NCBI GenBank assembly: GCA_001692895.1
Contig: KV748225.1
Span: forward strand, 744,001 to 808,000
Length of the DNA: 64,000 nt
Reading direction: 5' to 3'
From: Cenococcum geophilum 1.58
Lineage: Eukaryota; Ascomycota; Dothideomycetes; Gloniales; Gloniaceae
The translations under genes were made by a program, and so were the position numbers. Numbering within the stretch: position 1 is the first letter of the stretch; every line of letters starts with the position of its first letter. Positions 1-64,000 of the stretch are shown one piece after another. Below the pieces are notes generated by a model. It had not been told where the DNA came from and ran no database searches. It was given only the letters and a program-made list of their open reading frames with translations.

Positions 1-134
1 ACTTCGTCACCTGACATTAGTTACAGGAATATAATCTAAAGATTAATTAGATTATAGGTTAGGTTAATATTAGGGATACTTAATAATATAAGATATAATA
101 GCAAACTAAATTAGTATAGTACTAAGTTGGAGTA

Positions 135-1495
135 ATATATAAAGAGACTAAGCAAGGCTTAAGTTATATACTAAAGAAATACTATAAATATAGTAAGAAA
201 CTATAGAGCCTAAAAAGTAAAAAGTTAGTAGATTATATAGTATGGGACTATAAAATAGAGTTAGAACTAGAAATAAGTCTAAGGTTCTTTCTAACCTATA
301 AGCTTACTTAAAAGGAGTTTAGAGCACTTAAAGAGTTTATTTATAAAAAAAAAACTTATAAAAGGGATATATTAGACTATTATAGTTATTAGTAGGATAT
401 CTAGTACTATTTATACTAAAGAAGAACGGAAAGCTTAGGTTATGTATTAACTATAAATAGTTAAATAATATTACGCGGAAGGATAGGTATTCTTTACCCT
501 TAATTAGCGAGATTTAGGATTAGATAGGTAACGTATAAATCTTTATAAAGATTAATCTAAGATAGGCGTACTATTAGATTAGAATTAAAGAAGATAATAA
601 ATAGAAGGTAGCCTTTAGGTTAAAGGAAGAACTATATAAACTATTAGTTATATAATTTAGATTAATAAATACGCTAGTAACATTTTAAAAACAAATTAAT
701 AGTGTGTTAGAAAAGTACCTTAATAAGTTTATTATAGTATACCTTAATATTATTATTATCTACTTAATAACTAAAGAAGAATACGGAAAATACGTTAAAT
801 GGGGTCTAAGGAGACTATAGAAAGAATAGATACTAGTAGTAATTAAGAAATATAAGTTCTTTACTAGGAAGACTAATTTTGTTAAATTTATTATTAAACT
901 AGGTTATATTAGTATAGACTTAAAGAAGATTAAAGCTATAGTAAGTTAGTAAGAACCGGAGAATATAATATAGTTAAGGTTATTCTTAAGATTCTATAAC
1001 TACTATAGAAGGTTTATAATATAGTGGTTAAGAAATATTAAACTATTTACTAGGCTTATAAAGAAAGAGGAACTATAGGTATAGGGAAATAAGTAGAGGA
1101 AGCTATTTAAAGAACTTAAGGAATTATGTACCTAGGAGCTAATTCTTAAAATCTATTAACTAGGACTAGATACGGTTATAGAAATAGATATATTAAACTT
1201 TATATTAGGAGTATATTTACTATAAAAGTGTAAGAATATATAGCACCTAATAGTATATTATAGTTGGAAGATAATACTACTAGAGTTAAACTATAACATC
1301 TATAATAAGGAGTTGTTAGGTATAGTTACAGTACTTAAGAAATAGAAAGCATTCTTATAAGGTATAGAAAAACTATTTATAGTTAAAATAGATTATAAGA
1401 ACCTAACGGGGTTCCTAATAATAAAAGAACTTAATTAAAGATAAGTTAGATAGGTAGAGATGCTTACAGAATACTATTTTAAAATTTAGTATATT
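135..1495 (+). pseudogene. Gypsy-1 reverse transcriptase-RNase H remnant
   Basis: One frame interrupted by TAA/TAG reads through the classic Gypsy order: WDYKIELE near 240 (pre-RT strand), the SxxxxPILFVKKK-like block near 400-430, RLCINYR*LN near 435, the catalytic YxDD region near 735-760 now reading YLNI, then the RNase H start (VIEIDILNF, degraded from a TDAS motif) near 1180. The stops fall where Gln or Trp is expected. It cannot encode an active enzyme. Assignment rests on motif order and on continuity with an integrase and chromodomain downstream. Confidence 0.88.
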
Positions 1496-1500
1496 AAAGG

Positions 1501-1683
1501 TGTTACGGCACCTATAACGGATCTGGTCAGGGGCTCGCTTAAGACTTAGCGCATACATATAGACGTCCTTTCCACCACCTTCTACTCCTTAGCTTAATAT
1601 CCTCGTCGATAGACAATCCAATTGTATAGGCTTGCATACGTTCTTTATAGAGCTCGTGCCTTAATTAACTAAGTCCTATAATA
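1501..1683. repeat. Solo LTR, 183 bp, in Gypsy-1 pol
   Basis: Starts tgttacgg and ends cctataata (a RIP-altered ccgtaaca), giving inverted termini. It is flanked on both sides by aaagg (1496-1500 and 1684-1688), a perfect 5-bp target duplication. Removing it restores the Gypsy-1 frame from YIKG into ENIRVDALSRK. It keeps many CA dinucleotides, unlike the DNA around it, so it is younger or escaped RIP. The termini match those of the Gypsy-2 LTR, but the body does not obviously match. Confidence 0.85.
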
Positions 1684-1688
1684 AAAGG

Positions 1689-2007
1689 AACTGAGAATAT
1701 AAGAGTAGACGCGCTTAGTAGAAAAGCTAAACTATAAAATAATAAGAAGCTATTAGGAGTAATACTATACAGAGATAAGGACAGATTAATTAGATATAAT
1801 TACCCTAAACTAGTAGCAACTTAAGAAAATAATAAACTAGAAAGAGTCTATAAGACACTAGAAAGCTTTTAGGTATAGAGAATTTTAGAAATATAGCTAG
1901 AAGATCTATAGATGGATATATACAAAAATTAAGAGGTAAAGTACATCCTAAAAAGTATAGTAGAGTATTTTATAGAAGATTTCTATAAGGAAATAACTTA
2001 AGGACAC
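1689..2007 (+). pseudogene. Gypsy-1 RNase H-integrase linker remnant
   Basis: Continues the Gypsy-1 pol frame after the solo LTR, beginning with the VDALSRK motif that typically closes the RNase H region of Gypsy elements. It runs through a Lys/Gln-rich linker into DFYKEIT at the Copia-1 insertion point. The frame resumes at 12739 with GHNRAIG. Stops are TAA/TAG only. Confidence 0.75.
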
Positions 2008-2197
2008 TGTATAATTACAGCACCTGCTATATTAACCACGTGCTTACGCGTTTAGTACATTAACCACGCGTTTACGCGTTTGGTGTACTAACTACCCGCT
2101 TACGCGTCTGGTGCACTCCTAGAGCACTAACTAATTAAGGGGGAGGCGCATTAGTATATAGACTACGTAGTCTGCTTTATATAATTAATAGTCACTA
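2008..2197 (+). repeat. Copia-1 5' LTR, first part
   Basis: Begins tgtataattacagcacctg, like the 3' LTR at 12463, and contains the same diverged 28-bp repeats carrying acgcgt. The S1 insertion interrupts it after 190 bp; the duplicated TA is 2196-2197. Confidence 0.93.
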
Positions 2198-2261
2198 TAT
2201 CGGGAAAATATTCGCAGGATGAGATTTAAGTAGACTTTGGTTTTCGCGTTTCGCGTAATTG

Positions 2262-2600
2262 ATATGCAATTTGACCAACTTGACACGCAATTAACCAACT
2301 TGACACGTAATTGACCAATTTGATATATCCAAAAGTCAAATAACACGCAGTTAACCTATTTAACAACTTTAAAAGCTAACTATATATTTCTTGACATGCA
2401 GTTGACCTACTTAATAGCTAACTATATATTCCTTAACACGCAGTTAACCTATTTAACAACTTTAAAAGCTAACTATATATTTCTTGACACGCAGTTGACC
2501 TACTTAATAGCTAACTGTATATTCCTTGACACGCAGTTAACCTATTTAATAACTTTAAAAGCTAACTATATATTCCTTGACATGTAATTAAGGTAAAGTT
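2262..2600 (+). repeat. S1 5' array (20-bp and longer units)
   Basis: Tandem variants of gacacgcaattgaccaactt pass into longer units that each contain aactttaaaagctaac and ccttgacacgcagtt. The equivalent arrays follow the left end of S4, S5 and S6 and precede the right end of S3. The small ORF across it is a product of the repeats. Confidence 0.9.
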
Positions 2601-2647
2601 ATATGCTAATTACGTAAATGAATTTTTATACAGTTTTATTACTTAAA

Positions 2648-3286
2648 GGCTCTGCACAAGGCTCTACACGAAGCTCTACACGAAGCTCTACACGAAGCTC
2701 TACACGAAGCTCTACACGAAGCTTTGCACGAGGCTTTACACGAGGCTCTACACAAAGTTCTACACGAATTCGTGCACGAAGCTCTGCACGAAGCTCTACA
2801 CGAAGCTCTACACGAAGCTCTACACGAAGCTCTATGTATAGAGGCTCTGCACGAGGCTCTGCGCGAAGCTCTGCGTACGGAGGCTCTGCACGAAGCTCTG
2901 CACGAAGCTCTGCACGAAGCTCTGCGTACAGAGGCTCTGCACGAAGCTCTATACGAAGCTTTGCACGAAGCTCTGCACGAAGCTCTGCGTACAGAGGCTC
3001 TGCATGAAGCTCTATACGAAGCTCTGCACGAAGCTCTACACGAAGCTCTGCACGAAGCTCTATACGAAGCTCTGCACGAAGCTTTGCACGAAGCTCTACA
3101 CGAAGCTCTGTACGAGGCTCTGCACGAAGCTCTGCACGAAGCTCTACATGAAGCTTTGCACGAAGCTCTGCACAAAGCTCTACACGAAGCTTTGTACGAA
3201 GCTCTGCACGAAGCTCTGCGTATAAAGGCTCTGCATGAGGCTCTGCGCGAAGCTCTGCATATAGAGGCTCTACACGAAGCTCTGCA
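2648..3286 (+). repeat. S1 12-bp minisatellite (gaagctctgcac)n
   Basis: About 53 units of the 12-mer gctctgcacgaa with variants (ctacac, ctgcgtacggag, ctgcgcgaa). Twelve is a multiple of three, so several frames stay open on both strands and give monotonous (ALHE)n, (SSTR)n or (CRAS)n peptides; I do not regard these as genes. Many CA dinucleotides survive here although the host LTR is depleted of them. Confidence 0.95.
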
Positions 3287-3312
3287 TCGGGTCCCCGCTA
3301 TATTCCCGATAG
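3286..3312. other. Hairpin motif between arrays of S1
   Basis: ATCGGG and CCCGAT arms enclose tccccgctatatt. The same motif sits directly after the 12-bp array in S3, S4, S5 and S6 (in S6 the first arm is altered to attggg) and at 8426-8456 in S2. Its arm equals the TIR core TATCGGG. Confidence 0.8.
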
Positions 3313-3402
3313 CCTCTCCTATGTAGCCACCTTATTTTTTTTTATCCATCCTTCCTTCCTTACATTCTCCCTATCTAGGGAGGCACTAGAACGGTAGCCA
3401 GC

Positions 3403-3780
3403 AGAGGACCGTCACCAGAACTAGACGACTGTTGCTAGAACCAGACGACCGTCGCCAGAGCTAGACGACTGTCGCCAGAGCTAGATGACCGTCGCTAGAA
3501 CCAGACGACCGTCGCCGTCGCTAGATGACCGTTATTAGAACCAGATGACCGTCGCTAGAACTAGACGACCGTTACCAGAACCAGACGACCGTCGCCGTCG
3601 CCAGACGACCGTCGCTAGAACTAGACAACCGTTACTAAAACCAGACGACCGTTACTAGAACTAGACGACCGTTGCTAGAGCTAGACGACCGTTTCTAGAG
3701 CTAGACGACCGTCGCTAGAGCTAGACGACTGTCGCCAGAACTAGATAACCGTTGCTAGAACCAGACGACGACCGTTTGAA
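3403..3780 (+). repeat. S1 20-bp minisatellite
   Basis: Tandem variants of gaccgtcgccagaaccagac (20 bp), with G/A and C/T changes of RIP type. Shared with S2 to S6. A second short block of the same unit lies at 4045-4150 after the GGTA tract. Confidence 0.93.
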
Positions 3781-3958
3781 TAACCAGCCAGCAAACACTA
3801 TAAATAATTCAATTAATTAATTAATCGAATTAAACTAGAGCTTTAATATTGGCCTGTCACCGAATTAAATTAAGGCCTTCTAGGGAGGCACCCGTTTAAA
3901 TGTAATTAGGGCCTTTAATTAGGCCGACCCCTCCCCTAAATTAAATTATACACTAATA

Positions 3959-4041
3959 TAGGCAGGTAGGCAGGCAGGTAGGTAGGTAGGTAGGTAGGTA
4001 GGTAGGTAGGTAGGTAGGTAGGTAGGTAGGTAGGCAGGTAG
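3959..4041 (+). repeat. S1 (GGTA)n microsatellite
   Basis: About 20 units of tagg with a few caggcagg variants. The same tract is present in S6 and S2 but absent from S3, S4 and S5, which defines a long and a short architecture. Confidence 0.95.
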
Positions 4042-4204
4042 GAGAGGACCGTCGCTAGAACTAGACCACCGTCGCCAGAGCTAGACGACCGTCGCCAGAG
4101 CTAGACGACCGTTACTAGAACTAGACGACCGTCGCAAGAGCCAGACGACAACGACTAGCCAGCGAACGCTATAAACGATTCGATCGATCGATTGAATTAA
4201 GGTA

Positions 4205-4500
4205 CCATAAATAGGTAGGCATAAGTAGGGAGATGCTAACGGGTAGGCAGATGTAGATAGGTAGGTAGATGCTAACGGGTAGGCAGATATAGATAGGTAG
4301 GTAGATGTAAATAGGTAGGCGATGTAGATAGGTAGGCAATGTAAACAGGTAGGCAATGCAGATAGGTAGGCAATGTAGATAGGTAGGTAATATAGACAGG
4401 TAGGCAATGCAGATAGGTAGGTAATGTAGATAGGTAGGTAATATAGATAGGTAGGTAATATAGATAGGTAGGCGATGCAGGCAGGTTGGTAAGTCAATAG
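4205..4500 (+). repeat. S1 17-18-bp minisatellite
   Basis: Tandem variants of gtaggcaatgcagatag (17 bp), with longer copies containing gtaggcagatgtagatag. The 138-aa ORF on the reverse strand is a by-product of the array. Confidence 0.93.
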
Positions 4501-4839
4501 GTAGATAGGTAGAAGAGAACCATCGCTATATTATATTAAATTATCTAAAATAATATTTATTTTGCTAGTCTTATAAATAGCTTTAAAGTAGCTTTTATTT
4601 ATTTAAAATATGCTATTAGTATAAAAGAGGTAAATACAATTATGGTTGCCAAATGCGCAGATTGCTGGCAGGTTGCGCGTAGGTTGCGTGTAGGTTGCTC
4701 GTAGGCTGCGCGCAGGCTGCGTGTTAAAAAAACACGACATAGGCTAGTCGGTCGAGTTGCTAAATGCCCTTAACTGCGCGCCAATTGCGTCAACCACTAA
4801 CCATTGAGGCTATTGGTAGGGTACTATATTTTGCCGATG
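4501..4839 (+). repeat. S1 conserved 3' domain
   Basis: Low-copy-looking domain of about 330 bp shared by S1, S3, S4, S5 and S6. It begins agaagagaaccatcgctata, includes a short run of ttgcgcgtagg/ctgcgcgcagg units and taaaaaaacacgac, and ends tattttgccgatg. It is the most conserved non-repetitive part of the family and so the best search probe. Confidence 0.9.
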
Positions 4840-4841
4840 TA

Positions 4842-4922
4842 CCATCCTAAAGAGCATACGATACTATACGTATTTCGTGCCCCGGGATATAACTTAATTG
4901 TATTATTAAGTTAATACAAACA
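4842..4922 (+). repeat. Copia-1 5' LTR, second part
   Basis: Continues the LTR after S1 (ccatcctaaagagcatac) and ends aatacaaaca. It matches 12653-12733 of the 3' LTR, with mostly C/T and G/A differences. Confidence 0.93.
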
Positions 4923-5350
4923 CTGATTAGTAAGCGCGCATAGATTAGTAATTACTTAATACCTCCTACCGAGCGATACACGATAGCGACCACCTATTTA
5001 GACTCCTAGTACGACCTATTAGAAGGTTAGAAGCCGGGGATTACGGAACTATTACTAACTCTGTATACTTATTTAAGTCTTAGTATGGTTTACTAGAAGT
5101 TTATAGACGTAAATACAGACCCTTATAGAACCCCTTATTCTTAAACCCCTTAAACCTTAAACCCCTTCGGACCTTTTATGGAAACCTCTTACCCTCCTAT
5201 AAACTATTATATACCTATTAATTACCTTTACGGACTATTATAAGACCTCTTAAACTATTACGGACCCGTTAATTGATTTTATGGACCGTTATAAGACCTC
5301 CCCTACCTGTTATAAGCTACTACTACCCGCTATGTACTATACTATATAGT
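4923..5350 (+). other. Copia-1 5' leader
   Basis: Non-coding leader between the 5' LTR and gag. It starts ctgattagtaagcgcgc, the probable primer-binding region, and a nearly identical sequence follows the Copia-3 5' LTR in reverse. It has repeated (t)acgga and ttataagacctc words. No gene is seen. Confidence 0.7.
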
Positions 5351-7984
5351 ATAGCAGACACAAGCAAGCAGATTAATAAAGGTTAAGAGAAATAGAGATA
5401 AGGAGTTAACCTTACGTCTATAACTAACGTTGACAACTATATTAAGTATAAAATCCTTAAATACGGATATTTTAAGCTTATAAATAACGACCTATAGGAG
5501 TAATATAAGGAAGACTTTACGGACTTTACAGAAGATATTCTTAAAGCTTATAACTCTACTGCTATCCGTAACCTACGAACCCTTTTATATTACTAAGGTG
5601 TATGGGTTAAAAAGGATAAATAAGTCACTGTTATACGGTCCTTATATAACACAATATAGGAGGAGAACTAAACGGAATGGACTAAAGAGGAAATCCTAGA
5701 CTAGTTAAAGTTACTAATAAACTCTTTGCTTCTCCTAAACTTAATAGCATCGCTAGCCTTATACTTAACCTACTTAACTAAATTCGTCTTATAAACTTAA
5801 GCGATTTTAGAATTAATCTTATGGGCTAAAGCACACCTAGTACTTAAGTTACGGACCGTAATACCCCCGTAAACTAAAATACGGACTAAAACCCTCCCGT
5901 CGCCTAAGCTATAGATCTATAACCTACCTAAGTTATAGATCTAAAAACCACCTAAGTAAAGACCTATAGTAAGGAGCTAGCTAACCTAGCTAAGCTCTAT
6001 ACCGATAAATCTAAATACAGTAGTGAAAATAATAACTTTAACTTTAAACTATCTTTACGGACCTCTGTTAGAAGGCTGATATTCCTAAATAGGAGTTCAG
6101 CTAAGCCTACTCTACTATACTGCGCGGCCTAGCACTTAACTACTACTATATTAACCTTAAGAATAACCCCCTTGGTGTTCCCTTTAATAAGCTATACGAA
6201 GCCATATATAACTACTTTAAAGGACTAGAATATAAGCGTAATATCCTTACCTAATGGAATGCGACTAAGTTATGGACCGTAATGGACAAGAACACTAAAA
6301 AATCGACTATAGAGTGCCTGCAAATCCTTATTAAAGACCTCCGCCACCTATAGCACAGTTTTAATATTAAGCTTTAAACGGACGACTTCCTATACAATAA
6401 ACTTATTACGGCTTGCTAGGAAATAGAACCTTGTAAATACGCCTATTATAAGCCTGCAGACACCATAGCTGGCCTTATTAACGATTTACGGTCCTCTATT
6501 ACAACGTACGAAGCCTTAAACCCGCTAGGTAGTACTTAAGCCTTTATTACGGACCTATAAAATCCGCAAACTAACTTAGATGCCTACTTTACGGACCGCC
6601 GCTACCGCTAGCAGCACCTGTATTGACTAGGTCCTACCCGTAACCCCTATACTAACTCCCGTATAAAAGCATACCCCTATAGATAAACTAATTAGAGGTG
6701 CTTTATATATGGTAAGAAAGGATGTTAGTCTATAAGGCATACTTAGGAAGAATATAATAAGTCTAAGAAGAGATTTAATAATTGGATTAACTAGTTTATC
6801 TTAAACTATAAAGGAGAGGAAGTAGAGGAGTCCCTTAACGAGTTAATAGAAGCCCTTATAATTAACTTTAACTTAAATACTTAGGAATAGGAGACCTTAA
6901 AGACGTTCCTAACCACTTTTAGACCTTTTACGGACGGCTAAGCCTTTAATATTACGACCGTATTAGCCGACCGCTCCTTTATATACTTAATTATACCTAA
7001 AAACTAGCCTATAAATATACCTATTAAACCCGTTACGGACGTTATAGACCGCGAATAGAACCTATTTGCATATATTACTACAGAACGCTATACCCCTAAA
7101 GAATTTTATAGCGTTATAATTAATACAGGTGCCTCTAAGAAGTCTACTATAGGTTACGGACAGTACCTTATATATAAGACCACCGTAAATAATAATACGG
7201 ATATTAATACTATGCAAACTAGGGCCGTAAACGTCTAATTCGATATTGGCTTAACCGCATTAATTAGATTAGTTAAAGTTAAAACTCTAATTAGCCTAGT
7301 TAACTTCTACATAGTAAAAGCAGATACCCCTTTCTTACTCTACCTTACGGATATAGATAGGTTATAGGTCTACTATAACAACGTTATAGATACCTTAATT
7401 GGCCCCGTAACTGCCTTAGGAAGCAAGTATATTACCCTGCTAATTATACGACGATTTAGACACCCGTTTCTTATATAGGGAGAGACTTTACAGACCTATA
7501 TTTAGGAATCTTTTAACTATAACCCATGCTACCTTACTAGTACTAAAATCTACTAACTATACCGCCGTTTTGGCTACCTATTAGCCGAAAAGCTATATAG
7601 AGTCCTTAAACGCTTTAGATATGACGACATTAATAGGAAAGTAATTAACCACCTAACTAAATACTACTCTTTTTGCTAGAAATACGGACGTTCCCTAGGT
7701 AGATTTAAGTTCACCCTTTATAAGGACCTTAACTTTAACCACTTAGTATACATGGGCATTATATACATTAACGGCAGTCTAGTATTATATATAATTAATA
7801 AGGTAACCCACTATTAAGCCGCCCGTTGGTTGTAAAATATATCTATAAAATATACTTAGGACATTTTACGGACCTGCTAGATTAATATATACCTTAGACC
7901 TCCTAAGTATATTACCCACAACGCTAATAGGAACTTTATTAGCAAGGAATTCTAGCAGTATATATCAGCATTTTGTTGGGGTGC

Positions 7985-8260
7985 CAAGATCCTGGAGGCC
8001 TCCTGACAGGATTTTGACTTTCCTGGAGGTCCTGATCGTCCTGGTAGGCTCCTGGCAGGCTCCTGGCAGGATTTTAATTTTCNTGATCGTCCTGGTTGTC
8101 CTGACAGGCTCCTGGCAGGATCTTTGATTTCCTGATCGTCCTCTTACGGTCCTGTCAGGGTCCTGATAGGAAACTAGTATTTCCTGATCGTTCCTGACAG
8201 GCTCCTAGTAGGATCTTAATTTTCCTGATCGTCCTGTCAGGTTCCTGACAGGATACCCCT
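7985..8260 (+). repeat. S2 left TCCTG minisatellite
   Basis: Imperfect units built from tcctgacaggatttt and tcctgatcgtcctgg. They contain the palindromic words cctgacagg and cctgtcagg. A related array (ggtcctgatggtcctggagg) closes the element at 9665-9850, so both ends of S2 carry the same satellite type. Confidence 0.88.
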
Positions 8261-8261
8261 A

Positions 8262-8400
8262 AGCGACACCCCTCCCAACCCCCCCCCCAAAGCGACACTC
8301 CTATGCACACCCCTTAAGACACCCCCCCAATGCGACACCCTCCCCACTGTGATACCTCCCCCGCAATGGGATACCCTCCCCCCTAATGCGACACGACCCT
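8262..8400 (+). repeat. S2 C-rich repeat
   Basis: Repeats of gcgacaccc(t/c)ccc with runs of up to ten C, followed by alternating gcgcgtgcgcgcg. Strong strand asymmetry makes non-B DNA plausible. Confidence 0.85.
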
Positions 8401-8425
8401 ATGTGCGCGTGCGCGCGACACACAG

Positions 8426-8456
8426 TGCTATCGGGTCCCCGCTATATTCCCGATAG
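8426..8456. other. S2 perfect hairpin GCTATCGGG...CCCGATAGC
   Basis: Nine-base arms around a 13-base loop, followed by ctacacgtgcctctgcc. It is the best preserved copy of the motif shared with S1 and S3 to S6. Confidence 0.85.
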
Positions 8457-8544
8457 CCTACACGTGCCTCTGCCAAGTTACCCCTTTGCAGTCACCCCAT
8501 TCTTTACCCTTCCTTATATCCTCCCTTAGGAGGCACTAGAACGG

Positions 8545-8705
8545 CAGCCAGCAGAGGACCGTCGCCCAAACCAGACGACCGTCGCCAGAAACCAGACGAA
8601 CGTCGCCAGAACCAGACGAACGTCGCCAGAACCAGACGACCGTCGCCAGAACCAGACGACCGTCGCCAGAACAGACGACCGTTACAAGAACTAGACGACA
8701 ACCTT
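8545..8705 (+). repeat. S2 20-bp minisatellite
   Basis: About eight near-perfect units of gaccgtcgccagaaccagac, the same unit as in the other S elements and close to the unmutated consensus. Confidence 0.93.
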
Positions 8706-8931
8706 TCGAACAACCAGCTAGCGGAGACCACGAACGATTTAATTGATCGATTAATCGAATTTGATATTGGCCCATTACCGATCGTATCAAGGCCTCCTTA
8801 GGGAGGCACCCTAGACGACTACCGTTCGAATGTACAGCTAGCGAACGGCCATAGAGAACGACCTGGATCAATTAGAGCCTTCGATCGGGCGACCTCTCCC
8901 CCGAATTAAATTAGATACTGACACAGGCAGG

Positions 8932-9095
8932 CAGGAGGTAGGTAGGGGTAGGTAGGTAGGGTAGGTAGGTAGTAGTGTGGTAGGTAGGGTAGGTAGGTAG
9001 GTAGGTAGGTAGGTAGGTAGGGTAGGTAGGGTAGGTAGGTAGTAGGGTAGGTAGGTAGGTAAGTAGGTAGGTAGGCAGGCAGGTAGGCAGGCAAG
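8932..9095 (+). repeat. S2 (GGTA)n microsatellite
   Basis: Long tagg tract with interruptions. It lies between two copies of a block of roughly 200-300 bp (8745-8930 and 9150-9370) that share gcctcc(t)agggaggcaccc, a tcgatcgggc word and cctctcccccgaatta, so S2 contains an internal duplication of a higher-order unit. Confidence 0.88.
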
Positions 9096-9664
9096 TAGGA
9101 GAGGACCGTCGTCAGAACCAGACGATAATCGTTCGAACGACCAGCCAGCGAACACGATCGATTCGATCGATCGATCGAATCGAACCAGAGCCTCGATATC
9201 AGCCTATTACCGAATCAAATCGAATCAAGGCCTCCTAGGGAGCACCCTAGACGACCAACGTTCAAACGTACAGCCAACGAACGCCCATGGAGAACGATTC
9301 GAATCAATACAATCAATCGCAATCGAATCAAGCAGAGCCTTCGATCGGGCCGACCTCTCCCCCGAATTACAGATACAGACAGGTAGGCATAGACAGGTAG
9401 GCACGACAGGCACAGGCAGGCACAGACAGGTAGGACAGGCAGACACCGCCGATCGACGATTTGGAGCCTCCGCGAGAGGCTCCTCAGTCGATCGCCCGAC
9501 GCCCGAGCGATCGTAGAGCTCCATGACAGACACAGGCGGTAGACAGGAGAGATTGATTTGGATTATTTAGATTATATATAATTAAAATTAATTTTGTATT
9601 TTTTGACTAGCTGCAAATACTGGAGTGTTAATATACCTTATTTTTAAATCTAGAATTTTTATTA

Positions 9665-9850
9665 TTGTCCTGATGGTCCTGATGGTCCTGATGGTCCTGG
9701 AGGTCCTGGAGGTCCTGGAGGTCCTGGTGGTCCTGGTGGTCCGGGCGACCTCCTGACAGGTTCCTGACAGGATGCCGAGTGTGAGTGTCTCCTGGAGCTC
9801 CTGACAGCCCTGACAGGAGCTGTCAGGAGCTGTCAGTACTGTCAGGAGGC
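9665..9850 (+). repeat. S2 right TCCTG minisatellite
   Basis: Nine-base units ggtcctgat, ggtcctgga and ggtcctggt, then agctgtcaggagctgtcag near the right TIR. It mirrors the left-end array. Confidence 0.88.
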
Positions 9851-12212
9851 ACAAACATTTTGCTGATGTACTATAGCCATGGCTATATTAATAAAAGCTG
9901 TTCTAGTTAAGGCGTATTAGTCTGTTAGGCTTATTAAGCGAGCTTATCTAGCTTTATGGAGAGCTTACTAGGTTATTATAGACGAGTATAAGAACATCTA
10001 AAAGGAACTAGCTTTACAGATGGCCGTAAAAGCCGTTAATAATACCGCTAGCCCTAACGGATTAGTACCTACCCTCTTAGTCTACGGAGCCTACCTAAGA
10101 ATAAGTAAACTGGACTCTCCTGCCCTGTCTGTTACGGATCAAGCAGCTATAATACGGAAGGCAATAGCTGAAATAGTTAAATTACGGGCTAAATAAACTG
10201 TTAATAACGCCCTATACTACCGAAACGGATATAATATAACCCTAGTATATAACCTCCCGCTTAATTCTAAAGTCCTCGTGTGGCGTAAAAGCGGTAATTA
10301 GACTAGACCTTACCGTCTACTAACCGTAGAAGACGAGACCTACTATATATAGCTCCCTAGCGGACTAATAAGCTTTAGAAGCACATCCGTAAAACCCTAT
10401 TTTCGGTCCGAAAATACCCATAACGTCAAGCTAGACGAACTAGAAGCACCCGCCAAATTAGACGAACTAGAAGCACCCGCTAAATTAGATAAACTAAAAG
10501 CACCCTTGCCTACCCCAGAGGTCCCCTAGAAACCTACTAAACCTACTAAACCTACCGTAAAGCGTGGCCGAGGACGCCCCCGTAAGAACCCCGTAACGGA
10601 GAATTACCTAACCTCCGCAGGTATATCCGCAAAGCAATCTCCGCCTATAGATATATTAGTTCTAGTATAGGAAACCCCTTTTACGGACTTACGACGTAAA
10701 GAGATTAATAGACTACTTAAAAAGGGCGTCTTTGCGGTTATAATAGAGAGAGAGGTTCTATAAGGCGTCCGTATATTTAACTCGCGCTTTATTAACGAAA
10801 TTAAGCACCCTAGTACTAATAAAGCCTTTAAAAAGTTAAGGCTTATTATATAAGCTTATAACGACTAGGGAAAGAACTTAGTCCTTATATAATCGCCTAC
10901 GATCTAATAAGTCAGCTAACGGATTATACTTGTACTTACGCCCGGCCTATAGTAAAGTAAACCTATAGCTCTTTATCTACGGGACATCTTATAAGCCTAC
11001 GTATAATCCAATACCTACCTAAGTAGGGACATCTTTATACGACCACCGCTCGAGCTTAATTTACAACTAGGAATAATTTTATAGGTCGTAAAACCACTTT
11101 ACGAAGTGCTAGAAGCTAGAAACCACTAGTTTAAGATATATCACCAGCATTACGTCCGTAAACTTAAGATAGAGCAGTTAACCTATAACCCTTGCCTCCT
11201 ATACACCCTATTAAACGGCCTTAGTATTATTAGGCTTCAAATAGATAATACTCTCTTTTTAGCGAACTAGACTTTTACGGATATAAAGGAAACTAAACTA
11301 TAAGAAGCTAAGTTCCTGGTAAAGCCGTAAGAGTAGTTAACTAAGTAGACTCCAATTAAGTTTAATAAAGGCTTAATTATATAAAAGGGTAACTTAATCT
11401 AGCTAACCTAGGAACGCTAAGCTTAAAACCTAAAGCTTATTACAGTAAAGCCTATAGACCTTACTAGTTCCTACGGAGAGACCCGTAAGACTATAAATAC
11501 GAAGGACTAATACGCTGTATAGCGTGTAAGAGGCGCCTATATTGCCATAGTCTGCTAACCTAAATCTGCCTATAACTTATTCTTTGCGGCCCAGGCAGTA
11601 AATCCGTAAGAAGAAAATATTAAGCAGCTTAATAAGCGCATTTAATAGCAGATTAACAATGTAATAAGAGGACTTACTTTTGTACCGCTAGACCTAAACT
11701 CTATTAGCATAATAGTATTTATAAACGCCTTCTTTACCAATAATAGGGACCTATTATTGCAAATTGGCTTTATAATTATACTTACGGACTATAATTAAGA
11801 CGTAAATATACTATATTGGTCTTTAATTAAATGCAAATAAGTAACCCGCAGTGTACTAGCTTCTAAACTATATGTACTAGCCTATGGCTTTAATATAGCA
11901 GCCGTAATCAAATTAACGATCTAAAAGATCCTATAATTGAAGCAGCTACCCCTGGTTTTATGCACTAATTTAAAGTCCCTCTACGACTGCCTAGTTAAAC
12001 TAGGTACGACATAAGAGAAGAGGCTTATAGTTAACCTAATGTGCTTATATTAGGCCTATAAACAACGTAAAATTACGGAGGTTAAATAGATTAGCAGCGA
12101 AGACAACCTAGTAGACGCTATAACTAAGGCAAAGCCGTGTTAAGCTCTAAAAACCCTAATTAATATAAATAAGCTTAACCTAAAGGTTATAGAATGGGTA
12201 GAACGAGACTAA

Positions 12213-12462
12213 TAGAGCACCTATGGTCCATTTACGGCCCGTCGGAAGGCCGTATGGTTTATTTACGGCCCGTTAGAAGGCCGTACAGCTTATTTTGCGG
12301 ACCGTAAGCAGGACTTACGGCCGACTTAGAGCACCGTTTGGAAGGCAGGCCAGAGGGCACCTTAGGAGGGATTTCCTATGTATTTTCTTACGTGTTCTAC
12401 GGTTCTATTAAGGCAATTATAGAGGCTATACATAAGTGGTTTCATTTTTTAAGTACCGCTAG
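12213..12462 (+). other. Copia-1 3' untranslated region
   Basis: Non-coding. It contains two to three tandem units of about 31 bp around tttacggcccgtcggaaggc between 12226 and 12300. The reverse complement of the same repeat lies in Copia-3 at about 41150-41225. Confidence 0.75.
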
Positions 12463-12733
12463 TGTATAATTACAGCACCTGCTATACTAACCGCGTGCTT
12501 ACGCGTTCGGTACATTAACCACGCGTTTACGCGTTCGGTGCACTAACTACCCACTTACGCGTCTAGTGCACTCCTAAAGCACTAACTAATTAAGGGGGAG
12601 GCGCATTAGTATATAGACTACGTAGTCTGCTTTATACAATTAACAGTTACCACTATCCTAAAGAGCATACAATACTATACGTATTTCGTGCCCCGGGATA
12701 TAACTTAATTGTATTATTAAGTTGATATAAATA
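12463..12733 (+). repeat. Copia-1 3' LTR, 271 bp
   Basis: Intact LTR from tgtataattacagcacctg to gatataaata (RIP-altered aca). It contains three diverged 28-bp repeats with acgcgttcgg at 12488-12571. Followed by the target copy gacac. Confidence 0.95.
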
Positions 12734-12738
12734 GACAC

Positions 12739-14040
12739 AATAGAGCAATAGGCTTAGTATTAAGACTTTAAAAAGAATATATTATTAACGGAATTTAGGG
12801 TATAGCTGGAAAAGTAATAAAAGAGTGTTTAAATTATTAAAGGAATAAACTAATAAGGCATAAGCCGTATAGAGGGCTATAACCTATTAAAATACTAAAG
12901 AGACTATAGAAGGTTATATTATAGAACTTTATTATTAAGCTACTAAAGTTAAGAGACCCTATTACTAGATAGGAATATAATATAATCTTAGTAATAGTAA
13001 ATAAGTTAACTAAATAGGGCTACTTTATAGCATGCATAAAAGGAATCTTAGTAAAAGATGTCACTAGAATCTATATTAAAGAAGTATTTACAAAATATAG
13101 AGTATTAAGTAAGATTATATTAGATAGAGATTTAAGATTTATAGTAGTATTTTAGGAGGTATTCTTAGCGGAATAAGGAGTTAGAGCAGTAACTTTTACC
13201 GTATATTATCCGCAGACAGATAAATAAACAGAAAGATTAAATTAGATACTAGAATAGTATTTAAGGCATTATATTAATTATACGCAGAATAATTAGGTAT
13301 TGTTATTACTAGTTATATAATTTATATATAATATAACACCATAAAAAGGAATAGGTATATTACTATTTAAGGCAAATTATAGATATAAGCTAAGAATATT
13401 ATTGTTATTATAATAAGTGAAGAAAACGAGTAGTATAGCTAAAGAAAGAATAAAGATGTTAATAAATCTTTATAAAAACCTTATAGAAATAGTAAAGGCA
13501 GTATAAAAAAGAATAAAAAGGTACTATAACGCTAAGAGATCTAAGGGACTAGATCTTAAGAAGGGAGATAAAGTATAGCTACTATATAAAAAATTTAAGA
13601 GTTANNAACTAAGNAANAANTTNNANTANNTTANACTANGACCTTTTAAAATTANNTAAAGGATTTTACTAGTTATATTTAAGTTAAACCTACTAGCTAA
13701 AATAAAGATCTACCCTATATAGTATATTATAATACTAGAGCTAATATACGGGAATATTAAGCTACTAGTTTATAAAGTAGATATATATAGAGGATAAAAA
13801 GAAGATAAATAGCAAGTTTTAAAGATTATTAGTTATAAGGATATTAATAATAAAACGTAGTATAAGGTTAAGTAGATAAGCTATAATAAGACTACCTAGG
13901 AACTACTATAGAATTTAAAAAATGCTATAGGAAAGGTATAGAAGTATTAAAGGAGAACGGGTTAGGTAATATTAAGAAGGAGTTAAAAGTAAAAGGATTA
14001 GTTAAAGGTAATAGAGGAGCTAGATTACCTAGGGGATCTA
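12739..14040 (+). pseudogene. Gypsy-1 integrase and chromodomain remnant
   Basis: Reads GHNRAIG (zinc-binding domain), CLNYQRNK near 12830, the core start DFI/NFIIKLLKLRDP near 12937, NKLTK near 13002 and LDRDLRF near 13125. The GPF-like segment is near 13640, with many N. Residues from about 13810 to 13945 (VLKIISYKDINNKTQYKV, then TTQELLQNLKNA) align by eye with a chromodomain, placing the element among chromoviruses, whose chromodomain usually directs integration to heterochromatin. Stops are TAA/TAG of RIP type. Confidence 0.85.
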
Positions 14041-14044
14041 CTAC

Positions 14045-14293
14045 TAGTATATAAGCCATTTCCGCCTCTTCTTAATTAGAATCCTTTTTAGCTTCCTTAG
14101 CTTTAAGTTTAGATAAACCTTACTCTACTAAACGCAGCTCTTTTAAGCGTACCTTTTTATAAACCTTTACTAGACGATTTAGGCGAGCATAAGCATCTAG
14201 TTAAGCTTTTAGAGCCCGAGACGCCTTATTAAAATAACGCTAAACCTTAATAAGGGCCTTAGCCAGCTTACTTTCTAGTCTTTTAGCCACTAC
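14045..14293 (-). pseudogene. Antisense coiled-coil-like ORF remnant near Gypsy-1 3' end
   Basis: On the minus strand one frame of about 80 codons reads as a Lys/Leu/Ala-rich amphipathic helix (VAKRLESKLAKALIKV, then YARLNRLVKVYKKVRLKELR) with only four stops, each TAG or TAA at a likely Gln. The composition suggests a coiled coil. It lies between the chromodomain and the 3' LTR, opposite in direction to pol. It could be an extra antisense ORF of Gypsy-1 or a fragment of another element. I do not recognise the family. Confidence 0.5.
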
Positions 14294-14295
14294 TA

Positions 14296-14421
14296 TGAGG
14301 TGACGCTCCGCACCACTCAGCCACGGCACAAACCCTAAAAGGTAAGCGAGTGACTGGCTTGATGCTAGGCATGGCTGTGCGGAACAATATATATAGGCGA
14401 GGTGACTTCGTTACCTGACAG
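14296..14421 (+). repeat. Probable Gypsy-1 3' LTR
   Basis: From tgaggtgacgctccgcacc to gttacctgaca. The end matches bases 1-16 of the window. The boundary on the left is inferred from the TG start only. Confidence 0.5.
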
Positions 14422-16159
14422 CTACTAATATGCGTAACCCTAAAGTAGATTAGATAAGGAACTAGATAGTTATAAAGAATAATAAAACGCGTATACTTAG
14501 CGTTAGAGACGGATTAAATATTATAGGACGATTATATATTCGCTCGCGTATACTTAGTATAGAAAAAAGGTTAGTAACTAAATAAAGCCGCGATTATAAT
14601 ATATACTAACTTCTTCTCTATATAGCGAGAATAGGATAGCATAACTTTACTAAGTAAAAGAATAAACGTTACTAGCTAGTTATAATAATTAGACGCAGAG
14701 GATCTAATAAAAGGTATTAGAAATAATAAAGGTCACTAAATTAAAGATGGGAATGCTATACCTCTAGTAGATGACTTAGAGATAGGAGATATCTTGAAGG
14801 ATAAAGATAAAGAGGAGGGGGATGGTATTATGGACCTTATATCGGCAGTAGTGCGACTATTAAGAATAGATATAAATGGGTTAGTTAAGATAGTATAGGA
14901 GGCACTAAAATTAATTAAGCTATAGAATAAGGAGTAGCTAAGTTATATAGTTAGTTACATTATAAGTTCGGAACGTAGGAATATAACGTACTAACGTACT
15001 AATGTACTAAAACCTTTACTATGGGGAGGAGTTATATATTTAAGGACACACGGTCTTTATAGATAGTTTTTCTTCTTTATAGTAAAATTTAGAATATAAT
15101 TAGAGTTAATCTATTAGGTAACCACTCCACTAGTTATATTTTCGTTGTTGAATATTCTATACCTATATACTCAGCCCATTAATAAGTCTACCGTAGTATT
15201 TCCTATAAGGCTTCGTTACAGAAGACTAATTCTATAGAGTTAAGAAATCTTCGCCTAAGGTCTTAGTATACTTCTTTATATAAAGATTAATTACTAACTT
15301 ATACTTTAAAACAACTTAAAGTATTTAATATTAGCTATTCTATCTTATATAATTATCTAATAAAATTCTTCTTTAAGTAAGAGTAAGGAAGTCTTTTATA
15401 TAGATAGATTAGCTTTAAATATATATAATATTATTATAGAGTTTGCCTAGCGCACTAAGAGCTTAAAATTAGCTATTTTTAGAGTTTAGGTTAACTTAAC
15501 GTCCTTTTTTATCTTTAATATTATATAATATAAGCTTTTTTTAAATTAAGTCTTAAAAGAGGAAGGACTTAATAGCAAGGTAGATAATATAGCTATTATA
15601 CCAGATTTATAAGTATATAAATTTCCACTCTATATTATATTTTTCTTAAATATACTTTTAGATTATATAATATAGGATATAGGGGGCGTAGGTACCTTTC
15701 TAGCGTTTCCTACCTTTAACACTAGGGGGCTAGGCCAGCTATCCCAAGCCTTAACGGGCCAGAAGCGACGCCGCGCGATATTACTAGACTGTATAGGGAC
15801 AGAAGGGTCATAGGGGACACAAGGGAGAGGACGCCCTGTAGGAAGACCCTTATGGATAGCTATAGCAAGCTTAAGACTGGGACAATTAAGAATTAGACTT
15901 AACGCGGTAAATATAACATTCGTAGCCAACTTTTAAAGGGTATATAGCTAACTAGTAAAAATAGGGGAAGAACTAGAGATAATAATAGATTTAGATATAG
16001 AAGCGCTAGTAGGAATATAAGACACGGGAATAAAAAGCTCTATATAAAATGAGTAGTAACTAGGGTGTAGATATAAGAGATAAAAGTTTTAAATATCCTA
16101 AAGAAAGTGGAAATAGAAGAAGCGAGGAATAATAAAGAGGTGAAGGACCCTCGCTGGGG
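14422..16159 (+). other. Probable 5' part and ORF1 region of the LINE
   Basis: RIP-degraded and AT-rich. A readable + frame at about 14690-15150 includes GDILKDKDKEEGDG and DLISAVVRLLRIDINGLV and may be LINE ORF1. At 15660-15935 a less degraded stretch reads QGRGRPVGRPLW on +, an AT-hook-like motif; the 88-aa ORF on the other strand is probably its shadow. I see no zinc knuckle and cannot fix the LINE 5' end. Confidence 0.4.
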
Positions 16160-19100
16160 GTCTGCTACCTATCTATTATATAGTATAACTATAGTAATAT
16201 AAACTACCGTCTTACAAGGCCCTTACTAGACAGTTTAGACTTAGAGAAATACTATATCCTTGCTATATAAGAGCCGTACTATAATACCTACACATAATCA
16301 ATATACTGCCCCTAAGGATTTTAGCTTCTATACGAACCAAAAGCAGCTATATACGTATGCTTTATAATTAGCAAGACTATTAGCCTGTCCTTATAGTTAT
16401 AATAAGCAGTTAATCCAGATATTGTAGTTGTAATAATTTAGATATATAGAGGACCGGTATAAATTATTAATGTATATAACCTTAGGGTCGAAGGGGTCCT
16501 ATAAACAGAGAATATTATATTAGTAATAAGCCTACTTAAAACTAAAGGCATAGAGTTTATCCTATTAGGAGATATAAACCTCCACTACCCGCGGTAGGGG
16601 GGTATTCACGTCGCTGCTAAACAATAGGTAGAGTGCCTACTAAAAGCTATAGACACCTGGGGCCTTAAGCTGGCCACCCCCCCTAGAGCAATTATATGGC
16701 AATAAGGACCCGCTAAAAGTATAATTGACCTTATATTTATAGACGAAGGCCTATACTAAAGACTCGAAAGGTATAACCCTAAAGAAGAATAGGCACTTAC
16801 CTTAGACTATATCCCCATCTAAATATAGCTAGATTTAGATATTAAGGCGTAATTAAATAGCAAAAGATATATAATAAGGATGCTTAAGGCAGACAGTTTC
16901 CTTAATACAGTAAAACAATAACTTTAAGACCTAGAAGAAATCTACCCGATACTAAATAAGCGAGGCTTATTAGCCACCCCTAAGGAAATTAACCAAAGAC
17001 TAGAAAGGATCTAGGTAGTAATTAAAAACGGGCTAAAAGAGCACTGCCCGGTCTTAAGACTAGGCCCCTACGCGCGATATATATAGTCTATATAATGCGC
17101 GGTTCTTATAGTTAGCCAATAATAAGCAAGAAGGAAATACTTAAGCAGCTATAACCCTAAAGATGAGAGATAATATAAAGACATAAGAAACCAGTTAAAG
17201 AATACCCTAAAAAAAGAAGTAAGGAATAATTAGAGACGATTTATAAATAAGCATACTTTTAACCTAAGCCTCCCCTATAATAAGGGCCTGTAGGCTATAG
17301 TAAAATAGGTAAAGAAAAAGGCAGGGCGACTAGCAGAAGACTTATACCTACTACCCCTATAAAGAGCAGGGGAATTATAGGCTACTAATAATAATAATAA
17401 GAAGGCAAAGATCCTTATAGAGAGGTTTTTCCCCTAACCAGCTTTAGTAGACCTTAGTAATATTACAGGTAAAGCACCGGTAACTCGCCTATAGGTTAAC
17501 AGCAATATAACAATAGAGGAAATAGCCAGAACTATTAGCCGCCTTTTAAATAATATAGTATTAGGTTTAGATAGGATTCCAAATAAGGCCTTAAAGACCT
17601 ATAGACTACTTATAGTACCCTAGCTTATAGATATAGCTAGAGAATACTTTGCTATAGGCTACTACCTACAACTTAGAAGATCTATAACAACAATTATTTT
17701 ATAAAAAAAAGGTAAAGCAGATTACTTAATTCCAGGAAGCTACCGCCCTATTGCCTTAAAAAACACCCTTAGCAAGATCTTAGAAAAGGTAATAGCGGAC
17801 TATATAGCAGATACGGCTAAGGAATACGCCCTACTACTATAGAGCTAAATAGGGGCAAGAAAGAACCGCTTAACATTATTAGTACTTACGCTACTCGCTA
17901 CCACTATTAAATCTATATGGGCGATGCGAAGGGACTTTATAGTATTAATGCTTAGCCTAGATATTAGTAGCGCCTATAATAGCGTACCCTATAAGCGTCT
18001 TCTATATATCCTTAGGGCAAAAGGCTTTTTAGAATAGATTGTATAATTTATCTAAGGGTTTATAGGTTAGAAAGAAATATTACTAATCTTTAACGGATAC
18101 TAAAGCCCCCTTATTACAGTTATAACAGAAATACTATAAGGATTACCCCTCTTACCTATACTCTTCCTTTTCTTTATAAGCAACCTACTTAACTCCTTTA
18201 AGAAAGGGGCGACCTAGGGGATAGGCTTTATTAACGATATAAACCTAATTATATACAGGCCATTAGCTGTAAAGAATTGCAGAATGCTAGAGAAAGCTTA
18301 TAACACCTATATAGAATACGTAAGACAATATAGAGTCCAATTCTTACTAGAGAAATACTAGCTAATCTATTTTATAAGAAAACGTAACCAATTTATAGAT
18401 CTTTAGTATATGATCCATATCTAAGGCTTTAGGGGTTAACTAGTTTAGGGCCTAAGGGTATTAGAAGTATAGGTAGACAGTAAGCTCTAGTAGAGCGTAT
18501 ATACGGTATAAGCGGCTTATAAGGGCTAAGTACAGTATATTGCATTATTTAGGATCGTTAATTCTATATAGGGCCCATGCTTTTAGAGGTTACGCCTACT
18601 ATATATAGCAGTTGTCCGGCCAACCATAACGTATAGGTCCAGTATTTGGGCCATTGGAGAATCTAAGAAAGGCCCCCCTAAATTGCTCCTTAAACTACTC
18701 TAAAAGGTCTAAACAGCCTACCTTTAGAGTATAATAGGCGGATATAAGCGAACGGCTATAGCACTGCTTAAAAAGGAAGCTAATATCCCCCCCCTATAAC
18801 TATATATTAAAGCCGCTATAATATAAAGGGCCTAAAATAAACGTGACTCTAATATTATAAAGTATATTAAGATACGCCTAAATAAACTATAGAGGGACCT
18901 TAGGGCGCCCTATAGGAGAATAAACCAATAACCCTAAAGTAGGGAAGATATATTAGAGGAATAGGTAAAGAAAGTAAAAGAAGAATGGTGCTGCTTTAGG
19001 GCCTAGGCCTATATAGAGGAGGAAGGGAGACGCGTAAGAGGCCAGTAAAGATAATAGTAAGAGAGAGAAAAAAGCTAAAGTAGAGTATAAAAGAACCCTA

Positions 19101-19560
19101 AAGAGGTATATAGGAGTTAAAGGTATAAAGGCTAACTAAGGCAAAAGGAACCTAAGCTGTAGTATAGTTAACGCTATAGGGGGTAAATACTCTAGGGCTT
19201 TAAGAAGGCCTAACGAAGGCAAAAAATATAATGGCGATACTTTTAAGAACAGGAATAATAGAACTAAAAGACTGGCTCTACTAGGTAGGTATCCTAATAG
19301 GTAGCCCAAAATGCAAATATAGCTAGCTAAGACAAACACCAAAACACGTAATACTGTTATGCCCCTTACGCACTAACTAAGAAGTAATGCTTTTAGTAGC
19401 TAGTATAGAGAACTATAATATACTACTCTTAATATAAAAAGGCCTTAAGGCGGTTACCTAGTAGCTTATTAGCTAAAATATACTAAACTAGTTCTAGGTT
19501 ATAAGGGAAATAGTAATAGAGGGTAAAAGGGCGAGCAATAGGCGCCCCTTAATAACTCTA
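16160..19560 (+). pseudogene. Tad1-like LINE ORF2 remnant
   Basis: Endonuclease-RT protein of a non-LTR retrotransposon. The endonuclease shows EFILLGDINLHYPR near 16553 and IIDLIFID near 16721. The RT shows PGSYRPIALKNTLSKILE near 17732, LSLDISSAYNSVP near 17953, GLPLLPILFLFFISNLLN near 18142 and GFINDINLI (degraded FADD-type box) near 18222. The C-terminal Cys-rich tail includes KHVILLCPLRTNQE near 19340. Endonuclease and RT are in the same frame; the tail is in another, so a frameshift lies between 18500 and 19340. Numerous RIP-type stops make it inactive. Confidence 0.88.
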
Positions 19561-19830
19561 TAGTAATAGAGTAAAGTTTATAATACTAGCGCGTCCATAA
19601 GCTTGCTACGGCAGCAGTGGTTCCCAAGGAGGTCAAAAAGTAAGGTAGTAAAAGCACTATAGGTAACTCGCAGGCGCCTTATAGGCGAGTTCTAAAAGGC
19701 AGGGAGATAGATTATAGGGTTTTCTTAAATGGAGTTTTCTCCTTATATATACATAAGGAGTAGTCCGCGTAGGCCTAATAGGGATCTAAATCGGACGTTA
19801 AGCAATGAATTATTATTATAATATAGGATA
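19561..19830 (+). repeat. LINE 3' untranslated end
   Basis: Contains gcagtggttcccaaggag (19614-19631) and ggagtagtccgcgtaggcc (19756-19775), ending in gacgttaagcaatgaatta. Both words occur, collinear and inverted, in the 1.1-kb insert at 51093-52186, which identifies that insert as LINE-derived. Confidence 0.75.
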
Positions 19831-20714
19831 TTATTTATAGATATATTATTATTAATAATAGCACTTAGTCTCTATATAGTCCTAAAGTATTAAAAGTAGC
19901 GTTTAAAACTAATCCTCTTTATTATATAATGGAGTTATATAAAGTATAAGAAGGCCTCTTTTTAATCTATAAAGTATATATAAGCCCTAAAAGATATAAA
20001 ATTAGGGATATCTAGATATTTAGTAAGAGATAAACCTTAAATATTACTAATTAAAGCTTCTTTTATATAATATCCTTCTACACTATAAATATTTTTTAGA
20101 CTATATTATTAACTATAAAACAAGCTGCTATTATAAGGGTACTTTTAGTCCCTTACTCGGCTACATCCCGGGAGCTCTTAGGGGCTGCTAAGGCTAGCCT
20201 TCGGCTAGGCCTTGGCCACCCCTTATAAGCTCCTCAGGCTTGCAGCCTCCTTCCTCCCCTATCGGTTCGTCTCTGTACTCAGGCTATTGCCTACCCTCAT
20301 TACCATATCGTCCTCTTCTATCGACTCCCTATATAACTTATGCTCGGCTTGCCTGCTCCCTACCGTACACCCTAGCAATACTGCCTTACAGCTATAATAT
20401 AACCTTTAACCTTTTAGATTAAGGACCCTATAAAATACGCAAAACTTTAGCTATTTAACTATTTTAAATAGAAGCCTTTATATAGTTATTAAGGAAATAA
20501 GGGGTATAGCAATAGCTCTCTAATTTAAGGCGTTTTAAAGGTAAGTATATTAATATTATTTAATTACTCTATATCGCGGAGTTATATATAAAGATATTAA
20601 AGTTAATTACGGGTTTTTATATAAATAGTGCCCTTTTACTTTTCTAAGTAGATATTATACTTAGTTCTTAAGTATTAGCAACTTAGTTAATTAAGGTATA
20701 AGTATAGTAAGAAG
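19831..20714. other. Unassigned AT-rich stretch with one less-mutated island
   Basis: No motif recognised. 20150-20400 is richer in C and keeps CA dinucleotides (ggcttgcagcctccttcctc), suggesting a short younger insertion; its two overlapping 60-aa ORFs have no recognisable features. The last stretch before 20714 probably belongs to the 3' LTR of Gypsy-3, but the left boundary cannot be seen because the other LTR lies outside the window. Confidence 0.5.
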
Positions 20715-21062
20715 GATTATAGAGTAAGTATAAGCGACGATAATATATAGCAAGGTAGATATTATTAAGCTATATATATAAACTATATAAGGAGGTTAAA
20801 ACGTTATATAAGGAAAGAAGGTAGGAAAATAGGAAGAAAGGGTATATATCGTTAACTTAGTTGCTTAGTTAATACGTATATAGGCAGAATAGGGTTTAGG
20901 TTATAGTCCTAGTAGAACTTAGTAGGATTTAGTAAAACTTGGCAGAATATAGCAGAATGCCGTAAATTGCCGTTAGATTGCTATTTTACGGTTAATCTCT
21001 AATTACTAAGTTAGTAAAAATAGGTAAATGTGTATAAGGTATTACAGGGGTGTCCTATAATA
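20715..21062 (-). repeat. Gypsy-2 3' LTR (left), 348 bp
   Basis: Shares gagtaagtataagcgacgat and the rest of its length with 37051-37420. It has one copy of an 11-bp unit (ttagattgcta) that is present three times in the other LTR. Confidence 0.93.
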
Positions 21063-21074
21063 GTACCCCCCCTT

Positions 21075-24000
21075 TAAACTCGAGCTTCTATAAGATAGGG
21101 CTGTAGTAGTTCTAGGTAGAGTTTATAAAAGTCTTTTACGGCTTATATAAGTCCTATAGAGTTAACGGGTTCCCATAAGGACTTAATAAAGCCTCTCCAT
21201 TTCGTAAGATATATATATTAGCGTTTCCGTTTATCATACTTAATATCGTTAATTCTTTTAATAAAGTACTTGTTCTTACTATCTACTTTAACTAGTAGAG
21301 GAGGGTCTTATATTTATCTAGGCAGGGCATTTAATATAGGGGTAGTAGGGTGGAGGACTAACGTATAGAATATAGGGTGGATTTTAACCGTATTAGGGAG
21401 CTTTAGTTAGTAGGTATAAGAAGAGATAACCTTTTTAACCTTATAAGGGCCAGCGTTCTTTTAATTAAGTTTCTTAGTAGGTTATTTTATATTTAGATTT
21501 CTTATATCTAGCCAAACAAAATTACTAATTTAGTAGGCTGATACTAGGGTTTGTTTCTTATTCGCTACGGCTTTATAGATAGATTAAGCCTATATTATCT
21601 TATTAGTAAGGAACTGTTATAGTTCCTCTATCTTCTCTACGAATTTATTTGCTTCTGCGACTTATAAGGCGTAATAAGTGGGGTAAGGAATATTACTAAA
21701 GGGTTTAAAACCCATTTATAGGTACTAGCCGTAATTGGCTAGAATCGGGGAGACTTTTATAGTTTCTGAGATAGAATTATTTATAGTAAACTTAGTAAAT
21801 ATAAGTTAGTTAATCTAGTTATCCTGTAAATATAACGTATATATCCGAATATACTATTCTATTATAGTATTTGCGCGTTTTATTTAACTATCCGTTTCTA
21901 GGTAATACGTGGTAGATAATAATGCTTTAATATAGAGTTAAGTAGTTAGTTCTTTTTAGAATGCTAAGATAAACTAGCTACCTTTATCGGAGATAATTGT
22001 TTTAGGGAGTCCGTAGAGTTTCCATATATAATCTAGGAATAGTTAGGCAATAGTAGGCGTTAATATATTAGGGTAGGCAATTAAGTATCTTATTTTAGAT
22101 AGTCGGTTTATAACTACTATAATGTTTATATAGCCTTTACTTTTAGGAAGGTCAACAATAAAGTTAATTAAGATATCCTTTTATCTTTAGTCCGGAATAG
22201 GTAGTGGCTTTAAAAGACCATTATATGTTTTATGCGAGGCTTTAGCTTATTAGTAGGTATAGCAGTTAGAGATATACCTTCGTGTTATATTATATATATT
22301 TAGCTAATAATACTCCCGTTAGAGTAGTTTTAGGGTCTTTTCTTAGCCTAGGTAGCCGGCGATAGGTAGATTATATACGTATTTAAGGAGTTTAAGCTTA
22401 AGCTTATCGTAATTAGGGATAACTAGACGGTTTTAGTAATATAAGCGGTTTCCATAGGCTTTATATTTACTTAGAAAAATCTTTTTAGAGCATCTAATGC
22501 CATCTTATATTAGCTTAAGCGTCTCTTAGATAAACTCGTTATTTAGATATTTACTAACTATAATCTGTTTAATTAATCAATTAGTTATTTTAAGGACGTA
22601 TACCATAAGATCTTTAGTAGGAGGGTTAAATAGTTTAGGGCGGAGTAGGGTTTAATTTTAGTAAAAGCACGCTTCTTCTAGGGCTAGCGCGTCTTATAAG
22701 TATTGGGTTAAGGTATTAGGCTTCTAACCTTAGACGCCTAAGTAGTATATAATTAAAAATTAGAAATAAAATAGATATTCTAACTAGCGGGCCTAATAAT
22801 AACTTAGCTGTTTTATGGTTGTAAAGTACTATAGGTTCTTATAGTCGCTAAAGACCTTAATTAGAAATCTAGCGCCTTCTAGTTTAGGTCACTATTATTT
22901 AAAATATCTAATAATAGCTAATAATTCCTTATTATAGATTTTGTAGTTACATTTAGCTAGGCTTAGTTATTTTAAGAAGTATGCTATAGGGTATAATACT
23001 CTATCTTCGTTATATTAAGACAGGATGCCTCTAGTGACGTAGTTAGATAAGTCGGCTTTTATAACACTTATTTAGTTCAGGTTAAAGTGTTAAAGTACGG
23101 GCGTAGTAGTAAACATGACCTTTAGATAGGTAAAGGCCTTCTTATATTCCTTATTAAAGACAAAGACTTTATTCTTTTAGGTTAAAGCTATAAGGGGTAA
23201 AACTAGGGCGGAGAAGTTATTAATAAACTGTTAATAGAAATTAGTAAATCCTATAAAGGCTCTTATATCCTTAACGTTCTTAAATTCTTACTAGTTTATA
23301 ATTACTTTAACTTTCTTTAGGTCTATTTATATACCGTTTATAAAAATAAGGAGTCTAAGGTATAGAACTTCCGTTATATAAAACTCGTATTTATTTATAT
23401 CCAATTATAAACCAGCTCTGTATAGGGCTTATAAAATAAGGTTAATATATTTTCGATATTAAGTTAGGTTATTACTGTATATTAGGATGTTGTTAATATA
23501 AGCAGTACAGAAGATGTCCAGGTAGGGGCGTAGGGTATTATTTATATAATATTAGAACGAGCTCGGAGCGTTTATAAGGCCGAAGGGTGTTACTAAGTAC
23601 TTAAATAGTTTATATTGGGTACAAAATACAGTAAGCTATTCGTCCCCTTTTATAATGCGAAGACGGTTAAATGCAGAGATAATATTAAGCTTTATGTAAT
23701 AGTAAGCCTTACTTAGTTAGTTTAGCGTCTCTTATATTAACGGGATTAGATATTAGTTCTTAACGGTAATAGTATTAAAAGCTTAGTAGTCTATACAGAA
23801 GCGCAGACCGCCGCTAGGTTTCTTAATAAAGATCACTAGTATAGCTATAGGCGACGAGCTTACTCTAATAAATCCTTTACTTAGGTTCTCGTCTAAATAC
23901 TTTTATAGTACTTAGAGTTTATTTTAGGACATTCTGTATAAGGGTTTAAATTTAGGCTGCTTTCCTTCTTCGAGTATAATCTTATAGTCGTATAGTCGGT

Positions 24001-25496
24001 GCTCTAGTAGCTTATTAGCTTTCTTTTATAAGAATGCATCTAGGCGATAATAATACTCTATTAGTACCTTTGTAGCAGGGTTAGTATACTTCTTTAGTGC
24101 TAAGGCCTTCTTAATATCGGCTATCGTAACAGCGAAGATTATATGCTCGGGTTTTTTAGTAAGTTACGCTAGCGGGGTAGCTCTAATTATACGGATATCT
24201 AGGGTGCCGAGCTTGCTTAGATTGTCTATAGTTTCTTATTTAGGTTTAGGTTTAATATTAGGTATAGAGTTAGTGCTAGATTTGGGTTTAGGTTCTTTAA
24301 AAATCCTTTTTATAGTAGAATACTAGTTCTTTTAATATTTTTATATATGGAGCTTAAGCTTCTGCTTAGCTTAGAGTAGTATAGTGCTTAGTAATAACTT
24401 ATAGAATTTAGTGAAGTTTTCGGATCCTTAGTAGATATCGGTGGAATTCTTAGGTTGGTAAAATTTAGTAGAATTCCTAAGTTAGCAGAATCTGGTAGAT
24501 TCCTTAGGTATAGAGTAGATAGTTATAAAAATTTTAGACTGGTGGATCCTAGTGGATTTTTTAGATTTTAGTTTTAGGTCTAAGTAGCGAGTTATAAGGT
24601 ACTTCTGCTTATAACGGGAGGCGGTAAATAGAAGCTTAAGGTTGTCCTAATTAATAGTTACCTTATATAGCTTTATTTAGGGTTGTTTAAGGATTACTAA
24701 GTAACTTAGGGTAATAACAAAAAGTTTAATTAATTCTTTATAGTTTAGGTATTGGAGTCTTAGGAATACTATATAGGTAATACAGCCTAAGATAGTGCGT
24801 TTACTATTAAATCTAAATATATTAATATGCTAGTTAAGAGGGGTTAGGGTAAAACCATTATCTTATATAAAGATCTTGTTAATAAATCTTATACCGCTAG
24901 CTCCTATATTAATTAGGATTTAAGTATTAGCCTATTAACTATTCTACCGAAGACGGCAATTAATAGTTATGCTATAGTCCTAAGAGTTAGAGTTTATAAC
25001 GTTAAATATGTTTAACGAGATCTTATAGTAAAGCCGTCCTAGAGAGTAACTTAGCTCTAGGACCTTCCTTTTAAAGGTAATTAGAGTAGGGTTCTTATAG
25101 GGCGTTAGTTATAGCTTCGTTCTTATAAATAGTGCTTACTAGATATAGGGCTAGAACTAAATAGAGATTAGGGATAGTAACTAAAAGATTAATACGGTAA
25201 ACGGCTGCTGGTATTAGCCGTTTATAAATTATATTTAGGTATAGGGACAGAGTAGTAGTTAAAGAGGTAAGAGCTACTTCTATATTTAAAGCAAAGGCCT
25301 AGCTTAATGCGTTATTCTTATTTAAAGGACCCTAGTAGGGCGTACCCTAGGGTTCTAGTGTTAATATCTATAGCGTTAGGGTGCTTAGGCTGAGATAATA
25401 ACTTAGTAAATATTTATAGGGTTGTTATATTATATTAAGGAGCGGGCTTCGGTGTTAGGCGTAGTATATTATTATATTATTTATTAATAACGTTTG
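21075..25496 (-). pseudogene. Gypsy-2 pol remnant (protease to C-terminus)
   Basis: Minus-strand frame read from right to left: protease with ILINIGASG (24889-24925; DTG altered to NIG), then pre-RT PLYRMS and [11 protein letters not shown] near 23930, RT with [13 protein letters not shown] near 23800 and YINN in place of YxDD at 23486-23506, GFTNFY near 23230, RNase H, integrase with a zinc domain near 22280-22330 and a core near 22050-22220, then a C-terminal region that may be chromodomain-like near 21150-21350. Stops are TAG/TAA of RIP type. The retained order defines Ty3/Gypsy. Confidence 0.9.
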
Positions 25497-25671
25497 TGTT
25501 AGTATCACCAGGGATACCTATTGCAATAGGCCGGAATCGTAGTTAAACAGTCTTTGCTGGTTGATACGATGATAGTTAATTTTTTTTAATCGAAGCTGTG
25601 CGAGGGAAAGGGGCCTAAGGCCCCTTCGCTTCGCTTATCATGGCCTAGTACCATACATAAATATTCCAACA
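25497..25671 (-). repeat. Copia-2 3' LTR (left), 175 bp
   Basis: Runs from tgttagtatcaccaggg to attccaaca. It contains the hairpin aaggggcctaaggcccctt (25608-25626) followed by two cttcg units. The 158 bases after it (25672-25829) are 3' untranslated sequence with attgcc/actgcc words. Confidence 0.93.
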
Positions 25672-27104
25672 CAGGCAGTTCTTTCTTTTGTGGCCTAAAA
25701 CCAGAATATATACAAATTATACTAGATAGTACTGGGCAGTATCAGGCAGATTGCTATAGACTGCCGCATATTGCCGTATATTGCCTAGGACTAGGTAGGC
25801 TTTCCTCCTCTCTTTACCTATTCTTCTATTTATACCTTAAGGTAGTTAGTATCTAAGAACTTTTCTAATGCCTTATTAGGGTTAGACTTAGTTATAGCAT
25901 CTACTAGGTTATCTTAGCCGTTAATCTAGCGGATCTCTAGTAGTTCTCTTTACTCGTACAATTAGCAAAGGGCTATAATATCAATTATTAGACGCTTCTT
26001 TTTAGTGGTTCTAAGCTTAATAAGGCATTCCTAGAGTAAGTAAAAGTCGGTACAGACAATGGTTGGAATTTAGAAAAGACTAAGTTAATCTATAATTATC
26101 TTAAGAGTAGTATTAATAACAATCGCTATATCCACTCCTCCTACTATACTATAAATCTCTAATACTAGGACGCTCCTAGTTACTCGCTTACTCTTAGTTA
26201 AGCTATAATAGATTAAGTTTCCCTTAATCTGGAATTCCTCCTCTATTGTCTTAGTTTTATTTATAATAATAAATTTATATCCAATCTAGGAACTAAAATC
26301 TTTATTATTTATAAATAATCCATTAATAAAGACAAAGAGCTTTGCTGCAGATAAGTTAAGGGCAATATAGTTAATACCTTAATCTATATGCTTCATCTAC
26401 CATATAAGTCTCTTATTTAAAGCGGTAATATTAGCTTCGGTTGGATTCTGGTGTTAGGCAGCGACTAAGAGGTTAAATGCGGCCTCTAGTTAACAAATAG
26501 TTGCAATATAAGCTCCACAAGCCTATTGCTCTCTATAGTCATTTTAAAAGTTAGAAGACTTAGCATTTATAGGCTTAAGCTTCTTTACCTATTCCTTTTA
26601 ACACAACTAGATGGTATCCTTATATTATATTAGTATATATCTATTAAAGATTAATAGGGTTTCCGGTGCTAGGGCTTTCTTAAGCTTTATAAGGAATTTA
26701 GCTTTACTAAGCTTATTATCCTCTAAAACCGAGAATTCTTCTAATGCTAAAATAAGTGTGTTATTAGTTTACATTCCTATAAGACCAAATACCTCCTTAG
26801 TTGTAATAATATCGGCAAAATATGGTACCCTACTAATGGCCTTAATGGTTGGTGGTTGACGCAATTGGCGCGCAGTTGAGGGCATTTGGCAACTCGACCG
26901 ACTAGCCTATATCGTGTTTTTTTGACACGCAACCTGCGCGAAACCTGCCAGCAATCTACGCATTTGGCAACTACAATTATATTTACCTCTTTTATACTAA
27001 TAGCATATTTTAAATAAATAAAAGCTACTTTAAGGCTATTTATAAGGCTAGCAAAATAAATATTATTTTAGATAATTTAATATAATATAGCAATGGTTCT
27101 CTTC

Positions 27105-27515
27105 TACCTATCTACCTATTAACTTACCTACCTACCTATCTACCTACCTACCTACATCGCCTACCTGTCTATATTGCCTACCTATCTGCATTGCCTACCT
27201 ATCTACATTACCTACCTGTCTACATCGCCTACCTGTCTATATCGCCTACCTATCTACATCGCCTACCTGTTTACATTGCCTACCTATCTATATCGCCTAC
27301 CTATCTGCATTACCTACCTGTCTGCATCGCCTACCTATCTGCATTACCTACCTATTTGCATCTGCCTACCTATCTATATCTGCCTACCCGTCAGCATTTA
27401 CTTACCTGTCTGCATCTGCTTGCCTATCTGCATCTGATTACCAGTCTGCATCTGCCTACCTATCAGCATCTGCCTACCCGTTAGCATCTCCCTGTTTGTG
27501 CCTACCTGTCTGTGC
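27105..27515 (-). repeat. S3 17-18-bp minisatellite
   Basis: Reverse-oriented copies of the gtaggcaatgcagatag unit (seen here as ctacctatctgcattgc). The two overlapping ORFs on + rich in Tyr, Leu, Pro and Thr are repeat artefacts. Confidence 0.93.
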
Positions 27516-27564
27516 TGCCTTGATTCGATCGATTGATTGAATCGTTTATAGTGTTCGCTGGCTA

Positions 27565-27830
27565 GTCATTGTCGTCTGGCTCTGGCGACGGTCGTCTGGT
27601 TCTGGCGACGGTCGTCTAGTTCTGGTAACGGTCGTCTGGTTCTGGCGACGGTCGTCTAGCTCTGGCGACGGTTGTCTGGCGACGGTCGTGTGGTTCTGGT
27701 AACGGTTGTCTGGCGACGGCGACGGTCGTCTGGTTCTGGTAACGGTGTTCTAGTTCTGGCGACGGCGACGGTCGTCTGGTTCTGGTAACGGTTGTCTAGT
27801 TCTGGTGACGGTCCTCTGCTGGCTGCCGTT
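27565..27830 (-). repeat. S3 20-bp minisatellite
   Basis: Reverse-oriented gaccgtcgccagaaccagac units (ggttctggcgacggtcgtct), with a few shortened copies. Confidence 0.93.
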
Positions 27831-27907
27831 CTAGTGCCTCCCTAGGTAGGGAGGATGTAAGGAAGGATGGATGGATAAAAAAAATAAGGTGGCTATATAG
27901 GAGAGGC

Positions 27908-28303
27908 TATCGGAAATATAGCGGGGACCNGATGCAGAGCTTCGTNTAGAGCCTCTGTACGCAGAGCTTCGCGNAGAGCCTCGTGNAGAGCTTNGTNCAG
28001 AGCCTCGTGCAGAGCCTCCGTACGCAGAGCTTCGCGNAGAGCCTCTGTANGTAGAGCTTNGGGCAGAGCCTCTGTACGCAGAGCTTCGTGCAGAGCCTCT
28101 GTACGCAGAGCTTCGTGTAGAGCCTCGTGTAGAGCCTTATGCAAAGCTTCGTGTAGAGCTTTGTGTAGAGCTTTGTGCAGAGCTTCGTGCAGAGCTTCGT
28201 GCAGAGCTTCGTGTAGAGCTTCGTGCAGAGCTTCGTGCAGAGCCTTTATACGCAAAGCTTTATGTAGAGCTTTGTGTAGAGCCTTGTGTAGAGCCTCTAA
28301 GTA
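27908..28303 (-). repeat. S3 hairpin motif and 12-bp minisatellite
   Basis: Reverse-oriented hairpin (at about 27908-27932) and gcagagcttcgt units. About twenty N calls lie between 27930 and 28070, so the number and identity of units here are uncertain. Confidence 0.88.
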
Positions 28304-28509
28304 ATAAAACTGTGTAAAAATTTATTTGCGTAATTAGCATATAACTTTACCTTAATTGCATGTCAAGGAATATACAGTTAGCTTTTAAAGTTGTTAAGTA
28401 GGTTAACTGCGTATTATTTAACTTTTAAATATATTAAGTAGGTTATATCGGGAAAATATTCGTAGGATGAGATTTAAGTAGACTTTGTGTGGCGCGTTTC
28501 GCGTAATTG

Positions 28510-28835
28510 ATATGCAATTTAACCAACTTGACACGCAATTGACTAACTTAATACGCAATTGACCAACTTGATATGCAATTTAACTAACTTAATACGCAAT
28601 TGACCAACTTGACATGTAATTTAACTAACTTAATACGCAATTGACCAACTTGATATGTAATTTAACTAACTTAATACGCAATTAACTAACTTGACAACTT
28701 TAAAAGCTAACTGCATATTCCTTGACACGCAGTTAACCTATTTAACAACTTTAAAAGCTAACTGCATATTCCTTGACACGCAGTTAACCTATTTAACAAC
28801 TTTAAAAGCTAACTGTATATTCCTTGATATGCAAT
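28510..28835 (+). repeat. S4 5' array
   Basis: Tandem atgcaatttaaccaacttga-type units, then three longer units containing aactttaaaagctaactg and ccttgacacgcagttaacc. Confidence 0.9.
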
Positions 28836-28895
28836 TAAGGTAAAGCTATATGCCAATTACGCAATCTTATATAATCTTATATAGTTTTATTACTT

Positions 28896-29636
28896 AGAGG
28901 CTCTGCATAAGGCTCTGCACAAGGCTCTACACGAAGCTCTATACGAAGCTCTATACGAAGCTCTACACGAGGCTCTGCACAAGGCTCTACACGAAGCTCT
29001 ATACGAAGCTCTACACAAGGCTCTGTACAAGGCTCTACACGAAGCTCTATACGAAGCTCTACACGAAGCTCTACACGAAGCTCTACACGAAGCTCTACAC
29101 GAAGCTCTATACGAAGCTCTACGTACAGAGGCTCTGCACGAGGCTCTGCGCGAAGCTCTGCGTACGGAGGCTCTGCACGAAGCTCTATGTAGAGGCTCTG
29201 CACGAAGCTCTGCGCGAGGCTCTGCGTACGGAGGCTCTGCACGAAGCTCTACGTAGAGGCTCTGCACGAGGCTCTGCGTGAGGCTCTGCGTACGGAGGCT
29301 TTGCATGAAGCTCTGCACGAAGCTCTGCACGAAGCTCTGCACGAAGCTCTGCACGAAGCTCTACGTACAGAGGCTCTGCATGAGGCTCTGCGCGAAGCTC
29401 TGCGTATGGAGGCTCTGCACGAAGCTCTGTACGAGGCTCTGTACGAGGCTCTGCGCGAAGCTCTGCGTACGGAGGCTCTACACGAAGCTCTGCACGAGGC
29501 TCTGCGCGAAGCTCTGCATACGGAGGCTCTACACGAAGCTCTACACGAAGCTCTATACGAAGCTCTACGTATAGAGGCTCTGCATAAGGCTCTGCGCGAA
29601 GCTCTACGTACAGAGGCTCTACACGAAGCTCTGCAT
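28896..29636 (+). repeat. S4 12-bp minisatellite
   Basis: About 60 units of gctctgcacgaa, with periodic gctctgcgtacggag variants. The longest 12-bp array in the window. The hairpin motif atcgggtccccgcta follows at 29636-29662. Confidence 0.95.
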
Positions 29637-29761
29637 CGGGTCCCCGCTATATTCCCGATAGCATCTACACGTGTCTCTGCCTATATAGCCGCCTTATTTT
29701 TTACCCTTTCTTCCCTCCTTACATCCTCCCTACCTAGGGAGGCACTAGAACGGCAGCCAGT

Positions 29762-30290
29762 AGAGGACCGTTGCTAGAACTAGATGACTATTGCTAGAAC
29801 TAGACGACCGTCGCCAGAACCAGACGACCGTTACCAGAACCAGACGACCGTCGCCGTCGCTAGACGACCGTCGCCAGAACCAGACAATCGTCGTCAGAGC
29901 CAGACGACTATCGCCAGAGCTAGACAACTGTCGCTAGAACCAGACGACCGTCGCTAGAACTAGACGACCGTTACCAGAACCAGACGACCGTCGCCAGAGC
30001 CAGACGACCGTCTCCAGAGTCAGACGACTGTCGCCAAAACCAGACGACCGTCAGAGCTAGACGACCGTCGCCAGAACTAGACGACCGTCGCCAGAACTAG
30101 ACGACCGTCGCTAGAACTAGACGACCGTCGCCAGAACCAGACGACCGTCGCTAGAATTAGACGACCGTCGCCAGAACCAGACGACCGTTACTAGAGCCAG
30201 ACGACCGTTACTAGAGCCAGACGACCGTTACTAGAACTAGACGACCGTCGCTAGAACCAAACGACCGTCGCCAGAACTAGACGACAACGA
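29762..30290 (+). repeat. S4 20-bp minisatellite
   Basis: About 26 units of gaccgtcgccagaaccagac and variants, ending gacgacaacgactagccagc, as in the other short S elements. Confidence 0.95.
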
Positions 30291-30334
30291 CTAGCCAGCG
30301 AACACTATAAACGATTCGATTAATTGATTGAATC

Positions 30335-30690
30335 AAGGTAGCACAGACAGGTAGGTATAAATAGGGAGATGCTGACGGGTAGGCAGATGTAGACAGGTAG
30401 GTAGATATAGATAGGTAAGCAGATGTAGATAGGCAAGCAGATGCAGACAGGTAGGCAGATGCTGACGGGTAGGCAGATATAGATAGGTAGGCAGATACAA
30501 ACAGGTAGGCGATGTAGATAGGTAGGCGATGCAGATAGGTAGGCAATGTAGATAGGTAGGCAATGCAGGCAGGTAGGTAATGTAGATAGGTAGGTAATGC
30601 AGACAGGTAGGCAATGCAGATAGGTAGGTAATGTAGATAGGTAGGCGATGCAGGCAGGTAGGTAGATAGGTAGGTAGGTAAGTTAATAGG
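30335..30690 (+). repeat. S4 17-18-bp minisatellite
   Basis: About 20 units of gtaggcaatgcagatag and gtaggcagatgtagacag. Overlapping reverse ORFs are artefacts. Confidence 0.93.
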
Positions 30691-31022
30691 TAGATAGGTA
30701 GAAGAGAACCATCGCTATATTATATTAAATTATCTAAAATAATATTATTTATTTTGCTAGCCTTATAAATAGCTTTAAAATAGCTTTTATTTATTTAAAA
30801 TATGCTATTAGTATANAANAGGTAAATATAATTATGGTTGCNAAATGCGNAGATTNCTGGCAGGTTGCGCGNAGGTTGCGCGTAGGCTGCGCGCAGGCTG
30901 CGTGTTAAAAAAACACGATATAGGCTAGTCGGTCGAGTTGCCAAATGACCTCAACTGCGCGCTAATTGCGTTAACCACCAACCATTGAGGCCATTGAAAG
31001 GGTACCATATTTTGCCGATGTA

Positions 31023-31285
31023 ACTGCGTGTTAAGTTAGTTAAATTATATGTTAAGTAGGTCAACTGCGTGTTAAATTAGTTAAATTGTATATTAAGTAG
31101 GTCAACTACGTATTAAGTTAGTTAAATTGCATGTTAAGTAGGTTAACTGCGTGTTAAGTTAATTAAATTGCATATTAAGTAGGTTAACTGCGTGTTAAGT
31201 TAGTTAAATTGCGTGTTAAGTTAGTCAATTGCGTGTTAAGTTAGTTAATTGCGTATTAAGTTGGTTAAATTGCATGTTAATTACG
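31023..31285 (-). repeat. S3 5' array, part beyond S4
   Basis: Inverted tandem units gttaagttagttaaattgca and gttaagtaggtcaactgcgt; the array continues left of S4 at 28310-28443. The S3 5' end with gcgaaacgcg-type sequence follows, up to 31341. Confidence 0.9.
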
Positions 31286-34200
31286 TGAAACGCGAACACC
31301 AAAGTTAACTTGAATCTTATCCTGCGAATATTTTCCCGATAAAGGAAGTAAGGGTTGTAGGTGGATATAGTTATAGATAGCTTCTCCTTATAATGCTTAT
31401 AGTATATAGCCCACCAATAAGTTCCAGCTTTAGGAATCCTATACAATGGCTTTAGAACAACTATAATGGTATTTAGTGGATATATATAAATAATTTCCTT
31501 TAGAAGATTTGTAAAAATCAATCATTAAATAAAGGTTGTTAATTAGGTATAGGCTTAGGTAACATTACATAGCTATATCTAGATCTTCTTGTCTAAAAGT
31601 TAAAATAAAGATAGCGCTAGTGCCACAATAACTTATTAGCTTACTCTTTGGATAGTCGGGGATTGCGTAAAAATCACTTCCTTTCCATTGTCGTTATACG
31701 CTTGGATAACGAGTCTGGATTTTTTATATAGGGTATCCGTAGCTTTACCCTTAACTTTATAAACGATTCTTAAGTTAAAAATCCTAATACTAGCATGCTT
31801 AATAAGATCCCATTAAATAAAATTAAAGACTCCTTATCCAGTTAAGCTATCAACTTCCTATTTTGTTAAAGCTTTAAATAGTGCTCTAGGAGTAGTAATT
31901 TTACCCTCTTTCTGTAGCTTTAACGCAAGTACTATATTAGCTTACTCCTTGCTCGTTATAAAAGCCATTAGGGTTATTTAGGTATCAATCTCCTCAATAG
32001 TAGTAAGGAAGGCTTAGTTGAAGTTATCTTTATTAGTAAAATAGTAGTGGGTGCTTTAACGGGTAACAATTTCTTTATTAGATACGTCTTTATTACGTAA
32101 TCCCTTTAGTTATCCTTAACTACGTTATATAATTGGTTCTAGGTCAACTAGTTTAGTTTCCTTATTTAGTTCTTTTTCCTTATCAGATCAGTTAACTTAG
32201 TCCTCCTATTCTAGAACATCTAGTATTTTCTCTTTTATATAATATGGTTTAACAACAGTTAATTAGAAGTTGGTTAGTCCATATAGCATATTAATTATAT
32301 ATATTTTGCCGTTAATTACTAACAGTTTATACGGTCCATTCTAACCATCCTTTTTACACCATATACGTACTTCTGAGAGAATTAGTAAACTCAGCGTAGA
32401 TATAGTATTTAGGCCGTTTCTTATAGCAAGCGCATCTTTAACCTGGCGCTCTGCTTAGAGACAATAAACTTCCTTAGTAGCTGCACGGATTGCTTTAGCT
32501 CTTTTAGTAACAGATAGCGATAGAGCATCCATTTTAGTCATTTGTGGATATACCCCAAAGACTAAAAGAGTGGGAATAATTCCATCTAGTCCAGCTGAAT
32601 TGTTAATGGCCTTTACAGCCATCTGCAAACTTATTTCTTTATTAACCTATTTATTTGCAAGCTTTTCTTAGATAATTTTATAAGCTTATTATAATAGAGT
32701 ATAATATCTCTTAACCTTTCCTATACTATTATAAGCTTCTATAGGAACTTCCTTAATCTCAATTATCATTAACTTAGCGTATTATCTAAATTCAGTTAAT
32801 AAGAAGTTCCTTCCTATGTCGTAAACTAAGTAATCCGGTGGTCCTTGGTAAGTGTTAATTTAGTATATTTACAGTATATCCCAAGCATTCTTTGCAGACA
32901 TATCCCTTAAAAACTTAGCAGCTTAGAATAATATTAAAGAATCCACTACTTATAGAACTGGCTTACTATTTAAGTATATAACATTAATAATAACTTTATA
33001 ATTAAATTCATAGTTATCCCTTAAGGTAAACTTAAATCTGCTAGGCGATTTCGTATACATCTGGTAATGGTGACAGTATTTTATAAGGTATTTAATAGCC
33101 TCAAAATTTACTTTATATCCAGCTTATTAAAGAACTTTAGTTAGTTATTAAACTAATAGATAACTAAAGCGTTTATACAATTAACGTAATTTAGCTTTAG
33201 TTAGGTAACTCTAGACAATACTATATTCTAGTTAGTAGAGCAACATCCATAAATAGCCCCATTTTCGTATAACTAGGACAATCTTATTACCTTAGATTAG
33301 AATATTTTAAAGATTATCTAGCTTAACACCCATTTTATCTATATCTTAGATACAAAATAAGAATAGTATATTTGCTAGGATAACGTAGAAGGTAATAATG
33401 CCTAGCGGGGTAGAAACTTAGATAGTGCCTTAGGACAATATAGTGCCTTTACTAAATCTAATCTTATAAGCTCCAGCTATAGTAGTGTCAAGTCAGACAC
33501 TAGTGTTAAGCTTTTGCAATGCCTGGAATTAAGGTTAGCCAGCAGTTAATACACCTATAGCTCCGCTATCTAGCATAATGCCCTAAAAGACCTCTAACAA
33601 ATATCGGTCCTTAAACGTAAATACTAAGGTCTCTAGCAACTATAGTGGTGGTACCTTAAAGATATTTTCGCTAGTAACCGCGTGCTAGGTAGACTGGTCG
33701 TTTAAGATAGCTACGGTTTAGGTACCATTAACTTCTCTAAACTCCGTGAAATACGTATTATATTCCTCCTTAATCTCTATACTTATCATTATATAGTCTA
33801 CTTCTCCTACGTTATTATTTAGAAGATCTTCTACTCCTTCCCATATAGTAAGGAAGCTATAATACTGGGCTAATATAACTTCCTGCTCTCCTGCATATTA
33901 GGCATATTATCGATACTTAGTGTATACTTATTATCTATCTTCTGCTGTATACTTACTTAACTAGCATCCAGGTTTATTATAGACGTAGCATCGCTTATAA
34001 CGGGGTAGGTAGTAGTTACAATATCCGCTATGGTAGTTTCCTCTACTTCGGTATCCTCTATATGGGCGTAATCCACGCCAGGAGCCTCTTTAGGGTCCTC
34101 TATACGTACAGTCGGTCCAATTCTAGTCATACTGCTTAGTATTACTTTAATTATCTTGCTTCTAAGGAATAGTCTGCATATAGTATTATCATATCTCTTA

Positions 34201-35591
34201 GGCACGTACTACTATACCTACTACTAATCGTAACTAAGCATACACGCCCTTAAATATAGTAGCCGGGTTATATAATACAAGACTGCATTTATTAATACCT
34301 CTACAGGCACTAATAACTTAATCCCAAAGACTGTATTCTCTTTAGTATTCTTCTAATAATCCATATTAGATCTTTTAAAGTTTATTAAAGAGTATTTACA
34401 GACACTCAAGTCGTAATTTTTCTAAGTTAGCGTCAATAATTCGCTAATATGTAGTCTCTCTCCATTCCAACATATACAGTTAACGGTTTTTCTTAGTCTT
34501 AAAATATATCTTTACCATTCGTACCATTATAATAAAGTCATATAATCTTCCCGTGATTTTATTATAGTAAAAATCGCTTACCCAATCCTTAAGCATAATT
34601 GGAAATGCCATATAATATTGTTTCTCTGGCACTCTAACTATAATATAGCAATCATAAAATACTTATAACTTAGCATTAAGAATATCATATACCTCTCCTC
34701 CATACTTCTTAGCATCGTCAGTATAAAACTTTATTAAATCTATAAGTAGTTTGGTTAAGGTAGTCTAGGGTTATTATCAGCTCTATATATTCCATTTAGG
34801 GTAGTACTAATAAGGTAGTTAAGCTTATTTATTACGTGGTAGTACTAGGAGATTTCGTAATACTTAATCATTTAGTGGTATAAGTAGGGTTAGTGGTGTA
34901 AACATAGCAGGTAATATCTATATCACAATTGCGGGCAGTTATAGTGGTAGTAGCAATCTAGACAAGTTTATTAATATAGGTAGGTTCTCTAACGGAGGTA
35001 GGTTCTGTAGCACAGGTGTATTTGGCTGTAATAGCGGTAGAAGAGGGTAGGTATGTTGATCTTATAGGGTATCTCATTAATGCTGCTCTTCTACTACTGC
35101 CGGTGTAGAAGAAGTAGCTTAAGGTGTCGCTGGGGTGGTCCAGGGTATTAATACTGCCACTAATTTTAGTGCTTACGATTTACAATTTATAGGATTCCAC
35201 TATAAATAAAATTCGCCGCCTTCTCTAAGTTGCTAATTAATTTCTTCTTTAGTTTATTTGTAATACTCTTCTTCCTTAATAGCAATTTGTAAGTTTATAG
35301 GAAGGGTTCTCCTATCTCTGCCTATATAGCATCCATACAATTGTAAATAATCTCGTAGTATTTAGACTAAATTCTTATAACCAAAGTTAAAGATATCCTT
35401 TATCCATCCTTTAAAATCTTCTTAAAAGTATTCCCATAGGATTTAGTCCTTAAACTTCTCATCTTAGTAGTACTAGATATAGTACATAATATATCCATTT
35501 ACTATTTCTGTATTAAGGTCGTTTAGTTTATAAAATTAAATAAGTTTCTCCATTTCTCCTCATTATAGGTATATTTATCTCGCAACGACAT

Positions 35592-36059
35592 ATTAATTTA
35601 AGAATTAACTAGTTTAAAAGGGGTTAACGTAGTTAAAAGTCAGGTTTATAGAGGTTGGGTTTATAGGTAGGTTAAAGGTAAGGTTAAGGTTATTATAATA
35701 ACGTTCTTAACAGAGACTTAGAGCATTAGTAGAGGGAGAGGTTCTTAGCTTACTAATTCTACTTAAGTTCTTATAAACGTTGTTGTTCTATATAATAGAC
35801 GCAACTCAGAGGGTTAAACAGAGGGAGAGGTTCTTAGCTTGCTAATTCTGCACAAGTCCTTAGAAATCTTGCGTAGCTTCTTTAACACTTGCTAAAGGTA
35901 TATACTAGCTTCCTCTAGAAGCCTTTAAAGTTACTTTACCAGTTTCCTCTAGCGCGTTCCTATAAAGGGGTGGGGATATAATCCTAACATTTATAGTTTA
36001 GCCTCTTCTGGACAGATTCCTTGCTGTTCTATAGTTAATAATTAACAACCACTAATTAG
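35592..36059 (-). other. Copia-2 5' leader
   Basis: Non-coding region between the 5' LTR and gag. It contains a direct repeat of gagggagaggttcttagctt (about 35738 and 35820). No gene seen. Confidence 0.65.
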
Positions 36060-36254
36060 TGTTGGTATTACTAGGGATACCTATTACAATAGGCCAGAAT
36101 CGTAGTTAAATAGTCTTTGCTAGTTAATATAATAATAGTTATTTTTTTTTAATCGAAGCTATGCGAGGGAAAGGGGCCTAAGGCCCCTTCGCTTCGCTTC
36201 GCTTCGCTTCGCTTCGCTTGTCGTGGCCTAGTGCCACACGTAAATATTCCGACA
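36060..36254 (-). repeat. Copia-2 5' LTR (right), 195 bp
   Basis: Same as the left LTR except for RIP-type substitutions and four extra cttcg units (six versus two), which account for the whole 20-bp length difference. Confidence 0.95.
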
Positions 36255-37050
36255 GTTTACGTAGGCATTAAGGGCTCTTAATAGGTCTACGCCTATTAGG
36301 GAGGGTTTTAGTTTAGGGTTTAAGGATTTAATAAGGCTGTTAATTAGTGCAGAGTCGTTCTAGCCTATTTCCTTTGCGTAATAGTTAAATTCGGAGAAGT
36401 ATACTGGAAAACTTTTTATTCCTTAAGTTATATAGTTTATCTTTCTTTAAGCTATAGCTTAGCGGTTTAGGTTACTATATATAGCTTTAAGAAGTATAAC
36501 CAGGCTTTATACTAAGTTTAGCTAAAGAGGTTTAATAAGGTTAGCTATATCTCCTCTTAATTAACTTAGGGCGTAACAGAGTCGGTTAGCTTTAGTTAGG
36601 TAACAGTTAATATTACTAGTTAGCTTATTTTTAAGCTAGCTTAGAAATAATTAGAGCTTTTATTATTTATTAGTAAATACTAAGAAATCTAGTAGTTATT
36701 CGGATTATTTTAGTGTAGTAGTTAGCTTAGGGTAAGTGGCTACTATAGGTTTGGGGCTCGCGTTCCGCGTATTTATCTCTAAAGATAGCGTTTAGTCTTA
36801 AGGTCCTAGCGTAGGTATATTAAGGGCGCAGACTTCTTCTTAGAGGTCCTTAATTAATTACTAGTATTATGCTTCTTATTTGGCTTATTATTAATTTAAA
36901 GTGGCTTAGTTTTATTTAAGGGCATCTATAAAAGACTTCTATATCCCTACTAATTGTTTTTAGAGTATAAATATAATACTAGTAGCTGTTATAGGGGCTT
37001 TAGGTTTATTCTGCATATTAATAATAGTATAGGTAGTTAACGTAATATAG
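36255..37050 (-). pseudogene. Gypsy-2 gag remnant and leader
   Basis: The part of Gypsy-2 upstream of the Copia-2 insertion. The minus-strand frame continues without shift into 25496 when Copia-2 is removed. Position before protease and RT indicates gag; I see no distinctive motif beyond an Asn/Leu/Lys-rich helical composition. Confidence 0.7.
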
Positions 37051-37420
37051 TATTACGGAGTAAGTATAAGCGACGATAATATATAGCAAGGTAGATATTA
37101 TTAAGCTATATATATAAACTGTATAAGGAGGTTAAGACGTTATATAAGGAAAAAAGGTAAGAAAACAGGAAGAAAGGGCATATATTATTAACTTAGTTGC
37201 TTAGTTAATACATATATAGGCAGAATAGGGTTTAGGTTATAGTCCTAGCAGAACTTAGTAGAATTTAGTAGAACTTGGCAAAATATGGCAGAATGCCGTA
37301 GATTGCCATTAGATTGCTATTAGATTGCTATTAAATTGCTATTTTATGGTTAGTCTCTAATTGCTAAGTTGGTGGAAACAGGTGGACGTGTATAAGGTAT
37401 TATAGGGGTGTCCCGTAACA
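37051..37420 (-). repeat. Gypsy-2 5' LTR (right), 370 bp
   Basis: Runs from tattacggagtaag to gtcccgtaaca. It has two additional 11-bp units (ttagattgcta) compared with the left LTR, matching the 22-bp length difference. Confidence 0.93.
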
Positions 37421-37425
37421 AGAAA

Positions 37426-37596
37426 GACGCGTAAGCCTATATAATTGGATTGTCTATAAATAAGAATCTAAAGCTAAGGGAAAGGAAAGAGAAGGTTAAG
37501 TAGTACCGCTTAAAGTTTTATATAACCTTGCGTTACGTAACCACAATCTATAGCAATTTATAGCAATTTGCCTAGTAACTTACTAGTATTATAACA
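37426..37596 (-). repeat. Gypsy-3 3' LTR, right part
   Basis: Ends tattataaca and is followed by ttaccccccctttaag, the polypurine tract on the minus strand. The rest of this LTR should lie left of 20715. Confirmation needs the partner LTR outside the window. Confidence 0.65.
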
Positions 37597-37599
37597 TTA

Positions 37600-40500
37600 C
37601 CCCCCCTTTAAGAAAGCCTGCCCTTAAGCTTTATAGTCTATATTATACCTATAGGGCGTTCTTATCTTTATACTCTTCTAGTAGCTTATCGTCTTTATTA
37701 TACTAGCATTCTATTTATTTGTCTAGGTATTTTAACGGTCTAGGTTTATTAGGGTAATAGCTATAAAACTCCTAAAGCTTATAGAGACTACCTATAAAGT
37801 TCTATATAGGGTACTAAGTAGGGTCTAAGTTATATCCTTTCTAACTAATATAATACTTTAGCGTTCCCCTTACGAGTTTATAAGCCAGTGTTTCTTTAAT
37901 TTCCTATTTATTATCGCCATTAACTTAAATTGGTAGGGGCAGTTTATTTTTCTTATCTGGGTAGTAAGTCGTTTATAGCTTTCTATAGCTTATCCGATAA
38001 GAAAATAGGGTAAACCTTAATCGAATTTAGGAGCTTTACTTTATATAAGTTACCTATCTTCTTAAGGACCTTATATAGTCCCGCCATTTAATAGTCTAGC
38101 TTACGGCTAGGCCATTCTATCTTCTAGTTCTTTATTATAACCCAGACCGTATTACCTACGGTAAAGTTAGGTTTACGCCTATACTTATTTACCTACTATT
38201 CTATTAACTTTTAAGCCTTTTTTAGATTTATATAGGCTACTATCTAGGCTTCCTCTAAGCGCTTAGCGTACTACTAGGCTTTTTTATAAGACAGTTTCTT
38301 ATATACGGTCCGCGGCCCTTCTAGCCTATTCCAATTAAAGCTTATTTAGGGTAAATACCCTATTTCTAAATTAGATAGGTGCAAATCCCGTAGAGTTATA
38401 GGATAGAGTTGCCTAGGCGTAGTCTATTAGGGGTAGCAGTTTACCTTAGTTATCTAAAAGTAGTTAATAAAGGGCCGAAGTCTCTAGTCTAAGTATTAAT
38501 TTATAATCTCCATCTAGCTATCTATTTAGGGGTAGTACGCTATAGAAATCTTTAGCCTAATCTTTAGAATCTAGGTAAACTCGTTCTAGAAGGCTAATAT
38601 AAACTATAGCCTATAGTCCGATATAATAGTATTTAGTAGTCCGTAAATTTAGTAGATATAATAGATATATAGTTAGGCCGCCTCTTTAGCATTAATATTC
38701 TTATAATAGGGAATTAAAAAAGGGCGTTTGCTAAAACGGTTAACTAGGACTATAACTATATTATATCTGCTACAGTTTATAGGTAGTTTATAAAAGTCTA
38801 TAAAGATATTCTGTTAAGGGCGCTCTAGTATTAGAAGTAGCTTTAATAGTCCTAAGGTCTTATCTTATGGAATTATAGATCTATAGCAGTCATTGCAGTT
38901 CCGTATGTAATGGTTAATATTTATAACTATTCCGGACTAGTAGTAATAGTTACTAATAATCTTATAGGTCTTATTTTTTCTAAGGTAGGCTGTAGAGACC
39001 TAGGTATATGCTTCGGCAATAAGCTAAGTCTATAGGTTCTGTTCCTCTGCTACTACTAGCCGTTAACAGTACTTAAGTAGCCCATTTTTAAGAGATTATA
39101 GGCTAATAACGTCCTTTGTCTTTTCGTGGTACTCCTATAAAGAAGAGGCCGTATAGTTTACCTATAGTAGTTTATTAATAAGGTTAAGATCTATAGAGTT
39201 AATAGAACATATCTTAGTGTCTAAAAAGTCTGTATTTAGTTCTACCTATATCTAAAGGTTAAAGTGCTCTAGTTATAGTAGCATCTAGCTCCGTAATAAG
39301 ATCTTTATAGCTACCTATTTGTCTAGGTCCTATTTACGTCTTATAAGTATATCTGCATAGTTAATGGCGCCTAGCCTATATATAATTAAGAAGTTAAACT
39401 AAGATAGAGTATCTGCTTAGCGCGCCTGCCGTGCTATAAGGGCCTTTATTATTATAAAATATTCTAAGGCCTTATAATTAGAAACTACCTAGATAGGCTT
39501 AGGGGTCCCTTTTAACTGTGCTCGCTAGTACTAGAAGCTAGAGATAATAGCTAGCATTTCTTTATTATAAACTGGGTAGTTTACCTTAGTATCTATTATA
39601 GTTTTTAAATAGTAAGCAATAGGGTACTATTTTCCATCTGTCTACTTCTAGAAATAAACGCCAGCTGTAATACCGTCTAAGGCGTCGGTTTCTAGTATTA
39701 AGGGCCGTTTTAGGTTAAAGTGGGCGAGTAAGGGAGTGGAGACTAGTTATTTCTTAAGCTTATTAAAAGCCTACCTATATATGGTATCAAAGTAGAAAAA
39801 CTGGTCTTTTTAGGTAAGATAGTTAAGAGGCCTAGTAATCTTACTATAGTTTTTAATAAAGCGTTAGTAAAAGTTATAGAAATCTAGAAATAATTATACC
39901 CCCCTTACAGTCCATAGGGGTGCCCACTAGGTAATTACGGCCGTTTTCTCTAGGTCGGTTTTAATTTTATCTATACTAATAATAAACCTAAGGTACTTTA
40001 TACGTTTAACACTAAACTCTAACTTCTTAATATTAGCCTAGAGACTAGCCTTATGGAGCTATTAGAGGACTTTATAGACATACTCCTTATATTCTAGCTT
40101 ATTCTTAAAGTAGATTATAATATTATTTAGGTAGGCCGTATAGAAGTTATTAAGGTAGTTAAAAAGTATATTATTTATATACCGCTAATATATAGTCAGT
40201 CTATTAGTTAGCCTAAAAGGTAGTACCTTATATTTATACGTTCCGTAATAGGTTTAAAATATAATAAAATCCTTTAAGCTAGGGTTTTTTTAATTTAGTA
40301 GAAGGCCTAGCGGATATTAAGCTTTATAAAGACCTTAGCTCTACTTATTTAGGCTAGTGTCTTATTAAGTAGGGGTAGTAAATAGCGGTCCTTGCGGGTT
40401 ATATTATTTAGCTTATAATAATTAATATAGAAATAGAGTCCTCTATTTAGCTTTTTAGTAAAGAGAATAAGTAAGTTTAAAGGGGCTTAGCTAGGCTTAA

Positions 40501-40760
40501 TATAACCCTTATTTGGGTTATTAATAAGGTACTACTTTATAGCCTATAATTTAGTAATAAACTATTAGTAAAGGGGTTAAAGCTAAGGGTGTTTTCCTTA
40601 TCTGGCTTAATCTTAATTTTTTTAGTCGTATAGTTAGTAAGGCGGAAGTCTATTAGACGCTACCTTAGAGAATATATCCTTAAACTTCCAGTATTAATAG
40701 GGTAGTTTCTATTCTACTAGCTCCTTATCTATAAGCTCGCCTTTCTATCCGCTAAGTTTA
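37600..40760 (-). pseudogene. Gypsy-3 RT-RNase H-integrase remnant
   Basis: Right to left: pre-RT LPPYQLYD near 40640; RT with YLNN replacing YLDD at 40112-40140; LEFSVKRIKYLRFI near 40000; FLDFYNFYQRFI near 39870; RNase H with LILETDALDGITAGVY near 39660-39700 and the unusually well preserved YPVYNKEMLAI near 39560; DHKALEYF-type motif near 39470; integrase zinc domain (HYIRNCNDCYR) near 38880-38920 and core (FIDFYKLP) near 38790; C-terminal LDYLVARLYKVLKKIGNLY near 38060. Stops are TAG/TAA of RIP type. Confidence 0.92.
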
Positions 40761-40978
40761 TGTTGGTACCAATTTAATGGTATAAGTGAGTCGTGTCTAG
40801 GGGCATAAAATACGTATAGTATCGTATGCTTATTTAGACGGTGGTGACTGTCGATTCTATTGAGGTAGACTACGTGGTCTATATACTAACGCGCCTCCCC
40901 CCTGATTAGTTAGCACGTAGGTGGTTAGTACACGAACGCGTATTTACGCGTTCGTACACCAGGTGCTATAATTATACA
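40761..40978 (-). repeat. Copia-3 3' LTR (left), 218 bp
   Basis: tgttggtaccaatttaatgg to attataca; nearly identical to 46759-46976, with mostly C/T and G/A differences. Confidence 0.96.
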
Positions 40979-41228
40979 CTAGCGGTACTTGGAAAATGAA
41001 ACCACTTGTGTATAGCCTCCGTAATTGCCTTAATAGAACCATAAAACACATAAGAAAATATATAGGAAATCCCTCCTGAGGTGCCTTCTGGGTTGCCTTC
41101 TAAATGGTGCTCTAAGCTGGCCGTAAGTCCTGCTTACGGTCCGTAAAATAAACTGTACGGCCTTTTAACGGGCCGTGAATGCACCGTACGGCCTTCCGAC
41201 GGGCCGTAGCTGAACCATAAATGCTCCG
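40979..41228 (-). other. Copia-3 3' untranslated region
   Basis: Non-coding; holds inverted copies of the 31-bp repeat seen in the Copia-1 3' UTR (ccgtacggccttccgacggg). Confidence 0.75.
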
Positions 41229-44200
41229 TTAGTCTCGCTCTACCCATTCTGTGACCTTTAGGTTAAGCTTGTTCGTATTAATTAGGGTTTTAAGAGCTTA
41301 ACACGGCTTTGCCTTAGTCATGGCGTCTGCTAGGTTGTCTCCACTACTAATCCATTTGACCTCCGTAATCTTACGTCGTTCGTAGGCCTAACGTAAGCAC
41401 ATTAGGTCGACCATAAGCCTCTTCTCTTATATCGTACCTAGTTTAACTAGGCAGTTATAAAGGGACTTTAAATTAGTGCATAAAACCAGGGGTAACTGCT
41501 CCAGTTGTAGAATCTTCTGGACCGTTAATTTAATTGCGGCTGCTATATTAAAGCCATAAGCTAGTGCATATAGTTTAGAGGCTAGTACACTACGGGTTAC
41601 TCGTTTGCACTTAATTAAAGACCAGTGCAGTATATTTGCGTCCTAATTGCGGTCCGTAAGTACAATTATAAAGCCGATTTGTGATAATAGGTCTTTGTTA
41701 TTGGCAAAGGAGGCGTCTGTAAATGCTAGTAAGCTAAGGGAACTTAGGTCTAGTGGTACAAAAGTAAGTCCCCTTGCTATATTGTTAATTTGCCACTGAA
41801 TGCGCTTATTAAGCTGCTTAATATTTTCTTCTTATGGATCTACTGCCTGGGCCGCAAAGGACAAGTCGTAGGCAGATTTGGGTTAGCAGACTGTGGCAAT
41901 ATAGGCGCCTCTTACACGCTGTGCAGCGTATTAGTCCTTTATATTTACGGTCTTATAGGTCTCTCCGCGGGAACTNGTAAGGTCTATAGGCTTTNCTNTA
42001 ANAAGCTTTAGGTTTTNAGCTTGGCGTTCCTNNGTTAGCTANATTAAGTTGCCCTTTTATATAATTAAGCCTCCGTTAAACTTAATTAGAGTCTACTTAG
42101 TTAACTGCTCTTGCGGCTTTGCTAGGAACTTAGCTTCTTATAGTTTAGTCTCTTTAGCGTCCGCAAATGTCCGGTCTGCTAAGAAGAGGGTATTATCTGT
42201 TTGGAGTCCAACAATACTAAGGCCGTTTAATGGGCTGTATAGGAGGTAGGGGTTGTAGGTCGACTGTTCCATTTTGAGTTTACTGACGTGGTGCTAGTGG
42301 TATATCTTAAACCAATGGTTTCCGGCTTTTGGTACTCCGTAAAGAGGTTTTACAACCCGTAAAATTGTTCCTAGTTATAGGTTAAGCTCATAGGGTGGTC
42401 GTATAAAGATATCCCTACTTAGGTAGGTGTTAGACTGCACGTAGGCTTATAAGATGTCCCGTAAGTAAAGGGCTACGGATTTAGTTTGCTGTAGTCTAGG
42501 CGTAAGTACGAGTATAATCCGTTAACTGACCCGTTAAATTATAGGTAATTGCGTAAAGACTAGGTCCTTTCCCTGGTCGTTATAAGCTTGTACAACAAGC
42601 CTTAATTTCTTAAAGGCTTTATCAGTATTAGGGTGCTTAATCTCATTAATGAAGCGTAAGTTAAATATACAGACGCCTTACGGAACGTCTCTCTCCGTTA
42701 TAATCGCAAAGATACCCTTTTTAAGTAGTCCGTTAATCTCTTTACGCCGTAAGTCCATAAAAGGGGTTTCCTGTACTAGAACTAATATATCCGTAGGCGG
42801 AGATTGCTTTGCGGATATGCCTACGGAGGTTAAGTGGTTCTCCGTTACGGGATTCTTACGGGGGCGTCCTCGGCCACGCTTTACGGCAGGTTTGGTAGGT
42901 TTAGTAGGTTTCTAGGGGACCTCTAGGGTAGGTAAGGGTGCCTCCAGTTTGTCTAATTCAGCAGTCGTTTCTGGTTCGTCTGGTTCGGCGGTTGCTTTTA
43001 GTTTATCTGGCTTAACGTCATGGGTGTTTTTGGGCCGAAAGTAGGGTTTTACGGACGTACTTCTGAAGCTAGTTAGCCCGCTAGGAAGCTATACGCAGCA
43101 CATCTCGTTTTCTACGGCTAGTAGACGGTAAGGTCCATTTTAACTGCCGCTTTTACGCTATACAAGGACTTTAGAGTTAAGCGGGAGGTTGTATACTGAG
43201 GTCGTATTAGGTCCGTTGCGGTAGTGTAGGGCGTTATTAATAGTTTGTTTGGCCCGTAATTTAACTATTTCGGCCATTGCCTTCTATATTACAGCTGCTC
43301 GTTCCGTAATAGACGGGGCAGGAGGGCCTAGGCTGCTTATCCTTGGGTAGGCTCCGTAAACTAAGAGGGTGGGTACTAGTCCGTCAGGGCTAGTGGTGTT
43401 ATTAACGGCTTTTACGGCCATCTGTAAAGCCAGTTCCTTTTAGATATCCTTATACTCGTCCGTAATAATCTAATAAGCTCTCCATAGAGCTAGGTAAGCT
43501 TGCTTGATAAGCCCGACGGACTAATGCGCCTTAACTAGAACAGCTTTTGTTGATATAGCCATAGCCGTAGCATACTGCTAGAATTCCTTGCTGATGAAGT
43601 TCCTACTAGCGTCGTGGGTGATATACTCAGGAGGTCCAACGTACGTGTCAATCTAGCAGGTCTGTAAGATATCCTAAGTATACTTTACGGATATATTTTG
43701 CAACCAACGGGCGGCTTAGTAGCGGGTTGCCTCATTAATTATATGTAATACTGGGCTGCCGTTAATATACATAATGTCTACGTATACTAAATGGTTAAAG
43801 TTAAGGTCCTCGCGAAGGGTGAACTTAAATCAGCCTAGGGAACGTCCGTATTTCTGGCAAAAGGAGCAGTATTTAGTTAGGTAATTAACTACCTTCCTGT
43901 CGACGTTGTCGTGTCCAGAGCGTTTAAGGACTCTATATAGCTTTTCGGCTAACAGGTGGCCGAAACGGCGGTGCAGACGGTGGATCTCCGTACTGGTAAG
44001 GTAGCACGGGTTATAGTCGAAAGATTCCTAAATGTAGGTCCGTAAAGTCTCTCCCTATATAAGGAACGGGTATCTAAATTGTCGTGTAATTGGCAGGGTA
44101 ATATGCTTACTTTCTGGGGCAGTTGCGGGGCCGATCAAGGTGTCCATAATATTGTTGTAGTAAACCTGTAACCTATCCATATCCGCAAGGCAAAATAAGA

Positions 44201-46229
44201 AAGGGGTGTCTGCTTTTACTATATAGAAGTTAACTAGGCTAATTGGGGTCTTAACTACAACTAATCTAATTAATGCAGTTGAGCTAATGCCGAATTAGAC
44301 GTTTACGGCCCCAGTTTGCGTAATATCAATGTCCGTATTGTTATTTGCGGTGGTCCTATATGCGAGGTATTGTCCGTAGCCTGCAGTAGACTTCTTAGAG
44401 GCGCCTATATCGATTATAACACCGTAGAATTCCTTGGGGGTATAGCGTTCTGTGGTGATATATGCAAATAGGTCCTACTTGTAATCTATAACGTTTGTAA
44501 CGGGGGTGCTTGCAGAATGGTTTTTGGGCGCAACTAAGTGTATAAAGGAACGGTTAGCTAATACGGTCGTAATATTAAAGGCTTGGCTGTCCGTAAAAGG
44601 TCCGAAAGTAGTTAGGAACGTCTCTAGGGTCTCCTGTTCCTAGTTATCTAGGTCAAAGTCAATTATAAGAGCTTCTATTAACTTATCAGGGGGCTCCTCT
44701 TCTTCCTCTCCTTTATATTCTAAGATAAACTAGCTAATCCGTTTATTAAATCTCTTCTTAGACCTATTACGTTCTTCCTAGGTATACCTTATAGACCAAT
44801 ATCCTTCCTTACCGCACACAAAGCACTTCTGACTGGTTTGTCTGCGGGGGTATGCTTTCGTACGGGAGTTGCTATGGAGGTTGCGGGTAGAACCTAGTCG
44901 ATGTGGATACTGCTGGCGGTATCGGCGGTCCGTAAAGTAGGCATCTAAATTAGGTTGCGGATTTTGCAGGTCCGTAATAAAAGCTTAAGTACTACCTGGC
45001 GGGTTTAAGGCTTCGTACGTTATAATAAAGGACCGTAAATCGTTAATAAGGCCAGCTATGGTGTCTGCGGGCTTGTAACAGGCGTATTTATAGGGTTCCA
45101 TTTCCTGGCAGGCCGTAATCAGTTTATTATGCAAGAAGTCGTCCGTTTAAAGCTTAATATTAAGACCGTGCTATAGGTGGCGGAGGTCTTTAATAAGGAT
45201 TTATAGGCACTCTATAGTTAATTTTTTAGTATTCTTATCCATTACGGTCCGTAACTTAGTCGCATTCCATTGGGTAAGGATATCACGCCTATATTCCGGT
45301 CCTTTAAAGTAGTTACGTATGGCTTTGTATAGCTTATCAAAGGAAACACCAAGGGGGTTGCTTTTGAGGTTGGTGTAGTAGTGGTTAAGTACTAGGCCGC
45401 GCAGCATGGTAGAGTAGGCTTGGCTAAACTCCTGTTTAGGAATATCAGCCTTCTAACAGAGGTCCGTAAAGATAGTCAGTTTAAAGTCAAAGTTGTCGTT
45501 TTCACCGCTGTACTTAGATTCGTCGGTGTAGAGCTTAGCTAGGTTAGCTAGCTCCTTGCCGTAGGTCTTTACTTAGGTAGTTTGCGGGTCTATAGCTTGC
45601 GGATTTATGGGTTGCGGATATGTGGGTTACAGATCTGTAGTTTAAACAACAGAAGGGGTTTGGTCCGTATTTTAGTTCGCGGGGGTATTGCGGTCCGTAA
45701 TTTGGGTTACGGGGGTATTACGGTCCGTAACATAAGTACTAGGTGTACTTTGGCCAGTAAGATTAATTCCAAAACTGCTTGGGTTTATAGGACGAATTTG
45801 GTTAAGAGGGTCAGGTATAAGGCTAGCGATTACATTAAGTTTGGAAGAAGCAAAGAGTTCCTTAGTAGTGTTGTACTCGTCTAGGATTTCTTCCTTAGTC
45901 CATTCCGTTCGGTCCTCCTTATATATTATATTATATAAGGACCGTGCGACAGTAACCCATTTATTCCTTTTAACCCATACGCCTTAGTTACGTAAAAGGG
46001 TCCGTAGGTTACGGATGGTAGTGGGGTTGCATTCCTTAAAGATGGCTTCTGTAAAGTCCGCAAAGTCTTCCTGGTATTGCTCCCATAGGTCGACGTTCAT
46101 AAGCTTAAAGTATTCGTACTTAAGGATTTTAAATTTAATATAGTTGTTAACGTCATCTATAGACGTAACGTCGACTCCTTATCTCCACTTCTTTTGACCT
46201 TCATCAACCTGCTTGCTGATGTCTGCCAT
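41229..46229 (-). pseudogene. Copia-3 Gag-Pol polyprotein remnant (1667 codons)
   Basis: ATG at 46229 (MADISKQVDEG), TAA at 41229; the 5001 bp are a multiple of three. Domains: gag; CCHC knuckle CFVCGKEGYW at 44782-44832; protease IDIGASKKST at 44390-44430 (DTG altered to DIG); integrase zinc motif from HRRFGHL to CSFCQKYG at 43845-43985; core VYVDIMYING near 43770; AT-hook-like KRGRGRPRKN near 42850-42885; RT from about 42790 to 42000 with KPLYGVPKAGNHWFKIYH; RNase H to EWVERD. Many in-frame TAG/TAA stops sit at expected Gln or Trp codons, and N calls lie at 41976-42041. Not functional, but almost free of indels. Confidence 0.94.
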
Positions 46230-46758
46230 ACTGTGTAGTGTAGTATGGTGCGTAGTGGGTGGAAGAGGTCTTGTAAGGGTCTATAAAATCGGTTAACGGG
46301 CCCGTAACGGTTCGTAGAAGGGTAAGGGGGTCTCCGTAGGGTCTTAACAGGTCCATAGTGGTTCGCAGGAGGGTAAGAGGTCTCCGTAACGGTCTGTAAA
46401 AATGATTAATGGGTCCGTAACGGTTTGTAAAAGGGTAAAAGGTCTCCGTAAGGGGTCAAAGAGGAGGCCGGGGTATTTTAGTAGGGTGTGGTGGTTGCGT
46501 TCTTGGTGTAATCGTGTTCTTAACGTGGTCGCGTTAACTACTAGTATAGTAGTTAATATCTCTAATTAAGGTGGAGCGTAAACGTCTTCCAAAACCAGGG
46601 TAGATTTAAGGTAATTCTAGGTAAGGTGGAGCGTCAGACGTCTTCTAAATCTAGAGTACTTTAATTCTCTTTAACTGAAATAGGGGCTTGTAAGGTGGAG
46701 CGTTGGACGTCTTCTAAGNAAGTGCGTATCTCCTGATCTGTGCGCGCTNACTGATTAG
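46230..46758 (-). other. Copia-3 5' leader
   Basis: Non-coding. It contains several imperfect units built from ggtctccgtaacggtc and tgtaaaa (46290-46450) and ends next to the LTR with the inverted gcgcgctnactgattag primer-binding region also found in Copia-1. Confidence 0.7.
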
Positions 46759-46976
46759 TGTTGGTACCAATTTAATGGTATAAGTGAGTCGTGTCTAGGG
46801 GCACAAAATACGTATAGTATCGTATGCTTATTTAGACGGTGGTGACTGTTAATTCTATTAAGGTAGACTACGTGGTCTATATACTGACGCGCCTCCCCCC
46901 TAATTAGTCAGCACGTAGGTGGTTGGTGCACGAACGCGTATTTACGCGTTCGTATACCAGGTGCTGTAATTATACA
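46759..46976 (-). repeat. Copia-3 5' LTR (right), 218 bp
   Basis: tgttggtaccaatttaatgg to attataca, followed by target copy gttta. Confidence 0.96.
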
Positions 46977-46981
46977 GTTTA

Positions 46982-47043
46982 CTTTCCTTTTTCTTAAGTA
47001 ATTAGTTAGTTTTATATAAGCTAGTTGTAAAAGTAATAGTATT
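46982..47043 (-). pseudogene. Gypsy-3 62-bp pol link
   Basis: Short stretch between Copia-3 and Copia-4. In minus orientation it reads ITFTTSLYKTN and LLKKKES, joining the protease-side piece (59142) to the RT-side piece (40760) in one frame. Confidence 0.8.
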
Positions 47044-47251
47044 TATTGGTCATATAGGGTGACTCACCAATAACGACTACTTGAGTAGGGTTACAGTGAT
47101 GTTAGTTAATAAAGCTTATTAATTGGAATAAGGGAGGGCGAGGAACTTAAGGCTCCTCGCTACGCTAGTACCACGGTAACACGTGATGGCAACTTGCCAT
47201 TACGTGACGGTAGTTTACCGTACGTAGCGGTAACTTGCCTTATTCCTAACA
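47044..47251 (-). repeat. Copia-4 3' LTR (left), 208 bp
   Basis: tattggtcatataggg to attcctaaca. Contains a gcgaggaa...ctcctcgc hairpin and several short palindromes of the type ggcaacttgcc separated by acgtgacgg. Confidence 0.95.
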
Positions 47252-47739
47252 CTAGCAACTCTTCTTTTATAGTTGCCATCTATATATAAATACTGCTTAA
47301 CTATTATAACAAATATAAACCCTCCTTGCTTACTATTGCCATTATAGTATAAGTCTCACTATCCCAAAATTTGCCTCTTAACACGCGGTGCTTTCTTGCT
47401 AAGGAGTTATAGGTAGATATCGTGTTAGGGCCGTTAGGGCCATTAAGGCGCTAGCTATAAGCGAGCTAATAGCAATTTTTTATCCTAGGGATAGAAAATC
47501 TTAATTGGCTAGTTTAAGTTAGGGTCTACAGAATCTAACCAATTAGATAACTTTAACCGCTAGTTAAAGTTCCTAGATATCTTAAGGCCTTATATAACTA
47601 AGATATTTTTAGGGACTCCCTTTTTACCTAACCTTTAACTCGTATATGTAGAGTATTTATGTTAATAAATATCTCTATATCGGGAAAATATTCGCAGGAT
47701 GAGATTCAAGTAGACTTTAGTTTTCGCGTTTCGCGTAAT

Positions 47740-48080
47740 TAACATGCAATTTAACTAACTTAACACGTAATTAACTAACTTAACACGCAGTTAACCTACT
47801 TAACATGCAATTTAACCAACTTGACACGCAGTTAACCTACTTAATATGCAATTTAACTAACTTAACACGCAGTTAACCTACTTAACATGCAATTTAACTA
47901 ACTTAATACGCAGTTAACCTACTTAACATGCAATTTAACTAACTTAACACGCAGTTAACCTACTTAATATATAATTTAACTAACTTAACACGCAGTTGAC
48001 CTACTTAATATATAATTTAACTAACTTAATATACAGTTAACCTACTTTAACAACTTTAAAAGCTAACTGGATATTTCTTG
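47740..48080 (+). repeat. S5 5' array
   Basis: Regular alternation of aacatgcaatttaactaact and taacacgcagttaacctact units (about 40 bp per pair), ending with aactttaaaagctaactgg. Confidence 0.9.
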
Positions 48081-48182
48081 ACGTGCGATTAAGGTAAAGT
48101 TATATACTATATATTTAACTATTATTATATAATCTTATACAATCTTATATAATCTCATATAATCTTATAGTCTTATTACTTG

Positions 48183-48525
48183 GAGGGCTCTATATGAGGC
48201 TCTACACAAAGCTTTACACGAAGCTCTGCGTACAGAGGCTCTGCACGAAGCTTGCGTATAGAGGCTCTGTACAAAGCTCTGTACAAAGCTTCGTATAAGG
48301 CTCTATTACAAGGCTCTATACGAAGCTCTGCGTACAGAGGCTCTGCACGAAGCTCTGCACGAAGCTCTGCACGAGGGTCTGCGCGAGGGGTCTGCGCGAG
48401 GGTCTGCGCGAAGCTCTGCGTATAGAGGCTCTGCACGAGGCTCTGCGAGAAGCTCTACGTACAGAGGCTCTGCACGAGGCTCTGCGCGAAGCTCTGCGTA
48501 TAGAGGCTCTACATGAAGCTCTGTA
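48183..48525 (+). repeat. S5 12-bp minisatellite
   Basis: gctctgcacgaa units with frequent gctctgcgtacagag variants; more irregular than in S1 or S4. Confidence 0.92.
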
Positions 48526-48654
48526 TCGGGTCCCGCTATATTCCCGATAGCCTCTACACGTGCCTCTACCCTATGTAGCCACCTTATTTTTTACCCTTCT
48601 TCCTTCTTTATAATCCTCCCTAACCTAGGGAGGCACCAGAACGGCAAGCCAGCA

Positions 48655-49505
48655 GAGGACCGTTGCTAGAACTAGAACGACCGTCGCCAGAACCAGATGA
48701 CCGTGACCGTTACCAGAACCAGACGACCATCGCCAGCCAGACGACCGTTACCAGAAACCAGACGACCGTTGCCAGAGCCAGACGATCGTCGCCAGAACCA
48801 GACGACCGTCGCCAGCCAGACGCGACCGTTACCAGAACCAGACGACTGTCGCCAGAACCAGACGACCGTCGCCAGCCAGACGACCGTTACCAGAACCAGA
48901 CGACCGTTGCCAGAGCCAGACGAACCGTCGCTAGAACCAGACGACTGTCACCAGAACCAGACGAACCGTCGCCAGAACCAGACGACCGTCGCCAGAACCA
49001 GACGACCGTCGCCAGCCAGGACGACCGTTACCAGAACCAGACGACCGTTGCCAGAGCCAGACGATCGTCGCCAGAACAGACGACCGTCGCCAGCCAGACG
49101 ACCGTTACCAGAACCAGACGAACTGTCGCCAGAACCAGACGACCGTCGCCAGCCAGACGACCGTTACCAGAACCAGACGACCGTTGCCAGAGCCAGGCGG
49201 ATCGTCGCCAGAACCAGACGACCGTCGCCAGCCAGACGACCGTTACCAGAACCAGACGACCGTCGCCAGCCAGACGACCGTTACCAAGAACCAGACGACT
49301 GTCGCCAGAACCAGACGACCGTTACCAGAACCAGACGACGCGTCGCCAGAACCAGACGACCGTCCGCCAGCCAGAACGAACCGTTACCAAACAGACGACC
49401 GTCGCCAGAACCAGACGACCGTTACCAGAAACTAGACGACCGTTGCCAGAGCCCAGACGACCGTCGCCAGAACCAGACAACCCGTCGCCAGAGCAGACGA
49501 CAACG
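48655..49505 (+). repeat. S5 20-bp minisatellite
   Basis: The longest 20-bp array (about 850 bp), with units gaccgtcgccagaaccagac and shortened gccagccagacgaccgtta forms. The 296-, 276- and 83-aa Arg/Pro/Thr-rich ORFs on + lie entirely in this array. The unit length is not a multiple of three, so one ORF cycles through all three unit frames; I do not call these genes. Confidence 0.95.
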
Positions 49506-49554
49506 ACTAGCACCGCCAACACTATAAACGATTCGATCGATCGATCGAATTAAG

Positions 49555-49870
49555 GTAGCCACAGACAGGGTAGCATAAACAGGTAGAATGCTAATGGGTA
49601 GGTAGATATAGATGGTAGGTAAATGCAGAATAGGTAAGCAGATATAGAATAGGTAGTAAATATAGATAGGTAAGTAGATGCAGATAGGCAGTAGATATAG
49701 ATAGGTAGGTAGATGCTAACGGTAGGCAGATATAGATAGTAGGGTAAATACAGTATAAGTAGATATAAATAGGTAGGTAGATAATAGACAGGTAAGCAAG
49801 ATATAGATAGGTAGGCGATATAAATAGGTAGGCGATGCAGGCAGGTAGGTAAGTTAATAGGTAGATAGGT
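49555..49870 (+). repeat. S5 17-18-bp minisatellite
   Basis: Degenerate gtaggtagatatagatag units with single-base indels. Confidence 0.88.
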
Positions 49871-51092
49871 AGAAGAGAACCATCGCTATATTATATTAAA
49901 TTATCTAAAATAATAATATTTATTTTGCTAGCCTTATAAATAGCTTTAAAATAGCTTTTATTTATTTAAAATATATTATTAGTATAAAAGAGGTAAATAT
50001 AATTATAATTACTAAATGCGCAGATTACTAGCAGGTTGCGCGTAGGTTGCGCGCAGGCTGCGCGCAGGCTATGTGTTAAAAAAACACGACATAGGCTAGT
50101 CGGTCGAGTTGCTAAATGCCCTTAACTGCGCGCTAATTGCGTCAACCACCAACCATTGAGGCCATTGAAAGGGTACTATATTTTGCCGATATAGTACCTT
50201 ATTTAGGTTCGCCTTCATTATTATATCTACTGGGTTATCTTAACCATTAATCCATTAAATCTTAAAGAGTTTTTAATATTCGTAGGATTAATAAAGTGCT
50301 ATAATGTCGATTATAAGGCGCTTCTTCTTTATAGTACTAAGCTTAACTAAACACTTATAGAGGGAGTATAAGTCGGTACATACAATTGTAGGGATAATAG
50401 AAAGTTTAAGTTAATCTATAATTATCTTTAGGGTAGTTCCAATTATAATTGCTATATTAACTCCGCTAACTATTTTATATATCTCTAACGCCAGAACGCT
50501 TTAAGTGACGCGTTTACTCTTAATTAAGCTCTAATGGATAAGGTTGCCGTAGATTATAAAGTCGTTTTCTTTAGTAGATTTGTTTACAATAATAATCTTA
50601 TATCCCAACTAGGAGCTAAAATCTTTATTATTTATAAACAATCTATTAATAAATATAAAGAGCTTAGCGGTANGAAGACTAATAGGCATATAGAGTAGTC
50701 CCTAATTAAGATAGTTTATTTGCCAGGAAAGACGTTTATTTAGGGCAAGAACGTTATCCTTAGTTAGTTCTTAGTATTAGGCGGCAACAGAGAGATTAAA
50801 TAAAGCCTTAGATTAATAGATAGAAGCAATATAAGCTCTATAAGCGCGTTGCTCCACATATCCTTACTTTAGGGAATTAACGTTAATAACGTCAATTTTC
50901 TTATCTTAACCCTTCTAGCGTAAAGCAATAAAATCCTCGTTTAGGGAGAGGATGTATCTATTAAAAAGTAATAGTGTTATTAAATTAAGCTTTTCCTTTA
51001 GCTTTGCTATAAGATTTACCCTTACTAACTTATCTTCTTTAAGGGCTAAGAATCGGTCGTCTCCTAAGATAATTATATCATTAGTTTATATA

Positions 51093-52186
51093 GTAGTAAT
51101 TCTTTAATTAACGTCTAATATGGATCCTACTGGCCCACGCAGACTACTCCGTCATAGGGGGAAAACTTATAATTTACATGAAGAAAAACCCTGCAGTTAG
51201 GGAAAGGAAAAACCCTATGAGCCACCTTAGTAGGATGAAAAACCCCGAATTGCTATGTTTGCACGTAGCAGCGGCCCTACGGGCCTACAGCACGTCCTCC
51301 TCCTTAGATGTTTTAAACTCCTTGGGAACCACTGCTTCCTTCTCTAGCTTATTAAAGCTAGGGTTCACTACGTCCCAGCTAGGCCCTACTAATTAATTAC
51401 TGTGTCTTATTATCTTATTCTATATCTTACCTATTCCCTATATACTATCTCTTATAGACTATTACCATATACGCCTTGCCTCCCCCCCCCTAGAGCTATT
51501 AAAGGCGTAAGGGGGATTCATCCGTTCTAACTACCGTAATACTGATAAGCGAGCGGGATATATTGTGTATTTGGGTATCTTTTATACCTAGGCCCCAGCT
51601 AGGCCCTTTCTAAGGGCACTACTCCGTTAAAAGGAGATAGGGAAAACCGTAGGTCGTAATCCAGGCTGCTAGGTAGTATTCGGTAGTTAAAAACGGCGAG
51701 TGACCGCATGCTCCGCGGGCGATTGCCCTAGAGGTTAAGAGGGGCCGTATATTTGCTCATTCGTTTACTCACTCCACGTTCGCTCGTTCGTTAATATAAG
51801 AGGTTGTTAATACTTTCTGTTGGGGGTTAGGGGATGCTGTTAAATGCTATACATCCATGAAGCTCTGCACGAAGCTCTGCGTATAAAGGCTCTGCACGAG
51901 GCTCTGCGCGAAGCTCTGCGTATAGAGGCTCTACATGTTAGATCGTATAGGTGCCTTAGATAGGAGAATAATGTAGTAGTCGTCGTATTATAGAGGGCCA
52001 ACAGTAGTGGTTTTCAAGATCTCACCATCCGAAAATTTTTCACCACCGCCCTTAATGCCCACAACCACCACCAGGTCCTGTCTACACGCTATGCGACGTC
52101 TCTACGTTGGCTCTGGATCTAAACTTCGAAGACTAGGTTCGTAGCCGTCACCGCGTATAGGTGCAGAGTCCGATTTCGACGGCTTT
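51093..52186 (-). mobile_element. LINE-derived 1.1-kb insert in Copia-4 RT
   Basis: Flanked by a 13-bp direct repeat attagtttatata (51080-51092 and 52187-52199), a target duplication of LINE type. In reverse orientation the left part matches the 3' end of the LINE at 16160-19830: gcagtggttcccaaggag (51319-51336), then ggagtagtctgcgtgggcc and gacgttaat near 51110-51150. The remaining sequence is C/G-rich and hardly RIP-affected. No LINE ORF is recognisable, and the 72-aa ORF at 51178-51396 shows no known motif. It looks like an internally deleted, non-autonomous LINE derivative. Confidence 0.75.
51857..51937 (+). repeat. Fragment of the S-family 12-bp minisatellite inside the LINE-derived insert
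   Basis: About 80 bp of gaagctctgcacgaagctct-type units, including the gctctgcgtataaagg and gctctgcgcgaagctctgcg variants typical of the right end of S arrays. No TIR, hairpin or TA duplication accompanies it. Confidence 0.9.
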
Positions 52187-55100
52187 ATTAGTTTATATAC
52201 CAACAATTCTAAATAGGGTTCCTATAGTTATAATAAGGAAGTATAAATTAAATATAGAAGTAGTTATTAAAAGTTTCTCTTTATAGTGCTTGCTATAGGT
52301 AGCCCACTAATAGGTTCCTACCTCTGCAATTCTATATAATGGCTTAAGCACAACCATAATCGTATCCTCGGGATATTGGTGGCGAATTTACTCTAGAAGG
52401 TATACTAATATTAAGCGCTAAAGGTGCGTTTCTAATTAGGTGTAGGCCTAAGTGATATCTCATAAATAAACCGCTATTCTATTCTTTATTAAGGAGGGAG
52501 CTAGCGCAATAATAACTCGCTAACTAGCTTGTTAAATTATAGGAGATTGCATAAGAATTACCTCCTTGCTATTGTTGTTATAGCCTTAAATAATAAGCCT
52601 TAATTTCTTAAATAGGGCGTTAGTAGCTTTACCCTTAATCTTATTAACTATTCTTAACTTAAAGATGCGAACTCCATTAAACTTAATATGGTTATACTTC
52701 TCGAATTTAAAAACTCCTCTTGTAATGAGACCATCGATCTCCTACTTATTAGATACTTAGAAAGGAACTCCTAAAGTTATAATATAACCTTCCTTTTAGA
52801 GCTGTTTTGCGAGCTTAAAGTTAGCCTTCTCCTTAGTTGTTATAAAGGCCATTAACAGCTTAATTTCGTTCTCAATAGTAGTAATAAATTACTCTTTAAA
52901 ATTAATAAGATATTAGCGGTTTTATATTCCCTTTAGGTAACCTTTACCGCGTCGTAGTTATAGCGTATCTACTACAATTATATTAGAATTATTATCGCCT
53001 TTTAGAGCACGTTAATCGTGGCTCTTCTTTAGGGCATTTTTTATAGCATCCTATAAAGGCTCGGAACTGTTATCTTTATAATAAGGCTTAATAACGGTTA
53101 AACGGAATTAAGTAAGTCTGTAAGGCATTTAAATAGTATAAGTTTAACTATTAATTATAATAAGTTAATATAGGCCTAACTATCCTCCCTTTTTACGCTA
53201 TATATATACCTTAGACTGGAGTGGCAGGTCGAGCGTAGTTAAGGTATTTAGGCCATTTCTTATTCCTAGTGCGTTATTAACCTAGCGTATAGCGTAAAGA
53301 TGTTATACCTCCTTTATTGCCTTATAAATAGCCTTAGCTTATTACATAATAGAGGGAGATAGTGGAGAATTATTAGTTATTTAAGGGTAGGCGCTAAAGA
53401 CTAGTAATATAGGTACGAGTCTATCCGGGCTAGCAGAATTATTAATAGCTTTAACAGCCATTTATAAGGTAAGTTCTTCGCTAGCATCCTTTAGTTTTAA
53501 AGAGATAATCTTATATGCGCGGCGTAATGGCGTGTGATATTATTTTACTTTTTTAATACTATTATATGCCTTAATAGGGACTTCCTTAACCTCGATTGCC
53601 ATTACCTTTATTTATTATTAAAACTCTATAGATAAGAAGTTCTTTCCTATATTATAGACAATTTAATTGGGGGGTCTTAGGTAGATATTAATTTAGTATA
53701 GTTAAAGGGTATCCTATGTGTTTTTAGCTAACATATCCTTTAAGAAACGTGCGGCTTAGAAAGAGGTTAAGAAGTTAATAACTTAGAGTACTGGCTTACC
53801 GCTAAGATATATAACGTTAATAATAATATAGAAGTTAAAGTTGTAGTTATCTTTAAGGGTAAACTTAAATCGGCTAGGGGACTTCTGGTTTATTTAGTAG
53901 TTATAGTAATACTTTATAAGGTACTTAATTGCCTTAACCTTAACTTTATGGCCTACTTGCTAAAGAACCCTAAGCAATTAATGAATGGATAGGTGACTAA
54001 AACGACGGTGTAGTTGACGTAACTCTAACTTAGTTAGGTGGCTTTAAGTAATACTCTTTTCTAGTTAATAAAGGAGCAACTAGGGGTAACCCTACTTGCG
54101 CATAACAGGTATCCAATTATCTCCCTAAATAAGTATATTTTTAAGGTTATTAAGCTTAACGCCTAATTTATTTATATCTTTAATGCAAAATAGAAATGGG
54201 GTGTTTATAGAGACAATATAGAAAGTAATATACCCTAGGGGGGTTTAGACCCTAATTATGCTAAGAGAGATTGTAGTACCCTTACCAAAACGAATCGTGT
54301 ATTGGCCTGCCGTTAAATAGTTAATCTAGACAGAGCTATTAAGCTACTAAAGGGCTCAAACTTAAGGTTCTTCTGCTATAGATACTCCTATGGCTCTAGT
54401 ATCTAGTATAATACTATAGAAGACGTTTGCCGAGTATCTATTATTAAAGGAGAACGCGAAACTCTCCCTTGGCTTATTAAAGATATCTAACTTTGTAATA
54501 GAATGGAGCGTAGATTGGTTATTAAGAATAGTAACGGTTTATATACTATTTACCTTACTATACTTAGTAAAGTATTGGTTAGGAGAGTAGTCCTTAATTT
54601 CTATATCTATAAGGAGCTATTTAGCCTCATTAACCTTACCCTTAAGATCTTCTACGCCTTTGTATTAAACTAGGAAGCTTTAAAAGTAAGCTATAGTAGC
54701 CTTATAATTTCCGACATTTCTTATACTCTAGCGAAACTTATTATATGCCTCCTTTCGCTTATTAAGAGAATGCCTAGTTAACTAGTAATTTGGTTTCTTA
54801 CAAATATAGCACTTCTTTTAGCGATTACTTTAAAATAAACCTCTATAAGGACCTCCACCTTTACCTTATAGTCGTTAATTATACCCTCTACTGTATTACC
54901 TACCACGGCCACTATATATTTAATTAGTCTAATTATAATTATATTGGCCGAGTGGGTTAATTAAAGTAGGTTAGAGTTAGGTGTTAAATTATTATACTTT
55001 TTAAAAGCGTAGAGCGGTGCTAACGAAAGATTTTAATTAAGTATATACTCCTTTATAAGTATTTACAGGATTAAAGAAAGCAAGGTTATATTCTTTAACG

Positions 55101-55850
55101 CCTTAGTATACGCTAATAACTTAATTACGTAGGCTGAAATCCTCTTAATATAAATCGGATAAACTATACTAAATTGTCTAAAGTTAATTAAAGAGCTTTT
55201 AAAGATAATTAAGCCGAGGGACACCTGGGTTTATAGCAATAATCCTTAGAAAGGTAGTCTCTCTCTATTCTAATATATACTGCTACTTATTCTCTTTTAT
55301 TTTAAAGTGGCATCTTAATATATATATTATGCGGTTAAAATTATATCCTTTTTCTGCCAAATGATTATAATAGAAGGTACTAGCTTAGCCCTTAAGTATA
55401 ACGGAATAGGCGTTATGGTATTAATTAGACTCTATTCCTACCTTCTAGTAATAGTTATAGAAGATACGTAGTTTTAAATTAAGAATATTATATAATTCCC
55501 CGCTAAACTTCTTCTCTTAATCGCAGGATGAGATTTAAGTAGACTTTGGTTTCGCGTTTCGCGTAATTGATATGTAATTTAACTAACTCGACACGCAATT
55601 GACTACTTAACACGCAATTAACTAATTGATATATCTAAAGTTAACGCAGTTACCTATTTAATAACTTTAAAAGCTAACTATATATTTCTTAACACGTAGT
55701 TAACCTACTTAATAGCTAACTGTATTTCCTTAAAATATAGTTAACCTATTTACAACTTTAAAAGCTAACTATATATTCCTTAATATGTAATTAAGGTAAA
55801 GTTATATGCTAATTACGCAAATGAATTTTTACATAGTTTTATTACTTAAA

Positions 55851-56343
55851 GGCTCTGCATAAGGCTCTACACAAAGCTCTACACGAAGCTCTATACGAAG
55901 CTCTACACGAAGCTCTACACGAAGCTCTACACGAAGCTCTACACGAAGCTCTACATGAAGCTCTACACGAAGCTTACGTACAGAGGCTCTGCACGAGGCT
56001 CTGCGCGAAGCTCTGCGTACGGAGGCTCTGCACGAAGCTCTGCACGAAGCTCTGCACGAAGCTCTGCACGAAGCTCTGCACGAAGCTCTGCACGAAGCTC
56101 TACACGAAGCTCTGCACGAAGCTCTGCACGAAGCTCTGCACGAAGCTCTGCACGAAGCTCTGCGTACAGAGGCTCTGCATGAGGCTCTGCACGAAGCTCT
56201 ACACGAAGCTCTGCACGAAGCTCTGCACGAAGCTTTACACGAAGCTCTGCATGAAGCTCTGCACGAAGCTCTGCGTATAAAGGCTCTGCACGAGGCTCTG
56301 CGCGAAGCTCTGCGTACGGAGGCTCTACACGAAGCTCTGCATT
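55851..56343 (+). repeat. S6 12-bp minisatellite
   Basis: About 41 units of gctctacacgaa and gctctgcacgaa; the left half has mostly the RIP-altered ctacac form, the right half the ctgcac form. Confidence 0.93.
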
Positions 56344-56456
56344 GGGTCCCCGCTATATTCCCGATAGCCTCTCCTATGTAGCCACCTTATTTTTTTTTTA
56401 TCTATCCTTCCTTCCTTATATCCTCCCTACCTAGGGAGGCACCAGAACGGCAGCCA

Positions 56457-56825
56457 GTAGAGGACCGTTACCAGAACTAGACGACCGTTGCTAGAACCAG
56501 ACGACCGTTGCCAGAGCCAGACGACTGTCGCCAGAGCTAGATGACCGTCGCTAGAACTAGACGACCGTCGCCAGAGCCAGACGACCGTCGTTAGAACTAG
56601 ACGACCGTCGCCAGAACTAGACGACTGTTACTAGAACTAGACGACCGTCGCCGTCGCTAGACGACCGTCGCTAGAACTAGACAACCGTTACTAAAACTAG
56701 ACGACCGTTACTAGAACTAGACGACCGTTGCCAGAGCCAGACGACCGTTTTTAGAGCTAGACGACTATCGCCAGAGCTAGACGACTGTCGCTAGAACTAG
56801 ACAACCGTTACTAGAACTAGATAAT
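56457..56825 (+). repeat. S6 20-bp minisatellite
   Basis: gaccgtcgccagaactagac units with RIP-type variants; it is followed by the same unique block as in S1 (3781-3958). Confidence 0.93.
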
Positions 56826-57239
56826 AACCGTTTAAATAACCAGCTAGTAAACACCACGAATGATTTAATTAATTAATTAATTAAATTAAACTAGAGCTTT
56901 AATATTGGCCTATTACTAAATTAAATTAAGGCCTCCTAGGGAGGCACCCGTTTAAATATAATCAGGGCCTTTAATCAGGCCAACCCCTCCCCTAAATTAA
57001 ATTATACACTAACACAGGCAGGTAGGCAGGTAGGTAGGTAGGTAGGTAGGTAAGTAGGTAGGCAGGCAGGTAGGAGAGGACCGTCACTAGAACCAGACCA
57101 CCGTCGCCAGAGCTAAACGACCGTCGCTAGAGCTAGACAACCGTTACTAGAACCAGACGACCGTCGCAAGAGCCAGATAACAACGACTAGCCAGCGAACG
57201 CTATAAACGATTTAATCGATTGATTAAATTAAGGTACCA

Positions 57240-57535
57240 CAAACAGGTAGGTATAAGTAGGGAGATGCTAACGGGTAGGCAGATATAGATAGGTAGGCAA
57301 ATACTAACGGGTAGGTAGATATAGACAGGTAGGTAGATATAAACAGGTAGGCAATGTAGATAGGTAGGCAATATAGACAGGTAGGTAATATAGATAGGTA
57401 GGTAATATAAATAGGTAGGTAATGTAGATAGGTAGGCAATATAGATAGGTAGGTAATATAGATAGGTAGGCAATATAGATAGGTAGGTAATATAAACAGG
57501 TAGGCGATGTAGGCAGGTTGGTAAGTTAATAAGTA
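57240..57535 (+). repeat. S6 17-18-bp minisatellite
   Basis: gtaggcaatatagatag and gtaggtaatatagataggta units. Reverse ORFs are artefacts. Confidence 0.93.
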
Positions 57536-58640
57536 AATAGGTAGAAGAGAACCATCGCTATATTATATTAAATTATCTAAAATAATATTTATTTTGCTAG
57601 TCTTATAAATAGCTTTAAAGTAGCTTTTATTTATTTAAAATATACTATTAGTATAAAAAAGGTAAATATAATTATGGTTACCAAATGCGTAGATTGCTGG
57701 CAGGTTGCGCGCAGGTTGCGTGCAGGTTGCTCGCAGGCTGCGTGTCAAAAAAACACGACATAGGCTAGTCGGTCGAGTTGCTAAATGCCCTCAACTGCGC
57801 GCCAATTGCGTCAACTACCAACCATTAAGGCCATTGGTAGGGTACTATATTTTGCCGATATAAGTAGAGCTTCACAAGCTCTATAAGCAATTTTAAACTA
57901 CCTCCGATTTAAGATTAAGGTAGAGAAGGTAGGAGTTATATTATAGGCTATAGTGGGGACGTAGGTCTAGTCGGTGGAGTCCAAAGGTCATTAAATCGCG
58001 AAGTAATGGGATCCTGTGCCTGCTCTTATTAGGGTATAGTATCTAACGTTAAGGTTATAGGTTAAATTGGATATAGAGGAGTTAAAGGCGGAGGTAGGTT
58101 CGTCTTTAGAGGTATATTACTTAGGTTCCATCGTAAGTTAAGCTTCCTTATAGTGCGTAGTTGGTGCTTAATCTCTTATAGAGTCCATTCGTACTCTTTT
58201 TTTACGTTAATAACCTGCTCCTAAATGTTGTCTCTAATAGTACCCCCGTCCTTAGGGATAAATACTCTATTCTCTTAAAGGAAGTTACGGAAGTCCTATA
58301 TAATATCCTTATTTACAGGGGCCTATATTTCCTTTATCCATCTAATAAAGTCCTCCTTTATATATTCCTATAGCGCGGTATTATTATATTCACTATCCTT
58401 ATAATATACTATACGGTATAATAAAAATCTATTTAAGTCTTATTTATTAGCGTTTACAAGGTCAATTATAGCTTTATTCTATATCTTTAGGTTAATATCT
58501 TCCTTATACTTCTTTGGGTAGGTTAACGCTATAGTAGGTAAGAAGATCGACGGGGTGTCGTACGTTAAAGGTAGGTAGGATTTTCGGTTTTGTAGGATCT
58601 CATAGGTTTGCTGTTAAGAGGTAGGCAATTTAAGATATTA

Positions 58641-58928
58641 TTTAACGCGTTTTAGACGTTAACTTAAAACCCTAGGTTTAGTGACACTTTTAACCTAAAG
58701 TACTCAACCAAATCTTCGTAAACGCGGTTATTCTATATAATAAACGCAACTTGGTATCTCCTAGTACTTAGTAATACTTTTATTACTAGTTTTCCGCAAG
58801 TTTAAGGTAGCATAGTATCGCTAGGATCTATTCTATATAAGCGCATATAGCACCCCTATATAAGACTATCTCTTCTATTTAAAAACCTAGCTGCTCTATA
58901 GTTAACTATATATTTAACCACTAATTAG
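58641..58928 (-). other. Copia-4 5' leader
   Basis: Non-coding, strongly RIP-affected, next to the 5' LTR; no gene seen. Confidence 0.6.
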
Positions 58929-59136
58929 TGTTAGTTATATAGGGTGACTTACCAATAACAACTACTCGAGTAGGGTTATAGTGATGTTGGTTAATAAAGC
59001 TTATTAATTGGAATGAGGGAGGGCGAGGAACTTAAGGCTCCTCGCCACGCTAGTACCGCGGCGACACGTAATAGCAACTTGCCATTACGTGACGGCAGTT
59101 TGCCGTATGTGGCGGCAACTTGCCTCATTCCCAATA
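58929..59136 (-). repeat. Copia-4 5' LTR (right), 208 bp
   Basis: tgttagttatataggg to attcccaata, followed by target copy gtatt. Same hairpin and palindromes as the left LTR. Confidence 0.95.
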
Positions 59137-59141
59137 GTATT

Positions 59142-60172
59142 AAACTAAACTAAGTTCTAGTAGAATCCTACGGCGCTAATATAGCAGATATTAACTAGTA
59201 GGAGGTTTATAGGTTTCCTTACAGCTATTTACTAGACCGTATTTTACGGTTTAGGGTATATAATCTTTTTTAGCTCCTATTTTATCTTCCGCAAGTTATC
59301 CCTTTAATCTATTAGTTTAGTATAATATCTAATATCCCTTACTATTCTTTATGGCTATATAAGGCCTAAGCTCTTTATAGGGGGCTTTTTTAGATTATTA
59401 TTAACTTCCTAGGTCTTTAATATAGGTAGTTTGGGGGCGGCGTAGTATATAAATCCGTTATGGATTAAGCTATATATCTTTCTTAAAGGCCTAGTCCTTA
59501 CGTATAGCATTAGCCTAGTAAATAATATTAATCTAGGGCTATATAAGGTTTTCTATTATAATGCTAATTTCTTTTATAAAGGAAGGGGTTAGGGGTAAAG
59601 TTTTAGGCTAGATAAGCTGTCTACTCTATATATTAAGCTGTAAGCCTAAATAGGCTAGCTATTTTCTCCTTAAGATTATATTATAGCTTTCTAGGTCCGT
59701 AATAAGGAAGGGGATATTATATTACTTTTGTCTATTAATATAAAGGTAAATCTATAAAATAGTCGTAATAGGTAGCCCTATTTATCCGTTATACCTATAA
59801 ATAGGAATTAGTTTAGGCAGTTCTTTAAGGGGTATATTTAAAAAGTTAGCCAGCTTTATAGCGCACTAGGTATCTATTAAGGTAAAGGTATTTGCTTTAG
59901 AGCTAGCTAAAGTAAAGGTTAAAACTTAATATCTATTATAGAATAAAGTATAAGGAATAGTGCAGCCTTCTCTACTAACTAGCTAACCTAGATTAATATA
60001 TAATATATTAATCCCTTCTAATCCTAAAGAGGAGTCTTTCTTTAGGGTTCCTCTTTTTCTAACTTTATACTATCCTTCTAGATTAATAGAACTTTATCCC
60101 TTTTTATATTTATTAGGTAGTCTTTTATAATATAGCCCTTTTAGCTATAAGAAAAGTAGGCGCCTTAATTAC
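59142..60172 (-). pseudogene. Gypsy-3 protease and gag zinc knuckle remnant
   Basis: Minus-strand frame. At 60117-60158 it reads YFSYSQKGYIIKDY, exactly the CX2CX4HX4C spacing of a gag knuckle but with all four ligands changed to Tyr, as RIP does to Cys (TGC to TAC) and His (CAC to TAC). At about 59851-59890 LIDT*CAIKLANFL is an aspartic-protease active-site region. Copia-5 is inserted directly upstream of the knuckle. Confidence 0.85.
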
Positions 60173-60335
60173 TATTAGTAGGGGGGGTACTTGGGCAGTC
60201 TCTTTAAGCTCAGCGACATATCACGTGACAGCGCGCGGGCCATCGTGTAGATATCTTCTCGGGGCCTTCAAGCCCCTAAGCTTCCTCATAGAGCATCATA
60301 TATATCATTCCATCAGCCTACTCAGTGCCCTGACA
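60173..60335 (+). repeat. Copia-5 5' LTR, 163 bp
   Basis: Differs from the 3' LTR at about nine sites. In every case this copy has A where the other has G (for example tattag for tgttgg, gacatatc for gacgtgtc). Confidence 0.95.
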
Positions 60336-60511
60336 GGTTATAAGCCCTCTTGCAGCTTCCATCAAAGCTCTATCAGCTACTATTTTATTTAATTGATTAG
60401 TCAACACAAAGCTATAAACCCTCGAATTTAGAGCCGGCACAATGTGATAGAAATTTAAAACAAACCAATACACGCCACGCACGATACGGTTAAACCGGTT
60501 AATTGCATATT

Positions 60512-62515
60512 ATGGCGGATATAGTACAGAAAAAGGAATATCACAGCTCTCTTAGGGCTATTCCTGCATTAAAAGGGGAGAGCAATTATAAAGAATGGTA
60601 TCGTCGAATCGTACAACGACTTAAGCTTTAAGACCTCCTACCACTGATATAAGGTACGGCTGTAGAGCCGCTAACGAATACGAACAATCGCAGAGAATGG
60701 CGACATAAACAGATAATGGGACTTGAGATAATAGAGGGAGCAGTGTCAGAATCGATTCGCGATCGTCTCGCCACATCAGGCAAGCCGCGAGATTCCATTA
60801 AGGACCTGCTTGACTTAATTCGATTACTATACACCGCGTAAGGTCTTATTTATAACTACCAGATATAGAACCAATGGCTCGATCTTAATCGCAAAGACTA
60901 CACCTCGCTCGAAGCCTACACGGAAGCTTTTATCTCGGGTATAAGAAAATCAATTGCAGCGTCAATGCCGATATTAAGGAAGCAGGCGCACGCCCGATTG
61001 CTTTACGCGGTAGAGGAGGAGTTCCCTATATAGACGGCTAATCGACGAAAGGCAGCCAGGAGAGTTATAAGGGAGGAAGACCTTATTACAATAGAGGAAC
61101 TGGTAAGCGACCTTATAGACGAGAGTCATACTCAACCAGATACCTCCATCGCGATATCCTTAGTCAGCAAGAAGCTAGACGATTAACTAAAACCCAATAC
61201 AGAAGAATCAGCATCAAAGGAGTTCGAGCACTGCTCACATTGCAATGGCAAGCACCCTAGTGATAAAGAGAGGTGTTTCTACCTTTACCCGGAGCTTTGA
61301 TATCCGGCGTGGAGGCCTTACAAAAAGCATATTTTATACATAGATCCACCCCAGGATGGGGTAGAGACTATATTAAATTTAAATTATTAAGTTGGAATAA
61401 TAGGCAGAGGCTCGGCAGAAGGCCTATTTATTAGCAGTATGGCCATAGTTAACGGCTTAGGCAACAGCAATCAGGACAACTAGTTCCTTAATTCCTATTC
61501 TAATATTATAATAAGTAATGAATAAAGCCAGTTCATTAAATACACGACTCTATTACCACCTTACGAAATAGGAACGTTAGGGGGGACTATCCACTATGCG
61601 ATTGGCAAAGGGACGGTATATATACCCCTACTGATGGACGACGGCAACACCTGCATGGTAGCTACTGAGGCCTACTATGCACCCAAATCACCCTACAAGC
61701 TCCTATCGGAGTCGTCCCTTGAGAAGCGCAAGAAGCTCTACATTGGGCCTGACAAGGAAACAGGTGGCCGTACGGTTCGACGGTACTCCGACGATTTGGT
61801 GGTGGGCAGAGCGACTTGCAAGAACGGCTTATATGTCGTTTGACAGGCTTTAAAGCCTCAATATATTGCGCACGCCTTGACGGCAAAGCGCCAAATCTCT
61901 CGACCTACTGCGAAGGAGACAGCACGGCAAACAACTGCCAATTCCCTCCTCGCAGGCAGGGAGAGCATGATACCGACGATCGCCAAGGGCGACGGAGGTC
62001 ATAACGATCAAGACGACGTCGATTCTGATGACAGCGGCGTCTACCGAATTAACCAACAGCTTGAGGGGGGTGTGGAGACAGAGGCTGCTCAACCAAAGAA
62101 GGTCTCTTATACGGCAGTCGCATGCTCGTCTTACGCACATATACAGCCGACCCCTCCGGAGCCTCATCCAAGAGCTCCATACAAGATCAAGATACCGCGA
62201 ATGTCGAAGGAAGCCCTGCAGTCACCAGAGGCTCCTCACTGGCGGCAGACACTGACTGTTGAGATGACTCAACACAAGAAGGCCAAGACGCATCGATTCG
62301 TCAAAAGGCCAAAGAAGCGTTATGCGGATATCAAGCTCCGCAAGCGCAAGGATATTGAACGGGGTAGGATTAAATTACACCATATACCGAGCATGGATCA
62401 ACCAGCAGACGGCTTGACGAAAGCTCACCAAAGGACGTCTATAAGGCGATCAAAGAAGGTGCCACCAAAGTCACCTGGGCCATCTAGGCCACCTAGGCCA
62501 CCTAGGCCTGATTAG
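60512..62515 (+). pseudogene. Copia-5 Gag-protease-RNase H fusion frame
   Basis: One frame of 668 codons from ATG (MADIVQKKEYHSSL). Gag runs to about residue 250 and has a CCHC knuckle CSHCNGKHPSDKERC near 61235. A Copia protease-like part follows, with a damaged active site (FLNSYSNIII near 61480) and APKSPYKLLS and RRYSDDLVVG near 61680-61790. A TGA at 61841-61843 stops the frame; the same frame then stays open for 224 codons, ending with KLHHIPSMDQPADGLTKA, the typical end of Copia RNase H. Stops in the first half are mostly TAA/TAG of RIP type; the second half has none. It may act only as packaging sequence. Confidence 0.85.
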
Positions 62516-62779
62516 GAAATCATACTACGACCGGCGGAACCTCGGAATTAACGTCAATCGACTCAGTTCCAATTTTCAAAAAGCTTACTAATACTACTTT
62601 TCAGCATGGCAGACGGGCGATCGAGCGTCGTCGATTTTTTGTCTTTGAACCTTTCTTTCTTAATTGTATTTCTTACTACTTGTACTACCCCTACCTATTA
62701 ACCACAACCTTACGGAGTATGGTATAGTCATCCCGGAGGAGTTTCCTATTCGCTAGAGCTCATAGAGCCTGGGGGGGTG
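62516..62779 (+). other. Copia-5 3' untranslated region and polypurine tract
   Basis: Non-coding and not RIP-affected; ends gagcctgggggggtg immediately before the 3' LTR. Confidence 0.8.
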
Positions 62780-62942
62780 TGTTGGTAGGGGGGGTACTTG
62801 GGCAGTCTCTTTGAGCTCAGCGACGTGTCACGTGACAGCGCGCGGGCCATCGTGTAGATATCTTCTCGGGGCCTTCGAGCCCCTGAGCTTCCTCATAGAG
62901 CATCATATGTATCATTCCATCAGCCTGCTCAGTGCCCTGACA
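62780..62942 (+). repeat. Copia-5 3' LTR, 163 bp
   Basis: Pristine-looking tgttggtagggggggtac to gccctgaca, followed by target copy attac. The 61-aa ORF starting at 62811 has no recognisable features. Confidence 0.95.
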
Positions 62943-62947
62943 ATTAC

Positions 62948-64000
62948 TAAGGGCCTATATATAAGGACTACTATATATAGGCTAAGCATCTACTAGACCT
63001 ATAGTAGGACTAGCCGTATAGCTAGCTACTAAATTGGCGGTAGGCTGTACAGCTAGTATTATAGGAGTTACTAATTATACTAGGGCACTATAGGCCGTTC
63101 TTATATTGCTTATAGTCTGGATTAGAGGGTTTCTAGCTTTATACTATTTAGCACGTGCTTTAATTTAATAGAGGCCTTAGTTAATAGCTAAGCACTAATC
63201 TATAAGTTCCTTTAGCGTCTATATAGTAGTAAAAACTAATAGCATAGCCCGCTGTAGGTCTAGGGTAAGCTTATTAAACAGGTCTAGCCCTAAATCTTCC
63301 TAGGGAATTTAGGCCTAGCCTACTAAGCATAAAAAGCGGGTTTAAAAGGCCAAAAAGGTCTCCGTTGTTTTTATATTTAGGCCTTTATAATTAAGGCCAG
63401 CATTCTATACCTTAAAGGGGTCCTTATAAATAGAAGATAAGTAGTTAATTATCTTTCTTTAGAGGTAAAAGGGTCTACTAAGTCCTTAGTATATTGTAGG
63501 CGTAGGTATATTTAGGCGTCCCTACCAGTACGGCTAAAGACATAGGCTATTTAGGCCTAAGGGGTAGGAAAGTAGTCGGCATTAACTTTAAGCTTATTCT
63601 GTAGTTAGAGCTTCTAGTTATTAAATATAAAGTCTATTCTATCTATAAATAATAAGGGGTCCGCAACCTTTATAGACCGCAATAGTACTATATAGGGCTT
63701 AGTAGGTCCGCTAAGGCGCTATAATAAAGCCTTAAGGACCGTAGTAAGTCTCTAGGTATTTAATAATTTATTACTAAATATAGAAGTAGGGGTGTCTCTA
63801 GCTTTAAGTAGCTCTCGTAATTATTTAATTTTATTATTAGCTACTACTAGCTCTGCCTAAGGGTTTAAAATATTAACTATTTTATTATCTAAGGTATTTA
63901 AAGGTCCTACAGCTACTTTACTAGCTACTATGTTTCTTAGTATAGTGGTAAGGGTATTAAATAATTTCGGGTAAATTCTTTAGGGGTTCTAGTCTATACT
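62948..64000 (-). pseudogene. Gypsy-3 gag remnant
   Basis: Minus-strand frame resembling the fungal Gypsy capsid region: DRIDFIFNN*KL*LQNKL and VNADYFPTP near 63570-63650, IAYVFSRTGRDA near 63530, YLRLQYTKDLVDPF near 63480, then NAGLNYKGLN near 63390. It continues beyond the window towards the 5' LTR. TAG stops stand where Trp or Gln is expected. Confidence 0.82.

Follow-up and report, generated by a model that had tools for sequence, protein, structure and literature searches.

What are the array-filled, gene-less repeats that recur in this part of the Cenococcum geophilum 1.58 genome, and what moves them? Six such elements, S1 to S6, lie in the window, a 64,000-nt stretch of contig KV748225.1 within which S numbering and coordinates are given. 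The first-pass annotation described them as a non-autonomous, Tc1/mariner-like family that mobilises blocks of satellite DNA. Its six-element observation is confirmed and its interpretation is partly supported: a dispersed, non-autonomous family with terminal inverted repeats that inserts precisely and carries minisatellite blocks stands up, whereas the Tc1/mariner assignment fails. We think it very likely (probability about 0.9) that S elements are non-autonomous DNA transposons of the cut-and-paste kind, for which a ~20-kb Plavaka-type element supplied the transposase in trans. Plavaka itself we take to belong to the CMCT clade (CACTA/EnSpm-Mirage-Chapaev-Transib and relatives).

The plan of the family is well seen in S1 (2198..4839, plus strand), a complete element of 2,642 bp flanked by a TA duplication. 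Its 5′ terminal repeat (2198..2223) reads CATCGGGAAAATATTCGCAGGATGAG in unmutated copies, S1 having T for the first C, and is followed by a 5′ subterminal array that contains inward CGCARTT motifs (2274..2584). Then come, on the same strand, a 12-bp array (GCTCTGCACGAA; 2649..3286), a hairpin module (ATCGGG...CCCGAT; 3287..3313), 20-bp arrays (3403..4149) in two blocks, 3403-3769 and 4043-4149, with a 4-bp TAGG run (3959-4042) between them, a 17-bp array (4242..4477), and a 3′ domain (4500..4839) with two inward CGCARTT motifs, 11-bp repeats (4655-4721) and the 3′ terminal repeat. Arrays in the window were detected by Tandem Repeats Finder. S5 (47678..50191, plus; 2,514 bp) is also complete and flanked by TA. 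S4 (28446..31020, plus; 2,575 bp), likewise complete, interrupts the 5′ array of S3 at a TA and splits that minus-strand element into a 3′ part (26810..28445) and a 5′ part (31021..31341). S6 (55521..57860, plus) keeps its 3′ end; its near-empty site (L057:3367-3670) has 4 extra bases at the junction.

The annotated coordinates and ends of S1 to S5 proved correct to the base, as did the 3′ end of S6, but S6 lacks the outermost ~15 bp of its 5′ terminal repeat. A shared set of ends and a common module order had been claimed for all six. Both hold for S, the order wherever modules were detected, but S2 (7963..9868, plus; ends CATCAGCA...) belongs to a separate family because it lacks the 12-bp array and has different ends; it contains the same hairpin and 20-bp module. 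The TA duplication stands for S1, S2, S4 and S5, while that of S3 is TT. Restored host sequence was found for S1, S2 and S4 but not for S5 in the ~363 kb examined, where the empty sites of S3 are weak (72–75% identity). As annotated, S elements have no transposase frame: all six window ORFs of at least 150 aa within S elements are array translations (introns not considered).

Across the 177.19 Mb searched, with reversed sequences as controls, the 14-bp terminal repeat gave 667 matches versus 16 for the control, the 21-bp 3′ end 545 versus 6, the 42-bp 5′ end 389 versus 0, and the hairpin 813 near-copies versus 4. Chance is thus excluded for the ends and the hairpin. Twenty further loci (L031-L050) are the best 20 of 40 scored matches, from 775 candidates, to the S1 3′ domain, and so form a biased sample. 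Array copy number varies between S elements, and module order is fixed. In our module scan the hairpins of S5, L038 and L055 scored too low to pass the match threshold, stray 17-bp matches fell within the AGGT stretch, and L053 showed an additional reversed 12-bp array. The CGCARTT motif, picked after looking, was counted in 10 of the 26 elements with both ends read; all 10 have 3–9 copies in the 5′ 400 bp, none in the middle, 1–2 in the 3′ 340 bp and no outward copies. In two relatives devoid of arrays, L054 and L056, the 5′ end has 0 and 1 copies, respectively, and the 3′ end 3 each, one of those in L056 facing outward.

At least three families, differing in their CATC(G/A)G ends, carry the array cassette centred on the hairpin: S has CATCGG..CCGATG, and S2 and a third family have CATCAG. 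Could the arrays instead be dispersed satellites, propagated chiefly in some other way and only secondarily captured in S, S2 and third-type elements? We consider this unlikely. Of the exact hairpins on contigs C1-C5, 66 in all, 36 have one of the three terminal-repeat types within 3 kb, against a mean of 1.7 and a maximum of 6 in 500 random placements. The other 30 lie near none of them, and a lone 5-copy 12-bp array stands at window 51859-51919, as dispersed satellites would predict; the end lists for the second and third types, however, hold exact matches only, while RIP hits the terminal C. Moreover, module order is constant, and the ~363 kb examined contain no long free-standing array. 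Thus the possibility raised with the original annotation, that arrays are found mainly as free-standing satellites, is borne out only in part.

Evidence for a transposase source comes from the Plavaka profile PF18759, which has 123 genome matches above the curated cut-off (best E 2.1e-66). Upstream of the Plavaka domain, in the same orientation, the S 3′-type terminal repeat recurs in at least five places at −16,980, −16,958, −16,947, −16,930 and −16,879 bp; other 3′-type repeats among the matches listed lie at −24.3, −23.1, −9.7 and +13.0 kb. Downstream, the S 5′-type repeat recurs at +2,915 to +3,096 bp in at least eight places. The 110-bp tail of L059, which adjoins the S-type 5′ end of the giant ~20-kb element, is found +2,458 to +2,756 bp from the domain in 34 of 40 matches, source locus included; of the other six, five lack a Plavaka match within 30 kb and the sixth lies 10.5 kb from one. 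These distances come from the matches listed, which is why for most giants a single end was tested. One copy, C8:1407723-1427678 (19,956 bp), has both S-type ends and a TA/TA duplication. Over the 5′ ~345 bp, S and the giant align at 74–85% identity, and the giant's 5′ end carries three CGCARTT copies. S and an element with a Plavaka domain thus have in common the two terminal repeats as well as the subterminal array at the 5′ end. The full-length, transposase-bearing relative that the first-pass annotation proposed to look for does exist, but its domain is Plavaka rather than Tc1/mariner.

An alternative is that S copies inserted, at a preferred site, into a Plavaka element unrelated to them. 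Nesting of S in other repeats does occur, and the giant is known from its ends and profile matches: the 17-kb left part, the 3′ subterminal region and the transposase are represented by positions or profile matches. Such nesting is nevertheless very improbable, since on either side of the domain the two end types point inward, at constant distances, and TA/TA flanks the complete 20-kb unit. Beyond ~345 bp, furthermore, the giant departs from S and has neither array nor hairpin there, and the exact hairpin was found in none of the 13 presumed giants checked.

Other candidates for the autonomous element, sought among long pairs of terminal repeats, were rejected; none encodes a transposase. Three are S elements: L051 (7.1 kb), whose 3′ domain has been invaded by another element, and L052 and L053, which contain nested arrays or insertions. 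The other two are relatives devoid of arrays, L054 of 515 bp and L056 of 2.6 kb, the latter lacking a long frame. Judged by eye, the L054-type group has no Plavaka match nearby (40 of 80 candidates scored, 48 matches). For the third family, one pair within 25 kb, among 100 listed ends and 64 typed Plavaka positions, gave no support for an autonomous partner, and for S2 one end 6.6 kb from a Plavaka match is not above chance.

Target duplications decide the question of a Tc1/mariner origin, which would require TA. Both ends were read in 26 elements, of which 24 show a matching 2-bp duplication and two, L044 (CA/TA) and L046 (CA/AT), do not; L037, L040 and L049 yielded no end pair. Thirteen of the 24 are TA, but the other 11 are TT (3), AA (3), CA (2), CT, GG and GA (1 each), making seven dinucleotides. 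Empty sites of 83–93% identity among the matches listed were found for S1, S2, L032 (CT), L035, L036, L038, L048 (GA), L053 (TT) and L055, and one of 81–82% for L045 (GG); clean insertion is thereby confirmed at CT, GG, GA and TT. Three present-day TA duplications are CA or TG in empty copies, among them those of S1 and S2: the S1 site is CA at window 12503-12731, and that of S2 is TG in two copies, both elements being flanked by TA today. Even the TA preference is thus inflated, since RIP (CpA to TpA) would turn CA and TG sites into TA. S insertion is therefore precise and duplicates 2 bp of varying sequence, as Plavaka elements do with 2 or 3 bp. Short inverted ends do fit Tc1/mariner, but with the ends shared with a 20-kb transposon carrying a decayed Plavaka transposase gene, we give that assignment almost no weight.

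Helitrons insert without target duplication. Helentron/HINE-like rolling-circle elements that only resemble inverted-repeat elements are the least credible source: PMC7492417 describes a similar plan, with conserved ends around tandem satellite-like arrays that are shared between families, but S has 2-bp target duplications, exact terminal inverted repeats, empty sites and a Plavaka partner.

Element copies have decayed by RIP-like mutation. C to T changes number 150/602 at CpA, 0/408 at CpC, 4/467 at CpT and 32/569 at CpG, and RIP depletion is weaker in S bodies (0.66–0.89) than in the window outside S (0.49). A genome search for PF12851 (TET/JBP) gave no match; 14 controls gave no match either. 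Stop codons interrupt all 123 Plavaka domain matches, and this genome is not known to hold an intact transposase. Because every match is broken, the transposition system is probably inactive here.

How would Plavaka-driven movement of S have worked? The transposase may recognise the CATCGG terminal repeats jointly with the inward-facing CGCARTT copies close to them, in which case any DNA between them would be carried as a passenger. The 12-, 20- and 17-bp arrays would be such passengers, being found as well in two or more additional families, whose ends are CATCAG. Conceivably, the cassette passed between families by nested insertion and internal deletion, or by template switching during gap repair. 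A bolder and rather doubtful idea is that the ordered cassette (12-bp array, hairpin, 20-bp array, AGGT run) is a selected, exchangeable module useful to its families, which might, for example, divert RIP or heterochromatin from the ends to the arrays, or bind a host factor. The fixed order, the many near-copies of the shared hairpin and its absence in exact form from presumed giants are consistent with this. So is the weaker RIP depletion of S bodies, although younger age or array composition would do likewise.

Known systems share parts of this design. Plant CACTA/En-Spm elements have subterminal transposase-binding repeats, a 3-bp duplication and non-autonomous derivatives moved in trans. 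S resembles them in short subterminal motif repeats at both ends, which would fit a putative binding-site role, and differs in its termini, its 2-bp duplication and its body of unrelated minisatellites. PlavakaB (Kojima 2025, PMC12730594, section 3.2.2) has termini 5′-CATCA..TGATG-3′ and 2-bp duplications of variable sequence, and its published families are transposase-encoding elements of Agaricomycotina. S is alike in its variable 2-bp duplications, CATC-starting termini and Plavaka-domain transposase (PF18759, in the partner). However, S and the giant have CATCGG rather than CATCA, the fifth base differing, S2 and the third family have CATCAG, and the S host, an ascomycete, shows RIP. That section describes no non-autonomous or array-filled Plavaka, and no array-filled one appeared among the titles and abstract openings listed from open-licence PMC literature. 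The earlier statement that no family of this design is described was nonetheless too strong: according to PMC7492417, non-autonomous Cg_HINE Helentrons of Pacific oyster carry one, rarely two, types of satellite-like array within conserved flanks, with modules shared between families, whereas S combines several array types, always in one order, with cut-and-paste ends. Tetris, a Drosophila virilis foldback element, has 220-bp repeats inside long inverted repeats and seeds satellite arrays (PMC4079207). Both it and S are DNA transposons with internal tandem repeats that share only their outer ends with another element, but the body of S is non-palindromic and its repeats are 12, 20 and 17 bp long.

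Our analysis links a high-copy, gene-less, array-filled repeat family in a RIP genome to a transposase source, the 20-kb Plavaka element. Its newest part is that the array cassette occurs in several families and yet, as the exact hairpin, is absent from all 13 presumed giants. TA-flanked elements in RIP genomes should not be filed as Tc1/mariner on TA alone, because TA may be mutated CA or TG. More broadly, cut-and-paste elements of Plavaka's clade can disperse whole minisatellite blocks, and one such block can ride in several families with different ends.

The S elements, gene-less inverted-repeat elements filled with minisatellites, are clearly real and mobile. All six lie where the first-pass annotation placed them in the window (C50:744001-808000 of the 177.19-Mb, 162-contig assembly G000), and the genome search it had proposed, with the 3' domain and the ends, revealed many dispersed copies, defined both ends (5', CATCGGGAAAATATTCGCAGGATGAG; 3', CATCGGCAAAATATGGTACCC, reverse complement) and allowed duplications to be read. 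With a 350-bp S1 3' piece, the best 40 of 775 candidates were scored, at 93–97% identity (self-match, 100%); we read 20 of these 40 with flanks and five stretches chosen by terminal-repeat spacing. Scripted pairing of the two ends succeeded for 26 elements, of which 4 are in the window, 17 among the 20 loci and 5 elsewhere; L037, L040 and L049 yielded no pair. A matching 2-bp target duplication flanks 24 of the 26, the flanks of L044 (CA/TA) and L046 (CA/AT) being mismatched. Empty copies were sought with joined flanks within the window and the loci read. Their junctions carry a single TA for L036, L038 and L055, and a single CT (L032), GG (L045), GA (L048) or TT (L053, two copies) elsewhere. 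The precise insertion proposed for S1 and S2 is upheld by empty copies; the junction is gapped in a second S1 candidate and in that of L046, the S6 empty site carries four extra bases, and matches for S3 are weak. The reported TA duplication holds in part: TA is commonest (13 of 24), but TT (3), AA (3), CA (2), CT, GG and GA (1 each) also occur, and the TA sites of S1 and L035 read CA, and that of S2 reads TG, when empty.

These non-TA duplications, together with a partner bearing a Plavaka domain, correct the original Tc1/mariner assignment: the S elements are Plavaka-type. According to Kojima 2025 (PMC12730594), PlavakaB has 2- or 3-bp duplications and termini CATCA..TGATG, and the CMCT clade at large has termini CA..TG and 2- to 5-bp duplications. 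A Plavaka profile search of the genome (266 candidates, 123 scored) gave 123 matches over the cut-off, a number larger than that of copies, since in some cases a single copy is matched in two pieces; every match contains stop codons. Their positions were compared with 169 terminal repeats among the matches listed. At least five 3' type repeats are co-oriented with a Plavaka match and lie 16,879–16,980 bp upstream of it (others listed, −24.3, −23.1, −9.7 and +13.0 kb), and at least eight inward-facing 5' type repeats, among 100 listed of 389, lie at +2,915 to +3,096 bp (two further, +10.9 and +14.9 kb). At L059, a terminus adjoining one Plavaka match, ~345 bp aligns with S 5' ends and then diverges, with neither 12-bp array nor hairpin beyond. 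When its inner 110 bp served as query (best 40 of 133 candidates scored), 34 of 40 matches, source counted, shared the orientation of a Plavaka match and lay 2,458–2,756 bp downstream of it, one lay 10.5 kb away and five had none nearby. On contig C8 a unit of 19,956 bp has both S-type ends, with TA on either side. These distances and the C8 unit show that a ~20-kb Plavaka-domain element, its interior known only from end positions and profile matches, bears S ends; it is the full-length relative that the first reading had suggested seeking. Inward 5'-type pairs also occur at C2:5702606-5722748 (20.1 kb) and C3:2322632-2341200 (18.6 kb), with no Plavaka match listed.

The ends share a further feature, the motif CGCARTT, which was chosen post hoc upon inspection of the sequences. 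In the 10 elements examined, the 5' 400 bp contain 3–9 copies and the 3' 340 bp contain 1–2, all inward, with none in the middle; shuffled ends give about 0.04–0.05. The giant's 5' end has three. The 5' array probably represents a set of transposase-binding repeats. Array-free relatives with S-type ends exist at L054:189-703 (515 bp, TA/TA; 48 scored matches for its group) and L056:5315-7959 (2.6 kb; interior complex, non-repetitive, without a long frame). In both, the motif fits at the 3' end only, and L056 has one outward copy besides. One S copy holds, nested in its 3' domain, an element of about 4.8 kb (L051:2320-7130) in which a segment is repeated at 2322 and 2742. Across 34 aligned 3' domains, C-to-T changes from the majority fall at 150/602 CpA, 32/569 CpG, 4/467 CpT and 0/408 CpC sites, and G-to-A changes at 82/690 TpG sites. 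This CpA bias is the signature of RIP, which points to a filamentous ascomycete as the probable host and accounts for the frequent T in place of the terminal C of S ends.

The cassette, comprising 12-bp array, hairpin and 20-bp array, extends beyond the S family. Its modules keep the order first described wherever detected, and array size varies; for example, the paired 12-bp unit matches 1 to 41 times per copy. S2-type ends (CATCAGCA) have 263 genome matches vs 35 in the control and, among the matches listed, at least 17 exact pairs spaced 1,627–2,006 bp. One S2-type element, L044:2075-3800, has a 12-bp array, which S2 itself lacks; at C30:1719135-1719153 an S2-type end lies downstream of a Plavaka match, at a distance of 6.6 kb; this may be a partner of S2, but the proximity does not exceed what chance predicts. 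L038:4348-7089, with ends CATCAGGAAATTTTTTTT.GGGC, a TT duplication, 12-bp array, hairpin and 20-bp array, represents a third non-autonomous family carrying the cassette; its end pattern has 476 genome matches vs 1 in the control and at least 23 exact pairs spaced 1,785–3,455 bp among those listed. A stand-alone 12-bp array of about five copies, not bordered by terminal repeats, occupies window positions 51859-51919. Of 66 exact hairpins on C1–C5, 36 lie within 3 kb of a listed end of the three types (S 24, S2 9, third type 5) and 30 near none; random placement puts a mean of 1.7 near an end. The exact hairpin is absent from all 13 tail-anchored 20-kb spans on C1–C8, a test that mutated hairpins would escape; two of these spans lack a Plavaka match and one has its match 10.5 kb off. 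Given this absence, and its presence in three families, the cassette is probably a passenger common to several families and not part of the giant.

In plan, the nearest published analogues of S are, judged by their abstracts, oyster HINEs (PMC7492417) and Tetris (PMC4079207). Among the open-licence papers listed by literature searches, no array-filled Plavaka appeared, and the array cassette is the unusual feature of the S system.
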